DNA from: Planctomycetota bacterium
GTDB lineage: Bacteria; Planctomycetota; Phycisphaerae; Phycisphaerales; UBA1924
DNA: 64,000 bases
Assembly: GCA_020831805.1 (NCBI GenBank)
Contig: JAFIFX010000010.1
Span: 1-64,000 of the forward strand
Direction: 5' to 3'
In this document: in pieces, positions 1 through 64,000 of the stretch
How the letters are laid out: every line of letters starts with the position of its first letter
Position numbering within the stretch: the stretch's first letter is position 1
Program-made: the position numbers and the translations under genes
The notes under the pieces: model-generated
Seen by the model: the letters and a program-made list of their open reading frames with translations, nothing else
The model's database searches: none
Told to the model about the DNA's origin: nothing

Positions 1-103
1 TTCTGTGCGCCAATCTCCCCCCAATGACCACGCTTGTGCGCAACATCGTGGACATCGCCCCGATTCCCCTTGAACAACCCACCCAGCGCGATACCTTCGC
101 GCC

Positions 104-1207
104 ATGACCACCACCACCCCACGCCGCCCCGCCGACCTGACCACCGCCATCGGATCCCCCAAACCACCGGTGCCGTGCTCTTCGTCCTCGAAGAGCACGA
201 ATCAACCCCCACCATCCTCCCCCGCACCCAGCGCGTTCTACGCCCCCGACCAGCCCGCCCCCATCCCCCGCGAGCCCGGCCGCACCGACCCACACCACCG
301 CCTGCTCCAAACCCTCTCCTCCGCCGAGGTCTCCACCGTCGCGCTCTGCGAGATCCACACCCTCACCCTCGCCCAGATCGCCGAACTCACCGGCTCACCC
401 ACTTTCGAACAAGCCCTCGACGCCGCCGAGCGCATCGCCGACTTCCGCCTCCGCCTGCTCCGCCTCGAGGCCGAACAACTCGCCTGGGCCCGCCTGATCG
501 AAACCGCCCGCCGCAACCCCATCAACGCACGCGAAGCCGAAACCGCCCGCAAAGCCGCATCCCAAATCCTCCGCGAACTCAAAAAACCGCACCCTCATGG
601 AGCGGGGGGCAACCTGCCCCCCGATCGCCCAAAGGGCGATACCCAGGGTGCCACTGGTTGTCCCGAAGGGCAACCAGTGTCTTCCCCTCCCCCTCTGCAA
701 CCCATGTCTCCAGACCCCCTCACCCCACCCCAAACACCCGCCGGTGCGCGTTCGACAGCGCCAACCCCGCCAGCGCCCCCCGCGTCACCCACCGCCGCCC
801 CTCCATCACGCCCGTCGCCCCGACCGAGCCCGACGCCACCACGAACAACACCCGCCGGTGCGTCGTCACATGCACGAACCGATCGATCTCCCGCCCCGGC
901 GTCACGCCCGCCGACCGCGCTGCAGCATCCAACGCCAGCGGCTCCGCCCCCTCCACGCTCGGCGGCTGCACCATCCCCGCCCACAACCCCTCCGCCCCCC
1001 GCGTCTCCACCAGCACCCGGTCCCCATCCTCCACCACAAAGCACGCCACGAACCAGTCCTTCTGCTTTGCCCGCGGCTTCGGCCTCGGAATCTCGTCCGT
1101 CCGACCCTGACCGAACGCCGCGCACGCACCGCGCAGCGGGCACGCCGGACACCGCGGCGCCGATGGCGTGCACACCGTCGCCCCCAGCTCCATCAACCCC
1201 TCGTTGA
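104..1207 (+). CDS. hypothetical protein; only the N-terminal ~165 aa look protein-like, the C-terminal part runs through hairpin repeats and antisense to mutY
   Basis: ORF with helix-rich segment ...LTLAQIAELTGSPTFEQALDAAERIADFRLRLLRLEAEQLAWARLIETARR...; after ~600 it is low-complexity Pro/Ser/Thr and overlaps mutY on the opposite strand. Confidence 0.3.
   Translation: MTTTTPRRPADLTTAIGSPKPPVPCSSSSKSTNQPPPSSPAPSAFYAPDQPAPIPREPGRTDPHHRLLQTLSSAEVSTVALCEIHTLTLAQIAELTGSPTFEQALDAAERIADFRLRLLRLEAEQLAWARLIETARRNPINAREAETARKAASQILRELKKPHPHGAGGNLPPDRPKGDTQGATGCPEGQPVSSPPPLQPMSPDPLTPPQTPAGARSTAPTPPAPPASPTAAPPSRPSPRPSPTPPRTTPAGASSHARTDRSPAPASRPPTALQHPTPAAPPPPRSAAAPSPPTTPPPPASPPAPGPHPPPQSTPRTSPSALPAASASESRPSDPDRTPRTHRAAGTPDTAAPMACTPSPPAPSTPR
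604..679. repeat. three consecutive perfect hairpins (604-622, 624-640, 652-679)
   Basis: ggggggc-aacct-gcccccc; atcgccc-aaa-gggcgat; cactggttg-tcccgaaggg-caaccagtg. Confidence 0.75.
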
Positions 1208-1736
1208 GCACGCCCGGCGAACCCGCGCCGTCCACCAGCTCCGCCGCCCGCGCCCACGCCCAGTCCTGCGTTTGCTTGTCCTTCGGCGGCGCATCGTTGC
1301 CGTGCAGCCGCAGCAGCACCCGCTCGACATTCCCGTCCACGATCGGCACGCGCCGCCCGAACACGATCGACGCCAGCGCCCCCGCCGTGTACCGCCCCAC
1401 GCCCGGCAACGCGCGCAGCGCGTCCGGATCATCCGGGAACACCCCCCCGTGCCGCTCGACCACGGCCTTCGCCGCCGCGTGCAGCAGCCGCGCCCGCCGG
1501 TAGTACCCCAGCCCCGACCACGCCGCCAGAACATCCTCTTCCGAAGCCGCCGCCAGATCGAACACCGTCGGAAACCGCCCCATGAACGCCCCGAACTTCT
1601 CCAGCACCCGCGACACCTGCGTCTGCTGCAGCATCAACTCAGAGACGAGCGCCCCATACGGATCACGCGCCCCGTCCACCGGCGAAGGCCGCCAGGGAAG
1701 ATCCCGCGCATGCGCCCGAAACCAAATCTCAACCAA
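720..1736 (-). CDS. mutY: A/G-specific adenine DNA glycosylase (MutY); start uncertain (TTG ~1736, or ORF start 1850)
   Basis: HhH-GPD signature: ELMLQQTQVSRVLEKF, LPGVGRYTAGALASIVFGRRVPIVDGNVERVLLRL, FeS cluster Cys pattern CTPSAPRCPACPLRGAC; region 1763-1850 is low-complexity C-rich. Confidence 0.92.
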   Translation of the reverse strand: MVEIWFRAHARDLPWRPSPVDGARDPYGALVSELMLQQTQVSRVLEKFGAFMGRFPTVFDLAAASEEDVLAAWSGLGYYRRARLLHAAAKAVVERHGGVFPDDPDALRALPGVGRYTAGALASIVFGRRVPIVDGNVERVLLRLHGNDAPPKDKQTQDWAWARAAELVDGAGSPGVLNEGLMELGATVCTPSAPRCPACPLRGACAAFGQGRTDEIPRPKPRAKQKDWFVACFVVEDGDRVLVETRGAEGLWAGMVQPPSVEGAEPLALDAAARSAGVTPGREIDRFVHVTTHRRVLFVVASGSVGATGVMEGRRWVTRGALAGLALSNAHRRVFGVG

Positions 1737-1741
1737 CTGAG

Positions 1742-1763
1742 CCGCGGGCTTCAGCCCGCGCGG
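1742..1763. repeat. GC-rich hairpin ccgcgggct-tc-agcccgcgcgg between nfu-like gene and mutY
   Basis: inverted repeat read directly from sequence (one bulged C). Confidence 0.55.
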
Positions 1764-1842
1764 TGGTTGCGCCCCCCCTGCCCTCGGCGCCCCACCGCCC
1801 CCCCGCCCCCGCCCCCGCCCCAGCTTTGCCCCACGCCCCCCC

Positions 1843-2091
1843 TCACCCACCCAACACCTTCTTCACCCCCCGCTTGATCCCCGCCCAGTCCGCCCCCGGC
1901 TCCTTGCACACCGTCACGAACGAAGCATGCATCAGCACCCGCGTCACCCCAGGGATCGCCAGCAGCGCCAACGCCTGCGCATCCCCGCCCGCCTCCTCCG
2001 GCCGGCCCGCCGACACGATCGCCCCCGCCCGCGGCGTCTCCAGCACGCACTTGACCGCGTTCGGGTTGGGCGTCGTCTCGAACCGCATCAT
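1843..2091 (-). CDS. NifU N-terminal / scaffold protein Nfu-like domain protein
   Basis: MMRFETTPNPNAVKCVLETP...GIPGVTRVLMHASFVTVCKEPGADWAGIKRGVKKVL; typical FETTPNPN(A/S)xK start of Nfu_N domain. Confidence 0.8.
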   Translation of the reverse strand: MMRFETTPNPNAVKCVLETPRAGAIVSAGRPEEAGGDAQALALLAIPGVTRVLMHASFVTVCKEPGADWAGIKRGVKKVLGG

Positions 2092-2798
2092 CGATCCCAC
2101 AGAACAGGCAGAAACCGCTTGAAAAAACCGCCCGACGGCCACGCATGGTGCCCGGGCTCGATCTCGCGCACGCCCAGCCCGTGGGCCGCGCCGAACGCCC
2201 GGACCCGCGCCGCCAGGATCCGCTGCGGCCCGCTCGTCGCGCACACCGGATACCAGTCGCCGCTCGTGTCCCGCACCACGACCGAGAGCACACGGTATGT
2301 CCGCGTGCTCGCCGCCGTCGTCCGGCTGCCCGTGCGGCACAGAAACACGCCATCAAACCGATCCTCCCCGACCGCCCAACCGTGGTGCGGCGATGCGATC
2401 CCGTTCTCCCCGGCCTCCAGCAAACGCAGCGCACCGGCGCCGCGCTCGCTCCGCCAGTACAACAGCCACACGCCCAACGCCATGCCGAGCATCACGCCGA
2501 CGCCGATCGGCTTCAACGCCCCCGGCAGCACGAACAACCCCCCCAACCCGCCCGCGCCGGACAGAAGCGCGAGCCTGCCGAGCAAGGGCCAAGCACGCTC
2601 TTTCCACGCGGGCACCACCAGCCCGTCCCGAACATCCCGCCGCAGCGGGGCCCGCAGCAGCGCCGGGCCCGCGCACGACGCCTCGATCGCCGCCCGGAGC
2701 GCCCGGTCGTGCTCGACGCCCACCGACGGCCCGCTCACGCCCGCACCGCCGTCGGGTAGACTGGGGTCATGCCACGCGAGCCGGCCACCAAGGAGCAC
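2088..2798 (-). CDS. hypothetical membrane protein (start uncertain)
   Basis: two adjacent TM-like segments GGLGGLFVLPGALKPIGVGVMLGMALGVWLLYW. Confidence 0.6.
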   Translation of the reverse strand: MLLGGRLAWHDPSLPDGGAGVSGPSVGVEHDRALRAAIEASCAGPALLRAPLRRDVRDGLVVPAWKERAWPLLGRLALLSGAGGLGGLFVLPGALKPIGVGVMLGMALGVWLLYWRSERGAGALRLLEAGENGIASPHHGWAVGEDRFDGVFLCRTGSRTTAASTRTYRVLSVVVRDTSGDWYPVCATSGPQRILAARVRAFGAAHGLGVREIEPGHHAWPSGGFFKRFLPVLWDR

Positions 2799-3047
2799 TG
2801 GAAAGTCCGGCTCGCGCAGTCCATCTTCATCGGTGTGGTCGTGGGTTTGCTGTCGTGGCTGTTCCAGCCCAGCGCGGGCTGGTTCATGCCGCTGCTCGGC
2901 TTCGGCGCGGGCCTGCTGTGGTTCCTGCTCGAGCCGCTCATCAAACCCCGCAGACCCCTCCGCGACCCCGTGCGCGAAGAGTCCATCGCCGCCACGGAAG
3001 AAGCCATCCGGCTGGCCGAAGCCGAGGCCGACCGCCAGGACGCCTGA
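2769..3047 (+). CDS. small two-TM hypothetical membrane protein
   Basis: SIFIGVVVGLLSWLFQPSAGWFMPLLGFGAGLLWFLLEPL; ATG start. Confidence 0.6.
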   Translation: MPREPATKEHWKVRLAQSIFIGVVVGLLSWLFQPSAGWFMPLLGFGAGLLWFLLEPLIKPRRPLRDPVREESIAATEEAIRLAEAEADRQDA

Positions 3048-3051
3048 GGCG

Positions 3052-4179
3052 TCACGCCGGCACCCCCACCGAATCCAGCAGCCCCCGCACCGCCGCGTCG
3101 CGCTCGTCTGGCGTGTCCCGCACCACCGTCACATGCCCCAGCTTCCGCCCCGGCCGGGCGGCCTTGTGGTAGTCGTGCCAGTGCGCCCCGGCGCCGGCGG
3201 CCCAGGCCGCCGGGGGCTCGTGCGCGCCGATGATGTTCCCCATAGCCGCGTGCCCCCCCGCGTCGGTAGGGCCCAGCTCCAAACCCGTCACCGCGCCGAT
3301 GTGGTTCTCGAACTGGCTGGTCTTCGCACCCTCGATCGTCCAGTGCCCCGTGTTGTGCACCCGCGGGGCGATCTCGTTGGCCAGCAGCCGCGCGTCCGGC
3401 CCATCGCCGACCTGGAAGAACTCCACTGCGATGGTCCCGATGTAGCCCAGGTGATCGAGCACCTTCCGCGCCGCGTCCTGCGCCGCGGCGGCCACGCCGT
3501 CGTCGATCCCCAACGCCGGCGCCCGCGTGACGCACAGGATCCCGTTGGCGTGCTGGTTCTCGTTGAGCGGGTACACCACGGTCGAACCGTCCACGCCCCG
3601 CGTCGCGATCACCGAGACCTCGCGCACAAACGGGACCATCTTGTCCAGGATCGCCGGGACCCGCCCGACCGCGATCCAGGCCCGCTCGGCGTCCTCGGGC
3701 GAGCGCAGCACGCTCTGGCCCTTGCCGTCGTAGCCCTGCCGGCGCGACTTGAGGATCGCCGGCCCGCCGATGGCGCCGACCGCCGCGACCAGGTCCTCCA
3801 GCGAATCCACCGGGCGCATGTCCGGCGCGGCGATCCCCAGATCCGCGAACATCCGGCGCTCGCTGAGCCGGTCCTGGGCCACCTCCAGCGCCCGCGGCCC
3901 GGGCCGCACGGCGACCAGCCGGGCCAGGCGCTCGGCGCTGGCCGCCGGGACATTCTCGAACTCGAAGGTCACCACCCCGCCCGAGCCGCAGCGGGCGGCC
4001 AGCCGGTCCAGCGCCTTGGGGTCGTCCCACGCCCCGACCTCCACCGCGCAGGCGTGCGACGCGGGGCACTTGGGGTCCGGGTCCAGGGCGATGCAGGCCA
4101 CGCCCAGCGGGCGGGCCGCCTCGGCCAGCATCATCGCCAACTGCCCGCCGCCCAGGATGCCCACCACCGGCTTTGCCAT
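3052..4179 (-). CDS. purK: 5-(carboxyamino)imidazole ribonucleotide synthase
   Basis: MAKPVVGILGGGQLAMMLAEAARPLG..., TFEFENVPA, ATP-grasp motifs, LANEIAPRVHNTGHWTIEGAKTSQFENH. Confidence 0.95.
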   Translation of the reverse strand: MAKPVVGILGGGQLAMMLAEAARPLGVACIALDPDPKCPASHACAVEVGAWDDPKALDRLAARCGSGGVVTFEFENVPAASAERLARLVAVRPGPRALEVAQDRLSERRMFADLGIAAPDMRPVDSLEDLVAAVGAIGGPAILKSRRQGYDGKGQSVLRSPEDAERAWIAVGRVPAILDKMVPFVREVSVIATRGVDGSTVVYPLNENQHANGILCVTRAPALGIDDGVAAAAQDAARKVLDHLGYIGTIAVEFFQVGDGPDARLLANEIAPRVHNTGHWTIEGAKTSQFENHIGAVTGLELGPTDAGGHAAMGNIIGAHEPPAAWAAGAGAHWHDYHKAARPGRKLGHVTVVRDTPDERDAAVRGLLDSVGVPA

Positions 4180-4257
4180 ATCTTGATCTTTGGCAAGCGG
4201 CGCGTCGCCGGGGCCGGAATCCCCGTGTGCGGCGTGCGGGGGGTGTATGCTCCGCCC

Positions 4258-5364
4258 ATGCCTTCCTGTGCACGGACGCCGGCCGGTTTTTTTGCGATCC
4301 TCTGTCTCTGCCCCGCCGCGTGGGGCGCCGGGTTCGCGGGCGCGACGCGGACGCCCGCTGCCTCGGCCGACCCGTCCGCCGAGCGGCTCGCGGGCGACCC
4401 GGACGACGGCCTGCTCGACGCCCTGTTCACCCGCTCCAACTACACCTTCCGCTCCTTCACGGCGTACTGGGACAACGACGGCACCTACCCCAACCTCGTC
4501 CGTGACACGGACCGGTTCTACACCAGCGGCCAGGGCATCGAGTTCGGCTTCGGCTTCGAGCCGTCCGACCCGAGCCGCTTCGCCCCGGGCTGGGAGGACC
4601 CCCGCTTCGGCGTGGGCCTCTCGCTCAAGCAGCGCATCCATACGGCGTCGGATATCTCGATCGCCGATCCCGACCCGAACGACCATCCGTACGCGGGCTG
4701 GCTGACGCTGGGCTTCTCGTTCCAGCGGGCCGACGCGAACCGGCACGACCACTTCGGGCTGGACATCGGCATCGTCGGGCCGCAGTCCTACGCCGAGGAC
4801 ATGCAGAAGTGGGTCCACACCACCTGGCCGGACGAGATCTACCCCGAGGGCTGGCACACGCAGCTCAAGAACGAGCCGACGATCAACCTGACCTACCAGC
4901 GGACCTGGCGCACCGAGCGGGCGGAGTTCGCCGGGCTGAAGATGGACATGCTCCCTGCGGTGCGCCTGGACGGTGGCAATGTGTTCATCCGCGCACGGGG
5001 GGAGGCCACGGTGCGGGTGGGCTGGAACCTGCCCGATGACTTCGGGCCGGCCTCGTTCCTGGGCATCAAGGACCACACGGGCGGCGGGTGGGACGACCCG
5101 GACAACCCGTGGTCGGTCTACGGCTACGCGCGGGTCAGCGCGGACGCGGTGGGGCGGAACATCTTCATCGACGGCAACACCTTCACCAGCTCCCGTTCGG
5201 CCTCGCGCGAGCCGTTCGTGGTGCGGGCGACCTTCGGCGTGATGGCCCGGTACCGCTGCGTGGAGCTGGGCTGGGCCCAGACGCTCGAATCGGACACTTT
5301 CCGAGACCAGCCCAACGGCCACACCTGGGGCTCGATCATCCTGAACATCCAGTGCCGGTTCTGA
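4258..5364 (+). CDS. LpxR-like lipid A deacylase family (DUF2219) outer membrane protein
   Basis: signal peptide then DNDGTYPN...DRFYTSGQGIEFG, HPYAGWLTLGFSFQRAD, ends with aromatic F. Confidence 0.85.
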   Translation: MPSCARTPAGFFAILCLCPAAWGAGFAGATRTPAASADPSAERLAGDPDDGLLDALFTRSNYTFRSFTAYWDNDGTYPNLVRDTDRFYTSGQGIEFGFGFEPSDPSRFAPGWEDPRFGVGLSLKQRIHTASDISIADPDPNDHPYAGWLTLGFSFQRADANRHDHFGLDIGIVGPQSYAEDMQKWVHTTWPDEIYPEGWHTQLKNEPTINLTYQRTWRTERAEFAGLKMDMLPAVRLDGGNVFIRARGEATVRVGWNLPDDFGPASFLGIKDHTGGGWDDPDNPWSVYGYARVSADAVGRNIFIDGNTFTSSRSASREPFVVRATFGVMARYRCVELGWAQTLESDTFRDQPNGHTWGSIILNIQCRF

Positions 5365-5445
5365 CAGGCGCATTTTTTCTCATTTGCGGGGCGGGTCCGG
5401 GGGCGTTCGGGTTATATTGGTCGCCTCTTCTTCAGGAGGACGGCC

Positions 5446-6087
5446 ATGCGCAGGAAGGTTCGGCCGGGTTTCACGCTGATCGAGCATCACGACGACGGCG
5501 TCGGGCGTTCCCGGATCGGGATGGGACCGCGTCATGCCGGGTTGTGTTGTGCGTATGAGGGATCACGGCTTGGCGACGGAGGCGGGATGATGTTTGTATC
5601 TTTTGTTCTGCTTTTCCTGGCCAGGATCTTCGGCGGAGCGGTCGTGGTCAGCCAGATTGACCTGAACAGCGGTTGGTTTGTGCGATCGTACTGGGTCGGC
5701 CCCGAGCCGCGTCAGATGGTGTGGTTCAAAACTTTCGCGGATCCGTTGTACCGCCATCCGGACGAGGGCGCCGACTGGGTTTGGACGGGCTCGAAGCCGC
5801 TGTTGTCCCGGTCGTGGCCGAGGACGGAAATCAGCGGGATATACATCGATATTCACGACTATGTGGCTGTTCTCGAGATGTTTGGCGCATCCGGTCAGGA
5901 TAAACACGCGGCGATTTGCGAGTACATTGATTATCTGAAAGCGCATCGGACCCGTGCCGAGCCGATCTGGGACTTTGATACCAAGCGCGTTTGGATTGAG
6001 GATCAGGATGGATCCGTGATTCTCTTGTGGCCCACCGACCAGGCCGGCGTGGTTTGCGAGGAAGGCTTCGGATCCTCTGGGCTTTGA
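5446..6087 (+). CDS. hypothetical protein with degenerate prepilin-like N-terminus (GFTLIE) ; probable true start 5587
   Basis: RBS aggagg upstream of ATG 5446; MRRKVRPGFTLIEHHDDG... then TM-like segment MMFVSFVLLFLARIFGGAVVV. Confidence 0.45.
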   Translation: MRRKVRPGFTLIEHHDDGVGRSRIGMGPRHAGLCCAYEGSRLGDGGGMMFVSFVLLFLARIFGGAVVVSQIDLNSGWFVRSYWVGPEPRQMVWFKTFADPLYRHPDEGADWVWTGSKPLLSRSWPRTEISGIYIDIHDYVAVLEMFGASGQDKHAAICEYIDYLKAHRTRAEPIWDFDTKRVWIEDQDGSVILLWPTDQAGVVCEEGFGSSGL

Positions 6088-6261
6088 CGCTCCCTCGCCG
6101 CTGCTCCGGTCTCGGCGCGTCCGTTCGGCAGGCGGGCTGGCCCGTCCGGCCGGATCGCGTGATCGGACCCCCGTTCCTGTTTGTGGATCGGCTGGGCGGT
6201 AGGATGAGCGGCGGTGCGGGCGTCGGTTTTCGACGGGCTTTGCGGACCACAAGGAGCGGGC

Positions 6262-7857
6262 ATGCTTGAGACGGGCGAGCGGGGCGGCCCGGAGATGAGC
6301 GATCGCGCGGGACGGGGCTCCGACGAGGGGGTGTCGTCGGGCGTGGTCTCCGGCGTCCGGCTTCTGCCGGCGTTGTTTGTCCGGCCGGGCGTGTTCTTTC
6401 GTTCTTGGGGCGCGGACGCGCCGCTCGCGTGGGTGATCGGTGCGGCGTGGCTGGTCGGGATCGGGAGCATGTCCGGCTCGATCCTCAACAGGATGCGCGC
6501 CGATTCCTGGCCCTCGTGGCTCACGATCGATCTGGACGGCTGGATGGTTTTCTGGGTTGTCGTCATGGCCACGGGGGTTCTCCGCGGGCTGGGCGCGGTC
6601 GTGGTCGGGGGCGGCTGGTTCCGTGCGCGGCTGTGGCTGAGCGGCGTTCGGACGCCGTGCTGGGGAGCGAGCCTTCGGCTCTATATCGGCGGCCGGTTTG
6701 TCGAGCAGGTCGCCGGCGTGCTCGCACTGATCGGCGGCTCGTTCGTGTACGCGTCCCCGTCGGCGTATCTCGGTGATGGTGTCGGACGCGTCGTGATGAT
6801 CGCCGGTGTCGTGCTGCTGCTGTGGGGCGGGGTGGTCCCGTTCCTCGGGGCTCGGGCGTTGTTCCGGCTCAACCGCTGGTCGTGGCTCTGGCTGTTCGCG
6901 TTGCCCGTGGCGTGGCGGCTGGCGATCGCGGCCGCCGGATTCTGGTGGACGATCGCGGGAGCGCCGAGCGGTTTGTCGTGGAATGAACCCGGGACGCGGA
7001 CTCACCAAGGGCCCGTCTTTTCGGTGGTCATCCACCGGGACTGGATCCCGACGGACCGCCCGGACGGCGTCGATGCCGTCCGTCCTGATGGGCGGGCGTC
7101 GTGGGGAGCGACGATCGTTCCGACGGAGCAAGCCGGGGCGAGGGCGCTCGCGCTGGGCGGATCGGAAGACCCGGTTCTGTCGCCGGGCCCCGGAACGATC
7201 GGGCGGTGGACGGGCGATCGGTGGGAGCACCGTGTCGGAGAGAAGACGGTGGTGATCTTCGACTCGGAGCTGGACAACGAGCACCGTGTGCTGTTCCGGC
7301 TGGCGGCGCCGAGCGCGGAGTGGGGGGATGTGTACGCGGACCTCGAGCGGTGCATGGCGTCCGCTTTCGTGGTGGATCCGCGCTTCGTCGGGGTGGATGC
7401 CGGCCGCATGACCACGATCGGGTCGGGGTCGCTCGCGTTCGAGGTGCCGGAGAACTGGATCGTCGGATCGATGACGAAGGAGAATGACACGCTGGGGACT
7501 GTTGAGCAGATTCATGTGCGGTCTCCGGGGGCCGCGGAGATCTTCGTGCTGTCGTACCGGTCCGAGCAAGGGGCCGCCGAGCTGTTCGGGGCGACCCGGG
7601 AGGAGCTGGCGGGCTGGTACACGCTGGGCGGGGAGCGTCTGATCTCCGTGTGGCGGGGGATGCCGTGCGTGGGGATGGAGGCCGCGGGGCGAACGCGGCG
7701 CGGCATGCCGATCCGGCTTCGCGTGGTGGTTCTGGAGCTGGCGGACGGCGCGCGGGCGGAGATTCTGACCGTCTTTGCTCCGCATGAACCCGAGTCGCTG
7801 CGTCGGGGGCTTCGGCACTTCGAGGAGAGCGTCCGGTTCGAGGCGTCGGGGCCATAG
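6262..7857 (+). CDS. hypothetical Yip1-like multi-TM membrane protein with C-terminal soluble domain
   Basis: several TM segments, [33 protein letters not shown] 6262. Confidence 0.65.
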
Positions 7858-7865
7858 CATCCGGC

Positions 7866-8423
7866 ATGACACAGGATGGCACCACCGGTTCTCCGCTCGT
7901 CGGCGTCGTGATGGGTTCCCGCTCGGACTGGGCGGGGACGATGGAGTTCGCGGCGGGGGTGCTCGGGGAGCTGGGGGTGGCGCACGAGACGCGGGTGGTG
8001 TCGGCGCACCGGACGCCGGACCTCTTGGCGTCGTACGCGAAGGGGGCCGAGGGGCGGGGGATCCGGGTGATCATCGCGGGGGCGGGCGGGGCGGCGCACC
8101 TGCCGGGGATGCTGGCGGCGCACACGCACCTGCCGGTGCTGGGGGTGCCGGTGCAATCGAAGGCGCTGAACGGGATGGACTCGCTGCTGTCGATCGCGCA
8201 GATGCCGGCGGGGATCCCGGTGGGGACGCTGGCGATCGGGAAGGCGGGGGCGGTGAACGCGGGGCTGCTGGCCGCGGCGGTGCTGGCGTTGGGAGATGAG
8301 GCGTTGCGCGGGCGGCTGGTGGCGTACCGGGCGGCGCAGACGGAGCGGGTTTTGGGGGATGCGGATCCGAGTGTGGGGGGGGGGGAAGAGACGGAGAGAC
8401 GGAGAGACGGAGAGACGAAGTGA
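7866..8423 (+). CDS. purE: 5-(carboxyamino)imidazole ribonucleotide mutase
   Basis: [19 protein letters not shown]...[11 protein letters not shown]...[57 protein letters not shown]. Confidence 0.96.
8375..8420. repeat. G11 tract followed by ~3 tandem copies of acggagag at the 3' end of purE
   Basis: gtgtGGGGGGGGGGGaag agacggagagacggagagacggagagacgaag. Confidence 0.8.
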
Positions 8424-8468
8424 AAAGGTGGGGCGGGGCTTTGTCGCCCCGGAGGGGCCGGTGGTTGG

Positions 8469-10043
8469 TCAGTCGTCGGATGGTGGGGGGAAGAGGATGA
8501 TGTCGCCGTCGTACTCGGCCTGGGCCTCGGGGGGCAGGGCGTTCCATTCGTTGAGGGTGAACCAGCGGTGGTGGGGCCGGCGCGGGAACTCGCCCTCGGG
8601 CGGGGCGGGGGGCTGCGGGATGGGGCGGGCGTCGTCGTTTTTGCGGTCGGGGCCGGCGGACCAGAGGGTGGGCTGGTCGTCGATGACGGCGTAGCCGAAG
8701 GGCTCGCCGCTGTGGGGGTCGATGGGATCGAAGCGCATGACGGCGGGGTCGATGTCGGCGAGGGATTCGGGCCAGGCGCCGGTGCGGGCGCGGTGGCGGT
8801 GGACGGCGAGGATGGTGAGGGTGGCACGGAGGCGTATGTCATAGCGCAGGTCGAGTTCGAAGGAAATGTTGTGGTTAAAGAAGCGGCTGAGTGCGGGGGC
8901 CAGGCGGCGGTCGGGGTCGGCCCCGAGTGTGGAGCGGAAGAGACGGGCGGATTCGAGTTCCTCGATGGCGTGCGGCTTGCGGGCGGCGTCGCGGGCGTAG
9001 GCCTCGGCGATGGCTGTGTAGACGCGGATCTGCTCCGATGCGGGCGCGAACTGGGCGTCGATGGGGGGTGGGTTGCTGAGTGTGTAGCGGTTGTTGGGAT
9101 CCGCCCACTCCGCCAAGCTTTCGCTGATCCCGAGATCATCGAGATAGGCCCGGCCTCGTTCGTTGAGCCGGTCGGGCTGGTCGGGGTCGAACCAGGCGGG
9201 CAGGAGTTCGACGAACACGCGTTCGTCGAGCCAGAAGGATTGGGAGAGCGGGCGGCGGCGCTGGGCGTGGTCGAGCAGGGCGGACTGGAGGGTTTCGAGC
9301 GATCCGTCTCGGGCACGCCGGCCGTGCCGGTTGAGCATCGCGAGGACGGCGTTGGTCGCTGTGGATTCGACCCCCATGGCCTGAAGCACATCGAGTGGTG
9401 TGCCGCGCTCGGCCAGGAGTCGGTACGCGTCGAGGTACGCGAGGATGATGCTGACGGCCTGACCGAGGTTCCCGATGTGGTGGATGTATTGCCATTCCGA
9501 AGACAGGCGTGTTACCGACGTGCGGACTTGGTAGCCGTCGGAGTCTCCAAGAAAGTACATCTCGAGCATGGTGGTGGGGAGCGGGGGTTGCTCGATCTTG
9601 ATGGCGCCCTCGTCCGTCCGCCATGGTGCGGACTCGAATGCGGCGGCTGCCTGGGCGCGCCGTTCGGCCTCGCGTTCCGGGCCGGGGAAGGGCAGCGCGA
9701 GGTGGGGGCTGGCGAGCAGCTCGCGGATGCGTGCGGTGTGCGGTGCGATGGCCTCGGCCGCGGCCTGTGCGGCGGGCCAGTTGCCGGGCGCGGTGACATC
9801 TTCGAGCGGCATCGGCGCGAAGACCTGGTAGCGTTCCTGCACCGCGAGGTAGGCGTCCCATGCCGTGTCGCTGGCGGCCTGCAGGTCGGCGAGGAGCTGT
9901 TGGTTGGGGTCGGTTTCGTGGGCCCATTCGTTCCAGCGGGTGATGAAGGCCTCGGCGGTTTCGTCGGGCCCGATGGTGGGCTGGGCGGGGGCGAGGCCGG
10001 CGGCGAGGGCGAGGGCGGCGAGGATGGGGGCGGCTCGGGGCAT
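8469..10043 (-). CDS. hypothetical secreted planctomycete-type protein
   Basis: signal peptide MPRAAPILAALALAAGLAPAQ; C-terminal RHRARTGAWPESLADIDP...DPHSGEPFGYAVIDDQPTLWSAGPDRKND pattern. Confidence 0.7.
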   Translation of the reverse strand: MPRAAPILAALALAAGLAPAQPTIGPDETAEAFITRWNEWAHETDPNQQLLADLQAASDTAWDAYLAVQERYQVFAPMPLEDVTAPGNWPAAQAAAEAIAPHTARIRELLASPHLALPFPGPEREAERRAQAAAAFESAPWRTDEGAIKIEQPPLPTTMLEMYFLGDSDGYQVRTSVTRLSSEWQYIHHIGNLGQAVSIILAYLDAYRLLAERGTPLDVLQAMGVESTATNAVLAMLNRHGRRARDGSLETLQSALLDHAQRRRPLSQSFWLDERVFVELLPAWFDPDQPDRLNERGRAYLDDLGISESLAEWADPNNRYTLSNPPPIDAQFAPASEQIRVYTAIAEAYARDAARKPHAIEELESARLFRSTLGADPDRRLAPALSRFFNHNISFELDLRYDIRLRATLTILAVHRHRARTGAWPESLADIDPAVMRFDPIDPHSGEPFGYAVIDDQPTLWSAGPDRKNDDARPIPQPPAPPEGEFPRRPHHRWFTLNEWNALPPEAQAEYDGDIILFPPPSDD

Positions 10044-10140
10044 GGGGGATGGTACGGGTGGGGTGGTTGGGGGTTGCTGATTGAGGTTGGGCGGTGAGGG
10101 GTGATGTGGGGGGCGTGCAGAAGGCTTCGCCGTCTGCACG

Positions 10141-10277
10141 GCACCCGGCTGAAGACACGGGTTGCCCTTCGGGTCAACCCGTGGCACCCGGTTGAGGACA
10201 CGGGTTGCCCTTCGGGTCAACCCGTGGCACCCGGTTGAGGACACGGGTTGCCCTTTGGGACAACCCGTGGCACCCGG
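10141..10277. repeat. tandem palindromic repeat, 3 copies of a 43-bp unit
   Basis: unit gcacccggttgaggacacgggttgcccttcgggtcaacccgtg at 10141-10183, 10184-10226, 10227-10269, plus 8 nt of a fourth. Confidence 0.95.
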
Positions 10278-10316
10278 GCGTGGGGTTGGCGGGTTTGGTG
10301 TTGGTATGCTTGCGGG

Positions 10317-11120
10317 GTGAAGCTGGCGGTGGTCATCCCGGTGTATAACGAGCGGGCGTTGTTGCCTCGGTTATTTCAGCGGTTGATGTCGGTGCCGCCG
10401 CCGCACACGCCGCGGGGGATGCCGTGCGAGCGGGTGGTGATCCTGGTGGACGACGGGTCGACGGATGGGTCGCGGGATGTGGTGCAGGCGCTGGCGGACA
10501 AGCACCCTGGGGTGGTGGCGGTGCTGGCGCCGACGAACCGGGGCAAGGGGGCGGCGTTGCGGCTGGGGCTGGACAAGGCGCTGGAGCTGGGCGCGCGGGT
10601 GGCGATCATCCAGGACGCGGACCTGGAGTACGACCCGGGGGACCAGGCGGCGGTGCTGGCGCCGATCCTGGACGGGCGGGCGGACGCGGTGATCGGGACG
10701 CGGTTCCTGGGGCAGACGCACCGGGTGCTGTACTACTGGCACCAGCTGGCGAACCGGGTGATCACGATCTTCAGCAACATGCTCAGCAACCTGAACCTGA
10801 CGGACATCGAGTGCGGGTACAAGGCGTTCTCGCGTCCGGTACTCGAGCGGCTGCGGCTGACGGAGGACCGGTTCGGGGTCGAGCCGGAGATCGTGGCCAA
10901 GCTGGCGCGGATGCGGCTGCCGGAGGGGGCGGAGGGTGCCGGGGTGGCCGGCGAGGCGGGGGGGGAGGGGGAAGGCCCGTCGGCGGGGCGGAGCCGGGCG
11001 ATCCGGATCTACGAGGTGCCGGTGTCGTACGCGGGGCGGACCTACGCGGAGGGGAAGAAGATCGGGTGGAAGGACGGGGTGGCGGCGATGTGGTGCATCC
11101 TGCGGCACAACCTGTTCTGA
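10317..11120 (+). CDS. glycosyltransferase family 2 (dolichyl-phosphate mannosyltransferase-like)
   Basis: KLAVVIPVYNERALLPRL, ILVDDGSTDGSRDVV, NRGKGAALRLGLDKA, IIQDADLEYDP, TDIECGYKAFSR; GTG start. Confidence 0.92.
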   Translation: MKLAVVIPVYNERALLPRLFQRLMSVPPPHTPRGMPCERVVILVDDGSTDGSRDVVQALADKHPGVVAVLAPTNRGKGAALRLGLDKALELGARVAIIQDADLEYDPGDQAAVLAPILDGRADAVIGTRFLGQTHRVLYYWHQLANRVITIFSNMLSNLNLTDIECGYKAFSRPVLERLRLTEDRFGVEPEIVAKLARMRLPEGAEGAGVAGEAGGEGEGPSAGRSRAIRIYEVPVSYAGRTYAEGKKIGWKDGVAAMWCILRHNLF

Positions 11121-11243
11121 GCCGGGGGTCGGTGGGGCGGGGTGCGGGGGCGGACGGGGGATTTTGGGGTCGGCGGGGGCGTTGCGGGCGCATGTGCGGC
11201 GGGCGGGTGTTAGGATGAGCATGGCACCGAGGGAGGCCCCGCG

Positions 11244-12116
11244 TTGACGACCATCGACCGGCTGACGGACCTGCTAAACCGGCTGGGTTCGTACGCGCTG
11301 TGGCAGGTGGCGATCGAGCTGTTGCTGATCTGGGTGGCGGTCTTCGCGGTGATCCGGTTCATCCAGGGCACGCGGGCGGCCCGCGCGCTCAAGGGTCTGA
11401 TCGTGCTGCTGGTGCTGGGCACGGTGATGGTTCGGGTGCTGGGGGATGACTCGTTCCAGCGGCTGGGGTACCTGTATGACCGCTTGCTGGCGGTGATCGC
11501 GGTGGCGCTGGTGGTGATCTTCCAGCCGGAGCTGCGTCGGGGGCTGATCCGGCTGGGCGAGACGCGGTTTTTCCGCAACACGGCGGAGGGGTCGGAGGCG
11601 ACGGTCGGGGCGGTCGCGCCGGCGTGCTCGTACCTGTCCAAGTCGCGGTTCGGGGCGATCATGGTGATCGAGCGGACGACGGGGCTCAAGACGCTGGTCG
11701 AGGGCGGGACGGAGCTGAACGCGGAGCTGAGCGCCGCGCTGCTGCAGACTATCTTCTACCCCGGCACGGCGTTGCATGACCTGGCGGTGGTGATCAAGGG
11801 CAACACGGTCCACGCCGCGGGCGTGCAGCTGCCGATGGCTGACCCGGGGGACATGACGGACCCGCGGTTCGGTTCGCGCCATCGGGCGGCGGTGGGGCTG
11901 ACGAAGGAGTCGGACGCGATCGTGGTGGTGGTGTCGGAGGAGACGGGCGAGATCCGGCTGGCCGAGCGGGGGGAGCTGTCCGGGCCGATCCCGACGGACC
12001 GGTTCGCCGACGAGCTGCGCGAGCGGCTGGGACGCGTCCCGATGCCGGTGGACGCGGACGGCCACAGCGAGGGGTTCGAGGGGGGCGAGGGCTCGAAGCA
12101 GAACGGGAAGGATTAA
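11244..12116 (+). CDS. cdaA: diadenylate cyclase CdaA (DisA_N domain)
   Basis: three N-terminal TMs, VIFQPELRRGLIRLGETRFF, GTELNAELSAALLQTIFYPGTALHDLAVVIKGNTVHAAGVQLP, RHRAAVGLTKESDAIVVVVSEETGEIRLAERGEL; TTG start. Confidence 0.93.
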   Translation: MTTIDRLTDLLNRLGSYALWQVAIELLLIWVAVFAVIRFIQGTRAARALKGLIVLLVLGTVMVRVLGDDSFQRLGYLYDRLLAVIAVALVVIFQPELRRGLIRLGETRFFRNTAEGSEATVGAVAPACSYLSKSRFGAIMVIERTTGLKTLVEGGTELNAELSAALLQTIFYPGTALHDLAVVIKGNTVHAAGVQLPMADPGDMTDPRFGSRHRAAVGLTKESDAIVVVVSEETGEIRLAERGELSGPIPTDRFADELRERLGRVPMPVDADGHSEGFEGGEGSKQNGKD

Positions 12117-12119
12117 GGC

Positions 12120-13169
12120 TTGGCGAACGCGAAGGCGAAATCCCGGCGGATCGACCTGCGGACGGTGCTGCTGGTGTCCATGGTGACGCTGCTGGTGTGG
12201 CTGCTGGCCGAGTCGCGGACGGTGCGGACGCAGATCGCGGATCTGTCGCCGCGGCTGGAGGTGGGGACGGCGTCGGGTCTGGTGGCGCGTCCGGCGCCCG
12301 GGTTCGCGTGGCCGGAGTCGGTGAAGGTGACCTTCTCGGGGTCGACGGCGGGGCTGGACCAGGTGGTGCGCTCGCTGCAGGGGCGGCTGGAGCTGCGGGT
12401 GGGCATCGAGGTGCTGGCCACGCCGGGCGTGCACGAGATCGACATGCGCGAGGTGCTGCGGACATCCGAGCTGATCGTGACCGCGGGGGCGGGCGTGGTG
12501 GAGGTCAACCCACAGCGGGTGCGGGTGGAGGTCGATTCGCTGCGCGAGACCTCCCTGCCGGTGCGGATCATCGAGCCGGACGGTGTGGCCTTTGAGAGCA
12601 ACGGGCGTCCGACGCCGATGCCGGGGGCGTTGCGGGTGCGTGGGCCCTCGTCGGTGCTGGCGCGGCTGGAGGGGGCCGAGGGGCTGGTGCGGCTGGATCC
12701 GGCGCTGGTCGCGGGGCTGACGCCGGGGCGTGCCGAGACGCTGGGGCGGTTGCGGGTCGAGGTGCCCGAGGATCAGGACCGCTGGGCGACGAGGTTCGAG
12801 CCGGACTATGTGGATGTGGCCCTGACGCTGCGGTCGCGGACGCAGTCGCTGGTGCTGTCGTCGATGCCGGTGCAGATCCAGCTGGCGCCGGGGGAGGTGG
12901 GGCGTTGGCGGGTGTCGTTGCCGCCGGGCGGGCAGGATCTGGTGGGGGTGGAGGTGACCGGGCCGAGCGATCAGATCGAGCGGCTGCGGTCGGGCCAGCT
13001 GGTGCCCGAGGCGGTGGTGACGCTGAGCTTTGACGAGCTGGAGCGGGGGATCGAGTCGAAGGAGGCCCAGGTCATGGGGCTGCCGACGGGGGTGCAGATC
13101 AGCCCCGAGGCGAACCTGATGGTCCGGCTGGGGATCCAGCGGATCGGGCGGGAGGAGAACGGGGGGTAA
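12120..13169 (+). CDS. YbbR-domain protein (CdaR-like)
   Basis: N-terminal TM followed by YbbR-like repeats, immediately downstream of cdaA; TTG start. Confidence 0.8.
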   Translation: MANAKAKSRRIDLRTVLLVSMVTLLVWLLAESRTVRTQIADLSPRLEVGTASGLVARPAPGFAWPESVKVTFSGSTAGLDQVVRSLQGRLELRVGIEVLATPGVHEIDMREVLRTSELIVTAGAGVVEVNPQRVRVEVDSLRETSLPVRIIEPDGVAFESNGRPTPMPGALRVRGPSSVLARLEGAEGLVRLDPALVAGLTPGRAETLGRLRVEVPEDQDRWATRFEPDYVDVALTLRSRTQSLVLSSMPVQIQLAPGEVGRWRVSLPPGGQDLVGVEVTGPSDQIERLRSGQLVPEAVVTLSFDELERGIESKEAQVMGLPTGVQISPEANLMVRLGIQRIGREENGG

Positions 13170-13420
13170 GTTTTGAAGCCGCAGCGGTTTCCGCTGGATG
13201 GGCTGCCGGCGGGGTCGGGCGGTCGCGGGCTTGGCCCCAGCCTGGCGAGGGGTGCGTGGCGGGTGTTCGCGGTGCGATTCAGCGGTCCGGGCGGCGGGAC
13301 TTTCGCGGGCCCGCGACCTACCCTTCCGACCCCCTGTCCGAGCGGGCGGGGGCCTTTCGGACCGCATGAAACAACCGATGCCCGTGTCACGCGACGGCGT
13401 GCGGGGGCGTGGAGCCAGCC

Positions 13421-14995
<1,575 letters not shown>

Positions 14996-15035
14996 TAAGC
15001 CCTGTTCGGGGCGGGGGATCGGCTGACAGACTGAA

Positions 15036-15066
15036 GCCGGCGGACGCGGGGCGTCCGCCGGTTTTT
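15036..15066 (+). terminator. intrinsic terminator after atpA
   Basis: ccggcggacg-cgggg-cgtccgccgg-ttttt. Confidence 0.85.
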
Positions 15067-15197
15067 CGTGCGCTCCCGTGGTCTTGGGGGCATGGGTTGG
15101 CCGACCGGGGCGTCGCGGGCCGCTCTTTGTGGGGTGCGGCGGCCGCGTGGGCCGGCGTGCCGGAACGGTCGGGCCGTTGGGCCCGGAGGAGTCGGTC

Positions 15198-17567
15198 ATG
15201 CGCGTTTCTTGTGCGATCGTGCTGGTGGCGGGGTGTGTGGGGGTTGGGGGGGTAGCGGGTGCGGATCCGGGCGAGCCGCTGTTCTCCGGGCTGGGGTTCT
15301 ACACGCAGGAGCGGGTGCGGGGCGTCTGGGTGGGCGACCTCAACGGCGACGGCACGCCGGAGGTGGTCTGCCAGGAGGGGGACTTCCGGATCGCGACCTT
15401 CCGGCGCGTCGGGGGTCGGTACGAGCGGCTGAGCACGCTCGAGTCGGTCGACGAGATCACCTCGTTCGTGGTCGCGGACATGGACAATGACGGGCGCCCG
15501 GACCTGGTGCTCTCGACCGCGACCGGATTCCGGGTCACGATCTGGTGGAACGGCGGGGACGGGGTGTTCCCGTCGGGCTCGCCCAGGGTCATCGGCGGGA
15601 GCAACGACACCCGCTCGGTCGCGGTGGCGGACCTGAACGGCAATGGGCTGCTCGATCTGATCTGCTCGGTGACCTTCGCGGACAAGATGCACTTCATCCG
15701 CAACAACGGTGGGCGGAGTTTCAGCGCCTTCGGCAGCAGCAACGCGGGCGCGGCGCCGGGCGCCGTGGTCAGCGGGGCATTCCGGGGTCCGGGCACGGCA
15801 GACTTCGCGATCGTCGCCCGGGACGACGAGGCGGTTGAGTATCACCGCGTCACGACCACGACTTCGGGGAGCTTCCGATCCGTCCGCACGCCGTACCCCA
15901 TCGGCGCTGCGCCGGGCTCGCTGTTCGTGGCGGATCTGGACGGGGACGGGTTCGATGATCTGCTGGTTCCCGGCGTGGATCAGGCGGTCGTGTGGGTGTT
16001 GATGGGATCGGCCGATGGTCTCGGCCCGCCCGCGGCGGCGCCGGTCTCGCTGTCACCCACGCGGGTCGGTGCGATGGACCTCGACGGCGACGGGCGGCCT
16101 TCGATCGTGGCGGTCGATCGGAACGCGACCCGCTTCGCCGTGCTCGACCAGGATGCGGGCGGGTTCGCGCCCGAACGGTTGCTCGAGATCGCCTTCCGCA
16201 CCGACGCGCTGGCGTTCGGCGATGTGAGCGGCGACGGGCTGGCCGACATGGTGTTCGGCACGGAGTTCGATTTCGTCGGTACGATGGCGGGGGACGGCGC
16301 GGGCGGCTTCGTGGTGCGCGATTCGATCGGGGTTGAGCCGGACACCAGCGACTTTTTGTATGAGTTCGATCTGGCGGACCTGAACGGCGACGGTGTGCCG
16401 GACCTGCTGGTGCTCGACTACGACCTCAACCGGCTGTCGGTGTCGCTGGCCTCCGCGCCGGGGGTCTTTGGGGCTCCAACGCACTACGCGACTTCCGCGA
16501 ACCCGTTCACGATGGTCGTGGCGGACCTGACGATGAACGGCCATGCGGATGTGGTCGTGTCGCACTTCAACAACGATGTCGTGCATCTTTATCAGGGCGT
16601 CGGTGGGGGCGCGCTGAACCCCGTGCCGCGGACCTTCACGCTCGGTGGGTTCGGCTATCAGGTCGCGGCGGCGGACATGAACGGGAGCGGGTCGCCGGAC
16701 CTTGTGGCGCTGGCCGCGATTCAGAACCGGCTGAACATCTCGTTCAACGACGGGGCCGGCAACTTCGCCATGCCGCAGGTGTCGGTGCCGCTGAGTGCCC
16801 CCGGCCTGGAGCAGCCCGTGGCCATGGTGATCCATGACTTTGACCAGGACGGCGACCTCGATATCGCGGTGATCAGCCAGTTCGGTACGACGCTGCGGAT
16901 CGTGCGGAACGAGGGTGCCTCGGGGTTTGCCGTCCGCAATGCGATCACGCTGCCCGGTGAGGCGGGCTCGATCGTGGTCACCGATTTCGATGAGGACGGG
17001 GACGCGGACCTGGTGTTGCTGGGCTCGGCGACGGCATCGGGCTTCGGAGGGTTGCAGGTGATCATCCAACGGGACGACGCGCCGGGGTTCTTTCTGACCG
17101 GGCCGCGGATCCCGCTGCCGCTCGGGGGCTCCTACCGGGGGCTGCTGCTGGCGGACCTGGACGGCGATGGGATCGAGGACCTGGTGACGGGTTGCGCGCG
17201 GACGGCGTCGTTGGTGATGCTGCGCGGCACGGATCCCGGGTTCGGGGCGCCGACGCCGTTCTTCGCGGGTCGCGTGGTGACCGTGCCGCGGGCGGTCGAC
17301 CTGGACGAGGACGGGGATCTGGACCTGGTGTGGGCGGTGATCCCGGGGGGCGAGATCGGGGTGCTGCGGAACACGCGGTTGTCGCCGGTACAGCCCTGCC
17401 CGGCGGACCTCACCGGGGACGGCGTGGTCAACTTCTTCGACCTCAGTGAGTTCATGGCGTTGTTCAACGCCCAGGACCCGGCGGCCGACCTGGCCCCGCC
17501 GTTCGGGGTGTGGAACTTCTTTGATGTGTCGGCCTATCTGGCTCTGTACAACGAGGGCTGCCCCTGA
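15198..17567 (+). CDS. FG-GAP/VCBS repeat protein with C-terminal GC-type dockerin
   Basis: signal peptide MRVSCAIVLVAGCVG; many D-[LM]-[ND]-G-D-G-xxD repeats; ends CPADLTGDGVVNFFDLSEFMALFNAQDPAADLAPPFGVWNFFDVSAYLALYNEGCP. Confidence 0.9.
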   Translation: MRVSCAIVLVAGCVGVGGVAGADPGEPLFSGLGFYTQERVRGVWVGDLNGDGTPEVVCQEGDFRIATFRRVGGRYERLSTLESVDEITSFVVADMDNDGRPDLVLSTATGFRVTIWWNGGDGVFPSGSPRVIGGSNDTRSVAVADLNGNGLLDLICSVTFADKMHFIRNNGGRSFSAFGSSNAGAAPGAVVSGAFRGPGTADFAIVARDDEAVEYHRVTTTTSGSFRSVRTPYPIGAAPGSLFVADLDGDGFDDLLVPGVDQAVVWVLMGSADGLGPPAAAPVSLSPTRVGAMDLDGDGRPSIVAVDRNATRFAVLDQDAGGFAPERLLEIAFRTDALAFGDVSGDGLADMVFGTEFDFVGTMAGDGAGGFVVRDSIGVEPDTSDFLYEFDLADLNGDGVPDLLVLDYDLNRLSVSLASAPGVFGAPTHYATSANPFTMVVADLTMNGHADVVVSHFNNDVVHLYQGVGGGALNPVPRTFTLGGFGYQVAAADMNGSGSPDLVALAAIQNRLNISFNDGAGNFAMPQVSVPLSAPGLEQPVAMVIHDFDQDGDLDIAVISQFGTTLRIVRNEGASGFAVRNAITLPGEAGSIVVTDFDEDGDADLVLLGSATASGFGGLQVIIQRDDAPGFFLTGPRIPLPLGGSYRGLLLADLDGDGIEDLVTGCARTASLVMLRGTDPGFGAPTPFFAGRVVTVPRAVDLDEDGDLDLVWAVIPGGEIGVLRNTRLSPVQPCPADLTGDGVVNFFDLSEFMALFNAQDPAADLAPPFGVWNFFDVSAYLALYNEGCP

Positions 17568-17802
17568 GGGTTTGCCCGTGCGGGGGGGAGGTGCGGGGCC
17601 GGCGGCTGGAAGGCCACGGCCCGCGTTTCTCGGGGCATTTTGGGGGGCCTGGAGGTTTGCGGTCCTGCGAGCGTGGGTGATATAGGGCATCCGGGGCTGG
17701 AATTGATGCAACCGGCTTGGCTGTTCGGGGCGTATCGGGTACTTTAAGGCGACCCGCATGGCCGGGAGTTCTTCCCGGACCTTGGCCGACTTGGAGATAC
17801 CG

Positions 17803-19557
17803 ATGTCCAGAATCGCGTTCGCGTCCGCGTTGTTGTTGACCGCCTTCGTTGTGCTGACCGCTCGCGGTTCGGACCAGCCGCTGGTGCCGTTCGTGGGGCC
17901 GGAGGGCGTGGCGGGTCGGATGCTGCTCTCGCCGGCGCTGGAGCCGACGGTGGAGCGGGCGCGCCGGATCAGTCCGGACTTTGCGGCGATGGACGCGGTG
18001 ACGCCGGGCCCTCGCTCGCTGGTGCTGCTGGACCTGTTCGATGATGCGCGGCTGACGGCCCGGGTGGACCGGGTCGAGCTGCGCGACCTCGCGCGGTACA
18101 CCTGGTACGGGCGCGTGCTGGCCCAGGACCCGGGCGACTGGGCCGACGAGGAGGCGTTCGGGGGGACCTTCGTGATGGCGGTGGAGGAGGACGCGGTGAC
18201 GGGGGCGGTGTGGCTGGACGACGGGCGGACCTTCGAGATCCGCCACGACGCGACCGGGCAGTTGTGGGCGACGGAGCTGAACCAGGCGGCGTTCGCGCCG
18301 TGCGAGACCGGGCCGGAGCACTGCGTGCACGAGGCGCACGAGCCCCGCCGCCGGCTGGCGCCGGGCCAGAGCGCCGCGCCGCGTTCGGGCTCGTCCTGCC
18401 CGGACGACGGCTCGGTTATCGATGTGCTGGTGGTGTACACGCCCTCGGCCCGTAGCGTGAACGGCGGGACGAACGGGATCGTGTCCCTGATCAACGCGGC
18501 CGTGGCGGCGACCAACAACGCCTTTCAGAACAGCCAGATCGAGACGCGCATCCGGCTGGTGCATGTCGCGGAAACGAACTATATCGAGTCGGACAGCAAC
18601 AGCACGAACCTCTCGCGTCTGCGCGGCACCAGCGACGGGCACATGGACGAGGTCCACGGCCTGCGCCAGCAGTACGGCGCGGACATGGTCGCCCTGATCC
18701 ACAACGGTCCGGGCTGCGGCATCGCGTACCTGATGACGAACCTTTCGCCGGGCTTCCGCACCTCGGCGTTCTCCGTGACGCGGCACTCGTGCGCGGTGGG
18801 CAACCTGACCTTCGCCCACGAGCTGGGCCACAACCTCGGCAGCGCGCACGACCGGGACAACGCGGGCAACGCGCTGTTCTCGTACTCCTACGGGCACCGC
18901 TGGGTCTCGACGAACGGGCAGACCAACCGCTCGGTGATGGCCTATTCCCCCGGCACGCGCCGGCCGCACTTCTCCAACCCCAATGTGCTGTATGTCGGCA
19001 CGCCCACGGGTATTCCCCAGGGCCAGCCCGGCGCGGCGGACAACGCCCGCTCGATCAACGAGGCGGCCTTCACCGCGGCCAACTGGGTGCAGAGCGTGGA
19101 CCCGTCCGAGCCGGTGATCGTGGCCGGCCCGCAGGCGCAGGTGCTCGAGTCCGGCGAGTCGCTGGTGTTCGTGACCGGCGCGGTGGGGCAGGAGCCGCTG
19201 ATGTACCAGTGGTTCCGCGACGGCATCGTGCTGGTCGACGACGGACGCATCTCCGGCGTGTCCACGCCGACGCTGATCGTCACCAATGTGACGCCCGCCG
19301 ATTCGGGCGTGTACGAGCTGCTCGTCGGCGACAACTGCGGCGGCGAGGCCTCGGCCACGGCGCAGGTCACCGTCAACGCCCCGCCTTGCCCGGCGGACAT
19401 CAACGGCGACGGGGAGCTGAACTTCTTCGATCTGTCGGCCTACCTGGCGTTGTTCAACGCCCAGGACCCGGCGGCGGACCTGGCCGAGCCGTTCGGCGTG
19501 TTCAACTTCTTCGATGTGGCGGCGTACCTGGCGCTGTACAACGCGGGGTGCCCGTAA
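17803..19557 (+). CDS. reprolysin-like zinc metalloprotease with Ig-like domain and GC-type dockerin
   Basis: HELGHNLGSAHDRDN zinc site plus RSVMAY Met-turn; Ig-like AGPQAQVLESGESLVF...ADSGVYELLVGDNCGG; dockerin ...NAGCP. Confidence 0.9.
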   Translation: MSRIAFASALLLTAFVVLTARGSDQPLVPFVGPEGVAGRMLLSPALEPTVERARRISPDFAAMDAVTPGPRSLVLLDLFDDARLTARVDRVELRDLARYTWYGRVLAQDPGDWADEEAFGGTFVMAVEEDAVTGAVWLDDGRTFEIRHDATGQLWATELNQAAFAPCETGPEHCVHEAHEPRRRLAPGQSAAPRSGSSCPDDGSVIDVLVVYTPSARSVNGGTNGIVSLINAAVAATNNAFQNSQIETRIRLVHVAETNYIESDSNSTNLSRLRGTSDGHMDEVHGLRQQYGADMVALIHNGPGCGIAYLMTNLSPGFRTSAFSVTRHSCAVGNLTFAHELGHNLGSAHDRDNAGNALFSYSYGHRWVSTNGQTNRSVMAYSPGTRRPHFSNPNVLYVGTPTGIPQGQPGAADNARSINEAAFTAANWVQSVDPSEPVIVAGPQAQVLESGESLVFVTGAVGQEPLMYQWFRDGIVLVDDGRISGVSTPTLIVTNVTPADSGVYELLVGDNCGGEASATAQVTVNAPPCPADINGDGELNFFDLSAYLALFNAQDPAADLAEPFGVFNFFDVAAYLALYNAGCP

Positions 19558-19780
19558 GGGCTCCGGCCGCTGGGGATGGTGGTCGTCGGCGTTGGGCGGA
19601 AGCGCCCGCTGAACCTCGATGGGAGCCGGGTGTGGCTTCCGGATCGCTTTTGGTGATCGGTTCTTGATGCGTGGGCCGGATCACGGTACTCTGATTGAGG
19701 TTTCTCGATCGTGCCATCCTGAACCTTCAAGGTTCAGGCTTGGCCGAAACAGTTCGGGAACAGCACAGGGGAGCCTCGAC

Positions 19781-21430
19781 ATGTGTTTGAAGCAGAGTCG
19801 GTTCGCAGTGTTGGCAGTGTTGGTGTGCATGGTTCAGGTTGCTTGGACACAGGAGTGCGAGTGGGAAACGTTAGGCCAGGGGGTTAACGGTGATGTCTTT
19901 GTCCTAGGGGTGTTCGATTATGGGTCGGGTCCAGCGATTTATGCTGGGGGAAACTTCACGCAAGCCGGCGGTAGCCCCGCAAGTCGCATTGCACGCTGGG
20001 ACGGGGAATCTTGGTCACCATTGGGTGCGGGGATGAGTGCAGGCACGGTCTATGCATTAGCAGTTTTCGATGACGGCACGGGTCCAGCTTTGTATGCGGG
20101 TGGCGAGTTTACTGTCGCCAGCGGTCAGGTCGTTAACTACATCGCGAAATGGGATGGCAGCAACTGGTCGCCTCTGACTGGGAGTTTAGGTACGGGTACG
20201 AACGGCCGTGTGAAAGCATTGACAGTCTTCGACGACGGCACCGGCGCAGCTTTGTACGCTGGGGGTGTGTTTGCTCTCGCTGGTGGGCAGGTGGTAAGTC
20301 GCATCGCCAAATGGGATGGCACAGACTGGTCACCATTGTTCGGGCCTTCTGGCACGGGACTCAACGGCCTCGTCGAGGCCCTCACAGTCTTCGATGATGG
20401 CACGGGTGAGGGACTTTACGCCGGTGGTCTTTTTACTAGTGCTGGCGGGACGACAGTAAACCGTATTGCCAAGTGGGATGGTACAGATTGGACGCCCTTG
20501 ACTGGGCCAAATGGTACGGGTGTGAATAGCCAAGTTCTGGCAATGACAGTTTTCGATGATGGTACAGGTGAGGCCCTATATGTGGGCGGCTTCTTCCTTG
20601 CCGCCGGCGGGCAGACGGTTAACCGTATCGCGAAATGGGACGGTAGTAACTGGTCGCCGTTGATTGGACTCGGTAGTACTGGAGTGAGTGATGCAGTTCG
20701 GACTCTGACTGTATTCGATAATGGAGCGAGTAGAGCACTGTATGCAGGTGGTGCATTCTTTCTGGCTGGCGGGCAGACGGTTAATCGCATTGCTAAGTGG
20801 GACGGCGCGGCGTGGTCTGCCCTCACTGATTCCGTTGGGACCGGAGTAAATGGCTTGGTTGAGGCCCTCACGGTCCTGGGCAATGGAACCGATGCTAAAC
20901 TTTTTGTGGGTGGTCAGTTCACTACAGCTGCTGGACAAAACGCTAACCACATTGCAGCCTGGCGCTGCACAATCACCTGTAACCCTGCTCCTGCAATCGT
21001 AGTAGGGCCCCAGGACCAGGTGCTTCAAGCAGGTGACACACTCATCCTGCTTACCGGCACAGTTGGGCAACAGCCACTAATGCATCAGTGGTTTCACGAT
21101 GGGTTTGTGGTGATGAATGATGGTCGCATCTCAGGTGCTACCACGCCGACACTGATCGTGACCGAAGTTACGCCCGCAGATTCAGGTGTGTATGAACTTG
21201 TCGTCAGCGACAACTGCAGCGATAAAGTTTCAGCATCAGCGGTTGTGGCCGTTGAAGTACCATGTCACGCCGATCTCGACGACAACGGCGTGTTAAATTT
21301 TTTCGACATCGCCGCATTCCTTGCGTACTACCAGATCCAAGATCCCATCGCCGACTGGAACGGTGACGGACTATTCAACTTCTTCGACTTCGCAGCCTAT
21401 CTCGACGCGTTCAACGCGGGGTGCCCCTGA
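19781..21430 (+). CDS. seven-repeat beta-propeller-like protein with Ig-like domain and GC-type dockerin; lower GC than neighbours
   Basis: seven ~50-aa repeats xxVFDDGTGxALYAGGxFxxAGGQxVNRIAKWDGxxWSPL; Ig-like domain; dockerin ...NAGCP. Confidence 0.88.
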   Translation: MCLKQSRFAVLAVLVCMVQVAWTQECEWETLGQGVNGDVFVLGVFDYGSGPAIYAGGNFTQAGGSPASRIARWDGESWSPLGAGMSAGTVYALAVFDDGTGPALYAGGEFTVASGQVVNYIAKWDGSNWSPLTGSLGTGTNGRVKALTVFDDGTGAALYAGGVFALAGGQVVSRIAKWDGTDWSPLFGPSGTGLNGLVEALTVFDDGTGEGLYAGGLFTSAGGTTVNRIAKWDGTDWTPLTGPNGTGVNSQVLAMTVFDDGTGEALYVGGFFLAAGGQTVNRIAKWDGSNWSPLIGLGSTGVSDAVRTLTVFDNGASRALYAGGAFFLAGGQTVNRIAKWDGAAWSALTDSVGTGVNGLVEALTVLGNGTDAKLFVGGQFTTAAGQNANHIAAWRCTITCNPAPAIVVGPQDQVLQAGDTLILLTGTVGQQPLMHQWFHDGFVVMNDGRISGATTPTLIVTEVTPADSGVYELVVSDNCSDKVSASAVVAVEVPCHADLDDNGVLNFFDIAAFLAYYQIQDPIADWNGDGLFNFFDFAAYLDAFNAGCP

Positions 21431-21618
21431 ACCTTGTGGTCGCGCAGCGATCCGCACAAAGACCTTCCCTTTTTGTTTCGCTCGGTCTGTCGGGATCCCA
21501 GCCGCTTCCATCGGGCGTGGTGGGGTGTTGATCGGTTGCGGGCCGGAAACTTGCCGATCTGGGCTTGCGGGCGCGGCGGGATGTGGTACGCTCGTGGGAT
21601 CTGGGGAGGTACCGCGGT

Positions 21619-23502
21619 ATGAAGGTTTGGTGGGGGGTTTCGGTGTTCGCGCTGGCGAGCTTCGCGTCCGCGCAGGTTTCCACGCCGCTCGTGGTCAAGC
21701 AGGTCGCGGCGCCGCCGTCGGACATTGAGACGGGCGTGGTCGTGCTGCCGGATCCGGCGGAGCGCGGCGTGGCGTCGCGTTCGGCGCTGCTGGAGGTGGA
21801 CCTGATCGAGGACCCCGCCACGGGCCGCTGGTCGTGGTCAGCGGGGGTGTCGGTGGGGGCGCGAGGGGCACAGGTGGCGTTTCTGCCGTCGATCGGGGCG
21901 TCCTGGTCGGCGCGGATCGTGTCACCGGGCGGCCGCGCGGCCGACGCGGACGGGGCGGATGTGGCCGAGGGGGCCGGGGGGGTCTGGCACGATCGCGAGC
22001 GTCTGGCGTGGAGCGGGAGCGAGCGGCTGTTCGACGCGCTCGCCATCGACGGCGCGGAACAGGGCGATTGGCGGATCGAGATCGAATCGGACCGGGGTGT
22101 GAACGGGTTTGTGCTCGTGGCGACGGATGGCGAGGTGGAGCTTTACACGCACCGGGATTCGTACAGCGCGCTCGCGGGCGAACCGGTTCGGCTGTTCGCT
22201 TCGTTCAGCGACGGCTCGCGCCCGCGCGGGCTTCACGCGTCGGTGCGTGCTCCGAGCGGGGCGAGCTTCGCGGTGCGGGGTGATCCGGCGTCTGGGCTGC
22301 TGTCGTTCACGCCGGACGAGCCAGGGGCGTACGCCGTGCGGGTCGAGGCCGAGGGCGTCGATGCGGCGGGGGACCGGTTCGTGCTGACGACGCAGCACCT
22401 GGTGGATGTGGCCGAGCCCGCGGATCCGCTTGGCGGGGTGCGGGTGGACACGGGCGACGAACGGGTGGTTTTCGAGTTCCAAGCGCAGTCCGGAGACCGG
22501 CGCGTGATCCTGGCGAGCGAGGTGTGGGGCGAGCGGGACGGCGCGATGGTGCCGGTGTGCTGGCTGGCGCGGGTGTGCGGGTCGGCGCGGTCGCTGGCGA
22601 TGGACACGCGTTGGCTTTCGATGGCCGGGGTCGATCCCGCGACCGTCGAGCTGCGCCGCACCCGGGTGCACGATGTGAATTCGATGAACCTGCTCGAGCT
22701 GGTCGAGCGGATGCCGGCGCCGGCGGCGGGGGTCGCGTTACCCCCGGCGCCCGATGCGCCGACGCGGGACATGCTGGTTTCCGCCTCGCCGGAAGCGGTG
22801 CTGACGCCGCTCGATCCGGGCCGCGGCGTGCTGCTGCCTCCGGGGCACCGGCTGCTGCTCGTGCACGGGTACTGCGCTCCCGGGAATCCCTTCCCGACGG
22901 CGCACTTCAGCGGCTCGTACGCAGCATTCAATGACCCGGGCGCGAACCGCTCGCACGACGAGTTCGCGCTGGAGATCCTGGCGCAGACGGCGCAGATGAA
23001 GTCGTTCGGCGTGGCGGCCCACTCGCAGGGCTCGCTCGCGTCGCTGCATCTCTATAACTTCTACTTCAGCGGCATGGACTGGGCGCGGGGGGCGCGCCTG
23101 ATCCAGACGGTCGGCGCGCCGTACCAGGGCACGCCGCTGGCGGGCCTCGGCGCGGTGTTGGGCGATGTCTTCGGGGTCGGATGCGGGGTGAACCCGAACC
23201 TGACCTATCTCGGGGCCGCGGCGTGGCTGTCGACGATCCCGACTTCGTCTCGCCAGAATGTGTGGTACTGGCGGACGACCTTCGAGGTCCGGCCCTTCGT
23301 GGTCAACTACTGCAGTCTGATCACGAGAGCGCTGCTGAACGCCCCGGAGGACGGCGTGGTGGAGGCGGCGGCCGGCGTGCTGCCGGGTGCGACGAACATG
23401 GGACTGAAGGAGGGCTGGTGTCACACCAACGACATGCGCGATCCCCAGCAGACGCGGGACGCCCAACGCAACGCGCAGATCAACCAGACGGCACGGCGGT
23501 GA
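21619..23502 (+). CDS. secreted alpha/beta-hydrolase-like protein (conditioned-medium-factor-like), no dockerin
   Basis: signal peptide; HRLLLVHGYCAPGNPFPTAHFSG, FGVAAHSQGSLASLHLYNFY nucleophile-elbow-like GxSxG variant AHSQG. Confidence 0.65.
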   Translation: MKVWWGVSVFALASFASAQVSTPLVVKQVAAPPSDIETGVVVLPDPAERGVASRSALLEVDLIEDPATGRWSWSAGVSVGARGAQVAFLPSIGASWSARIVSPGGRAADADGADVAEGAGGVWHDRERLAWSGSERLFDALAIDGAEQGDWRIEIESDRGVNGFVLVATDGEVELYTHRDSYSALAGEPVRLFASFSDGSRPRGLHASVRAPSGASFAVRGDPASGLLSFTPDEPGAYAVRVEAEGVDAAGDRFVLTTQHLVDVAEPADPLGGVRVDTGDERVVFEFQAQSGDRRVILASEVWGERDGAMVPVCWLARVCGSARSLAMDTRWLSMAGVDPATVELRRTRVHDVNSMNLLELVERMPAPAAGVALPPAPDAPTRDMLVSASPEAVLTPLDPGRGVLLPPGHRLLLVHGYCAPGNPFPTAHFSGSYAAFNDPGANRSHDEFALEILAQTAQMKSFGVAAHSQGSLASLHLYNFYFSGMDWARGARLIQTVGAPYQGTPLAGLGAVLGDVFGVGCGVNPNLTYLGAAAWLSTIPTSSRQNVWYWRTTFEVRPFVVNYCSLITRALLNAPEDGVVEAAAGVLPGATNMGLKEGWCHTNDMRDPQQTRDAQRNAQINQTARR

Positions 23503-24200
23503 GGCTCCTCGGCGCCGTGCTGCTGTGCCTCTCCGCCTCGGCCGGCGCGTCGGGGAGCGATGCGTGCGCCACGACGCCCGTCGCCATCCCGGACTTCAAC
23601 GCGCAGGGGGTGGTCGCGCCGATCGTGGTCGACGCGGGCCCGGGCCTGGTCGTCGAGACGATCACGGTGCATCTCGGGATCACGCACCCGTGGGTCGGCG
23701 ATCTGGTCGTCACGCTCGAGTCGCCCTCCGGGGAGGTCGTGGCGCTGCTGGACCGGCCCGGCATTCCCAGCACGGGTTTCCCAGGCCCGTTCGGCTGCGG
23801 CGGGCGGGACATCAACGCGATCTTCGCCGATGATGCGTCGGTCGCCGCGGAGGACATCTGCTCCTATGCCGCCCGCCCGGTGATCACCGGCACCGTTCGA
23901 CCGAACGGGTCGCTGAGCGCGTTCCACGGCCAGCCGGCCTCGGGGACCTGGCTGCTGCGGCTGTACGACCTCCAGTCGTACGATGTGGGCACCCTGACCC
24001 AGGCGTGCCTGCAGATCACGACGGCGCCCGCTTGCCCGGCGGACATCAACGGGGACGGAAAGCTCAACTTCTTCGACTTCGCCGCGTTCATCACACTGTT
24101 CAACGCGGGCGATCCCGCGGCGGACATCAACGGGGATGGGGAACTGAACTTCTTCGATGTGGCGGCCTACCTGAACCTGTTCAACGCGGGGTGCCCCTGA
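23499..24200 (+). CDS. proprotein-convertase P-domain protein with GC-type dockerin
   Basis: GTG start overlapping previous stop by 4 nt; ITVHLGITHPWVGDLVVTLESPSGEVVALLDRPG ... LSAFHGQPASGTWLLRLYDLQSYDVGTL; dockerin ...NAGCP. Confidence 0.85.
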   Translation: MRLLGAVLLCLSASAGASGSDACATTPVAIPDFNAQGVVAPIVVDAGPGLVVETITVHLGITHPWVGDLVVTLESPSGEVVALLDRPGIPSTGFPGPFGCGGRDINAIFADDASVAAEDICSYAARPVITGTVRPNGSLSAFHGQPASGTWLLRLYDLQSYDVGTLTQACLQITTAPACPADINGDGKLNFFDFAAFITLFNAGDPAADINGDGELNFFDVAAYLNLFNAGCP

Positions 24201-24385
24201 TCGGGGGCGGGCGGGCGAGGATCGTGGGGGTTTCTTCCTTGGGTGTGCCCCGTCGTCTGTTCAGAAAAGTCACATTTTAGGAATTTTCCCGATTCCGGTT
24301 TGGTCGGGGAGGTGGTAGTCTGTTGCTTGATGACCCCCGGGCGGCGGTGTGCCGCCCGTTTTCGACCCAAGGAGGAGAAGATCCC

Positions 24386-25711
24386 ATGACCATTCGCACC
24401 CTCGGCGCCCTGGCGGGCGTCGCGTTGTCCGCCGCCGGTGTTGCCGCCGCCCCTGTCTGGTCGACCGACCTGGGCGATCCGGGCCTGAGCGGCTCGTATG
24501 TCGCCTCGTTCGCCGTGCATGATGACGGCTCCGGTGAGGCGTTGTACGCCACCGGCCAGTTCTCGATCCCCGGCGTGCCGGGCGGCTCGAACCTCGCCCG
24601 CTGGAACGGCAGCGCATGGGAGGCGGTCGGCGGCGGGCTGCAGGCGCAGTACTCCAACGCCATGGCCACCTTCCAGGGCGACCTGATCCTCGCGGGCTAC
24701 TTCGACACCGCCGGCAATGTCCCCGGCACGGCGAAGCTGGCGCGTTGGGACGGGCAGAACTGGAACAGCATGGACGCCCAGGCCGAGTCGTTCCTCAACT
24801 CGATGTGGGACATTGCGGTGCACGACGACGGCTCGGGTGAGGCGCTGTACATCGCGGGCAACTATGTCAATCTCAACGGGCAGACCGGCCTGGACCACAT
24901 CGCCCGCTGGGACGGGGAGAACTACACCGCCGTCGGCGGGACCATCGGTGGGGCCGTGCCGCTGATCGTGCTCGACATCCATTCCGCGGACCTGGGCGAC
25001 GGCGCGAAGCTGTACGCCGGGGGCCGGTTTCTGACCATCGGCGGCGTGCCCGCGCTGAACATCGCGGTGTGGGACGGGCAGGGCTGGTCGGACCTGGCCG
25101 GCGGGCTGACCCGTCCGTCCGGGTTCACGCAGGTGCTGCACATGGTCGACTGGGACGGCGATCTGTATGTCGGCGGGCGGTTCGAGATCGCCGGCGGCGC
25201 GCCGGTGTCACGGAACATCGCCCGCTGGGACGGCAGCGCGTGGCACTCCGTCGGCGCGGGCTTTGACGGGGATGTGCAGGAGCTGGCCGTGTTTGATGAC
25301 GGCAGCGGCGAGACGCTGTACGCCATGGGCAACTTCAACAACTCCGGCTCGACGCCCACCCCGCGCATCGCCAAGTGGAACGGCACGAGCTGGGAGGCTG
25401 TCGGGGCCGGCGCCAACGGCAATGTCTTCGGCGCGATCGTCTACGACCTGGGCGACGGCCCGGCTCTGCACATGGGCGGCGGGTTCAGCTCGGTGGACGG
25501 ACAGGTCTCCAACCGGGTCGTCTCGCTGCTGGCGGACGCCGGCTGCCCGGCGGACCTGACCGGCGACGGCCAGCTGAACTTCTTCGATGTGGCGGCGTTT
25601 CTTGATCTCTACAACGCGAGCGACCCCGGCGCGGACTGGAACAACGACGGGCTGATCAACTTCTTCGACCTGGCGGCGTATCTGGACGATTTCAACGCCG
25701 GCTGCCCGTGA
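24386..25711 (+). CDS. seven-repeat beta-propeller-like protein with GC-type dockerin
   Basis: RBS ggaggag; repeats LYAGGRFxxIGG..NIAxWDGxxWxxxG; dockerin ...NAGCP. Confidence 0.88.
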   Translation: MTIRTLGALAGVALSAAGVAAAPVWSTDLGDPGLSGSYVASFAVHDDGSGEALYATGQFSIPGVPGGSNLARWNGSAWEAVGGGLQAQYSNAMATFQGDLILAGYFDTAGNVPGTAKLARWDGQNWNSMDAQAESFLNSMWDIAVHDDGSGEALYIAGNYVNLNGQTGLDHIARWDGENYTAVGGTIGGAVPLIVLDIHSADLGDGAKLYAGGRFLTIGGVPALNIAVWDGQGWSDLAGGLTRPSGFTQVLHMVDWDGDLYVGGRFEIAGGAPVSRNIARWDGSAWHSVGAGFDGDVQELAVFDDGSGETLYAMGNFNNSGSTPTPRIAKWNGTSWEAVGAGANGNVFGAIVYDLGDGPALHMGGGFSSVDGQVSNRVVSLLADAGCPADLTGDGQLNFFDVAAFLDLYNASDPGADWNNDGLINFFDLAAYLDDFNAGCP

Positions 25712-25754
25712 TCTGGGCCGGCTGCCGCAGGAACATGCTGAACGGTCCCTTTGA

Positions 25755-25780
25755 AGCCCCTCCGGATGGAGGGGCTTTTT
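25755..25780 (+). terminator. intrinsic terminator
   Basis: agcccctcc-ggat-ggaggggct-ttttt. Confidence 0.85.
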
Positions 25781-25905
25781 CGTGTGGGTGTGAAAAAAGT
25801 GGGGGAGGGGGGTGAATTTGCGTGAGGAGTTTCGCTCGATCGATTAGATTGATCCGCCGGCGTTCGCCGGTTGGGATCGAGCATCATCCTTTCGTGGGGA
25901 GCGCC

Positions 25906-28164
25906 ATGTTCAAACTCGGGAATCTGTCGCTGTACGCGGCGTTGCTGGCGGCGGTCGTGTTTTCCGGCGCGGCGTTCGGGCAGCCGGATCGTCTGCTGGA
26001 CACGCAAACCGGCTGGGGTTACCTCTACGGGGCGACGACCTCGCAGGTGAACGCGCTGGCGGCCAACAACCAGCGGGTGTTCAACATCGAACGGGTCGGC
26101 CCGAACAGCTACGACGCGGTCGCGGTGAGCAACTCGGGGCCGTACGCGGTCAGCGGGTCCCAGGTGACCTTCGCTCTCACGCAGACCGGGCTGAACTCGC
26201 TGATCAACGGCCAGAACCGGCGGATCATCGACCTGGAGGCGTACGACAACAACGGCGTGGAGAACTTCGCCGTGGTGTCGGTGCCCAACTCCGGCGCGAC
26301 GGCGGCGGGGTGGGGGTACCTTGTGCGGGCCAGCCAGTCGGACATCAACAGCTGGATCGCCAACTCGAACCCGCCGCTGCGACTGATCGATCTCGACACC
26401 TACCGGCTGGGCGGCACGAAGTACTACACCGCGGTGGCGGTGAACAACACCGGTTCCAACCAGGCCAACTGGTCGTACCACTGGGGGCGCACGGCGGCGC
26501 AGGTGACCGATCTGCTGACCGCGAACAACGCCCGCCTGGTGGACATCTCGATCGAGCGTCAGCCTTCGATCCTCAATCCCACGACGCTGTTCAATGTGAT
26601 CATGGTTCACAATGCGTCGGGCGCGGGCTGGTGGTACTCGAGCCTGAGTTCGGCGCAGGTGGACTCCCTGCTGAGCCAGAACGGGTCGCGCCTGACGGCC
26701 ATGACGCGGTACACCGACGCACTGGGTTTTACCCGGTTCGCCGTGGCCATGGTGGACAACATCAACCCGGAATCAAGGCGGGTCCGCGACATCATGACCG
26801 CGCGCTCGGAACTGAGTGATGATGATCAAGCCATCATCGGATTCCGGGCCAAGCAGGTCGGCGGTCCGGTGCTGACCAATCTGAACGATCAGTTCGCGTT
26901 TGAGCCGGCGAGCGCCATCAAGATCCTGCATAGCGCCCGCGCGATGCGCGGCGTCCAGCTCGGGCTCGAATCGCTCGACAGCCTCGTGTCGCTGAACACC
27001 ACGACGAACGTGAGTAACTCGTGCCCGTGGTCCGTGCCGGTCACATTCACGACATTGGAAACGACCATTCAAGAGACCATGCTCAACAGTTCCAACCACC
27101 ACACCGAGGCGCTGCTCCAGCGGTACGGTCGGGAAACACTCAACGCATTCGCATCCAGCTATGGCCTGACCAACACCTACCTGCACGAGAATCACACCAT
27201 CGGGTGCTGCGGTCCGACCGTGGCCGACTTCAACCGCCTGACCGCCAACGACGCGGTGCTGTTCTATGAGCGGATCGCGGATGGCACGATTCTCGACGAG
27301 TTCCACCGGTACGAGCTCTACCGACTCATGACAAGCCACATGGATGGTACCCGCGACCCATGGTTGAGCCAATTGGTGCGGGCGGAGGCGGCATCGACAA
27401 ACCTGTCATCAGGCGAGATCGAGGCATTCCTCGATGAACTCGAAGCGGCTGTGAAGAACGGCGGGTACTTCTGTGGTGGCACCCTCGGGAGGTATCGCAG
27501 CATCGCGGGGTGGATCCGGATCCCTTTCCGCTCTTCGGGCCCGTTATTCACCCCGTTCGCCCGGGAATACTCCACGGCCATGTTCCTTCACGGCGCTCGG
27601 CATGACACTTTTTATACTCACAATTGGATCGATAGGGTAAACTGGGAGCAGGTCCGGATCCCCATCCGCCAGGCGCTGCAGTCGTGGGACGCCGCCTGCG
27701 ATCCGGACGCGATCCTGAGCCATCCCCAGAGCATCTCCGTGCCGCAGGGCGGCGCCGCCCAGTTCGCCGCGACCCACACCACGCCGGTGGGCGGTCGGAC
27801 CTACCGCTGGCAGTACTTCAACGGTTTCTTCGCCGTGGACCTGTTCGACGACGGCCGGATCTCCGGCGCGGACACCCCGAACCTGACCATCAACGGCGTC
27901 ACGACCGCGGACATGGGCCAGTACCGCCTGGTCATCACCAAGCCCTGCGGCGAGACCGAGTCGAACCCGGCTTTCCTGACCGTGACCGCGTCCTGCCTGG
28001 CGGACTTCGACGGCAACGGCGTGCTGAACTTCTTCGACTTCGCGGCGTTCATCGCGGCGTACAACGCCCAGGACCCCGCGGCCGATCTGGCGGCGCCGTT
28101 CGGGGTGCTGAACTTCTTCGATGTCAGTGCGTTCGTGAGCCTGTACAACCAGGGCTGCCCGTAA
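25906..28164 (+). CDS. tandem-repeat (BTRD1/polyglycine-hydrolase-like) plus beta-lactamase-fold serine hydrolase-like domain, Ig-like domain and GC-type dockerin
   Basis: repeats xxVxNxGxxxxxWxYxxGxTxxQVxxLxxxNxxRLVDI; FEPASAIKILH (SxxK-like); ends ...NQGCP. Confidence 0.75.
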   Translation: MFKLGNLSLYAALLAAVVFSGAAFGQPDRLLDTQTGWGYLYGATTSQVNALAANNQRVFNIERVGPNSYDAVAVSNSGPYAVSGSQVTFALTQTGLNSLINGQNRRIIDLEAYDNNGVENFAVVSVPNSGATAAGWGYLVRASQSDINSWIANSNPPLRLIDLDTYRLGGTKYYTAVAVNNTGSNQANWSYHWGRTAAQVTDLLTANNARLVDISIERQPSILNPTTLFNVIMVHNASGAGWWYSSLSSAQVDSLLSQNGSRLTAMTRYTDALGFTRFAVAMVDNINPESRRVRDIMTARSELSDDDQAIIGFRAKQVGGPVLTNLNDQFAFEPASAIKILHSARAMRGVQLGLESLDSLVSLNTTTNVSNSCPWSVPVTFTTLETTIQETMLNSSNHHTEALLQRYGRETLNAFASSYGLTNTYLHENHTIGCCGPTVADFNRLTANDAVLFYERIADGTILDEFHRYELYRLMTSHMDGTRDPWLSQLVRAEAASTNLSSGEIEAFLDELEAAVKNGGYFCGGTLGRYRSIAGWIRIPFRSSGPLFTPFAREYSTAMFLHGARHDTFYTHNWIDRVNWEQVRIPIRQALQSWDAACDPDAILSHPQSISVPQGGAAQFAATHTTPVGGRTYRWQYFNGFFAVDLFDDGRISGADTPNLTINGVTTADMGQYRLVITKPCGETESNPAFLTVTASCLADFDGNGVLNFFDFAAFIAAYNAQDPAADLAAPFGVLNFFDVSAFVSLYNQGCP

Positions 28165-28237
28165 GGGACGGTTCCGGCGGAGAACCGCCGGGGCAGGGTG
28201 CGTACTGCGATCGCATTCTCAAATCTGAGCCGAACGG

Positions 28238-28267
28238 AAGGCCACACCTGTTTGGGTGTGGCCTTTT
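28238..28267 (+). terminator. intrinsic terminator
   Basis: aaggccacacc-tgttt-gggtgtggcctt-ttc. Confidence 0.85.
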
Positions 28268-28397
28268 CATTTTGGCGTTCCGGTTGGCCGGGAGGGGGAA
28301 AAGCACTTGGGGAATTTTTTTGTTTCTGGTACGCTGGCATCGGTCTGGGCGGCGGATCGGGTCCGGCCGCACAGACTTTCTCGAGAGGGGTTCATAC

Positions 28398-30647
28398 ATG
28401 ATGCTGGTTCGTGCGCACGCCGCCTGGGCGGCGATTGTCGTGGTGCTCGGTCTGATGTCGGGGTGGGCATCGGCCCAGGATGATCGGTGGCTCGACACAC
28501 CGACGGGTTGGACCTGGTACTTTGGTGTTCCGCAATCCACGGTCAGCGGGTTGGCGGGTCAGGGCCAGCGTGTGTTCAACATTGAGCGTGTGGGCGGCAA
28601 CACCTACGACGCGGTCGCGGTGAGCAACTCGGGGCCGTACGCGGTCAGCGGGTCGCAGATCCACTTTGCCCAGACGCTGAGCAATGTCGCCGATCTCGTC
28701 AATAACCAGAACCGCCGGATCATCGACCTTGAGATCATGGACATCGGCGCCGGGGTTGAGTCGTTCACGCTCATCACTGTCCCGAACAGCGGCGCGACCG
28801 CGGCGGGGTGGGGCTGGCAGTTCCGCCGCTCCCAGCAGCAGATCATCGATTGGGTGAACAACTCGAACCCGCCGATCCGGCTGATCGACCTGGATTCCTA
28901 TATATACAACGGGGTGCGCGTGTACTCGGCGGTGGGCGTTCACAACACCGGCTCGAACGCGATGGGCTGGTGGTACTACTTCAACCGGACGCCTTCCCAG
29001 GTGACGAGCCTGCTGCAGCAGAACAACGCGCGGCTGGTCAGCATCTCGATGAACAACAACCCGAGCATCACCGACCCGAACCCCCGGTTCAATGTGGTGA
29101 TGGTCGCCAACAACCCGGGCGGCGGGTGGTGGTATTTCGGCCTGACCCCGGCGCAGATCGAGGCGTTGTACCAGCAGAACGGCGCCAGGCTGACCTGCCT
29201 GACGCGGTACACGGACTTCGCCGGCCAGACGCGTTTCGCGGTGGCGATGGTCGACAACGTCAACCAGGAGACCCGGCGGGTGCGCAACATGATCACCTCG
29301 ACGATCCCCAGCGGGACCTACGGCTTCCGGGCCAAGCAGGTCGGCGGCCCGGTGATCTCGAGCCTGCACGCGGACTTCGACTTCGAGCCGGCGAGCATGA
29401 TCAAGATCCTGCACACCTCCTTCGCCATGCGCCGGGTCGACATCGGTCTGGAGTCGCTGAGTGATCCGGTCACCCTGAACACAACCACGAATAGCAACAC
29501 TTCGTGCCCGTTCAGCACGACGGTGACGACGCCCACGCTGCAGACGACGATCCGCGAGACCATGCGGGCCAGCTCGAACCACCACACCGAGGCCCTGCGT
29601 CAGCGGTACGGGACCACGGTGCTGAACCTGTACGCGGGGTTCCAGGGGCTGTCCAACACGGAGCTGAACCACACGCTCGGGTGTCTCTGCTCGTCGCTGC
29701 CGAACTTCAACCGCTTCTCCGCGCGGGACGCGGTCTCGCTCTACGAACTGATCTCGGACGGCACGCTGATGAGCGAGTCGAGCAAGCAGACGCTGTACAA
29801 CCTGATGCTCAACTACTCGGTGCACGGCAACGCGCGTCTGACGAACATCATTAACGACGAGGCGGCCAGCACGAACCTGACCGCGTCCGAGGTCGCCTCC
29901 TTCCGCGCGGCCGTCCGGGCGGCGTGGAAGGGCGGCAGCTACACCTGCCTGCCCGTGAACGACCCGTCCAGGCGCTGGCGGACCGAGGGCGGCTGGGCCC
30001 GCCTCCCCTTCAAGGCCGGCGCCCCCAACTACACGCCGTTCGACCGCGAGTACGCCGTGGCGATCTTCCTGCATGATTCCGCCAGCCCCCAATCGGTCAC
30101 GAACCTGATCTATGACTACACATGGGAGTTGCTCCGGGTGCCGATCCGCCAGGCGCTCCAGTCGTGGGACGCCGCGTGCGCCCCGGACTCGATCCTGTCG
30201 CATCCGGCCGGGACCACCGCGCCGGTGGGCGGGAGCGCGCAGTTCAGTGTGTCGACCCTGACTGGCGCTGGCAGCAGCACCTACCGCTGGCAGCGGCTGG
30301 TCAACGGCGTCTACCAGAACATCTTCGACTCGGCGGGCCGGTTCTCCGGGGCGACCACGCCGACGCTGACCATCAGCAACATCCAGCAGTCCGACGACAC
30401 GCTCTACCGCCTGTTCATCACCAAGCCGTGCGGCAACACCATCTCGAACTCGGCCCGCCTGGTGGTCACCCCCGGCTGCGTGGCGGACTTCGACGGCAAC
30501 GGCGTGCTGAACTTCTTCGACTTCGCGGCGTTCATCGCGGCGTACAACGCCCAGGACCCCGCGGCCGACCTGGCGCCGCCGTTCGGGGTCTGGAACTTCT
30601 TTGATGTGGCCGCGTTCATCGACGCGTACAACGCTGGCTGCCCATAG
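28398..30647 (+). CDS. paralogue of 25906-28164: tandem-repeat plus beta-lactamase-fold domain, Ig-like, GC-type dockerin
   Basis: same architecture; FEPASMIKILHTSFAM, SSNHHTEALRQRYG shared with upstream gene; ends NAGCP. Confidence 0.77.
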   Translation: MMLVRAHAAWAAIVVVLGLMSGWASAQDDRWLDTPTGWTWYFGVPQSTVSGLAGQGQRVFNIERVGGNTYDAVAVSNSGPYAVSGSQIHFAQTLSNVADLVNNQNRRIIDLEIMDIGAGVESFTLITVPNSGATAAGWGWQFRRSQQQIIDWVNNSNPPIRLIDLDSYIYNGVRVYSAVGVHNTGSNAMGWWYYFNRTPSQVTSLLQQNNARLVSISMNNNPSITDPNPRFNVVMVANNPGGGWWYFGLTPAQIEALYQQNGARLTCLTRYTDFAGQTRFAVAMVDNVNQETRRVRNMITSTIPSGTYGFRAKQVGGPVISSLHADFDFEPASMIKILHTSFAMRRVDIGLESLSDPVTLNTTTNSNTSCPFSTTVTTPTLQTTIRETMRASSNHHTEALRQRYGTTVLNLYAGFQGLSNTELNHTLGCLCSSLPNFNRFSARDAVSLYELISDGTLMSESSKQTLYNLMLNYSVHGNARLTNIINDEAASTNLTASEVASFRAAVRAAWKGGSYTCLPVNDPSRRWRTEGGWARLPFKAGAPNYTPFDREYAVAIFLHDSASPQSVTNLIYDYTWELLRVPIRQALQSWDAACAPDSILSHPAGTTAPVGGSAQFSVSTLTGAGSSTYRWQRLVNGVYQNIFDSAGRFSGATTPTLTISNIQQSDDTLYRLFITKPCGNTISNSARLVVTPGCVADFDGNGVLNFFDFAAFIAAYNAQDPAADLAPPFGVWNFFDVAAFIDAYNAGCP

Positions 30648-30911
30648 CCCACCCAAACGGGGGTGGTTTGCGTGCGAAATGACAACCGGGATCCGAACAC
30701 ACGGGAGGCTTCGGCCTCCTGTTTTCTTTTTCCACTTTGCCTCACCACAAGGGGGCTTGCGTTTCTTCCCTTAGTTGATAATCTGCGGGTATCGACCGGG
30801 GAGACCGGCGGGTGTCCGACGGGCTCCGGTCGTTGAGTGAAAGTGGATCGTGGGGTACCTCGCACAGGATTGGGCGGGGGCACGATCGAAGAGAGAAAGA
30901 GAGGACGAAAG

Positions 30912-31541
30912 ATGGTTGCATTGCGCGCATGCTTCGCCGTCGCAGTTCTGACGGCGGGTGGGGTGGCCTCGGCCAACCCGATCCTCAGTAACCTGCCGGC
31001 CAACAGCTCCGGCACCGGCACGAACCTGGGACTTGGCATTGATTCGGTGCTCCGGACCAAAGCGGTCGGCCTGACCATGGGGGCCGAGTCGCTGGACTTC
31101 GTGTCGATGGAAGTGCTCATGTCCAACCCGTCGACCTCACCGAGCTCGAACCTGGTCGGCGGGATCTACAGCGATGTCGGTGGAAACCCGGGCGGGCTGC
31201 TCGCGGCGTTCACCCCGACGATGATCGCGTCCGGCACCACGGCCCAGATCTTCACCCTGACCGTGGCGGGCGGGTTCACCCTCAACGCGGGGCAGACCTA
31301 CTGGTTCCGCCTCGACGGGCCCAACTCGACCAACAGCATGATGTGGAACAGCCTGAGCCCCAACGCCGCGCCGACCGGCATGGGCGCCAACTTCGTGGGC
31401 TATCGCTTCAGCACCAACGACGGCGCGAGCTGGACCAACTCGACCATCTACAACGGCATGACCATCAACGCCATCCCGACGCCGGGTGCGTTCGGCGTGC
31501 TCGCGATGGCCGGTCTGGTTTCCGCCCGCCGGCGCCGCTGA
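30912..31541 (+). CDS. secreted choice-of-anchor-R-like protein with PEP-CTERM-like (PTPG) C-terminus
   Basis: signal peptide; MGAESLDFVSMEV..., LNAGQTYWFRLDG; C-terminus PTPGAFGVLAMAGLVSARRRR. Confidence 0.8.
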   Translation: MVALRACFAVAVLTAGGVASANPILSNLPANSSGTGTNLGLGIDSVLRTKAVGLTMGAESLDFVSMEVLMSNPSTSPSSNLVGGIYSDVGGNPGGLLAAFTPTMIASGTTAQIFTLTVAGGFTLNAGQTYWFRLDGPNSTNSMMWNSLSPNAAPTGMGANFVGYRFSTNDGASWTNSTIYNGMTINAIPTPGAFGVLAMAGLVSARRRR

Positions 31542-31572
31542 TCCGCAGTTTTTCCATCCTGATCCTGACCCG

Positions 31573-31605
31573 CGCCCCGGGCTCGTCGCCCGGGGCGTCT
31601 TTTTG
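31573..31605 (+). terminator. intrinsic terminator
   Basis: cgccccgggc-tcgtc-gcccggggcg-tcttttt. Confidence 0.85.
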
Positions 31606-31738
31606 TGTTGCAAGAGCCGATCCCGGCGATTCTGGCTGGTTTTCCGGGCTTGGAGCACGCGGCGCCGTGTGGTAGCATGGCCGTGAGGATCGGTCCCGGC
31701 GGGATGGATCCGTGTGTTTGGAGCGAGAGGAGCGGCAG

Positions 31739-33187
31739 ATGAGCAGCGAGCGGAATCGGTGGGCTATTTCCCCAGCGGCGATCGTCGCGGCGGCGGCAGG
31801 GATGATCGCGGCGCCCACCTTCGGGCAGGCGGCGATCGAGGTCAGCGCGGACGGCCGGCAGGTCGCCTCGCCCAGCATCGCGATCACCGAGGGCTGGGGC
31901 TGGAAGGCCCGCGGTGCATCCGTGCCCTACCCGACCGAGCCGGACATCGTCGTCAACCTGCGACGCCAGATCGGCGGGCTCGCCATCGCCGATGTGAACG
32001 GCAACGGGCACAACGACCTCATCGCCGTCTGCTACATCTCCCAGAGCTTCCCGCCTTACGAGAACTGGCAGGACATGATCTTCTTCGGCAACGGCAACGG
32101 CATCGAGACCACGCCCGGCTGGCTCTCCGACACGCAGACGCACACCGGCGATGTCCTCGTCGGCGACCTGAACAACAACGGCTGGCCCGACATCGTCACC
32201 ATCCATGGCGGTGGTCTGCGGCGCGACACCGTCCGTGTCTACGCCACCGGTCCCGGCGGCGTGCCCACCTCGCCGACCTATGTGTCCAACACCGCCGCCA
32301 CGGGCTGGGGTACCGCCGGCGTGCTGGCCGACTTCAACCAGAACGGGTTCCTGGATCTGGTCACCAGCAATCAGGGCCTCTCGCCCGACCCGTTCCGCCC
32401 GCTGCTGATGTTCCGCAACACCGGCGGCGTGCTGTCCACCGCGGCCGTCTGGCAGTCCGCCACCCCGGCCGTCCAGAACGGGCTCGACGCGGTCGACCTG
32501 ACCGGCAACGGCTACCCAGACCTCGGCTCGGCCAGGTGGGCCAACTTCGAGAGCGGGATCTATCTCAACACCGACGGCGAGCTGGCGACTTCGATGGCCG
32601 CCACCGTTGGCAACACCGGCACCGACCGCGGCGTGGCCTTCGCCGATTTCACGGGCGACGGCCAGTACGAGATGGCCGTGGGCGGCAACCCGAGCAAGGT
32701 CTACACCTACTCTGGCGGCCAGCTCAGCCTGCTCCAGCAGCAGAACCCGCCCTTCAGCGGGCCGCAGGACTTCAAGGCCTTCGATGTGAATGGCGACGGG
32801 TGGCCCGACCTGGTCGAGATCCATTTCTCCGACGGTCGCGCGCACATCTACCTCAACCGCGACGGCGTGCTCGACACCGAGCCGTCCTGGACCTACAACG
32901 CCCCCGAGGTCGGCACGGCGCTGGCCTTCGGCGATCTCAACGGCAACGGCCTGCCCGACCTCGTCCTCGGCTACGCCGGCAACACCAGCATCCGCGTGTT
33001 CTTCGCCATCCCCCAGGACTGCCCGGCGGACCTGACCGGCGACGGGAACCTGAACTTCTTCGATGTCGCGGCCTACCTGGACCTGTACAACGCGGGTGAC
33101 CCGGCGGCGGACTGGAACGGGGACGGGCTGATCAACTTCTTCGACCTGGCGGCGTATCTGGACGATTTCAACGCCGGCTGCCCCTGA
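31739..33187 (+). CDS. FG-GAP/VCBS repeat protein with GC-type dockerin
   Basis: IADVNGNGHNDLIAV, VGDLNNNGWPDIVTI, FDVNGDGWPDLVEI; dockerin ...NAGCP. Confidence 0.9.
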   Translation: MSSERNRWAISPAAIVAAAAGMIAAPTFGQAAIEVSADGRQVASPSIAITEGWGWKARGASVPYPTEPDIVVNLRRQIGGLAIADVNGNGHNDLIAVCYISQSFPPYENWQDMIFFGNGNGIETTPGWLSDTQTHTGDVLVGDLNNNGWPDIVTIHGGGLRRDTVRVYATGPGGVPTSPTYVSNTAATGWGTAGVLADFNQNGFLDLVTSNQGLSPDPFRPLLMFRNTGGVLSTAAVWQSATPAVQNGLDAVDLTGNGYPDLGSARWANFESGIYLNTDGELATSMAATVGNTGTDRGVAFADFTGDGQYEMAVGGNPSKVYTYSGGQLSLLQQQNPPFSGPQDFKAFDVNGDGWPDLVEIHFSDGRAHIYLNRDGVLDTEPSWTYNAPEVGTALAFGDLNGNGLPDLVLGYAGNTSIRVFFAIPQDCPADLTGDGNLNFFDVAAYLDLYNAGDPAADWNGDGLINFFDLAAYLDDFNAGCP

Positions 33188-33447
33188 GCCCGCCCCTGCG
33201 TCTGAGCCCGCCCCTGCGTCTGAGCCAGGCCCGGGCGACTGCCATCGCCTCGGGTCCGGGGGTCTTCGGGCTGCTGTCCGGTTTTTCCCCGGGTCATACC
33301 ACCGGTTTCGGGACTCGGTCCTTGTGGCGCGGGCCGGTTTCCGTTAGTCTGGGGTCGCTTCACGATTCCTGAGCGTGCCGGGCGGGTTGCCTTCGGGTGC
33401 CGTACAGAGCCTTCCCGGTGCGCGGGCCCAGATAAAGGAGGGACGCC

Positions 33448-35214
33448 GTGCTGGATCGGATGTGGTACGCCATCGGTGTGTGTGCGGGGGCTTCGTTCGC
33501 GGGGATGCCCGCGTTGGCTCAGTCGATCGACCGTGATCTCCAGCGGCTGGTGGCCGACGCCGGGGCCGCGCCCGCCGGCGTGGCGACGCCGTACTTCGAC
33601 CGTCGGGTCGATCTGGGGCTGTACCCGGCGATGATCGCGGTGTTCAACGATCCGGCCGCCGGCCCGCGGGCGAACCTGCGCGGCGCGATGGACGCGATCG
33701 GGCTGGTCGGTGCGGACATGGAGTCCAGCTCCGTGCCCGGCTGGACCTATGTGGTGCTGCCCGCGCACGCCCGTTCCGCCGACGCGGTGGCCAACGCCGT
33801 GCGCGATCTGGCCGACCGAGCGGACCTGGACATGGCCTCGCCGGTCTACCTGGGCCAGGACGGCCTGCCGGTCATCCCGACGCGCGACCTGCTCATCTCG
33901 TTCGTGCCCGGCACGCCCGACGCCGAGCGGATCGCGGTGCTGGACGCGCACGGCGCGACGGTGCTCGAGCGCGACGCGGCCGGCTTTGACGGCGTGGTCC
34001 GCGCCCGCACCACCGCCCGCACGGGCCAGGCCGCCCTGGACATCGCCCTGGCGATCCACGACCACCCCGCGGTCGAGTGGGCCCAGTCCGACCGGATCTT
34101 CTGGGCCAAGCGCAAGTCCCAGTTCCCCAACGACCCGCTCTTCGGCCAGCAGTGGGCGCTCTTCCAGCCCAACGGCGAGCACATGGACGCGCTGACTGCG
34201 TGGACCGTCACCATTGGTGATCCCACTATCCGCGTCATCGTGCTCGACAGCGGCATCCAGCAGAACCACCCGGACCTGACCCAGCTGCCCGGCCAGTCCT
34301 TCACCGGCTCAGGCAACGGCGGGCCGGCCAACGCCTGCGACAACCACGGCACCGCCGTGGCGGGCTGCGTCGCCGCGACGATCGACAACGGCATCGGCAT
34401 CGCGGGCATCGCCCCGGGCGTGCATGTCCAGTCCGGCAAGATCTTCAACGAAATCAGCCTCTTCGGGTTCTGTCTGCCCTTCCTCGAGTCGCAGGACTCC
34501 TGGTCCGCCGCGGGCATCAACTGGGCCACCACCTCTGGCGCGCAGGTGACCAACTCGTCATGGGGCGGCGGCGGGGACTCGCAGGCCATCACCAGCGCCT
34601 TCAACAACGGGCGCGCCCAGGGCGTGATCCACTTCGCCGCCTCGGGCAACGACGGCGGGACCACCATCGGCTATCCCGCGAATCTCGGTTCCGTCAACGC
34701 CGTCGGCGCGCTCAACAGCGCCGGCAACCGCGCGAGCTTCAGCACCTCCGGCTCCGGCCTGTTCATCAGCGCCCCCGGGGCGGCCATCCTGACCACCGAC
34801 CGGACCGGGTCCAGCGGCTACTCGAACGGCGACTACACCACCATCGACGGCACGAGCTTCGCCTCGCCCTACGCCGCCGGCGTGGCCGCGCTGCTCCTCT
34901 CGGTCAACCCGACGCTGACCCCCGCCCAGGTCGAGGACATCCTGGCCAGCACCGCGGTGGACAAGGGCACCCCCGGCTACAACACCCAGTACGGCTGGGG
35001 CTTCATCAACGCCGGCGCCGCCGTGCTGTCCGCGGCGGGATCGCCCTGCCCGGCCGACCTCAACGGCGACGGCCTGCTGAACTTCTTCGATGTGGCCGCG
35101 TACCTGGACCTCTATGTGGCCGGAGACCCCGCCGCCGACCTGACGGGCGACGGCAACCTCAACTTCTTCGATGTGGCCGCGTACATGGACCTGTACAACG
35201 CCGGCTGCCCGTAA
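33448..35214 (+). CDS. S8 family serine peptidase (subtilase) with GC-type dockerin
   Basis: VIVLDSGIQQNHPDL, NHGTAVAGCVAA, GTSFASPYAAGVAALLLSVNP; RBS aaaggaggg and GTG start. Confidence 0.95.
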   Translation: MLDRMWYAIGVCAGASFAGMPALAQSIDRDLQRLVADAGAAPAGVATPYFDRRVDLGLYPAMIAVFNDPAAGPRANLRGAMDAIGLVGADMESSSVPGWTYVVLPAHARSADAVANAVRDLADRADLDMASPVYLGQDGLPVIPTRDLLISFVPGTPDAERIAVLDAHGATVLERDAAGFDGVVRARTTARTGQAALDIALAIHDHPAVEWAQSDRIFWAKRKSQFPNDPLFGQQWALFQPNGEHMDALTAWTVTIGDPTIRVIVLDSGIQQNHPDLTQLPGQSFTGSGNGGPANACDNHGTAVAGCVAATIDNGIGIAGIAPGVHVQSGKIFNEISLFGFCLPFLESQDSWSAAGINWATTSGAQVTNSSWGGGGDSQAITSAFNNGRAQGVIHFAASGNDGGTTIGYPANLGSVNAVGALNSAGNRASFSTSGSGLFISAPGAAILTTDRTGSSGYSNGDYTTIDGTSFASPYAAGVAALLLSVNPTLTPAQVEDILASTAVDKGTPGYNTQYGWGFINAGAAVLSAAGSPCPADLNGDGLLNFFDVAAYLDLYVAGDPAADLTGDGNLNFFDVAAYMDLYNAGCP

Positions 35215-35376
35215 CACGCGGATTTCCGGCGTCTGAGCGGGTCGGTGCGGCACAATATTCGGTTTTTTTTGGTGCCTGCCCCGCCCATCGGTTAGACTCT
35301 GCCTGCCCGCGTTCTAGGAACGGGGCTTGGGCCAGGCCGCGATTCGAAACGCGAGCGGCCGGGGAAGGAGTCGCGG

Positions 35377-37947
35377 ATGGGGCTTGGCATGCTCGGGGTC
35401 AGGTTGATCGGGTTCGGTGCTGTGGGGGCGATCACGGCGGGCGCGGCGGGGCTTGGGACGCCGCCGGCGTTCGAGCCGGAATCGTTCGCGTTGGCCGTGC
35501 CGGGTTACTTGGGGTTTTCTGGCAATGTGGACATCAACGGTGACGGGTTGCTGGAGTCGCTTTACCGGTCCAGCCTCGACTCGTCGCCGTTCGCGTTGGG
35601 CGTGCTACGCCGTACTCCCGGCGGAGGGCTCACGCGGGTCGGTCCGTTCGCCCACGACTCGAGTTTCGGATTATTCGCGTTGCTCGACTTGAACAACGAC
35701 GGTCGGCAGGATTGCTACGTGGGGTATACGCCCGGATCCGGGTTGATCGTGTATCGGATCGATTTGGAAAGCGGGATGATCCCGCTGACCGCGCTTCCCT
35801 TCACTGACCAGTTTCCTTCGCTTCGCACCGCGATTCAGAACGGTTCGTTGGGCTACGAGTTGCTCGTGGGCGTGGGGTCGCCCCCGGCCTACTCCATGCT
35901 CGGAGCCACACAGGACGGCGGTGCTGCTTTCACGCCGAGACCTGAGTTTCATGAGATTCACTCTTTTCTGCGACAGGTCGCCGATCTGAACGGGGACGGT
36001 GTCTCCGAGGTTCTTGGGGTCGACGCCACCGGGACGGAGTTGCTTGTATACCTTTCGTCGGGGCCGGGCGTGTGGGAAGAACCGGTTCGGAACTTGCTGC
36101 CGCCGTCGATCCCGGACGAGTTCCGCTCGAATCTCCAGGTGGTGGATCTGGACGCGGACGGGCTGCAGGATGTATTGCTGTCCAGGCAGTGGCTCAACGC
36201 TGATTTTTCCTGGCAGTTCCGGTTCGAGATGCTGCGCGGCGTGGGCGGCGGGGTGATGGAGCAAGAGGGGCCGGCGTTCGAACGAACGGTCGGGAACAAC
36301 CAACGGGTCGGGGCCATTCTGGGACCGGTTGTTGACGGGCGCCCCACAATCATCTTGGAAACACGGCCGTGGACGGGACCCGGCGTGGAGTATTCTTACG
36401 AGCTTGTCCGTCTGGACGACGACGCCGGCTTCGTGTCAACGCCGCTGCCCGATAGTTTCGGCCGGTACGATCGTGCGGCCGGGACGCTTTCTTCAACGCC
36501 TGCTGTGCTGGGATTCCGTGCGAACGACGATGACCCGGCGCGGGGCGATTACACCATCGCGACCTTCGTCGGCGGCTCGATCGAGGTTTCGACGATCGCC
36601 GCTGACCTGCCCACGCCCTACTCGCCGACGAACGGTGGCCGGCTGTCGTTCCTGGATTGGAACGGCAACGGACTGTGGGACGGGATTCGGTACTCGCTGG
36701 ACCGGCTCCTCGTGCACGAGAATGTCGGCACGCCCGACGCGCCCGTGTTTCTTGACCCTCCGGCGCAGCCGTTCCGCCAGATCATCGCCGTAGAGGCGGT
36801 CGGGGCGGCGGACGGGCCCGGGGCCGAGCTGCTGGTCGCGGGGACCAGGGATGAGACCGGCGAGCAGGTTGTCGCGTTCGTCCGGACCGGACCGCGCGAG
36901 AGCGTGGAGATCGTGGCGTCGGTCGCGTTGCCGGGGCCGGCGAGTGCGCTCGCGTTGATTCCCGACGCAGGGCATGACGGCCTTCGCCTTGCCGTGTCGT
37001 ATACCTTGCCGCAGTCCGAGCGGATCCGGGTGATGTCGTACGCGCAGGCTGACGGGTTCACTGTTCTGGATGACTTCGAGTCGCCGGCTGTGGGCATCCG
37101 GGGCATGGCCGCGGCGGATCTGGACGGCGACGGCCTGCCGGATCTGGTGGTCGCGGTCCCGGGGTTCGATGTGGCGCGGGTGTTCTGGGGCGAGCCGGGT
37201 GGCGGCTTCGGAGATCCCGTGAGCGCCAACGGATTCCCCTCCAGCCTGGGACGACGCGTGCACCTGACGGATCTGAATGACGACGGCACCGCGGACCTGA
37301 TCGTTGAATGCTTCAATGGCCAGCGCGTGCGTTCGTGGATCGTGGGTCCGGACCGGTCCATCACCCCGGCGGGCGTGGCCTCGCTCGCGGGCGTGCGCGA
37401 TGCGCGGGTGGTGGTGGGGGACTTCAACGGCGACGGGATCCCCGATGTGGCGATCCCGTCGGGGCTGCGCTACGGCATCGCCCACGGCGACGGGATGGGC
37501 GGCTTCGGGCCGGTCACGCCGGTCAGCGTCGACGGGACGATCGCCTCGATGCTCCCGGTCGCCTCGGGCGACGGGCCGGACCGGCTGATGGTCGCGCTGA
37601 GCAACCACACCGTCCGCCTGCTGCAAGCGGACGGGACCGGCGTCGACGGGCATGTGTACGCGACCTCGGCCTACCCAACCTGGCTGCAACTGGCCGACCT
37701 CGACGGTGACGGCGCCCCGGAACTGATCAGCGCGGACACGCGGGGGCCGCTGACGATCCTCCGCGGCCTTCCGCCTCCCTGCCCGGCGGACATCAACGGC
37801 GACGGGCAGTTGAACTTCTTCGACTTCGCCGCGTTCATCGCGTTGTTCAACGCGGGGGACCCGGCGGCGGACTTCAACGGGGACGGGGTGCTGAACTTCT
37901 TCGACTTCGCGGCGTTCGTGGGGGCGTTCAACGCCGGCTGCCCCTGA
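35377..37947 (+). CDS. FG-GAP/VCBS repeat protein with GC-type dockerin
   Basis: AADLDGDGLPDLVVAVPG, VGDFNGDGIPDVAIPSG; dockerin ...NAGCP. Confidence 0.9.
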   Translation: MGLGMLGVRLIGFGAVGAITAGAAGLGTPPAFEPESFALAVPGYLGFSGNVDINGDGLLESLYRSSLDSSPFALGVLRRTPGGGLTRVGPFAHDSSFGLFALLDLNNDGRQDCYVGYTPGSGLIVYRIDLESGMIPLTALPFTDQFPSLRTAIQNGSLGYELLVGVGSPPAYSMLGATQDGGAAFTPRPEFHEIHSFLRQVADLNGDGVSEVLGVDATGTELLVYLSSGPGVWEEPVRNLLPPSIPDEFRSNLQVVDLDADGLQDVLLSRQWLNADFSWQFRFEMLRGVGGGVMEQEGPAFERTVGNNQRVGAILGPVVDGRPTIILETRPWTGPGVEYSYELVRLDDDAGFVSTPLPDSFGRYDRAAGTLSSTPAVLGFRANDDDPARGDYTIATFVGGSIEVSTIAADLPTPYSPTNGGRLSFLDWNGNGLWDGIRYSLDRLLVHENVGTPDAPVFLDPPAQPFRQIIAVEAVGAADGPGAELLVAGTRDETGEQVVAFVRTGPRESVEIVASVALPGPASALALIPDAGHDGLRLAVSYTLPQSERIRVMSYAQADGFTVLDDFESPAVGIRGMAAADLDGDGLPDLVVAVPGFDVARVFWGEPGGGFGDPVSANGFPSSLGRRVHLTDLNDDGTADLIVECFNGQRVRSWIVGPDRSITPAGVASLAGVRDARVVVGDFNGDGIPDVAIPSGLRYGIAHGDGMGGFGPVTPVSVDGTIASMLPVASGDGPDRLMVALSNHTVRLLQADGTGVDGHVYATSAYPTWLQLADLDGDGAPELISADTRGPLTILRGLPPPCPADINGDGQLNFFDFAAFIALFNAGDPAADFNGDGVLNFFDFAAFVGAFNAGCP

Positions 37948-38067
37948 CCGACGCGTGATGCCGACCAAGGCTCAAGCCCCGGGTTGTCGATCACGGCAAT
38001 ACCGGGGATTTTCGTTCGTTCGGCCCCGCGAGGCCTTGCTGACGGCCCGCAGGCAGGAGGGGTTTGG

Positions 38068-39162
38068 ATGGGTGTACAGATGCGCTCCAGGAGAGTCTCG
38101 TTCTGGGTTGGTTCATTCCTGCTCGGCGCGGCCGGCTTTGGCTCCAGCGCCCAGTGGGTCACGCCACCCGTGGATGCCGAACGGGTCGAGTACCGGCTGT
38201 TCGAGAGTGCGGCGGCGGGGACGACCGTCAGCTACCACGTTTACACGCCGCCACAGTATGACGCGTACCCAGACCGTTGTTTCCCGGTGCTGTACTGGCT
38301 GCACGGCAGCGGCGCGCAGACGGCGAGCGTCGCGCCGATCAGCGGCTGGTTCCACAACGCGATCACCGAGGGGCGGATCCCGCCGATGATCGTGGTGATG
38401 CCCAACGGCATGAGCCACCGGATGTGGTGCGATTCCAAGGACGGCCTTGTCCCGATGGAGACGGTGGTGATCGGGGATCTGCTCCCCGATGTCGACTCGA
38501 ACTACCGGACCGTCCCGGACCGGGCGGGCCGGATCGTCGAGGGGTTCAGCATGGGCGGGCAGGGCGCAGCGCGGCTTGGGTTTCGGCGTCCGGACCTGTT
38601 CGCCGGGGTCTCGATCCTCGGCGCAGGCCCGCTGCAGCTGGACTTTCTCGATGCGCCCAAGGGCGGCTCGATCCCGATGGATCTGCGGTTGCAGATCTAC
38701 GAGGCGGTCTGGGGCAGTGATCCTGCGTACTACCTCCAGCAGCACCCGCGGACGATCGCTTCGGACCACGCCGGGGAGATCATCGCGTCGGGCCAGCGCG
38801 TTCGTCAGGCGGTGGGGGACCAGGACTTCACGCTCGCGATGAACCAGGAGTTCCACGCGCACCTCACGGATCTCGGCATCCCGCACGAGTTCAGCGTGCT
38901 CCCCGGCGTCGGCCATACCGCGCCTGGCGTGTTTCTCGGCCTGGGACCCGCGAACCGAGCGTTCTACCGCGGACTCTTCGACCGCTACGACCCCGCGGGC
39001 GTCGATCTGAACGGTGACGGGCTGATCAACTTTTTCGACCTGGTGATCTACCTCGACCGGCTCGCGGGCGGCGACCCGGCCGCCGACCTCAACGGCGACG
39101 GGGTCATCAACTTCTTCGATCTGGCCGAGTATCTGGTGCGCTACCAGGGGTCGTGCTCGTAG
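38068..39162 (+). CDS. secreted esterase (EsteraseD/feruloyl-esterase-like) with variant dockerin ending GSCS
   Basis: FPVLYWLHGSGAQTAS, VEGFSMGGQGAARLG (GxSxG), GVGHTAPGV; VDLNGDGLINFFDLVIYLDRLAGGDPAADLNGDGVINFFDLAEYLVRYQGSCS. Confidence 0.88.
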   Translation: MGVQMRSRRVSFWVGSFLLGAAGFGSSAQWVTPPVDAERVEYRLFESAAAGTTVSYHVYTPPQYDAYPDRCFPVLYWLHGSGAQTASVAPISGWFHNAITEGRIPPMIVVMPNGMSHRMWCDSKDGLVPMETVVIGDLLPDVDSNYRTVPDRAGRIVEGFSMGGQGAARLGFRRPDLFAGVSILGAGPLQLDFLDAPKGGSIPMDLRLQIYEAVWGSDPAYYLQQHPRTIASDHAGEIIASGQRVRQAVGDQDFTLAMNQEFHAHLTDLGIPHEFSVLPGVGHTAPGVFLGLGPANRAFYRGLFDRYDPAGVDLNGDGLINFFDLVIYLDRLAGGDPAADLNGDGVINFFDLAEYLVRYQGSCS

Positions 39163-39178
39163 CCGGCGTGCGGCCGGA

Positions 39179-40381
39179 TCAGTCCCGCGTCGGGGCCTCC
39201 GGCGCTTCGAAGGCCAGGATCCACTGGAACCCGTAGAGCGGGTACGGCACGCGGACACGCCAGCCGCGAAGGTCTCCGGCGTTGTAGCCGATCCGTGAAC
39301 ACACGCGGTTGAGCATCTCCGGGTACCGGGGCAGGTTGTCGAGCGTGATGTCGTCGGGGTCGATCGGCTCGGGACGGACCGATGGCGTGATGCGGTCGTG
39401 GAAGCGGGCGGCGTCCTCGACATCGGCCGGCCCGCGCGCGACATTGTTGTAGAGGTACAGCTCGGGCTCGAGGCCGGGGAACACGCCCGCGCCGACGAGC
39501 AGGTCGATGATCATCGTCTGGACCGGGACATCCGGGATGACCACCACGCCGCGCTTGGTGCGTTTCTCGTCGCGGAAGCGCTTGGAGTGCGCGGGCGCGT
39601 GGACGCCGGCGAGCATGTCGAAGACGGCGTGCTTGCCGACCTCGCTGGGGCAGAACTCGTGGATGACCTTGCCGCCGCGCTCGTGGCTGCGCAGCGGGGC
39701 GGGGTCGCGCGTGTAGTAAGGCGAGAGGTCCATCGCCAGGTCGAACGACCCGCCCGGCGTGCCCACGGCCTCGTGCGGCGCGCCGTAGGTGAACGACACG
39801 GTGATGTCCGGGCGGAGCCTGCGCATGCCGAGCGCCCCGTGCACCGCGGTCACATCGAGCGCGATGTCCCGCCCGGGTGTGGGGGTCAGGATCATCGTCG
39901 AGAGCCAGGTTTCCGCCTCCACGCCGAGCACCTGGCCCATGCCCTTGAACGCCTGGTACCGACCGGCCTGCTCGAATCGCTCCAGCGCGCCCGGCTCGCG
40001 GACGCTCACCGTCGCGTCGAACGCGGCCCGGGTCCCGAACGAACGGATCGTGGCGTCGAACCGCTCCACGCACGCGGCGGCCCGGGACACCAGCAGCTCG
40101 TCCGCGCCGCGCTTGGCCGCCCCGTTGACGATCTGGCGCAGGGTCTCCGGGCCGGGCAGCATCGCCAGGATCTCCGCGCCGGGCTCGCGCCGGATGGCGC
40201 CGAGCATGCGGCTGATCGGGACGCGCCCCACCCCCAGCGCCCGGGCGACCGCCGAAGGCCCGCGGCCGCTCTCCGGCAGCGAGTCGATCAGGGCGGACAG
40301 GCCCGAGACCATGTCCCGGGCGAGTTCCTCACCGGTGGCGTTGTCCGATCGGGCCCGTCTTGTCGCATCCATCGACTGCAC
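39179..40381 (-). CDS. conserved hypothetical protein, possible HTH-containing regulator
   Basis: GPSAVARALGVGRVPISRMLGAIRR resembles an HTH; only minus-strand gene inside the island. Confidence 0.6.
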   Translation of the reverse strand: MQSMDATRRARSDNATGEELARDMVSGLSALIDSLPESGRGPSAVARALGVGRVPISRMLGAIRREPGAEILAMLPGPETLRQIVNGAAKRGADELLVSRAAACVERFDATIRSFGTRAAFDATVSVREPGALERFEQAGRYQAFKGMGQVLGVEAETWLSTMILTPTPGRDIALDVTAVHGALGMRRLRPDITVSFTYGAPHEAVGTPGGSFDLAMDLSPYYTRDPAPLRSHERGGKVIHEFCPSEVGKHAVFDMLAGVHAPAHSKRFRDEKRTKRGVVVIPDVPVQTMIIDLLVGAGVFPGLEPELYLYNNVARGPADVEDAARFHDRITPSVRPEPIDPDDITLDNLPRYPEMLNRVCSRIGYNAGDLRGWRVRVPYPLYGFQWILAFEAPEAPTRD

Positions 40382-40553
40382 CTCTGGTACGGGATTCCCC
40401 AGAGTAGCATAGGATTGGATCCAGGAAAACTTTTCGTTATTTATTACAAATCATCAAAATTTCTGGTACAGTGGTCCGGAGTGTGGGGCTTTGTCGCTGT
40501 GTGACCCCCAGTCCCGGTTTGGTCCGGGGCCCATATGTGTGGAGGATCCGGAG

Positions 40554-42146
40554 ATGAGACGGACGATTTCTCGGGCGGCGTCGGCCGCGTTGTTATTGGT
40601 GGTCGGCGGGGCCCAGGCCCAGTGGACCGACGACCCTGGATTGAACACCCCGGTCGTGGTGAAGGCAGGGGACCAGACCGTCGTGAAGACCGGCGTCGGA
40701 CCCGACGGCTCGTCGTGGACCGGCTGGTTCGATTTCGCGCCGGGGGGCATCCAGGTCCGTGTCCAGCGGCTCGACGCGGACGGGAACCAGACCTTCGACC
40801 CCGAGGGCCTGCTCGTCTCGGCCAACCCGCAGAACACCTCGACGGTCGACTGGGACCTGCGCGTCGACGATGACGGCAACTGCATGCTGGCCTTCACGGA
40901 CATTCGCGCCGGGAGCGATCTGGATGTGTACGCGTACCTGATCGCGCCCGATGGCCAGATGCTCTGGGGCGCCGACGGCGTGACGGTGTCCGACAACGAC
41001 GCCTTCGAGGCCGACCCGCGGATCATCCGGCTCGCGGGCGGCGACTACGCGGTGGTCTGGCCGCGGTTCCAGACCAACCCGGGGCTGGTGATGCAGCGGA
41101 TCAGCCCGGCGGGCGTCAAGGCGTTCGCGGGCGACGGGGTGATGCTCTCCGCCGTCGGCACCGAGGCCCCGGCGTTTGTCGAGATCGAGCCGACGAGCGA
41201 CGGCGGGTTCATCGCCGCCTGGATCCGCAACACCGCGACCTTCATGAGCCCGCGCCATGTGTGGGCGCAGAAGTTCGACGCCGACGGCGCAGCGCAGTGG
41301 GGGACCAGCCCGATCGTGGTTTCTGATGCGACCAGCGTGCCGATCGCCCACCGGCCGCGTGTGATCAACGACGGCTCGGACGGCGCGGTGATCGCGTGGC
41401 ATGACACGCGGACCGGCAGCTTCAACGCCTTCGTGCAGCGGATCAGCCCGGGCGGATCGGTGCTCTTCGCGGCCAACGGCCAGCCCGCCTCGGACGAGGC
41501 CGGCCGCCAGCAGCTCGACCCGGCCATCGCGATGGCCCCGTCCGGCGACATCATGATGATCTTCCGCAACCTCGACGGGGCCCAGTCCCAGCAGAGCATG
41601 AACGCCCAGCGGTTCGGCGGCGCGACCGGCGCACGCATGCTCGGGAACAACGGCGTCGCCCTGACCCCGTTCGACGGGCAGTTCAAGGGCCCGCCCCGCG
41701 CCGTCGCGCACGCGGACGGCATCGCCGGCGTCTTCGACCGCCAGCCGACGCTGGGCAACACCGCCGGCGTGCTGGAGATGTACATCGTCGACGAGGCCGG
41801 TGACGCGCTGGGCGGCGGGCCGATCACGGTCTCCGGCGTGCTCAGCAACAAGGGACGGCTCAACCTGAACCGCTGGGCCGACGGGCGCATGCTCGCCACA
41901 TGGTCCGACCGGCGCAACGGGCCCGAGGATATCTACGCCCAGGCGGTCAACCCCGACGGCACGCTCGGCGCGGGCGGCTGCCCGGCGGACCTGACCGGTG
42001 ACGGCCAGCTGAACTTCTTCGATGTCGCGGCCTACCTGGACCTGTACAACGCGGGCGACCCGGCGGCGGACTGGAACGGGGACGGGCTGATCAACTTCTT
42101 CGACCTGGCGGCGTACCTGGACGATTTCAACGCCGGCTGCCCGTAA
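40554..42146 (+). CDS. secreted repeat protein (propeller-like) with GC-type dockerin
   Basis: signal peptide; QRISPAGVKAFAGDGVMLS..., WHDTRTGSFNAFVQRISPGG repeats; dockerin ...NAGCP. Confidence 0.88.
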   Translation: MRRTISRAASAALLLVVGGAQAQWTDDPGLNTPVVVKAGDQTVVKTGVGPDGSSWTGWFDFAPGGIQVRVQRLDADGNQTFDPEGLLVSANPQNTSTVDWDLRVDDDGNCMLAFTDIRAGSDLDVYAYLIAPDGQMLWGADGVTVSDNDAFEADPRIIRLAGGDYAVVWPRFQTNPGLVMQRISPAGVKAFAGDGVMLSAVGTEAPAFVEIEPTSDGGFIAAWIRNTATFMSPRHVWAQKFDADGAAQWGTSPIVVSDATSVPIAHRPRVINDGSDGAVIAWHDTRTGSFNAFVQRISPGGSVLFAANGQPASDEAGRQQLDPAIAMAPSGDIMMIFRNLDGAQSQQSMNAQRFGGATGARMLGNNGVALTPFDGQFKGPPRAVAHADGIAGVFDRQPTLGNTAGVLEMYIVDEAGDALGGGPITVSGVLSNKGRLNLNRWADGRMLATWSDRRNGPEDIYAQAVNPDGTLGAGGCPADLTGDGQLNFFDVAAYLDLYNAGDPAADWNGDGLINFFDLAAYLDDFNAGCP

Positions 42147-42168
42147 TCGCCATCGCAGTCACACCACG

Positions 42169-42206
42169 ACCCGGGTTGTCACCTCCTTGACGACCCGGGT
42201 TTTTTC
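42169..42206 (+). terminator. intrinsic terminator
   Basis: acccgggttgtca-cctcct-tgacgacccgggt-ttttt (13-bp stem with one wobble). Confidence 0.85.
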
Positions 42207-42352
42207 ATGCGCACAGGCTGCGTACAGGAATCAAATCATTCGAAAATCTCCTGATTTTGGGTCAGGCCCGGGGCCGTGTTCGTGTATGGTCATGGTGTTC
42301 CATGGTCGTCGGGACCGTGGCGCGATCGGTGTTGGAACGAGGACAGGTGACG

Positions 42353-44422
42353 ATGCGGTTCAAGAATCGGTTCGGTGTGTCTGCGATGATGTTGGTGATC
42401 TGTGCGGGCGGCCTGCACGGGGCGACGGACGCGGGGTCCGCGGCGGACCCGGTTGCTCCCGCCCGGCTGCCCGCGGGCACGGCCCCGCTGCCGGACCGGA
42501 CCGCGGAGCGGGTGGGCGCGTTCAGCGCGGCCCGCATGTGGAACGAGGAGCTGCTGGCGGCGGTGCGGCGTGATCGGCCGCGTCCTCCGGTCGTTTCGAG
42601 GGATCTGTTCCATGTCTCCGCCGCGATGTATGACGCGTGGGCGGCCTACGACGCCACGGCCACCGGCGTCTTCCGGACGGAGTGGGCCGAGGCCGCGGAC
42701 ACCGCGGCGGCTCGCCGGGAGGCGGTCAGCTACGCCGCCTACCGGCTGATCGCGCACCGCTACGCCGACTCGCCTGGCGCGCCCGTGACGCTGCCCTCGC
42801 TGGACAGCCTGATGGATCTGCTCGGCTACGACCCCGCGGTCACGACCCGCACCGGGCCCAGCCCCGCGGCGGTGGGCAACCGCATCGCCGCCGCGATCAT
42901 CGCGCTGACGGCCGAGGACGGCTCCAACGAGGCGGGCAACTACGCCGACACCTCCGGCTACGCGCCGGTGAACGGCCCGCTGACGGTCGATGTGCCCGGC
43001 GTGGGCGTCCTCAACGACATCAACCGATGGCAGCCGCTGATCGTTCCGGGCTTCAGCGACCAGCAAGTCTTTCTGGCCCCCCACTGGGGTGCGGTGCGCC
43101 CGTTCGCGATCGAGCGTCCGTCGCCCGGCGAGCTGTACCTGGACCCCGGCCCGCCGCCCGTGATCGGCGGCGACGGCGACGCCGACCTCCGCGCCGATCT
43201 GCTCGAGGTCATCCGCGCTTCGGCGCAGCTCGATCCCGACGACGGCGTGATGATCAACATCTCGCCCTCGGCCGTGGGCAACAACACCCTCGGTTCGCAG
43301 GACGGGCAGGGCCACAAGACCAACCCTTCGACCGGGCAGCCCTACCCGGACAACATGGTGCTCCGCGGCGACTGGGGCCGCGTGCTCGCCGAGTTCTGGG
43401 CCGACGGCCCGCTCTCCTCGACGCCTCCGGGCCACTGGAACGAGATCGCCAACGAGGTGGTCGACACGCCCGGCTTCGAGCGACGCTTCGGCGGCGACGG
43501 GCCCGAACTCGACTCGCTGGAGTGGGATGTCAAGATGTATCTCGCCCTGAACGGCGCGGTCCACGACGCGGCCATCGCCACCTGGGAGGTCAAGGCCCAC
43601 TACGACTTCACCCGCCCGCTGTCGCTGATCCGCGGCATGGGCGCGCTCGGCCAGTCATCCGATCCCGACGGCGCGTCCTACCACCCGGACGGGTTGCCGC
43701 TGGAGGAAGGCCTGGTCGAGTTGATCACGCCGGCGTCCGCCGCGCCCGGCGAGCGCCACGAGCACCTGGCCGACCACATCGGCGAGATCGCCCTGTTTGC
43801 CTGGCAGGGTCATCCCGCCGATCCAACGGCCGAGTACGGCGGCTGCGGCTGGGTCCGCGCGGTCGAGTGGCTGCCGTACCAGCAGTTCGACTTCGTCACG
43901 CCGCCGTTCGCGGGCTACACCTCGGGCCACAGCGGCTTCAGCCGCGCCGCCGCCGAGGTGCTCACCCAGCTCACCGGCGACGCCTTCTTCCCCGGGGGGC
44001 TCGGCGAGTTCATGGCGGCCACCGGCTCGGACGGCTTCGACCTCGGCTTCGAGTTCGGGCCGCTGCAGGATGTCCCGCTTCAGTGGGCCACCTACTACGA
44101 CGCGGCCGACGAGGCGGGGATCTCGCGCATCTACGGCGGGATCCACCCGGCCTTCGACGATTTCCCGGGCCGGGTCATCGGCTCGAACGCAGGCATCGCG
44201 GCGTTCACGAGGGCCTCGGCGTCCTTCAGCGGCAGCGCGGCGTCGTTGTGCCCGGCGGACTTCGCCGAACCGTTCGGGGTGCTGGACTTCTTCGATGTCG
44301 CCGCGTTCATCGACGCGTTCGTGGCGGGCAGCCCCGCGGCGGACCTGGCCGAGCCGTTCGGCGTGCTGGATTTCGCGGACATTGCGGCGTTCTTTGACGC
44401 GTACAACGCCGGCTGCCCCTGA
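42353..44422 (+). CDS. vanadium-dependent haloperoxidase/PAP2-like protein with dockerin in which both loops are the AEPFGV variant
   Basis: WNEELLAAVRRDRPRPPVVSRDLFHVSAAMYDAWAAYD; PPFAGYTSGHSGFSRAAAEVLTQLTG; C-terminus ...NAGCP. Confidence 0.85.
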   Translation: MRFKNRFGVSAMMLVICAGGLHGATDAGSAADPVAPARLPAGTAPLPDRTAERVGAFSAARMWNEELLAAVRRDRPRPPVVSRDLFHVSAAMYDAWAAYDATATGVFRTEWAEAADTAAARREAVSYAAYRLIAHRYADSPGAPVTLPSLDSLMDLLGYDPAVTTRTGPSPAAVGNRIAAAIIALTAEDGSNEAGNYADTSGYAPVNGPLTVDVPGVGVLNDINRWQPLIVPGFSDQQVFLAPHWGAVRPFAIERPSPGELYLDPGPPPVIGGDGDADLRADLLEVIRASAQLDPDDGVMINISPSAVGNNTLGSQDGQGHKTNPSTGQPYPDNMVLRGDWGRVLAEFWADGPLSSTPPGHWNEIANEVVDTPGFERRFGGDGPELDSLEWDVKMYLALNGAVHDAAIATWEVKAHYDFTRPLSLIRGMGALGQSSDPDGASYHPDGLPLEEGLVELITPASAAPGERHEHLADHIGEIALFAWQGHPADPTAEYGGCGWVRAVEWLPYQQFDFVTPPFAGYTSGHSGFSRAAAEVLTQLTGDAFFPGGLGEFMAATGSDGFDLGFEFGPLQDVPLQWATYYDAADEAGISRIYGGIHPAFDDFPGRVIGSNAGIAAFTRASASFSGSAASLCPADFAEPFGVLDFFDVAAFIDAFVAGSPAADLAEPFGVLDFADIAAFFDAYNAGCP

Positions 44423-44497
44423 GTGCGGATGGGCCAAAGACCGGAGGATTTTTCTCTCGGATTTATTGTTTGTGGAGGCAGTCATCGATTAGACTGA

Positions 44498-44523
44498 CTG
44501 CACGCCCTGCCGCGGCGTGCAGA
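44498..44523. repeat. hairpin ctgcacgcc-ctgccgc-ggcgtgcag in the 5' region upstream of 44736
   Basis: inverted repeat read directly. Confidence 0.5.
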
Positions 44524-44735
44524 GTCTCCAGGTGATACATCGATGCGTAGATTACGAGGTACCCAGCACACCGCGATTTTGACGGTTCATCGCCTCGAGG
44601 TCGTGGTCCGCAACCGCGCCGCCCACGCACATTTGGGGGACATCGCGAACCCCCGTTCTCCGCACTGTGTCCAGCTTGCTTGTACGCATCCGGGCCACGC
44701 ACGGTATTCACCATAACCACAGCAGGACATCAATC

Positions 44736-47078
44736 ATGCACGAAATCCGATTCTTGGCACTCGCGGTATTGCTTTTGCTCAAGGGAGTCGCGACCGCTCA
44801 GGAAGTTCGGTTTTCGACAACGTTCGAAGAGATCGATTTCGCCGCGAATTTAATCGCCATTGATACCAACGGAAACGGCCGGGACGAGTTGGTCGGCTGG
44901 GCGATCAACCCGCTGCGTTACGCGGTGCTGAGCTTCGATCCGGGGGGCGGTATCACGGTCTCGCCGACGCAGGTTATCGGCGGCGACGGAGCGGTCCGTG
45001 TGAGCACCGGCGATCTCAACTCGGACGGGCTTGATGATCTCGTCTTCCTGCCACTCTTCGAGTCGCAGATCATCGTGCTTCTCAGCAACGGCGACACGAC
45101 ATTCTCGAATGCGCCGGGTTCACCCGTGCCGGCGACGGATGTCGCGCGCGCGATCCGTGTGGTCGATGCGGATCTTGATGGATTCAAGGACATCCTTCTC
45201 GCCACCAGCAACTCGATCATTTTTTACAAAGGCCGGAACGATGGTGGGTTCGATTTTCCGACTGCTTTTCATACGGGCATACCAACGGTACGCGACATGG
45301 TCTTTGCGGATTTTCGGGGCGACGGGAACCCCGTGCTGGCTGTCATAAGCGCGAACCGGAGCATTCACTTTTTCGAGCGGGACGGCCAGACCTTTACGGA
45401 GTATCAGGTTCTCCCCGCCGGAGACTGGCTGTTGCGGGCTGAAGCGATCGATGTTGACAACGCAGGGTCCATACGGCTCGTGATCGCTGCAGAAAACAAT
45501 CAGCGCGTCATCACCGTCGGTTGGGACGAAAACGCGCAAGAGTATTCCGTTCTGCACCGATCGACCCGGCTTAATTCCGGCACGACAAGCGTTGCGTTCG
45601 GGGATCTGAACGGAAATGGTATCGATGATGTCGTGTACGGCGTTAAGGATGTCGACGCGCTCCGTGTGTTCTACGCCGACCCGGATGGGTCCGGGCTTTA
45701 TACAGACTCAGGAACCGAGCTCGGCCGGTTCGAGAGGTTGAGCGGTGTGGCCGTGGCCGACATCGATGGCAATGGTGTCAATGAGCTGATCTTGGCGGGC
45801 TTCAAGAAAACGGGGGTGATGGTTCTGCGACCGGACGCGACATCCGGCCTCCGGGCGGCGACCTACTCCAGTCCCAACCCGAGCAGCTTCGGTCGGCTTC
45901 TGGCCTATGAGCAACCCGACGGGACACCCGCTGTTTACGCCATGCCCGAGGATTTCTCGCGTGCCGTTCACAGGCTGACCTTCTCCGAGATTGACGGTCA
46001 GTTCGAGATTTCTGCCGAGCAGGTCGACGGCGCGGATTTCGTCACATTGCCGACCGAGGTTGCCACCGGAGATTTGAATAACGACGGGCTTGTGGACCTC
46101 TACAGTCTCAGCACCGTCAACACCACGCGTCGCATCCAGTGGCAGCTCGCCACGCCCGAAGGCGGGTTTGGCATCCGGCTGAACCGCCAGACGGAAGCGG
46201 TCGTGTTCAATCTGACGGTCGCCGACTTCAACGGCGACGGATACGATGATGCGGCGGTCTTGGACCAGTCTGGTAACGTGCGTATCTTTTTTGCGCGGGA
46301 TGGTGGTTCGCTCGATCCTCCGACCATCGTTCCCATGACCACCGATGGATTTTCGCTCAGGTCGCTGCTGGCCAAGGATCTCGACGGCGACGGGTGGGTT
46401 GATCTGGCCTGTTTCGCACGTCCCACCAGCCAGACTTCAGTCCTGATCATTCGCTATGGACGCGGAGATGGGACCTTCGACCCGCCGGTGTCGTTCTCCA
46501 GCAACGTCGGCGTCGGCCAGACGCTCCCCGGATGGATTGATGCGGCTGATTTCAACTCGAACGGACAGCTGGACATCATCGCCGCGCAGGCCAAATCCTC
46601 GCACCTCTTTCTGTCAACGGGTATCCGAACCTATGGGCCCGTGGTGCTCGTGTCGGAAGGTCCCTCTTTGTTCAGAGTCGAAGCGGTGGATCTGAACGGC
46701 GACGGCCGGCCCGAGATCGCCACGGTCTTCGATGGCTACACCGAGATCGTGGAAGTCACGCCAGACGGCGCCATCGGGCCGCGTCGGGGCTTGTATCAGA
46801 ACCCTCCGGTCGGGTCCGTTTTCGTTGATGTCAACGCTGACGGGTTACCTGATCTTGTGTCCGCTTCAAAGTTCGATACCGCCGTGTCATTCAATGTTTC
46901 GCACGCTGCATGCCTCCCTGATCTGAATGGCGATGGGGTTGTCAACTTCTTTGATCTCGCGATTTATATTGCCCTGTTCAACGCCGGTGACCCCGACGCT
47001 GATCTCAACAACGACGGGCAACTCAACTTCTTCGACCTCGCGGCCTATCTGACCCTGTTTAACCAGGGCTGCCCCTGA
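44736..47078 (+). CDS. FG-GAP/VCBS repeat protein with GC-type dockerin
   Basis: signal peptide MHEIRFLALAVLLLLKGVATA; VVDADLDGFKDILLAT, FGDLNGNGIDDVVYG; ends NQGCP. Confidence 0.9.
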   Translation: MHEIRFLALAVLLLLKGVATAQEVRFSTTFEEIDFAANLIAIDTNGNGRDELVGWAINPLRYAVLSFDPGGGITVSPTQVIGGDGAVRVSTGDLNSDGLDDLVFLPLFESQIIVLLSNGDTTFSNAPGSPVPATDVARAIRVVDADLDGFKDILLATSNSIIFYKGRNDGGFDFPTAFHTGIPTVRDMVFADFRGDGNPVLAVISANRSIHFFERDGQTFTEYQVLPAGDWLLRAEAIDVDNAGSIRLVIAAENNQRVITVGWDENAQEYSVLHRSTRLNSGTTSVAFGDLNGNGIDDVVYGVKDVDALRVFYADPDGSGLYTDSGTELGRFERLSGVAVADIDGNGVNELILAGFKKTGVMVLRPDATSGLRAATYSSPNPSSFGRLLAYEQPDGTPAVYAMPEDFSRAVHRLTFSEIDGQFEISAEQVDGADFVTLPTEVATGDLNNDGLVDLYSLSTVNTTRRIQWQLATPEGGFGIRLNRQTEAVVFNLTVADFNGDGYDDAAVLDQSGNVRIFFARDGGSLDPPTIVPMTTDGFSLRSLLAKDLDGDGWVDLACFARPTSQTSVLIIRYGRGDGTFDPPVSFSSNVGVGQTLPGWIDAADFNSNGQLDIIAAQAKSSHLFLSTGIRTYGPVVLVSEGPSLFRVEAVDLNGDGRPEIATVFDGYTEIVEVTPDGAIGPRRGLYQNPPVGSVFVDVNADGLPDLVSASKFDTAVSFNVSHAACLPDLNGDGVVNFFDLAIYIALFNAGDPDADLNNDGQLNFFDLAAYLTLFNQGCP

Positions 47079-47115
47079 TCGCCAGCCCGCCATCGCGGCC
47101 CGCCGGGCTCGCTGC

Positions 47116-47442
47116 GGATCCCCACAACTGACGGGCAGTGATCCGGCTGCCCGCCCAGCTCGCCGACAGGTTCTGCCCCCTCGTTCGATGGAGGCTTGTG
47201 CTGCGTCACCGGCGACCCGTTCTTCTCCGGCGGGCTGGGCGCGTTCCTTGCTGCCACCAGGCCCGACGGCTTCGATCTGCGCTTTGAGTTCGGACCGCTG
47301 CAGGATGTCCCGCTTCAGTGGGCCACCTACTACGACGTGGCCGACGAGGCGGGGATCTCGCGCATCTCCGGCGGTATCCACACGGCCTTTTTGACGATTT
47401 TCCGGGCCGGCTCATCGGCTCGAACGCAGGCATCGCGGCGTA
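47116..47442 (+). pseudogene. chimeric pseudogene scar: 5' end of the NAD-epimerase locus (47116-47214) fused to a 3' fragment of the haloperoxidase gene (47206-47442)
   Basis: 47116-47214 aligns with 50343-50443 and 47206-47442 aligns with 43971-44205; the copies share tcaccggcg at the join; frameshifts in both halves. Confidence 0.85.
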
Positions 47443-47642
47443 CTTCCACCCGTCCAACAGCGGACATCCCTGACCGACAGCCCTCGGCGTCGGCGCCTGT
47501 CATCTGTGCAAACAACAAGAATTGCACGACACCGCTGAACTTTTCGCGCTGTTTTACTTGACACGCGCCGTCGCTTTCGGCAGGATGAAAACAGCTTCTC
47601 AATCGCGAGCACATCAACGAGCGCACGCTCAAAGGACGGAGG

Positions 47643-48668
47643 ATGATTCGGATGTCTCTGACCCGATTGGCTGTATTCGTTGCCCTTGTGTTCTGCGGCG
47701 GGATGGTGGTCGACGCCCAAGCCTCGGCGGAATCGCAGTTTACATACCAGGGACGGCTGGACATGCACGCCCAGCCGTACACCGGCACGGCGGATTTCCA
47801 GTTCACGCTCTGGGATGCTCCCAGCGGCGGGAGCCAGATCGGCTCCGTGAACGCCAAGAACGGCGTCGAGATCGAGGACGGGCTGTTCACGGCCGAACTG
47901 GATTTCGGCGCCGAGCCGCTGCAGGGCACGCGGTATCTGCAGATCCGCGTCCGGGCGCCGAGCGGGTCGGGCGATTTTTTCACCTTCCCCGACCGCACAC
48001 GCATCAGCGCCTCGCCCTTCTCCATCCGGACGCGCGGCCTGTATGTGAACGAGGCCGGCAACCGGGTGGCGATCGGGACGCAGGACCCCACCCACACCCT
48101 CCATGTGACGGGTTCATCGCCTTCGACGGCGTTGTTCCAATCGTCGAGCCCCGACGGATCCAGCATGAACCTCAGCAGCACCGGTCCCGGCGGGCGGGGC
48201 TGGATGTTTACCTCGTCCGCATCGAGCACGCCCGGGGGCGCGGGCAAGCTGCTGATCTATCCCGCAGGTACGACGAACTTCGGCGACAACGCCCTGACGG
48301 TGCACCCCTCCGGCGTTCTCGGCGTGCTCACCACCAGCCCGCAGGACTCGATCCACATCGGCAGCGGCGCGTTGCGTTTCCCCGACGGATCCCGTCAGTT
48401 CAGCGCGTACGCGCCGGTCATCGCCGATGTCCCGGTCGTGAGTTTCGTTGTACCCGGCAATGGTCAGAACACGCTTAACTCTATTGTGCCAGGCGCGCAG
48501 CCGGGCATGACGGTCGTCGTCACGCCCCCGTACGACCTCTGGCCGTTCCACTCGATCGGCTTCGCCCGAGTAATCGCGCCCGACACGGTGCGATTCTCGG
48601 TCGTCAGCAACGCCGCCGGCGACCGTACCTATAGCGCGAACACATGGCGTTTCATGGTTTTCCCCTGA
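47643..48668 (+). CDS. secreted tail-fibre-like protein, no dockerin
   Basis: FTYQGRLDMHAQPYTGTADFQFTLWDAPSGG...NRVAIGTQDPTHTLHVTGSS... Confidence 0.72.
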   Translation: MIRMSLTRLAVFVALVFCGGMVVDAQASAESQFTYQGRLDMHAQPYTGTADFQFTLWDAPSGGSQIGSVNAKNGVEIEDGLFTAELDFGAEPLQGTRYLQIRVRAPSGSGDFFTFPDRTRISASPFSIRTRGLYVNEAGNRVAIGTQDPTHTLHVTGSSPSTALFQSSSPDGSSMNLSSTGPGGRGWMFTSSASSTPGGAGKLLIYPAGTTNFGDNALTVHPSGVLGVLTTSPQDSIHIGSGALRFPDGSRQFSAYAPVIADVPVVSFVVPGNGQNTLNSIVPGAQPGMTVVVTPPYDLWPFHSIGFARVIAPDTVRFSVVSNAAGDRTYSANTWRFMVFP

Positions 48669-48761
48669 TGCGCTTGCTCAACGCACACGCGGCCCGGCGT
48701 TCGATCCTCTGACTCGATCGGACCTGACTGATTCAACCTCCAGCAAAGAAAGGCACATCGA

Positions 48762-49796
48762 ATGCGTCCCTCTCGGAACATCCTGGCGGTCTTTGCGATC
48801 TTGATGGGCGGTCTGACCCTGGCCCAGGCCCAGTCCGTAACTTCATCGGAGTTCACCTACCAGGGCCGGCTGGATTTCCAGGGCCAGCCCTACATCGGGG
48901 GGGCGGACTATCGGTTCTCGCTCTGGAGCGCGGCCACGGGCGGCGAGCAGATCGGATCCACCGCGCAGAAATCCGGTGTGCAGGTGCAGGACGGGCTGTT
49001 CACCGTCAACCTGGATTTTGGCCCCAACGCGGTCGGCCAGAGCCGCTGGCTTGAGATCGCGGTGCGCACCCCGGCCTGGGACGGTTCCGGAACTGAACCG
49101 GACTTCTTCACGCTCAGCCAGCGCCAGCCCATCACGAACTCGCCGTACTCGGTCCACACCCGCGGCATATTCGTCAACGAGGCCGGGGACCGGGTTGCGA
49201 TCGGCACCCAGAGCCCCACACACACCCTGCATGTAGCGGGTTCATCAAAGAACACGGCGTTGCTCAGTTCTTCAAGCCCGTCCGGCACGACGCTCCAACT
49301 GAGCAACACCAGCGCGGGTGGGCGATTCTGGTCGCTCACCTCGGGCGGTTCTTTAACATCCGAAGGCGCCGGAAGGCTGCACTTCGGCTTTGGCTCGAAC
49401 CCCGGCGCAGGCAGCACCATCTTCACCCTTTCCCCGCTGGGTGGGATCGGGATTCTCACATCGAACCCGCAGGACCCGATTCACCTCGGCGCGGGTGCGA
49501 TGCGTTTCCCGGATGGTTCCCGCCAGTCCACCGCCTACGCGCCGATCGTGGCGAATGTCGCGTTAGGAAGTTTCACTGTGCCGAGCGGCGGCGAGAACAC
49601 CCGGACTTTCGCCGTAACCGGCGCTCAGCCGGGCATGATGGTCGTCGTCACGCCCCCGTATGACCTCTGGCCGTTCCACTCGATCGGTTACGCCCGGGTG
49701 ATCTCGGAGAACCTGGTGCGATTCTCGATCGTCAGCGGCGGGGGGGGCCAGCGAACCTACAGCGCGAACACATGGCGCGTCACCGTCATCCCGTAA
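48762..49796 (+). CDS. paralogue of 47643-48668, secreted tail-fibre-like protein, no dockerin
   Basis: FTYQGRLDFQGQPYIGGADYRFSLWSAATGG...DRVAIGTQSPTHTLHVAGSS; shared C-terminus QPGMxVVVTPPYDLWPFHSIG. Confidence 0.72.
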   Translation: MRPSRNILAVFAILMGGLTLAQAQSVTSSEFTYQGRLDFQGQPYIGGADYRFSLWSAATGGEQIGSTAQKSGVQVQDGLFTVNLDFGPNAVGQSRWLEIAVRTPAWDGSGTEPDFFTLSQRQPITNSPYSVHTRGIFVNEAGDRVAIGTQSPTHTLHVAGSSKNTALLSSSSPSGTTLQLSNTSAGGRFWSLTSGGSLTSEGAGRLHFGFGSNPGAGSTIFTLSPLGGIGILTSNPQDPIHLGAGAMRFPDGSRQSTAYAPIVANVALGSFTVPSGGENTRTFAVTGAQPGMMVVVTPPYDLWPFHSIGYARVISENLVRFSIVSGGGGQRTYSANTWRVTVIP

Positions 49797-49858
49797 ACCA
49801 CGACGCGCTGCCGGAACGATCCCCGGCCGCGCACGCCCCGCAGGCCAAGGACCACACC

Positions 49859-50293
49859 ATGCCCCAGCACCGCTTCTCATTCGTCCAGGCCCTTGCCGCC
49901 CTGACGGCGGCGGCCTCCGGATCGCTCGCCATGCAGCAGGGCGGGCCGGATTACTCGATCCCGTGGTACAACATCGGCTCCGGTGGCGGCACCAGCTCCG
50001 CTGGGCCGTACACCCTCTCCGGCACCATCGGCCAGCACGAGGCGTCCGGCCCCTCCGAGGCCGGGCCGTACACGCTGACCGGCGGCTTCTGGGCGGGCGT
50101 CGCGCCCTCCAGCCCGGGCTGCTCGCCCGCCGACCTGGCCGAGCCGTTCGGCGTGCTCAACTTCTTCGATGTCGCCGCGTACATCGCCCTCTACAACGCC
50201 GGCGATCCGGCGGCCGACTTCACCGGTGACGGGCAGCTCAACTTCTTCGATGTCGCCGAGTTCATCGCGATTTACAACCAGGGCTGCCCGTGA
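49859..50293 (+). CDS. short secreted protein (144 aa) with GC-type dockerin
   Basis: YTLSGTIGQHEASGPSEAGPYTLTGGFWAG followed by SPADLAEPFGVLNFFDVAAYIALYNAGDPAADFTGDGQLNFFDVAEFIAIYNQGCP. Confidence 0.85.
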   Translation: MPQHRFSFVQALAALTAAASGSLAMQQGGPDYSIPWYNIGSGGGTSSAGPYTLSGTIGQHEASGPSEAGPYTLTGGFWAGVAPSSPGCSPADLAEPFGVLNFFDVAAYIALYNAGDPAADFTGDGQLNFFDVAEFIAIYNQGCP

Positions 50294-50365
50294 TCCGCCG
50301 CGCGGGCTGATTTGGTCGGGCTCTTCCCAGCGTGTGCGGGCCGGATCCCCTAAACTGACGGGCCA

Positions 50366-51397
50366 GTGACCCGCCTGCCCGCCCAGCTCGCCGACCGGCT
50401 CCGCCCCTCGTTCGATGGGCGCTTGTGCTGCGTCACCGGCGGCGCGGGCTTCATCGGCGGGCACCTGGCCGAGACCCTCGTCGGCCTCGGCGCCCGGGTG
50501 GCGGTCATCGATGACCTGTCCAACGCGAGTGCGGCCCATGTCGCCGGCCTGATCGACCAGGCCCCGGACCGGGTCCGCTTCGTCCACGCCAGCATCCTCG
50601 AGCGGTCCGCGCTCGACGAGGCCATGGACGGCTGCGAGCTGGCCTTCCACCTGGCCGCCCTGGGCTCGGTTCCGCGCTCGGTCGAAGACCCGACGCGCAC
50701 CTGGCTGGTCAACGCCACCGGCACCATGCGGGTGCTCGAGTCGGCCCACCGCTCGGGCGCGAGGCGGCTGGTCTATTCCGCCTCAAGCAGCGCGTACGGC
50801 GACAACCCCGACCTGCCCAAGCGCGAGACCATGGCCCCCGAGCCGATGTCGCCCTACGCCGCCGCCAAGCTGGCCGGCGAGTCGCTTTGCCGCGCGTGGT
50901 CGGCCTGCTACGGGCTGGACACGGCGTGCCTGCGCTACTTCAACATCTTCGGCCCGCGCCAGGCCGCCGACTCGGCCTACGCCGCCGTCGTCCCCGCGTT
51001 CATCAAGGCCCTGGCCGGGGATCGCGCCCCGACGGTCTACGGCGACGGCGGACAGACCCGTGATTTCACGCATGTCTCTAACGCCGTCGCGGCCAACCTG
51101 CTCGCCGCCGCCAGCCCCCGCGACCTTGCCGGGGGCGTGGCCAATATCGGCGCGGGCGTGCGCACCAGCGTCAACGACCTGGCCGCCCGGCTCGCGGCCC
51201 TGTGCGACCGCCCGGACCTGACCCCCGAGCACCAGCCCGCCCGCGTCGGTGAGGTCCGTGATTCGGTCGCCGACATCTCGGTCGCCCGGGACCTGATCGG
51301 CTACGAGCCGGTCACCGACCTGGAAACGGGCCTGGCCCAGACCGTCGACTGGTACCGAGGGCGGACCGCCGCCGACGCCGGCGAGGGCCGCCGATGA
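50366..51397 (+). CDS. NAD-dependent epimerase/dehydratase (SDR family, UDP-glucose-4-epimerase-like)
   Basis: VTGGAGFIGGHLAETL, YSASSSAYGDNPDLPKRE...SPYAAAKLAGE (YxxxK), RYFNIFGPRQ; GTG start. Confidence 0.93.
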   Translation: MTRLPAQLADRLRPSFDGRLCCVTGGAGFIGGHLAETLVGLGARVAVIDDLSNASAAHVAGLIDQAPDRVRFVHASILERSALDEAMDGCELAFHLAALGSVPRSVEDPTRTWLVNATGTMRVLESAHRSGARRLVYSASSSAYGDNPDLPKRETMAPEPMSPYAAAKLAGESLCRAWSACYGLDTACLRYFNIFGPRQAADSAYAAVVPAFIKALAGDRAPTVYGDGGQTRDFTHVSNAVAANLLAAASPRDLAGGVANIGAGVRTSVNDLAARLAALCDRPDLTPEHQPARVGEVRDSVADISVARDLIGYEPVTDLETGLAQTVDWYRGRTAADAGEGRR

Positions 51398-51600
51398 CCC
51401 CGCGAACCCTGATCGAGGGCTTGCTGGGCCTGACGGCCCTCGGGTTCTCCACCCGGTTCCGGGTGGGCGGGGCCTACTGGCGGTGGCGGATGCACACCGC
51501 GTTCCCCGGCGGCCGACCGGCCGAGGGCGGGCGGATGGCCCTTGTGCGGCTGGCCCTCGAATACGGGGCCTGGGCCTGGCGGACCCGGCGTCTGCGCTAA
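51394..51600 (+). CDS. small hypothetical protein, ATGA-coupled to the epimerase
   Basis: start overlaps previous stop by 4 nt. Confidence 0.5.
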   Translation: MTPRTLIEGLLGLTALGFSTRFRVGGAYWRWRMHTAFPGGRPAEGGRMALVRLALEYGAWAWRTRRLR

Positions 51601-51689
51601 TTCACGCCCTGATCGGCCTGTTCTCGCCCGATTGGGGGCAAGAATCCCGTATCAACAGTCCGATACCGGTCGGACACACGGAGCACGCC

Positions 51690-51986
51690 ATGACCGAGTC
51701 CAACAAGAGCCAGCCATCCGGATCATTCACCCACGCGTTCCTGCCCGGCCTGATCCTCGGGCTGGTCATCGGCGCGGTCGCCGGCGCTTTCCTGCCAGAC
51801 TGGTTCAGCGGCTCCAGGATCCCCGCGCCCACCGGCGAGGCCCTCAGCGGCGAGCGCTACGAAGGCCCGGGGGGCTCGCGCGACCGAACCGACTCGGCGA
51901 TCGACGAGGATGTCTTCGACGACGGCGGCGACCGCATCGACCCGCAGGACCCGCCCGCGGACGAACCGCCCGCCGACCAGCCCTGA
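51690..51986 (+). CDS. small single-TM hypothetical protein with acidic tail
   Basis: FLPGLILGLVIGAVAGAFLPDWF then D/E/P-rich tail. Confidence 0.6.
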   Translation: MTESNKSQPSGSFTHAFLPGLILGLVIGAVAGAFLPDWFSGSRIPAPTGEALSGERYEGPGGSRDRTDSAIDEDVFDDGGDRIDPQDPPADEPPADQP

Positions 51987-52028
51987 TCGCCGGTTGACAT
52001 CCCGCCCGCGCGCGGGTTGACTGCCCGC

Positions 52029-52943
52029 ATGCCTGACCGCGCCCGGTTCCTCCTCGCCCAGCACGCCGAAACAACCCGACTGCTCGGGGTGGATTTTCTG
52101 CCGATCGGCCGCGCCCCCTCCGCCAGTATGGTGGCGGTCGAGCCGGAACCCGCCCCGGGCCCGGAGCCCCATCCCAGGGTTGAGCCGGTCCAGAAGCCCG
52201 CAGTCCGAGCGGCCCCGGCCGCCGAGATCGAGCCCAAGCCCCCGACCGCGCCAATCGCGTCGGTCCGTGCCTGCCACGAGCATCTGGAAGAGCCACAGGC
52301 CAAGCTCGACGCCGTGCGCGAGCGGTACATCGCCGATGCGCCGCACCAGCACTTCGTCACGGCCCACACCAACATCGTCTTCGGCGAGGGCGACCCCCGC
52401 GCCCGGCTCATGTTCGTCGGCGAGGCCCCGGGCGAGACCGAGGACCAGACCGGGCGTCCGTTCGTCGGCCGGGCCGGGCAACTCCTGGAGAAGATGATCA
52501 ACGCGATGGGCCTCAAGCGGGAGGAGGTCTACATCTGCAATGTGCTTAAGACCCGCCCGCCGAACAACGCCACGCCCACCAGCGAGGAGGCGCGGCTCTG
52601 CGCCCCCTACCTGGTCGAACAGATCCGCATCGTCGCGCCCGAGGCGATCGTGACGCTGGGCCTGCCCGCGACGCACCTGCTGCTGGAAACCCGCGAGCCG
52701 ATGCGATCGGCCCGGGGCCGGTGGTGGACCTTCCCCCCCACCCCCCCCGCCCCCCCCGGTGCTGACGGGGGGTTCTCCGGGATCGGGGCGGCCGGCTCGA
52801 TCTGGGACGCCGACCTGCCGGAGATCCCGGTCATGCCGACCTACCACCCGGCGTATCTGCTGCGGTCGTACACGGAGGAGAACCGGCGGAAGGTCTGGTC
52901 GGACCTGCGCCTGGTGATGGACCGGCTCGGCCTGAACGCCTGA
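52029..52943 (+). CDS. uracil-DNA glycosylase, family 4-like
   Basis: MFVGEAPGETEDQTGRPFVGRAGQLLEKM, VYICNVLKTRPPNNATPT, MPTYHPAYLLR. Confidence 0.93.
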   Translation: MPDRARFLLAQHAETTRLLGVDFLPIGRAPSASMVAVEPEPAPGPEPHPRVEPVQKPAVRAAPAAEIEPKPPTAPIASVRACHEHLEEPQAKLDAVRERYIADAPHQHFVTAHTNIVFGEGDPRARLMFVGEAPGETEDQTGRPFVGRAGQLLEKMINAMGLKREEVYICNVLKTRPPNNATPTSEEARLCAPYLVEQIRIVAPEAIVTLGLPATHLLLETREPMRSARGRWWTFPPTPPAPPGADGGFSGIGAAGSIWDADLPEIPVMPTYHPAYLLRSYTEENRRKVWSDLRLVMDRLGLNA

Positions 52944-53397
52944 GGCCCGCGATTCGCCCGGATGTGGGGATTTTTTGGAAAGATCGTTCCCCGGTCAAAA
53001 TCGCGATGAGATCACGCAACCATCAGGCCGACACGGCGTATTGACTGCTGTCCAAAGGCGAGGGGCATCACGCCCAACCCGGCAGCGATTCCGCCGGCCG
53101 CCTCGGAACACATCTGAAACCGACCCCCACGAGACTCGGCGCTCGACCTTTGTGTTGGGCGCCGGGTTTATTTTTGCCCCGGCCATAAGGCGGCCACAAT
53201 CCGGCCAGAGCAGGGTGCGGAAGAACACCGGGGTGGATATCCGGTGAATTTTTCGAAAAGGGGGTTGCAGTTTTTCCCTGTCCGATAAACTGGGGGTGTC
53301 TCATGGGGTGGATTGCTTCGTCCCATGCTCTGTCTTGCGGGCTTGTGAGAGGGCCCGTTTCAGCACACTGAGAGATCAAGAAGAAGGAGAGGAAAAC

Positions 53398-54012
53398 ATG
53401 TTGCAACAGATGCTTGTGGCGGGGGCCGGGGCGGCCATCCTGTCGGTGACCGCGTCCGGCCAGGTGATCTTCGGGAACTACCCGCCGAGTAACGACGGCA
53501 CGCAGTCCGCCGCGCTCGGTGAGTTGCGTCAGAAGTCGTTCCGCTTCACGATGGGCGCCGATTCGCTCGGCGCGGGCGATCTGATGTTGCGGCTGCGGAA
53601 CTTCGAGGCCACCGACCAGGTGATCGTCGAACTGCGCGACTTCACCGGGAGCAATCTCGCCCCGGGCACGAACACGCTTTTGAACTTCAACGCGCCGACC
53701 GGCGGCGGGGCGGACATCGCCGACTATCTGTTCACGCCGGACGGGTCGTTCACGCTGCAGGCCAACGCCACCTACTGGCTGGTGGTCAGCGGCGGGGCGG
53801 GGACCTCGTTCGACTGGATGGCCTCCAGCCCCGGCATCGCGCCGACCGGCCTGGCCACCTTCGGATCGACCTCGTTCACGACCAACGCGGGCGGCACCTG
53901 GACGAACTCGGGCATCATCAATACCTTCGAGTTCCGCGTGATCCCCACGCCGGGCGTGCTGGCGATGGCCGGGGCGGCCGGGCTGATCGCGGGTCGGCGT
54001 CGGCGCGGGTAA
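53398..54012 (+). CDS. secreted choice-of-anchor-R-like protein with PEP-CTERM-like (PTPG) C-terminus
   Basis: MGADSLGAGDLMLRLRNF..., FTLQANATYWLVVSGG; C-terminus PTPGVLAMAGAAGLIAGRRRRG. Confidence 0.8.
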   Translation: MLQQMLVAGAGAAILSVTASGQVIFGNYPPSNDGTQSAALGELRQKSFRFTMGADSLGAGDLMLRLRNFEATDQVIVELRDFTGSNLAPGTNTLLNFNAPTGGGADIADYLFTPDGSFTLQANATYWLVVSGGAGTSFDWMASSPGIAPTGLATFGSTSFTTNAGGTWTNSGIINTFEFRVIPTPGVLAMAGAAGLIAGRRRRG

Positions 54013-54049
54013 GTACGGACCGTTTCACTTCTTTATTCGAGCGTTCCAT

Positions 54050-54075
54050 ACCCCGGTCGAACGGGGTTTTTCTTT
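54050..54075 (+). terminator. intrinsic terminator
   Basis: accccg-gtcgaa-cggggt-ttttctttttc. Confidence 0.7.
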
Positions 54076-54079
54076 TTCT

Positions 54080-54205
54080 GCAATCCACAGGCCTGTGACT
54101 GCAACACAAGTTTGTGGACGAAAAACACAGATCTGTGGATTCATGCCGATCAAGCAGTGCTTTCGCCTTGGTGCATCCACAGATCTGTGTTTTCCGCACA
54201 TCTGC
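54080..54205. promoter_or_regulatory. cluster of TCCACA/TGTGGA motifs including two copies of the palindrome CACAGATCTGTG inside a perfect 19-bp inverted repeat (54122-54140 / 54175-54193)
   Basis: aaaacacagatctgtggat ... 34 nt ... atccacagatctgtgtttt. Confidence 0.6.
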
Positions 54206-54318
54206 GGCGTTCTTTGATCAAATGATGGTTGACCCCCACCCCCCCCATGGTACTTTATGGCTGCGGTGTGTTTTTCCGCACTTCGGATTCGCCGCCATCG
54301 CGGCACGGAGGAAACGGC

Positions 54319-55005
54319 ATGGCCAGGCACCGACGCGGATTCTCGATGATTGAGCTGATGGTCTCGATCGGGGTCCTGTCGATTCTCGTGGGGCTGATGC
54401 TGCCGGCGCTCAGCGGCTCGCTGTCCAGGGCGAAACTCACGGCCGACATGGTGCGGATGCGTGACGCGGCGAACATGATCGGTGTGTACACGGCGGACTA
54501 TCGAGGCGTATATCCGATCTCGGATCTCTCGCCCGGCATCTACAAGATCGGAAAATACTGGCTCCGCCCGATGCTCGCGGGCGGATATTATGGCGACATC
54601 CGCGAGATCGACAACTATTCTGATGCCGCCGGTTCTGACCCGAGCGTGATGATGTCCGCCGCGATGGCGTACGATTGGCGTCGGATGATTCCCGGGCAGA
54701 CCGTGGATGCTTCTCGGCAATATCCGAGGCCGGTGCGCACCGATCAGGTCGTGTTTCCGTCACTTAAAGGCCTCGTGTTTCGGGCCATGTCCGACGGGCC
54801 GCCCAGGTCGCTGCGGTTTCCCACAGAGATCCAGATGTTCTGCTGCACGCAGGAACTGTGGGAGTTCCCGGTGGCGAACGCCGACGCCTCCGCGGTTTCT
54901 GGTCACTGGCGGTTCTTCAACGGCGGTCGCCCGTTGCACCTTGAGAACGATGTTGGCATGCCCGTTCTCTCGACCTGGTCGGGAGTGCGGGGGGTTGACC
55001 GATAA
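54319..55005 (+). CDS. prepilin-type N-terminal cleavage/methylation domain protein (pseudopilin-like)
   Basis: MARHRRGFSMIELMVSIGVLSILVGLMLPALSGSLSRAK. Confidence 0.88.
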   Translation: MARHRRGFSMIELMVSIGVLSILVGLMLPALSGSLSRAKLTADMVRMRDAANMIGVYTADYRGVYPISDLSPGIYKIGKYWLRPMLAGGYYGDIREIDNYSDAAGSDPSVMMSAAMAYDWRRMIPGQTVDASRQYPRPVRTDQVVFPSLKGLVFRAMSDGPPRSLRFPTEIQMFCCTQELWEFPVANADASAVSGHWRFFNGGRPLHLENDVGMPVLSTWSGVRGVDR

Positions 55006-55028
55006 CACAGGATTCTGGAGATTTGACA

Positions 55029-55448
55029 ATGAAAGCGCAAAGCATTATCGCGTTCCTGGCTCTCTTCTCGCTCACAGTATCGCTTCTCGCTCAGGTGGTC
55101 TCGCCCTGCTGCACTCCGGTCCATTCTTTCCCCCCGCCGCCGGGTGGCGGGGAACCGTGCTCCGGCTCTGAAACGGTGGTGTGCGAAGAAGCCCCGGCTT
55201 TCTCTCTGGAGGGAAACGAGGTCGGATCATTGAAATACGCTCGGTGCTACACATGGTCAACAGGTACCGGGAGTTTCGTTCAGGACGACTGCGCGTTTGA
55301 TCCTGATCCCAACTGGACATATGTCGGAAACATGGGTAACGGGGTTTGCTGCTACATTGACACGCAACTCGTTTCTCCTCCGACTTATACCTACAGAGGG
55401 TTTAAGATCCGCTCTTGTGTCACAGAGTGTGAAAGTGTGAAAAGGTGA
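55029..55448 (+). CDS. small secreted cysteine-rich protein (10 Cys in the mature part)
   Basis: signal peptide MKAQSIIAFLALFSLTVSLLAQ; PCCT, EPC, VVC, ARC, DDC, VCC, RSC, TEC. Confidence 0.7.
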   Translation: MKAQSIIAFLALFSLTVSLLAQVVSPCCTPVHSFPPPPGGGEPCSGSETVVCEEAPAFSLEGNEVGSLKYARCYTWSTGTGSFVQDDCAFDPDPNWTYVGNMGNGVCCYIDTQLVSPPTYTYRGFKIRSCVTECESVKR

Positions 55449-55455
55449 TTAGTTT

Positions 55456-56340
55456 ATGATTGGCAATTTTTGTAGACTGCTCTGCTGTGTGATGGCGATG
55501 CTCTCCTGCAGTGCGGCAGAGGGGTCCGTTCAAGCCTTTCTGCAGGCGAGTCGCTCGTGGTTGCCGGACGGGCCGGTCATCATGACCCGCGAAGCGGTCG
55601 GAGAAGCGATCGGCTTGGCCTATGCCGGGTATGACCCGACGACCGGCCCCTGGTTCATGGCCGGTCCGATGGTCAGCGGCGGACGCGACGCGTCCGGACG
55701 GAGCTATCTCATCAAAGCCGGGCAAGATGAGATCATTACGCCGGTGCACGAACCGCTCCCCTATCACATCGGAACGCTTCTTCCTGTCGCGATACTCGCC
55801 TCGATGCATGAACGCCCGGGCATCATCACCGAAGCGGTTCAAAGAGATGGTTCCTGGCTCGTGACCTATCGGGTGACGATGGACCGGACGAAATCGCCGC
55901 CCGTCACAAAGCAGTTTGTTGCGCAGTTTGATGCCGCGAGTGGACGCATGCGCAGTCATGAGCGAAGTGATGCCGAAGACCGACAGCGCGTTGAGTTTGA
56001 CCTCTCAAACCCCCGTTTGGAGCGGATGATCGACCGTGATGGCGGACCCCAGCACAAGGTGTCGCTGGAATCCGATGTCACCGCTGCATCATTCACCCCC
56101 GAAGCGATCCGTGCCCGGATGAAGGCCGCTGACATCGCGATCCAGCAGAAGTCTGCGGCGGTTCTTGCCGGCTATGTGGAGGATGGCGAGGGCAACTGGT
56201 CCCCGCCCAGCCGTGAACAGGAGACAATCCCGTACGCGGGCAACGCGGTGAAGCGGTTCCGTATCCCGCTGATTTTGCTGGGGGTCGTTCTTGCTGGCGT
56301 CGCGGCGATCGAGTTGTTCAGGCGGCGTGGGGCAGCATGA
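55456..56340 (+). CDS. hypothetical exported protein with C-terminal TM anchor
   Basis: signal peptide; C-terminal FRIPLILLGVVLAGVAAIELFRRRGAA. Confidence 0.65.
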   Translation: MIGNFCRLLCCVMAMLSCSAAEGSVQAFLQASRSWLPDGPVIMTREAVGEAIGLAYAGYDPTTGPWFMAGPMVSGGRDASGRSYLIKAGQDEIITPVHEPLPYHIGTLLPVAILASMHERPGIITEAVQRDGSWLVTYRVTMDRTKSPPVTKQFVAQFDAASGRMRSHERSDAEDRQRVEFDLSNPRLERMIDRDGGPQHKVSLESDVTAASFTPEAIRARMKAADIAIQQKSAAVLAGYVEDGEGNWSPPSREQETIPYAGNAVKRFRIPLILLGVVLAGVAAIELFRRRGAA

Positions 56341-56909
56341 ATCGGTTGTGGGCGTCTGCCATCGCCTTGCGGCTCATGAAAGTGGTCTTGGCGGCCTCTG
56401 GTCTGGTTGTCCTGTGGCTCGGTCTGGCCAAGCTCGACGATGCGGGAGCTTTTGTGGCCGTGGTCGAATCGCACGGGCTGGTGCCCGCCGACGCCGTTCA
56501 GCCGCTGTCTTCGCTGTTTATCGCGATTGAGATATTCTGCGGCGCTTTGATACTGTGGTGCTCCCTCGGTGCGGCATCCCGCGCATCGTGGGGCGCTGCG
56601 GCGTTGACGGCCCTTTGCCTGAGTATGACCGCGTACGCCATGATGCTCGTCGTCCGTCCGCCCCCCGAAGCGGTCCCGTGCGGGTGTGCGGGCGGGGGTG
56701 CGCTGGTCGAGTCGTGGGCGCCAATCATGGCCCGCAACGCGTGGCTGACGACCGGCGCGGCGGTGCTGACGCTTTGCTTTGTCGGGCTCGGTCGAGCAAA
56801 GCTGGGCCGCGACTCGGATACTCAGGGCGCGGCCGGGGCGCTGATCGGGTTGCCGTCCGCGTCGCGGTTGGAAAAGTCCAGTTCGGTGTCCGGGTCGAGG
56901 ACCTCGTAG
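56337..56909 (+). CDS. MauE/DoxX-like four-TM protein
   Basis: ATGA overlap with upstream gene; TM segments plus VPCGCAGGG motif typical of MauE-like proteins. Confidence 0.65.
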   Translation: MNRLWASAIALRLMKVVLAASGLVVLWLGLAKLDDAGAFVAVVESHGLVPADAVQPLSSLFIAIEIFCGALILWCSLGAASRASWGAAALTALCLSMTAYAMMLVVRPPPEAVPCGCAGGGALVESWAPIMARNAWLTTGAAVLTLCFVGLGRAKLGRDSDTQGAAGALIGLPSASRLEKSSSVSGSRTS

Positions 56910-57328
56910 CGGGTGATGAACCAGCTCGGGCTGGTGCGCCAGCGGACGGTGAAGTCGAAGGCGACGATGTCGCCGACGCTCATGCCGGACAGGTCCAGGC
57001 CGTCGGCGACGGGGAAGGGCATGACCATGGCGGCCATGCCGGGCACGCCGCGGGCGTTGACGCCGATCTCGCCGTCGCGGTTGAGGAAGTGGGGGATGTG
57101 CTCGTGCTGGATGCGCAGCTCGCTGGCGGGGTTGCCGGGCTGGGGCATCGAGATGACGACGCCGCGGATGTCGGTGTAGACGTCCTCGCGGACGATCTCA
57201 GAGCCGAGGGGGTCCGACGCGGCGGGCGGCTCGGGCGCGTCGCGGGAGCAGGCGGGCACCAACGCAACGACGCCCGCGGCCGCGACGAGCGCGAGCAGCG
57301 GGCGTTGGATGGAGTTCAAGTCAGGCAC
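56822..57328 (-). CDS. CusF-like copper-binding lipoprotein-like protein
   Basis: lipobox-like LVPAC; RGVVISMPQPGNPASELRIQHEHIPHFLNRDG...MAAMVMPFPVADGLDLSGMSVGDIVAFDFTV. Confidence 0.75.
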   Translation of the reverse strand: MPDLNSIQRPLLALVAAAGVVALVPACSRDAPEPPAASDPLGSEIVREDVYTDIRGVVISMPQPGNPASELRIQHEHIPHFLNRDGEIGVNARGVPGMAAMVMPFPVADGLDLSGMSVGDIVAFDFTVRWRTSPSWFITRYEVLDPDTELDFSNRDADGNPISAPAAP

Positions 57329-57347
57329 GGCGCACCCTTCCGGGGCT

Positions 57348-57665
57348 TTACGCCTTCTCGACCTTGAGGTACTGCTCGACGGAGGCGAGGTCGGGGCTGA
57401 TGTCGAAGGTGAAGGGCATGGTCCACGAGGCGCCCTGCTCGCAGCGCGCGATGCGGGCGGCCTTCTCGCGGGAGTGCCACATCCGGTTGCCGCGGATGTA
57501 GGAGTTCATGCGCCGGCGCCGGAGCATCTGGGCGCGGGCGAGGCCGCGCTTGATGTCGGGGTCGCGGCGCATGAGCCGGACGATGGTGTCGCGGGCGCCC
57601 TTGTTGTTGGGCACGCGCTCCACGGTGCAGGTAACGGTCTGGCCGGCGTTCAGGGTGTCGATCAT
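57348..57665 (-). CDS. conserved hypothetical protein
   Basis: MIDTLNAGQTVTCTVERVPNNKGARDTIVRLMRRDPDIKRGLARAQMLRRRRMNSYIRGNRMWHSR. Confidence 0.65.
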   Translation of the reverse strand: MIDTLNAGQTVTCTVERVPNNKGARDTIVRLMRRDPDIKRGLARAQMLRRRRMNSYIRGNRMWHSREKAARIARCEQGASWTMPFTFDISPDLASVEQYLKVEKA

Positions 57666-57830
57666 GGCCCACTCCCGGCCCGCGCTGTTCGCGGGCCCTG
57701 GCAAGGTTCAAAGCGTTCATTCCCCATCATCGCTACGGCCACCCAGCCGGACGCGTCGGGCCCAAAGTCTACGCATGCAAAGGATCGGGTCCACCGGTCC
57801 ACCTAGAGTTGGGGCCACGGAGGACGCACG

Positions 57831-59210
57831 ATGGACGCCATACCAGGACAGAACCCGAACCAGCCCCCGGCCCCCAAGTTCGATGGGTCGGCCCCCAACC
57901 AGAACAAGCCCAAGCTCCGCAAAGTGAGGGGTTTCCCGTTCCCGGTGCAGACCCCCGACGGGGAGCAGCAGGTGCTCCTGGGTCTGGCCGACGCCCAGCA
58001 GATCTCTCAGAAGATGGTGGTGACCCAGCCAGCGTTCCAGGCGGTGCTGCCGCTGATGGACGGCAGCCGGGACATCGACCAGATCGTCGCGGAGGTGGGG
58101 CGTGGGCTCCAGCGGCCGATGCTCGAGCAGTTTGTGGCCCAGCTCGACGACGCGGCCCTGATCGTCGGTCCCAAGCACGAGGCCATGCTCGCCGAGCTGC
58201 GGGAGAACTTCGACAAGTCCGACCACCTGCCGCCGGGCTCGACCGCCCAGGTCGCCGACGCCCTGGTCATGCAGGAGTTCGGGCAGGAGGCCACGGAGGA
58301 GCAGAAGGCCGAGCACGGCCCGGCCAAGCTGCGCGAGATGATGGACAAGTGGATCGACGCGGCCCTGGAGAAGGTGGAAAGCCCCGCCTTCAACGCGTTG
58401 CCCAAGGCCATCGTCGCGCCGCACCTGGATTATCCCCGCGGGTGGTACAACTACGCCCAGGTCTACGGGCGGATGCGTGTGGTTGACCGGCCGGACCGGG
58501 TGGTGATCCTCGGGACGAACCACTTCGGCCAGGCCACCGGCGTGTGCGGCTGTGATAAAGGATTCGCCTCGCCGCTGGGGATCTGCCCGGTGGATGCCGA
58601 GCTGGTCGAGAAGCTCCGCGGCCGGCTGGGGGACAAGGCCGAGGCGCTCTTCCGGGATCGGTTCGACCACGAGAACGAGCACTCGATCGAGTTCCACATC
58701 CCCTGGATCCAGCATGTGCTGGGGGCGGACGAAGCGGGAAACTTCCCCAAAGTGTTCGCCGCGTTGGTGCATGACCCGATCGTGAACAACGGCGAGTCGT
58801 ACGACGGGCAGGGCCTGGACCTGGACCCGTTCGTCGAGGCGCTCAAGGCGACCCTGGACGAGTTGGGTGGGACCACCCTGGTCGTGTCCTCCGCGGACCT
58901 GTCCCATGTGGGCCCGTCCTTCGGGGATCAGCAGCGGCTCAACGGCGAGGAGGGCCCCGGCGCGGAGTTCCGCGCCAAGGTGGCCGGCCACGACCGGGAG
59001 ATGCTCCAGATGGTCACCGAGAAGCGGATGGAGGACCTGATCGGCTCGCTGGCGTGGCAGCAGAATCCCACGCGGTGGTGCTCGATCGGCAACATGACGG
59101 CGACGATCCGGGTGGTCGATCCCGAGCGGGTCGAGTTGCTCAACTATGCCGCCGCGATGGACCCGGAGGGCACGACCTTCGTGTCCTCGGCGGCGATGGC
59201 GATGTGGTGA
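57831..59210 (+). CDS. AmmeMemoRadiSam system protein B (MEMO1 family)
   Basis: IVAPHLDYPRGWYNYAQVYG, VVILGTNHFG, DHENEHSIEFHIPWIQHVLG, STADLSHVG-like SSADLSHVGPSFGD. Confidence 0.88.
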   Translation: MDAIPGQNPNQPPAPKFDGSAPNQNKPKLRKVRGFPFPVQTPDGEQQVLLGLADAQQISQKMVVTQPAFQAVLPLMDGSRDIDQIVAEVGRGLQRPMLEQFVAQLDDAALIVGPKHEAMLAELRENFDKSDHLPPGSTAQVADALVMQEFGQEATEEQKAEHGPAKLREMMDKWIDAALEKVESPAFNALPKAIVAPHLDYPRGWYNYAQVYGRMRVVDRPDRVVILGTNHFGQATGVCGCDKGFASPLGICPVDAELVEKLRGRLGDKAEALFRDRFDHENEHSIEFHIPWIQHVLGADEAGNFPKVFAALVHDPIVNNGESYDGQGLDLDPFVEALKATLDELGGTTLVVSSADLSHVGPSFGDQQRLNGEEGPGAEFRAKVAGHDREMLQMVTEKRMEDLIGSLAWQQNPTRWCSIGNMTATIRVVDPERVELLNYAAAMDPEGTTFVSSAAMAMW

Positions 59211-59359
59211 TCCCGCCTGTGTCACAGGACTGTCACGGGCCCGGCGTGCGCCGGAACCGGGGCGGCCGCGGGTCGTACCGTTGGCGGCGGGTTCGGGTAG
59301 GATCCGCTCCCCCTTCCGGGTGTTTCCCGGGCGGATGAGGACAAACGAAGGAGCAGCCT

Positions 59360-61348
59360 ATGGGCTCGTCGGACGTGTGCTGGGGAATCGAGATGGGCTT
59401 CGGCGCGATCAAGGCGCTCAAGCTCGAGCAGGACGGCGACGACCTGAAGGTGCTCGACTTCGCCGTGATCAACCACGCCAAGGTGCTGTCGACGCCGGAC
59501 CTGGACCAGGACGACGCGATGCGGGTGGCGCTGGGGACGCTGGCGAGCCAGAAGGACCTGAGCGGGGCGCGGATCTCGATCTCGCTGCCGGGTCACCAGA
59601 GCTTCGCCCGTTTCGCCAAGCTGCCGCCGGTGGACCCCAAGAAGGTGGCGGACATCGTCAAGTTCGAGGCGGTCCAGCAGATCCCGTTCCCGCTGGACGA
59701 GGTCGAGTGGGACTACCAGACCTTTGTTTCGCCCGACTCGCCGGACATCGAGGTGGGCATCTTCGCGGTGACGCGTGAGCGGATCAACAACCGCCTGTCG
59801 ATGCTGGCCGATGTGGGCCTGACGCCGGACTGGGCGACGATCTCGCCGGTGGCGGCGTACAACGCGATGGCGGTGGACCTGGGCTTCACCGAGGACAGCC
59901 CCGGCACGATCATCCTGGACATCGGCACGGTGGCGACGGACCTGATCATCGCCGAGGCGGGTCGGGTCTGGGTGCGGACCTTCCCGATCGGCGGGCACCA
60001 GTTCACCGAGGCGCTGGTCTCGGCGTTCAAGCTCAGCTACACCAAGGCCGAGAAGCTCAAGCGCGAGGCCGAGCAGACCAAGCACGCCCGCCATGTGTTC
60101 CAGGCCATGCGCCCGATCTTCGGGGATCTGGCCCAGGAGATCCAGCGCTCGATCGGCTTCTACCAGTCGGTGCACCCCGACGCGGACCTCAAGCGGCTGA
60201 TCGGCCTGGGCAGCACCTTCAAGCTGCCGGGGTTGCGCAAGTACCTCAAGCAGCAGTTGCAGCTCGATGTCTACCGCATCGAGCAGTTCAAGAAGCTCTC
60301 GCTCGACGGCCCGCAGGCTGGCGAGTTCCAGGCGGCATCGCTGAACCTGACCACCGCCTACGGCTGCGCCCTGCAGGCGCTTGGCCTGTCCCCCATGCGG
60401 GCCAACCTCATGCCCGTCACCGTGCTGCGTGACGCGATGTGGAAGCGCAAGGTCCCGTACTTCGCGGCGGCGGCCGGCCTGGCCGCGGCGACCGCCGGGG
60501 CGATGTTCGTCCGGCCGCTGATCGACTCGGCCGCCTTCCAGGGCGCCGAACGGCCGACCATCCTGCAGACCGTGGTGCGCGAGGCCACCTCGCTCTCGGC
60601 CGAGGCCCGCCAGGCGGGCGTGACCAGCGGGGCCGAGTCGGACCTCCGCGCGGCCCGCATCGTTTCGCTGCTCGACGGGCGCGGGCTGTATGGGTATGTG
60701 CTCAACGACGCAGCCCGGCTCGTGTCGCTGACCAACGAATCGGCCGAGCGTGCGGCCCGGACCGACCAGCGTCTGGCCGACGCCATGGCCGGCGGGCCGG
60801 CCATCGAGCTGGTCAACCTGCGGACCGCGTTCCGCGCGGGCGACGCCGGCGCCGACGCGATGGGCGGCATGGACCCCGATCCGTTCGCCGATCCCCGCAC
60901 GGGTCCCCGCCAGACCGGCGGGGACGCCACGCCGGCCGAGGCCCGCGGCAAGGACCGCGTGCGCGTCACAGGCACCTTCCGCGTCGCGGCGCCGAACATC
61001 GAGCGGTTCATGCTCGAGGTGCTCGAACCGGTGATCAAGGAACAGCTCGCCGGACAGGGCGAGGCCTACCGCGTGGTGGTCGGCCAGGTCCCCTGGGCCA
61101 TCGGCCAGGCGGGCGACGACTTCGGCGGGCGCGGCGGCGGGGCACGCCCGGGCACGGCGGCCCCCGACTGGCGCGACCCGGACCGTGGCGCGGGCGGACG
61201 AACCGCGCCGAGGGACTTCGGCCAGGGCGGTGATCCGAACCAGCTCGCGCCGTTGCCGCCGCCCCCGGCGGAGCGGCCCGGCATGCAGACCGTGACCGTC
61301 ACGTGGTACGCGGTGCTCGAGCCCCGCGCCGAAGGAGGTGACCTGTGA
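59360..61348 (+). CDS. pilM: PilM-like type IV pilus assembly ATPase-fold protein with C-terminal PilN-like extension
   Basis: WGIEMGFGAIKALKLEQ, SLPGHQSFARFAKLPPVDPKKVADIVKFEAVQQIPFPLDEVEWDYQ; TM VPYFAAAAGLAAATAGAMFVRPLI in second half. Confidence 0.88.
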   Translation: MGSSDVCWGIEMGFGAIKALKLEQDGDDLKVLDFAVINHAKVLSTPDLDQDDAMRVALGTLASQKDLSGARISISLPGHQSFARFAKLPPVDPKKVADIVKFEAVQQIPFPLDEVEWDYQTFVSPDSPDIEVGIFAVTRERINNRLSMLADVGLTPDWATISPVAAYNAMAVDLGFTEDSPGTIILDIGTVATDLIIAEAGRVWVRTFPIGGHQFTEALVSAFKLSYTKAEKLKREAEQTKHARHVFQAMRPIFGDLAQEIQRSIGFYQSVHPDADLKRLIGLGSTFKLPGLRKYLKQQLQLDVYRIEQFKKLSLDGPQAGEFQAASLNLTTAYGCALQALGLSPMRANLMPVTVLRDAMWKRKVPYFAAAAGLAAATAGAMFVRPLIDSAAFQGAERPTILQTVVREATSLSAEARQAGVTSGAESDLRAARIVSLLDGRGLYGYVLNDAARLVSLTNESAERAARTDQRLADAMAGGPAIELVNLRTAFRAGDAGADAMGGMDPDPFADPRTGPRQTGGDATPAEARGKDRVRVTGTFRVAAPNIERFMLEVLEPVIKEQLAGQGEAYRVVVGQVPWAIGQAGDDFGGRGGGARPGTAAPDWRDPDRGAGGRTAPRDFGQGGDPNQLAPLPPPPAERPGMQTVTVTWYAVLEPRAEGGDL

Positions 61349-62748
61349 GTGGCGTGCTCGGCTGGGTGAAGAAAAACCTGATCATCGTCATCGCCGTGGT
61401 GCTCATCCTGGTGTTCCTGCCGGTGGGCTGGGTGTTCTCGTCGGGCTGGAACCAACGCGTCAAGAACGCCGCCACCCAGGCGTACAACAGCACCCGCGGC
61501 GAGCTGGACCGCGCCGGATCGGTGACTTACTCGCTGCCCGCGGTGCTCGAGGGTGAGCAGCCGATCTCCGAGTCGCGTGCGCCCAACCGGCGCGTGACCG
61601 AGTTCTTCCAGCAGCAGAAGGACATGCGCGTGGCGCAGGTCGAGGATGTCGTCCGTCGCGGCACGGCGTTCAACCGCGGTGATCACGCCGAGCTCGTCCC
61701 GGGCCTGCTGCCCCGGGCCGCCAACAACAGCGCCCTGCGTCTGCTGGGCCTGGAGATGGCCGAGCAGATCGCCGGGACGCGCGACTCGGCGGGCAATGTC
61801 ATCCGCCCGTCCGTCTACGACCAGCTCCTCCGGCGGCTCAACGCGGGCGGACCGCCCGATCCGGCCGAGCTGGGCGGCGTGCTGGCCGAGTTCGGCACCC
61901 GCGAGCGGGAACGCTTCAGCGCCGGGAGCACCGACGGACGCCTGACCGACGCCCAGAACCGGGAAATCGGCGAGGTGATGGTGCGCCGGCGTCTGCAGGA
62001 GTACGCCGGCCGCGCCCGTTCGCTGAACTTCTACGCCTCGATCGACGCCCTGCGCGGCGGTCAGGGCGACACCGGCTGGTCCCGGATCCCTTCCGTGCCG
62101 CCCTCCCAGAGCGAGATCACCGAGGCGCGGGCCTTCGTCTGGCTGTGGGACTACTGGGTCATCACCGATGTGCTCGAGGCCGTGGCCCTGGCGAACACCG
62201 ACCCGATCAGCGGCTCGATGACCGTGCCCGACGCGCCGATCAAGCGGGTCGAGCGCCTGCGAATCGCCGCGGTCGACCTCCCCGCGGCTGGCGGCGCCGA
62301 CGCGGGCGCGCAGGACGACTTCGGCTCGTTCGGCGGGCGTGACGCCTACGCGGGCGGCGATCCCTACGGCTCGCCGACCGGAGCGGCCCCGACCGGCCCC
62401 GTTTCCCACACCGGACGCACGGGCGACGACGCCTACGACATCCGGCGCGTCGAGCTGACCGTCATCGCCTCGTCCCGCGATCTGCCCCGCCTGTTCGAGG
62501 CCCTCGGCCGCGTCAACTACATGACCGTCACCGGCGTGCAGGTCGACCCGGTGGATGTCTGGGCCCACCTCGAATCGGGCTACTTCTACGGCGACGACCA
62601 TGTCGTCCGCGCCACGATCGACATCGAGACGGTCTGGCTGCGCTCCTGGACGCTCCCGCTCATGCCCGACCGGGTCCGCCAGGCCCTCGGCGCGCCGGTT
62701 GACGCCCCCGCGGGCGCCGGTGACACGGGTTTCGACGACGGTCCCTGA
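61345..62748 (+). CDS. PilO/GspM-position inner membrane protein, hypothetical
   Basis: 4-nt overlap with pilM, near-perfect RBS aaggaggtgacct; N-terminal TM LIIVIAVVLILVFLPVGWVF. Confidence 0.65.
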   Translation: MSGVLGWVKKNLIIVIAVVLILVFLPVGWVFSSGWNQRVKNAATQAYNSTRGELDRAGSVTYSLPAVLEGEQPISESRAPNRRVTEFFQQQKDMRVAQVEDVVRRGTAFNRGDHAELVPGLLPRAANNSALRLLGLEMAEQIAGTRDSAGNVIRPSVYDQLLRRLNAGGPPDPAELGGVLAEFGTRERERFSAGSTDGRLTDAQNREIGEVMVRRRLQEYAGRARSLNFYASIDALRGGQGDTGWSRIPSVPPSQSEITEARAFVWLWDYWVITDVLEAVALANTDPISGSMTVPDAPIKRVERLRIAAVDLPAAGGADAGAQDDFGSFGGRDAYAGGDPYGSPTGAAPTGPVSHTGRTGDDAYDIRRVELTVIASSRDLPRLFEALGRVNYMTVTGVQVDPVDVWAHLESGYFYGDDHVVRATIDIETVWLRSWTLPLMPDRVRQALGAPVDAPAGAGDTGFDDGP

Positions 62749-62850
62749 TCCGTCCGGCCCGCTCCGGCGGGAACGGGCCGCGGAACGACGAGTGAACAGA
62801 CAACCACCGCGCCGCACGACGGCCGCACGAAACGCATCCGAGGCAACACC

Positions 62851-64000
62851 ATGAAGGTCAAGGGCATCAACCCGATCGAGCAGCACATCGAGAAAATCGT
62901 CCTGGGCCTGGTGCTCCTGGCCCTGCTCGCCGTGCTGGCGTTGCAGTTCCTCACGCAGCCGAACCAGGTGCAAGCGGGCACCCGGGCCGTGCCGCCGCAG
63001 GACGTGTTCGTCGTGCTCCAGCGTCAGGCAGAGTCGATCGACTCGCAGATCAAGGACACGGCCCCCGCCCTGCCCCCCGTGCAGGAGACGGACCTCGTCC
63101 AGCGCTACGACCGCGCCTTCGAAGGCGCGGCCAGCGGGCCGGTGCGCCTGGCCGCACCGCTCGGACGCCCCCTGAACATCGCCGCCGCGACCGGCGCGGA
63201 CATCGGCTCAGCCGGGCCGTCCTCGGACGAGGTGGCCGTCCTGCGGGTCCCGCGGACCTCCAAGCCCATGGCCGGCTCGCAGTGGGGCACGCTCGACCCG
63301 TTCGCCCTGATCGAAGTGCCCGAGTACGCCCGCTTCGTGCCCGAAGCGCAGCCGTACGACTTCCCCTCCGTGACAATCGAGGCCACCTTCTCCGGCACGG
63401 CCCTGCGCGAGGTGCTCAGCCCCGCCGAGGGCGCGGGCGTGCCCCGCCGCTTCTGGCAGGGCACGGGCATCGCCCTGCTCGGCTTCGAGGCCGAACGCCA
63501 GCGTCGGCTTCCCGACGGCTCCTGGTCCGACCCCGAGCCGATCACCCTGCCCCCCGGCTCGGCCCGGCCCACGCGCGCCGTCACGCCCGAGGACGGCCTG
63601 CCCGAACTGACCGAGGTGGTCAGCAACGCCAACGCCGCCGCCCCGGATGTCCAGCGTCCCCTGCTGCCCCCGATCATCGCCGGCCCCGAGTGGCTGCCCC
63701 CCAGCGAACGTGTGGCCGACGCCCGGACCCAGCTCTCCCGCGCCGACCGCATCCGCCGCGACCTTGAGCGGGCCGTGGCCGAACTCGAGCGGCTCGAGAG
63801 CCCCGGGGGCGCCCGAGACCCGCGCCAGCCCGCGGACCGCGAACGCCGCCCCACCGTGACCCGCGACCCAGGAGCCCCCACGCCGGCCAACCAGCGCCGC
63901 ATCGAACAGCTCCGGCGTCAGATCGAGGACTACCGCAACGAGCTGCGCGAGCTGGGCGAGCCCGACCCGACCCAGCAGACCGGCGTCGCCGGGCGCTCCG
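62851..64000 (+). CDS. partial CDS running off the window: single-TM protein of the pilus/secretion cluster
   Basis: MKVKGINPIEQHIEKIVLGLVLLALLAVLALQFLTQPNQVQ...; open to the last base, absent from the ORF track because no stop is present. Confidence 0.8.
   Translation, partial: MKVKGINPIEQHIEKIVLGLVLLALLAVLALQFLTQPNQVQAGTRAVPPQDVFVVLQRQAESIDSQIKDTAPALPPVQETDLVQRYDRAFEGAASGPVRLAAPLGRPLNIAAATGADIGSAGPSSDEVAVLRVPRTSKPMAGSQWGTLDPFALIEVPEYARFVPEAQPYDFPSVTIEATFSGTALREVLSPAEGAGVPRRFWQGTGIALLGFEAERQRRLPDGSWSDPEPITLPPGSARPTRAVTPEDGLPELTEVVSNANAAAPDVQRPLLPPIIAGPEWLPPSERVADARTQLSRADRIRRDLERAVAELERLESPGGARDPRQPADRERRPTVTRDPGAPTPANQRRIEQLRRQIEDYRNELRELGEPDPTQQTGVAGRS

Follow-up and report, generated by a model that had tools for sequence, protein, structure and literature searches.

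Does a locus encoding 15 exported proteins with one and the same C-terminal ending serve a dedicated assembly, and what might that ending do? The window considered here, meaning the whole 64,000-nucleotide stretch that was analysed, comprises bases 1 to 64000 of contig C23 in a 3.36-Mb genome of 30 contigs that is 93% complete. The first-pass annotation described an island of 15 secreted proteins that share a dockerin module on unrelated ectodomains, and took its density to suggest a dedicated surface or extracellular assembly locus.

Gene content of the island

On reading back in frame, all 15 stop codons were found at the positions claimed, all on the plus strand, and the first island gene indeed begins at 15198 (Table 1). 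The same ~55-residue module with two F-hands ends all 15 ORFs; 14 finish with GCP, and the gene ending at 39162 finishes with SCS. That the proteins are secreted is borne out by a hydrophobic, signal-peptide-like segment after the start in 15 of 15 genes, called with a heuristic of our own rather than SignalP. RBS-like sequence is present at the starts of all island genes but one. A frameshift considered for the gene ending at 24200 was dropped, because a GTG start with a signal peptide at 23499 accounts for the frame.

The ectodomains are varied, but the description that they differ completely was too strong. Pfam searches indicated about ten families rather than fifteen, because FG-GAP propellers occur four times (genes ending at 17567, 33187, 37947, and 47078), Rax2/DUF5122-like propellers occur twice (21430 and 25711), and the beta-lactamase fold belongs to two adjacent paralogues (28164 and 30647). 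The remaining ectodomains are a reprolysin, a P-domain, a subtilase, an esterase, a haloperoxidase-like domain (DUF6851/VCPO), and two without a family. The island is not one operon, being broken up by a minus-strand gene and by several genes without the module.

Table 1. Genes of the island at 15198-50293 and the positions of their C-terminal modules
Feature	Coordinates	Strand	Module	Remarks
FG-GAP propeller with module	15198-17567	+	17397-17561	
Reprolysin-like metalloprotease, Ig-like domain, module	17803-19557	+	19387-19551	
Rax2/DUF5122-like propeller, Ig-like domain, module	19781-21430	+	21263-21424	
Exported hydrolase-like ORF	21565-23502	+		Module-free; HSQGS motif; inside island; overlaps P-domain gene (start 23499) by 4 bp
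Proprotein-convertase P-domain with module	23499-24200	+	24033-24194	GTG start; 4-bp overlap with preceding stop
Rax2-like propeller with module	24386-25711	+	25544-25705	
Beta-lactamase fold, Ig-like region, module	25906-28164	+	27994-28158	Paralogue of 28398-30647
Beta-lactamase fold, Ig-like region, module	28398-30647	+	30477-30641	
Exported protein, PTPG...RRRR (PEP-CTERM-like) tail	30837-31541	+		Module-free; inside island
FG-GAP propeller with module	31739-33187	+	33020-33181	
Subtilase (peptidase S8) with module	33448-35214	+	35047-35208	
FG-GAP propeller with module	35377-37947	+	37780-37941	
Putative esterase (PF00756) with atypical module	38068-39162	+	39004-39156	SCS end; without opening Cys
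Multi-paralogue family gene	39179-40381	-		Inside island; probably outside the tag system
Exported protein without named ectodomain family, module	40554-42146	+	41979-42140	
Haloperoxidase-like (DUF6851/VCPO) with module	42353-44422	+	44249-44416	Two non-canonical loops in module
FG-GAP propeller with module	44736-47078	+	46911-47072	
Two exported paralogues	47643-48668 and 48762-49796	+		Module-free; inside island
Short exported protein without named ectodomain family, module	49859-50293	+	50120-50287	

The gene ending at 47078 is directly followed by a fragment (47193-47390) that shares 79% identity with the haloperoxidase-like protein over residues 568-633 and looks like the remnant of a duplicated copy. 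A gene for the ATP synthase alpha subunit (13409-14995) ends shortly before the island begins, and the scanned genes of the window included no further recognisable ATP synthase subunit. A 1145-residue ORF at 1927-5364 matches the LpxR outer-membrane protein in its C-terminal part (residues 842-1141). Downstream, a PilM-like (Amuc_1101-like) gene followed by two further genes occupies 59360-64000, continuing to C23:64818, and resembles a type IV pilus cluster. Two exported proteins of the window (30837-31541 and 53296-54012) carry PTPG...RRRR tails by eye, a second C-terminal tag class.

A dockerin module with paired cysteines

All 15 island modules matched NF041540 at 40.5 to 57.7 bits (cut-off, 29), so the NCBI product name "GC-type dockerin domain-anchored protein" applies, as the annotation had it. 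No paper was found under this name in the literature collection searched, in agreement with its statement that partner and function are not established. A profile of the 15 modules matched the PDB dockerins 2y3n_B (E = 7e-5) and 5lxv_B, and one of the modules exceeded the gathering score of PF00404 (27.7 versus 22.9 bits), with three at 20 to 22 bits and the rest not listed. The AlphaFold model of the module (pLDDT, 93) has two helices. Its four best Foldseek matches were dockerins, although weak ones (E = 0.7 to 1.0), the best being 2y3n_B (TM score, 0.59; probability, 0.89; E = 0.7). Sequence and predicted fold alike place the module among the dockerins.

The position of the module is nearly constant. 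In the window's own genome, 103 of 106 ORFs have no more than 3 residues between module and stop (85 end exactly in GCP). In other genomes, 216 of 218 loci have no more than 2 (GCP in 178), these loci having been found by similarity and therefore leaning towards typical modules. Many modules have canonical loops, and their sequences suggest that the module binds calcium; in about half of the modules, a 13-residue AxPFG loop replaces the calcium loop in one or both halves. Since AxPFG loops are without the usual calcium ligands, calcium dependence may be partial. Three tails in the same genome (L071, L075, and L082) have a single F-hand and keep both cysteines and the GC(P) end.

An opening and a closing cysteine frame the module. 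After correction by eye, 97 modules of the window's genome had both, 2 (among them the esterase ending at 39162) the closing one only, 6 neither, and none the opening one only (P = 1.7e-8); the script count before correction was 95, 3, 5, and 3, respectively (P = 2.9e-5). The correction removed a locus-cut duplicate (L026), moved L094 and L100, whose closing cysteine lies further from the stop, to the class with both, and moved L077, whose cysteine is inside a loop, to the class with neither. Both cysteines were also present in 210 of the 218 modules from other genomes and in 22 of 24 tails of haloperoxidase orthologues (neither in G227 and G219). Because they mostly occur as a pair or are both missing, the two cysteines probably form a disulfide clasp, although the cysteine-less modules are also the most degenerate, so that joint loss could partly reflect general decay. 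In classical dockerins the ends are held by an aromatic-proline "intramolecular clasp" (PMC4728124, PMC5934362), and by analogy the disulfide would do the same work.

Genomic spread and lineage-specific tails

A profile search of the whole genome, proposed in the first-pass annotation, returned 110 NF041540 matches, about 105 of them over the cut-off, of which the island holds 15. The island is the densest patch of the genome, with smaller module groups on contigs C22, C14, and C9. It contains 15 modules in 33 kb, whereas 2000 random placements never gave more than 9, and 39 gaps between neighbouring modules in the genome are shorter than 4 kb (random mean, 13.3; maximum, 24), under a model that places points rather than genes and ignores tandem duplication. 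In a closed relative (G084), at least 150 copies are spread all round the chromosome, and no stretch exceeds chance density (5 per 33 kb; random mean, 6.0), with close pairs somewhat in excess (40 gaps shorter than 4 kb; random mean, 22.7; maximum, 36). The density that had been noted is thus real, but the dedicated assembly locus drawn from it was rejected, the tag being genome-wide in both genomes. Single scattered genes, which the annotation had named as evidence against its proposal, do occur, although clustering in the window's genome is genuine. Rather than a separate machine, the island might be a place where tagged genes have accumulated, in part through tandem duplication. At two contig ends (C3:70183-70284 and C23:104567-104668 of the same genome, G000), partial module matches have equal scores, which suggests that near-identical modules break the assembly.

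NF041540 was found in 6 of 198 genomes sampled across the phylum, five of them from the window's own family, and in 90 of 100 genomes of that family, often in 50 or more copies. Copy numbers in relatives ranged from 0 to over 50 (at 1e-6), and almost all named relatives are Phycisphaerales MAGs. One 2.6-kb contig with the label Parvularculaceae carries a typical module (L118) and is probably mis-binned. NF041540 recovers the tag family incompletely: the family genomes G239, G206, and G219 have 0, 9, and 1 matches at 1e-6, and their haloperoxidase orthologues bear diverged tails of the same anatomy, that of G219 with neither cysteine. We built a broader profile from 24 diverged tails, which had been chosen for both cysteines, so that cysteine invariance among them is no evidence for the clasp, and checked some of the low-count genomes with it. 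A family genome with no NF041540 match at 1e-6 (G266) gave at least 55 matches. Across the class, 87 of 120 genomes had matches, many of the weaker ones being ordinary dockerin-like repeats, and strong cysteine-clasped tails outside the family were found in G360, G376, and G380.

The haloperoxidase allows the same enzyme to be compared across hosts. Relatives of the window's copy were found in 26 of 100 family genomes, and a double F-hand ends all 24 readable tails (G248, G280, G202, and G214 were left out because the longest frame was another). The ectodomains of G206 and G238 are 69 to 72% identical to that of the window, whereas the three tails are 21 to 36% identical to one another. On average, each of the three resembles the remaining tails of its host genome most (0.53 versus 0.27 to 0.34, 0.44 versus 0.34 to 0.38, and 0.62 versus 0.35 to 0.42). 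A further flavour, with 80-residue modules and inserted loops, occurs in G281, and averages within and between genomes indicate that flavours follow clades rather than single genomes. At the level of sequence, the tail behaves as a lineage-specific address common to ~100 proteins. The domain had already been named by NCBI; this address behaviour and the probable clasp are what is new.

Host-specific tails would be expected if a single drifting receptor read every tag; concerted evolution would give a similar picture with no receptor involved. Against docking, then, gene conversion could produce lineage-specific tails without any receptor. Some module pairs are indeed near-identical in DNA from the first cysteine codon through the stop, while similarity on either side falls to background. 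In one pair (L087), DNA identity is 0.97 in the module and 0.53 and 0.46 in the flanks, and 52 of 55 codons agree synonymously (P = 6e-7; 0.003 after 4671 comparisons). Measured against the codon habits of the genome, only this and one other neighbouring pair (L083; corrected P = 0.04) remained significant after correction. The modules of the window genes ending at 33187 and 42146 are 94% identical in DNA without a significant synonymous excess (corrected P = 0.2), and most pairs showed no excess synonymous identity (mean, 0.664). That gene conversion generally accounts for the uniform tails was therefore rejected, since recent copying in a few pairs does not permit generalising.

Candidate partners, rival readings, and known systems

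The annotation saw no cohesin-like gene in the window, and indeed PF00963 had no match at E ≤ 1 in the entire genome (93% complete), a search that covers Pfam-recognisable cohesins. PF00963 matches occur in 13 of 100 family genomes, with two of the contigs involved looking foreign by eye (L055 and L058). The idea of a cohesin whose phyletic profile matches that of the module failed, because cohesins are not distributed in the family as the module is: PF00963 is present in 3 of the 10 genomes that lack an NF041540 match and in 10 of the 90 that have one. A cohesin partner recognisable by PF00963 was rejected on both grounds. The minus-strand gene at 39179-40381 was likewise rejected as an island-specific partner, belonging to a multi-paralogue family with 8 copies in the same genome; a tail-module match lies near 6 of 30 loci of this family, only 3 of these being strong. 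The family has no Pfam name, possibly contains an HTH (by eye), is present in 79 of 100 family genomes, and has a homologue in the G281 island. For the module-free paralogues starting at 47643 and 48762, which were considered as a cohesin-like receptor, the predicted model was poor (pLDDT, 49).

An explanation has to account for what was computed: the C-terminal position, the dockerin fold class, the co-occurrence of the cysteines, the spread through genome and family, and the host-specific tails. From here we infer docking on a surface receptor and coevolution of receptor and tag. N-terminal signal peptides would take about 100 proteins to the periplasm. The tag would fold around calcium into a dockerin-like helix pair, and a disulfide from the opening to the closing cysteine would hold both ends. 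So folded, it would dock its protein on a single receptor common to all, which would be located at the cell surface or in an extracellular structure and would not be a recognisable Pfam cohesin. If this receptor serves every tag of a cell, receptor and tag would drift together, each lineage would come to have its own tag sequence, and a given enzyme would wear the tag of its host genome. That an orphan, clasped dockerin tag docks many exported proteins to one putative receptor is the best explanation, though in our estimate an evenly balanced proposition. Besides gene conversion, the AxPFG loops, the three single-F-hand tails and the wide range of NF041540 copy numbers among relatives speak against it. 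We are more tentative about the wider form of this explanation, which somewhat probably goes too far: that Phycisphaerales possess a large surface-assembly system in which a disulfide-clasped, lineage-specific dockerin tag on 100 to 200 exported proteins per cell meets a receptor of a new, non-cohesin family.

The main rival, which we consider rather unlikely, takes the module for an export or sorting signal that an outer-membrane secretion or attachment machine reads as a folded tail, much as T9SS C-terminal domains are read, and may cut, so that the tail would not be kept as a docking module. The near-constant C-terminal place and conserved GCP end speak for it, as does very diverse cargo with signal peptides; cellulosomal dockerins, by comparison, are not restricted to the C-terminus and can lie at the N-terminus or within the protein. 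Outside the family, three relatives (L318, L320, and L328) have a double F-hand directly before a PEP-CTERM tail; these examples suggest that a dockerin-like domain was once near a surface anchor and became terminal in the lineage of the window, and the terminal version could stand in for PEP-CTERM. However, no such machine was found, and the module is predicted to fold like a dockerin. The module proteins are not of PEP-CTERM type, as GCP directly follows the second F-hand helix without a membrane helix or Arg-rich end. Exosortase is present in 100 of 100 family genomes (with two in the window's own), and the 16 PEP-CTERM matches over the cut-off in that genome form a set apart from the module proteins. 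Since both coexist with the tag, replacement of exosortase sorting was rejected.

It is also conceivable, though improbable, that the module is just a cap or spacer at the protein end, stabilised by calcium and a disulfide and having no specific partner, and that likeness within genomes comes from gene conversion and domain shuffling. The near-identical module DNA between background flanks in the L087 pair fits this reading, but the lack of synonymous excess in most pairs means that conversion alone does not explain tail uniformity, and GCP and both cysteines are kept on ectodomains of about ten families. Least probable, and very doubtful in our view, is a classical cohesin-dockerin assembly like the "planctosome" proposed for freshwater Phycisphaerae, in which proteases and other enzymes dock on cohesin scaffoldins (PMC6461901). 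The organism class is the same, the cargo overlaps (reprolysin and P-domain), and some family genomes do have cohesins; against this stand the missing PF00963 match in the window's genome, the lack of any link between cohesin and module, and the two foreign-looking contigs.

If docking to a common receptor is correct and the tag serves as an address, much of what these aquatic bacteria export would be organised by a single receptor, and dockerins would play a major part in settings other than cellulosomes and without recognisable cohesins. The tag could also find use in protein display, as a new orthogonal module. Should the module prove to be a mere cap, the annotation "anchored" misleads for more than 100 proteins per genome. 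Because the tails are host-specific, the question can be tested: a receptor would have to change in step with them.

With the type I dockerin of cellulosomes (PF00404; PDB 2y3n, 2vn5, and 4dh2), the module shares the duplicated F-hand, the loop Asp, two helices, and the predicted fold. It differs in its two end cysteines, its near-constant C-terminal place, its many non-canonical loops, and a genome in which no cohesin was found. The planctosome of Nemodlikiaceae (Andrei et al. 2019, PMC6461901) has in common with the island dockerin-bearing proteases, reprolysin, and P-domain proteins, and the setting in Phycisphaerae. In comparison, the planctosome model needs cohesins and concerns peptide degradation only, whereas here the cargo is general and no cohesin was found. 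PEP-CTERM/exosortase and MYXO-CTERM tails are likewise C-terminal tags on dozens of unrelated exported proteins, and MYXO-CTERM is described as having an invariant cysteine (PMC11980579). Those tails consist of a membrane helix and an Arg-rich end, whereas the island tag appears to be a folded, soluble module.

Follow-up and report, generated by a model that had tools for sequence, protein, structure and literature searches.

In Salmonella, the fusion of a gene to a new promoter by tandem duplication is a classical finding (his duplications, Anderson and Roth 1978, as cited in PMC11111574). In E. coli, tandem duplications bordered by 9-bp GC-rich microhomologies have been produced experimentally (PMC11111574), and the joins of lac amplifications arising in starving cells carried microhomology in 40 of the 40 cases sequenced (PMC3161906). 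Both microhomology-joined tandem duplications and fusion relics are already known in bacteria; our literature search on the term "chimeric pseudogene" in bacteria retrieved nothing relevant. Here we describe a roughly 330-base dead segment in a 64,000-nucleotide stretch of planctomycete DNA (the window), in which the start of an epimerase gene is fused to the end of a haloperoxidase-like gene, between intact copies of the two.

Both parents, the relic and the DNA between them are read on the forward strand. The left-hand parent, H (42347-44422), encodes a PAP2-type protein with a C-terminal GC-type dockerin. It shares with vanadium-dependent haloperoxidases the three active-site motifs K-x6-RP, (P)SGH and SR-x5-H, present as KAHYDFTRP, TSGH and SRIYGGIH (the proline of PSGH is a threonine in H), as well as matches to the solved structures 9ptr, 9l8x and 4cit. 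From these motifs and matches, H is predicted to be vanadium-haloperoxidase-like; the fold is also found in acid phosphatases. Its nearest named full-length homologue that we found belongs to the planctomycete Phycisphaeraceae isolate DLM2.Bin55 (73%), which matches genome G011 of that family, so that the window is taken to come from a Phycisphaeraceae-like bacterium. In two genus mates the relatives of H, situated on other contigs, show 50-54% identity. The right-hand parent, E (50366-51397), is an intact NAD-dependent epimerase/dehydratase gene, of the sugar epimerase type. No second full-length H or E was found in the organism's own genome.

The first part of the relic (47115-47214) derives from E. 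In a whole-genome search it is an 86% copy of 50342-50441, comprising the promoter, the GTG start and the first ~24 codons; a query of 47080-47500 against the own genome matches 50342-50462 at the same identity (E=8.1e-33). A first-pass annotation, made from the letters alone, had likewise seen here a degenerate copy of the epimerase promoter and first codons. It had also matched 47206-47442 to the haloperoxidase gene, and indeed 47206-47441 aligns with H 43971-44204 at 88.6-89% over 236 nt (E=1.7e-82), long identical block included. The same relationships were recovered by repeat search as families D2, D5, D7 and D9. The only other match to the relic in the own genome is a weak one, to an H paralogue on contig C27; at 69%, compared with 89% for H, this paralogue was rejected as the source of the haloperoxidase part.

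Before its indels the fusion was in frame, with some 24 epimerase codons followed by H from TG/D onward. Of the one frameshift proposed for each side, the extra C on the epimerase side is present as described, while the insertion relative to H consists of two nucleotides (TT near 47388-47389) rather than a single T. A 1-nt deletion lies just 5' of the copied GTG start, and the copied promoter is altered at TAAACT, a motif that all three members of the genus retain in their intact epimerase genes. Of the three motifs in H, K-x6-RP and SGH are missing from the relic, which differs from vanadium-dependent haloperoxidases in keeping the third only; judged by its motifs, it cannot be such an enzyme. 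A check of related genomes found no intact version spanning this region, and both genus mates lack H at the locus. With recognisable parents, a disrupted frame and no intact orthologue found, the segment is confirmed, at the level of sequence, as a real and well-preserved dead chimeric pseudogene of both parents, as the first reading had it, its similarity to them being far beyond chance.

The two parts meet at the 9-nt TCACCGGCG (47206-47214). Between 42.0 and 51.4 kb this string occurs exactly three times, in H (43971), in the relic (47206) and in E (50433), in agreement with the microhomology junction that had been suggested. By composition, E and H have 55 nine-mers in common, so the match alone is unconvincing, and breakpoints of this sort are available. 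For nine bases to be common to both sides of a random junction of such composition is nevertheless rare, of the order of 1 in 10,000 by our own estimate.

Along the strand the order is H, then the E start joined to the H end, then E, with the intact copies flanking the join. A head-to-tail duplication from inside H to inside E predicts precisely this join. In our view the relic probably marks where an old direct tandem duplication was joined. The duplicated unit would have begun within H, at 43971, and ended within E, at 50433. At the common TCACCGGCG, either illegitimate recombination or template switching would have brought the E start up against the H end, with H still complete to the left and E still complete to the right. 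The resulting frame, about 24 epimerase codons plus a haloperoxidase tail, would then have decayed through frameshifts and promoter mutation. The similar divergence of the two relic parts (86% and 89%) supports this origin. The annotation had left open whether DNA between the two loci was copied or deleted: the order of the parts is that expected at a tandem-duplication join. One simple deletion starting from H and E as they now stand was rejected, since it would yield the reverse join, the H start followed by the E end.

A duplication of this kind should leave homologous DNA on either side of the join as two spacer copies. The left spacer is taken up by F (44667-47078), an FG-GAP repeat protein gene with a dockerin and a GC content of about 59-60%; the right spacer (47643-50293) holds a gene for a small dockerin protein (49772-50293) alongside two tandem paralogues (47643-48668 and 48762-49796). 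By blastn with 7-nt words, the two spacers share no homology beyond their dockerin ends, and searching the rest of the genome for the spacer ends gave no additional copy. At least one spacer must consequently have been replaced, and because the two are not homologous today, we infer the duplication from the strand, the order of the parts and their join, on the assumption that spacer DNA was lost afterwards. From the join it is 3235 nt to the H breakpoint and 3227 nt to the E breakpoint, nearly midway, and under the duplication these distances would have been equal at birth; with unrelated DNA now on its two sides, this near-equality cannot be leaned on and may be a coincidence.

The outer edge of the relic is sharp. 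Epimerase similarity begins abruptly at CGGATCCCC (47115 in the relic, 50342 at E) and on the left stops 36 nt past the F stop codon. Upstream of CGGATCCCC, the intergenic DNA at the two places aligns poorly, with a 12-nt gap, until two dockerin gene ends are reached, which are members of a repeated family anyway. This edge counts against the duplication, as does the need to assume at least one full spacer replacement, and no intermediate state is preserved in the relatives examined.

Such replacement would have taken place in an array of secreted-protein genes, many with a C-terminal GC-type dockerin (NF041540), that extends between atpA (13409-14995) and E. In two genus mates, G001 (L049) and G002 (L071), the same atpA-to-E interval holds different dockerin genes, which makes spacer turnover normal here. 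From these comparisons the array (15078-50293) is read as a variable region with conserved borders and rapid turnover by duplication and loss. The duplicated spacers would thus have been replaced or lost, leaving about 330 nt around the join.

In keeping with a duplication origin of the relic, the array contains other direct duplications, 26070-28163 with 28565-30646 and 47732-48649 with 48845-49777. The former is a second, older duplication of about 2.5 kb at 68-75% identity. The latter falls within the tandem paralogues of the right spacer, whose products are 58% identical in amino acids and match no Pfam or NCBIfam entry at the thresholds applied; among 163 genomes of the family, 39 carry relatives of theirs, and both genus mates lack them. 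Elsewhere, the dockerin-coding 3' ends at 33019-33183 and 41978-42142 (also 25540-25713) are 90-96% identical over about 170 nt and the remainders of the genes differ, as if the ends had been exchanged by gene conversion. At 20054-20930, where there is no clear long gene, lie direct repeats of 66-69% identity that recur about every 162 nt. Finally, the FG-GAP gene F and its upstream region (44423-47080) have a GC content of 57-61%, against 70-74% in neighbouring DNA, H and E included, which suggests a later arrival.

The divergence of the haloperoxidase-derived part from H is uneven, with ~80 nt at 21% followed by ~154 nt at 5% (best split, permutation p=0.007). In stretch A (47206-47285), 17 of 80 sites differ from H, predominantly at third codon positions and with changes in both lineages; stretch B (47286-47441) differs at 8 of 154 sites, in addition to the TT insertion. 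When changes are polarised against the homologue in genome G011, those in the first 90 nt fall 7 times to H and 8 times to the relic, and in the last 144 nt all 5 fall to the relic and none to H; the homologue in G059 gives the same picture. Among the homologues compared, none matches stretch A better than H does. The sites are few, and the pattern is suggestive of an old join whose right part was later overwritten by exchange with H (gene conversion), after which the relic drifted.

The behaviour of stretch A also bears on how the join arose. A larger duplication could first have produced a complete E followed by another complete H, with a later deletion at the 9-nt match fusing the E start to the H end. 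Order, strand and join would be the same, reached in two steps, and changes on both H and the relic, mostly at third codon positions, would fit a second H once under selection; this route requires one extra event, however, and the own genome holds no second full H or E, so that we consider it unlikely. The shortness of the relic, its sharp outer edges and its unrelated flanks are what one would expect of a different history, in which the DNA broke between F and the paralogues to its right and repair by microhomology-mediated template switching brought in two short patches copied from the nearby E and H. In E. coli amplification studies, complex joins containing sequence inserted from close by are reported (PMC3161906). 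Such an insertion leaves order and orientations free, so that the arrangement observed is one of eight possible, and it does not account for the midpoint spacing; it appears rather improbable.

Far less credible is that the segment is a working small gene, a misassembly or a chance similarity. An open frame of 121 codons does exist at 47196-47561, but no family matches it, two catalytic motifs are missing from it, and from the TT insertion onward it no longer follows the frame of H. The 55 common nine-mers could invite an explanation by chance, which the two alignments exclude (E=1.7e-82 and 8e-33). An assembly artefact is unlikely because the relic is 11-14% diverged from its parents and lies mid-contig. 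Very doubtful too is the idea that selection once favoured the duplication for bringing another haloperoxidase tail under control of the epimerase promoter, or that the relic persists as a gene-conversion partner of H; were the latter true, a dead fragment would still be shaping a living gene.

The tandem duplication thus remains our preferred reading. Like the fusions at tandem-duplication joins in Salmonella his and at the 9-bp joins in E. coli (PMC11111574), the relic consists of the start of the downstream gene and the end of the upstream gene on the same strand, flanked by intact copies, and it shares with the E. coli duplications a 9-bp GC-rich match at the join. It differs from them in that its join is old and decayed and its spacers are unrecognisable as copies: the relic fits this class on order, strand and join and departs from it in the homology of the spacers, and we do not claim membership as proven. 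With lac amplification in E. coli it has in common the short match at the join, for which template switching is the explanation in lac (PMC3161906); there the events are recent and selected and the amplified units intact, whereas the mechanism cannot be read from the relic. Current views of bacterial genome rearrangement are unchanged by it. What the locus adds is a natural microhomology join in a planctomycete that can be read from sequence, inside a dockerin gene array whose turnover can be studied within the conserved borders formed by atpA and the epimerase. Altogether, set beside the duplications described in Salmonella and E. coli, the relic is ordinary in kind, and its history is unusually legible.
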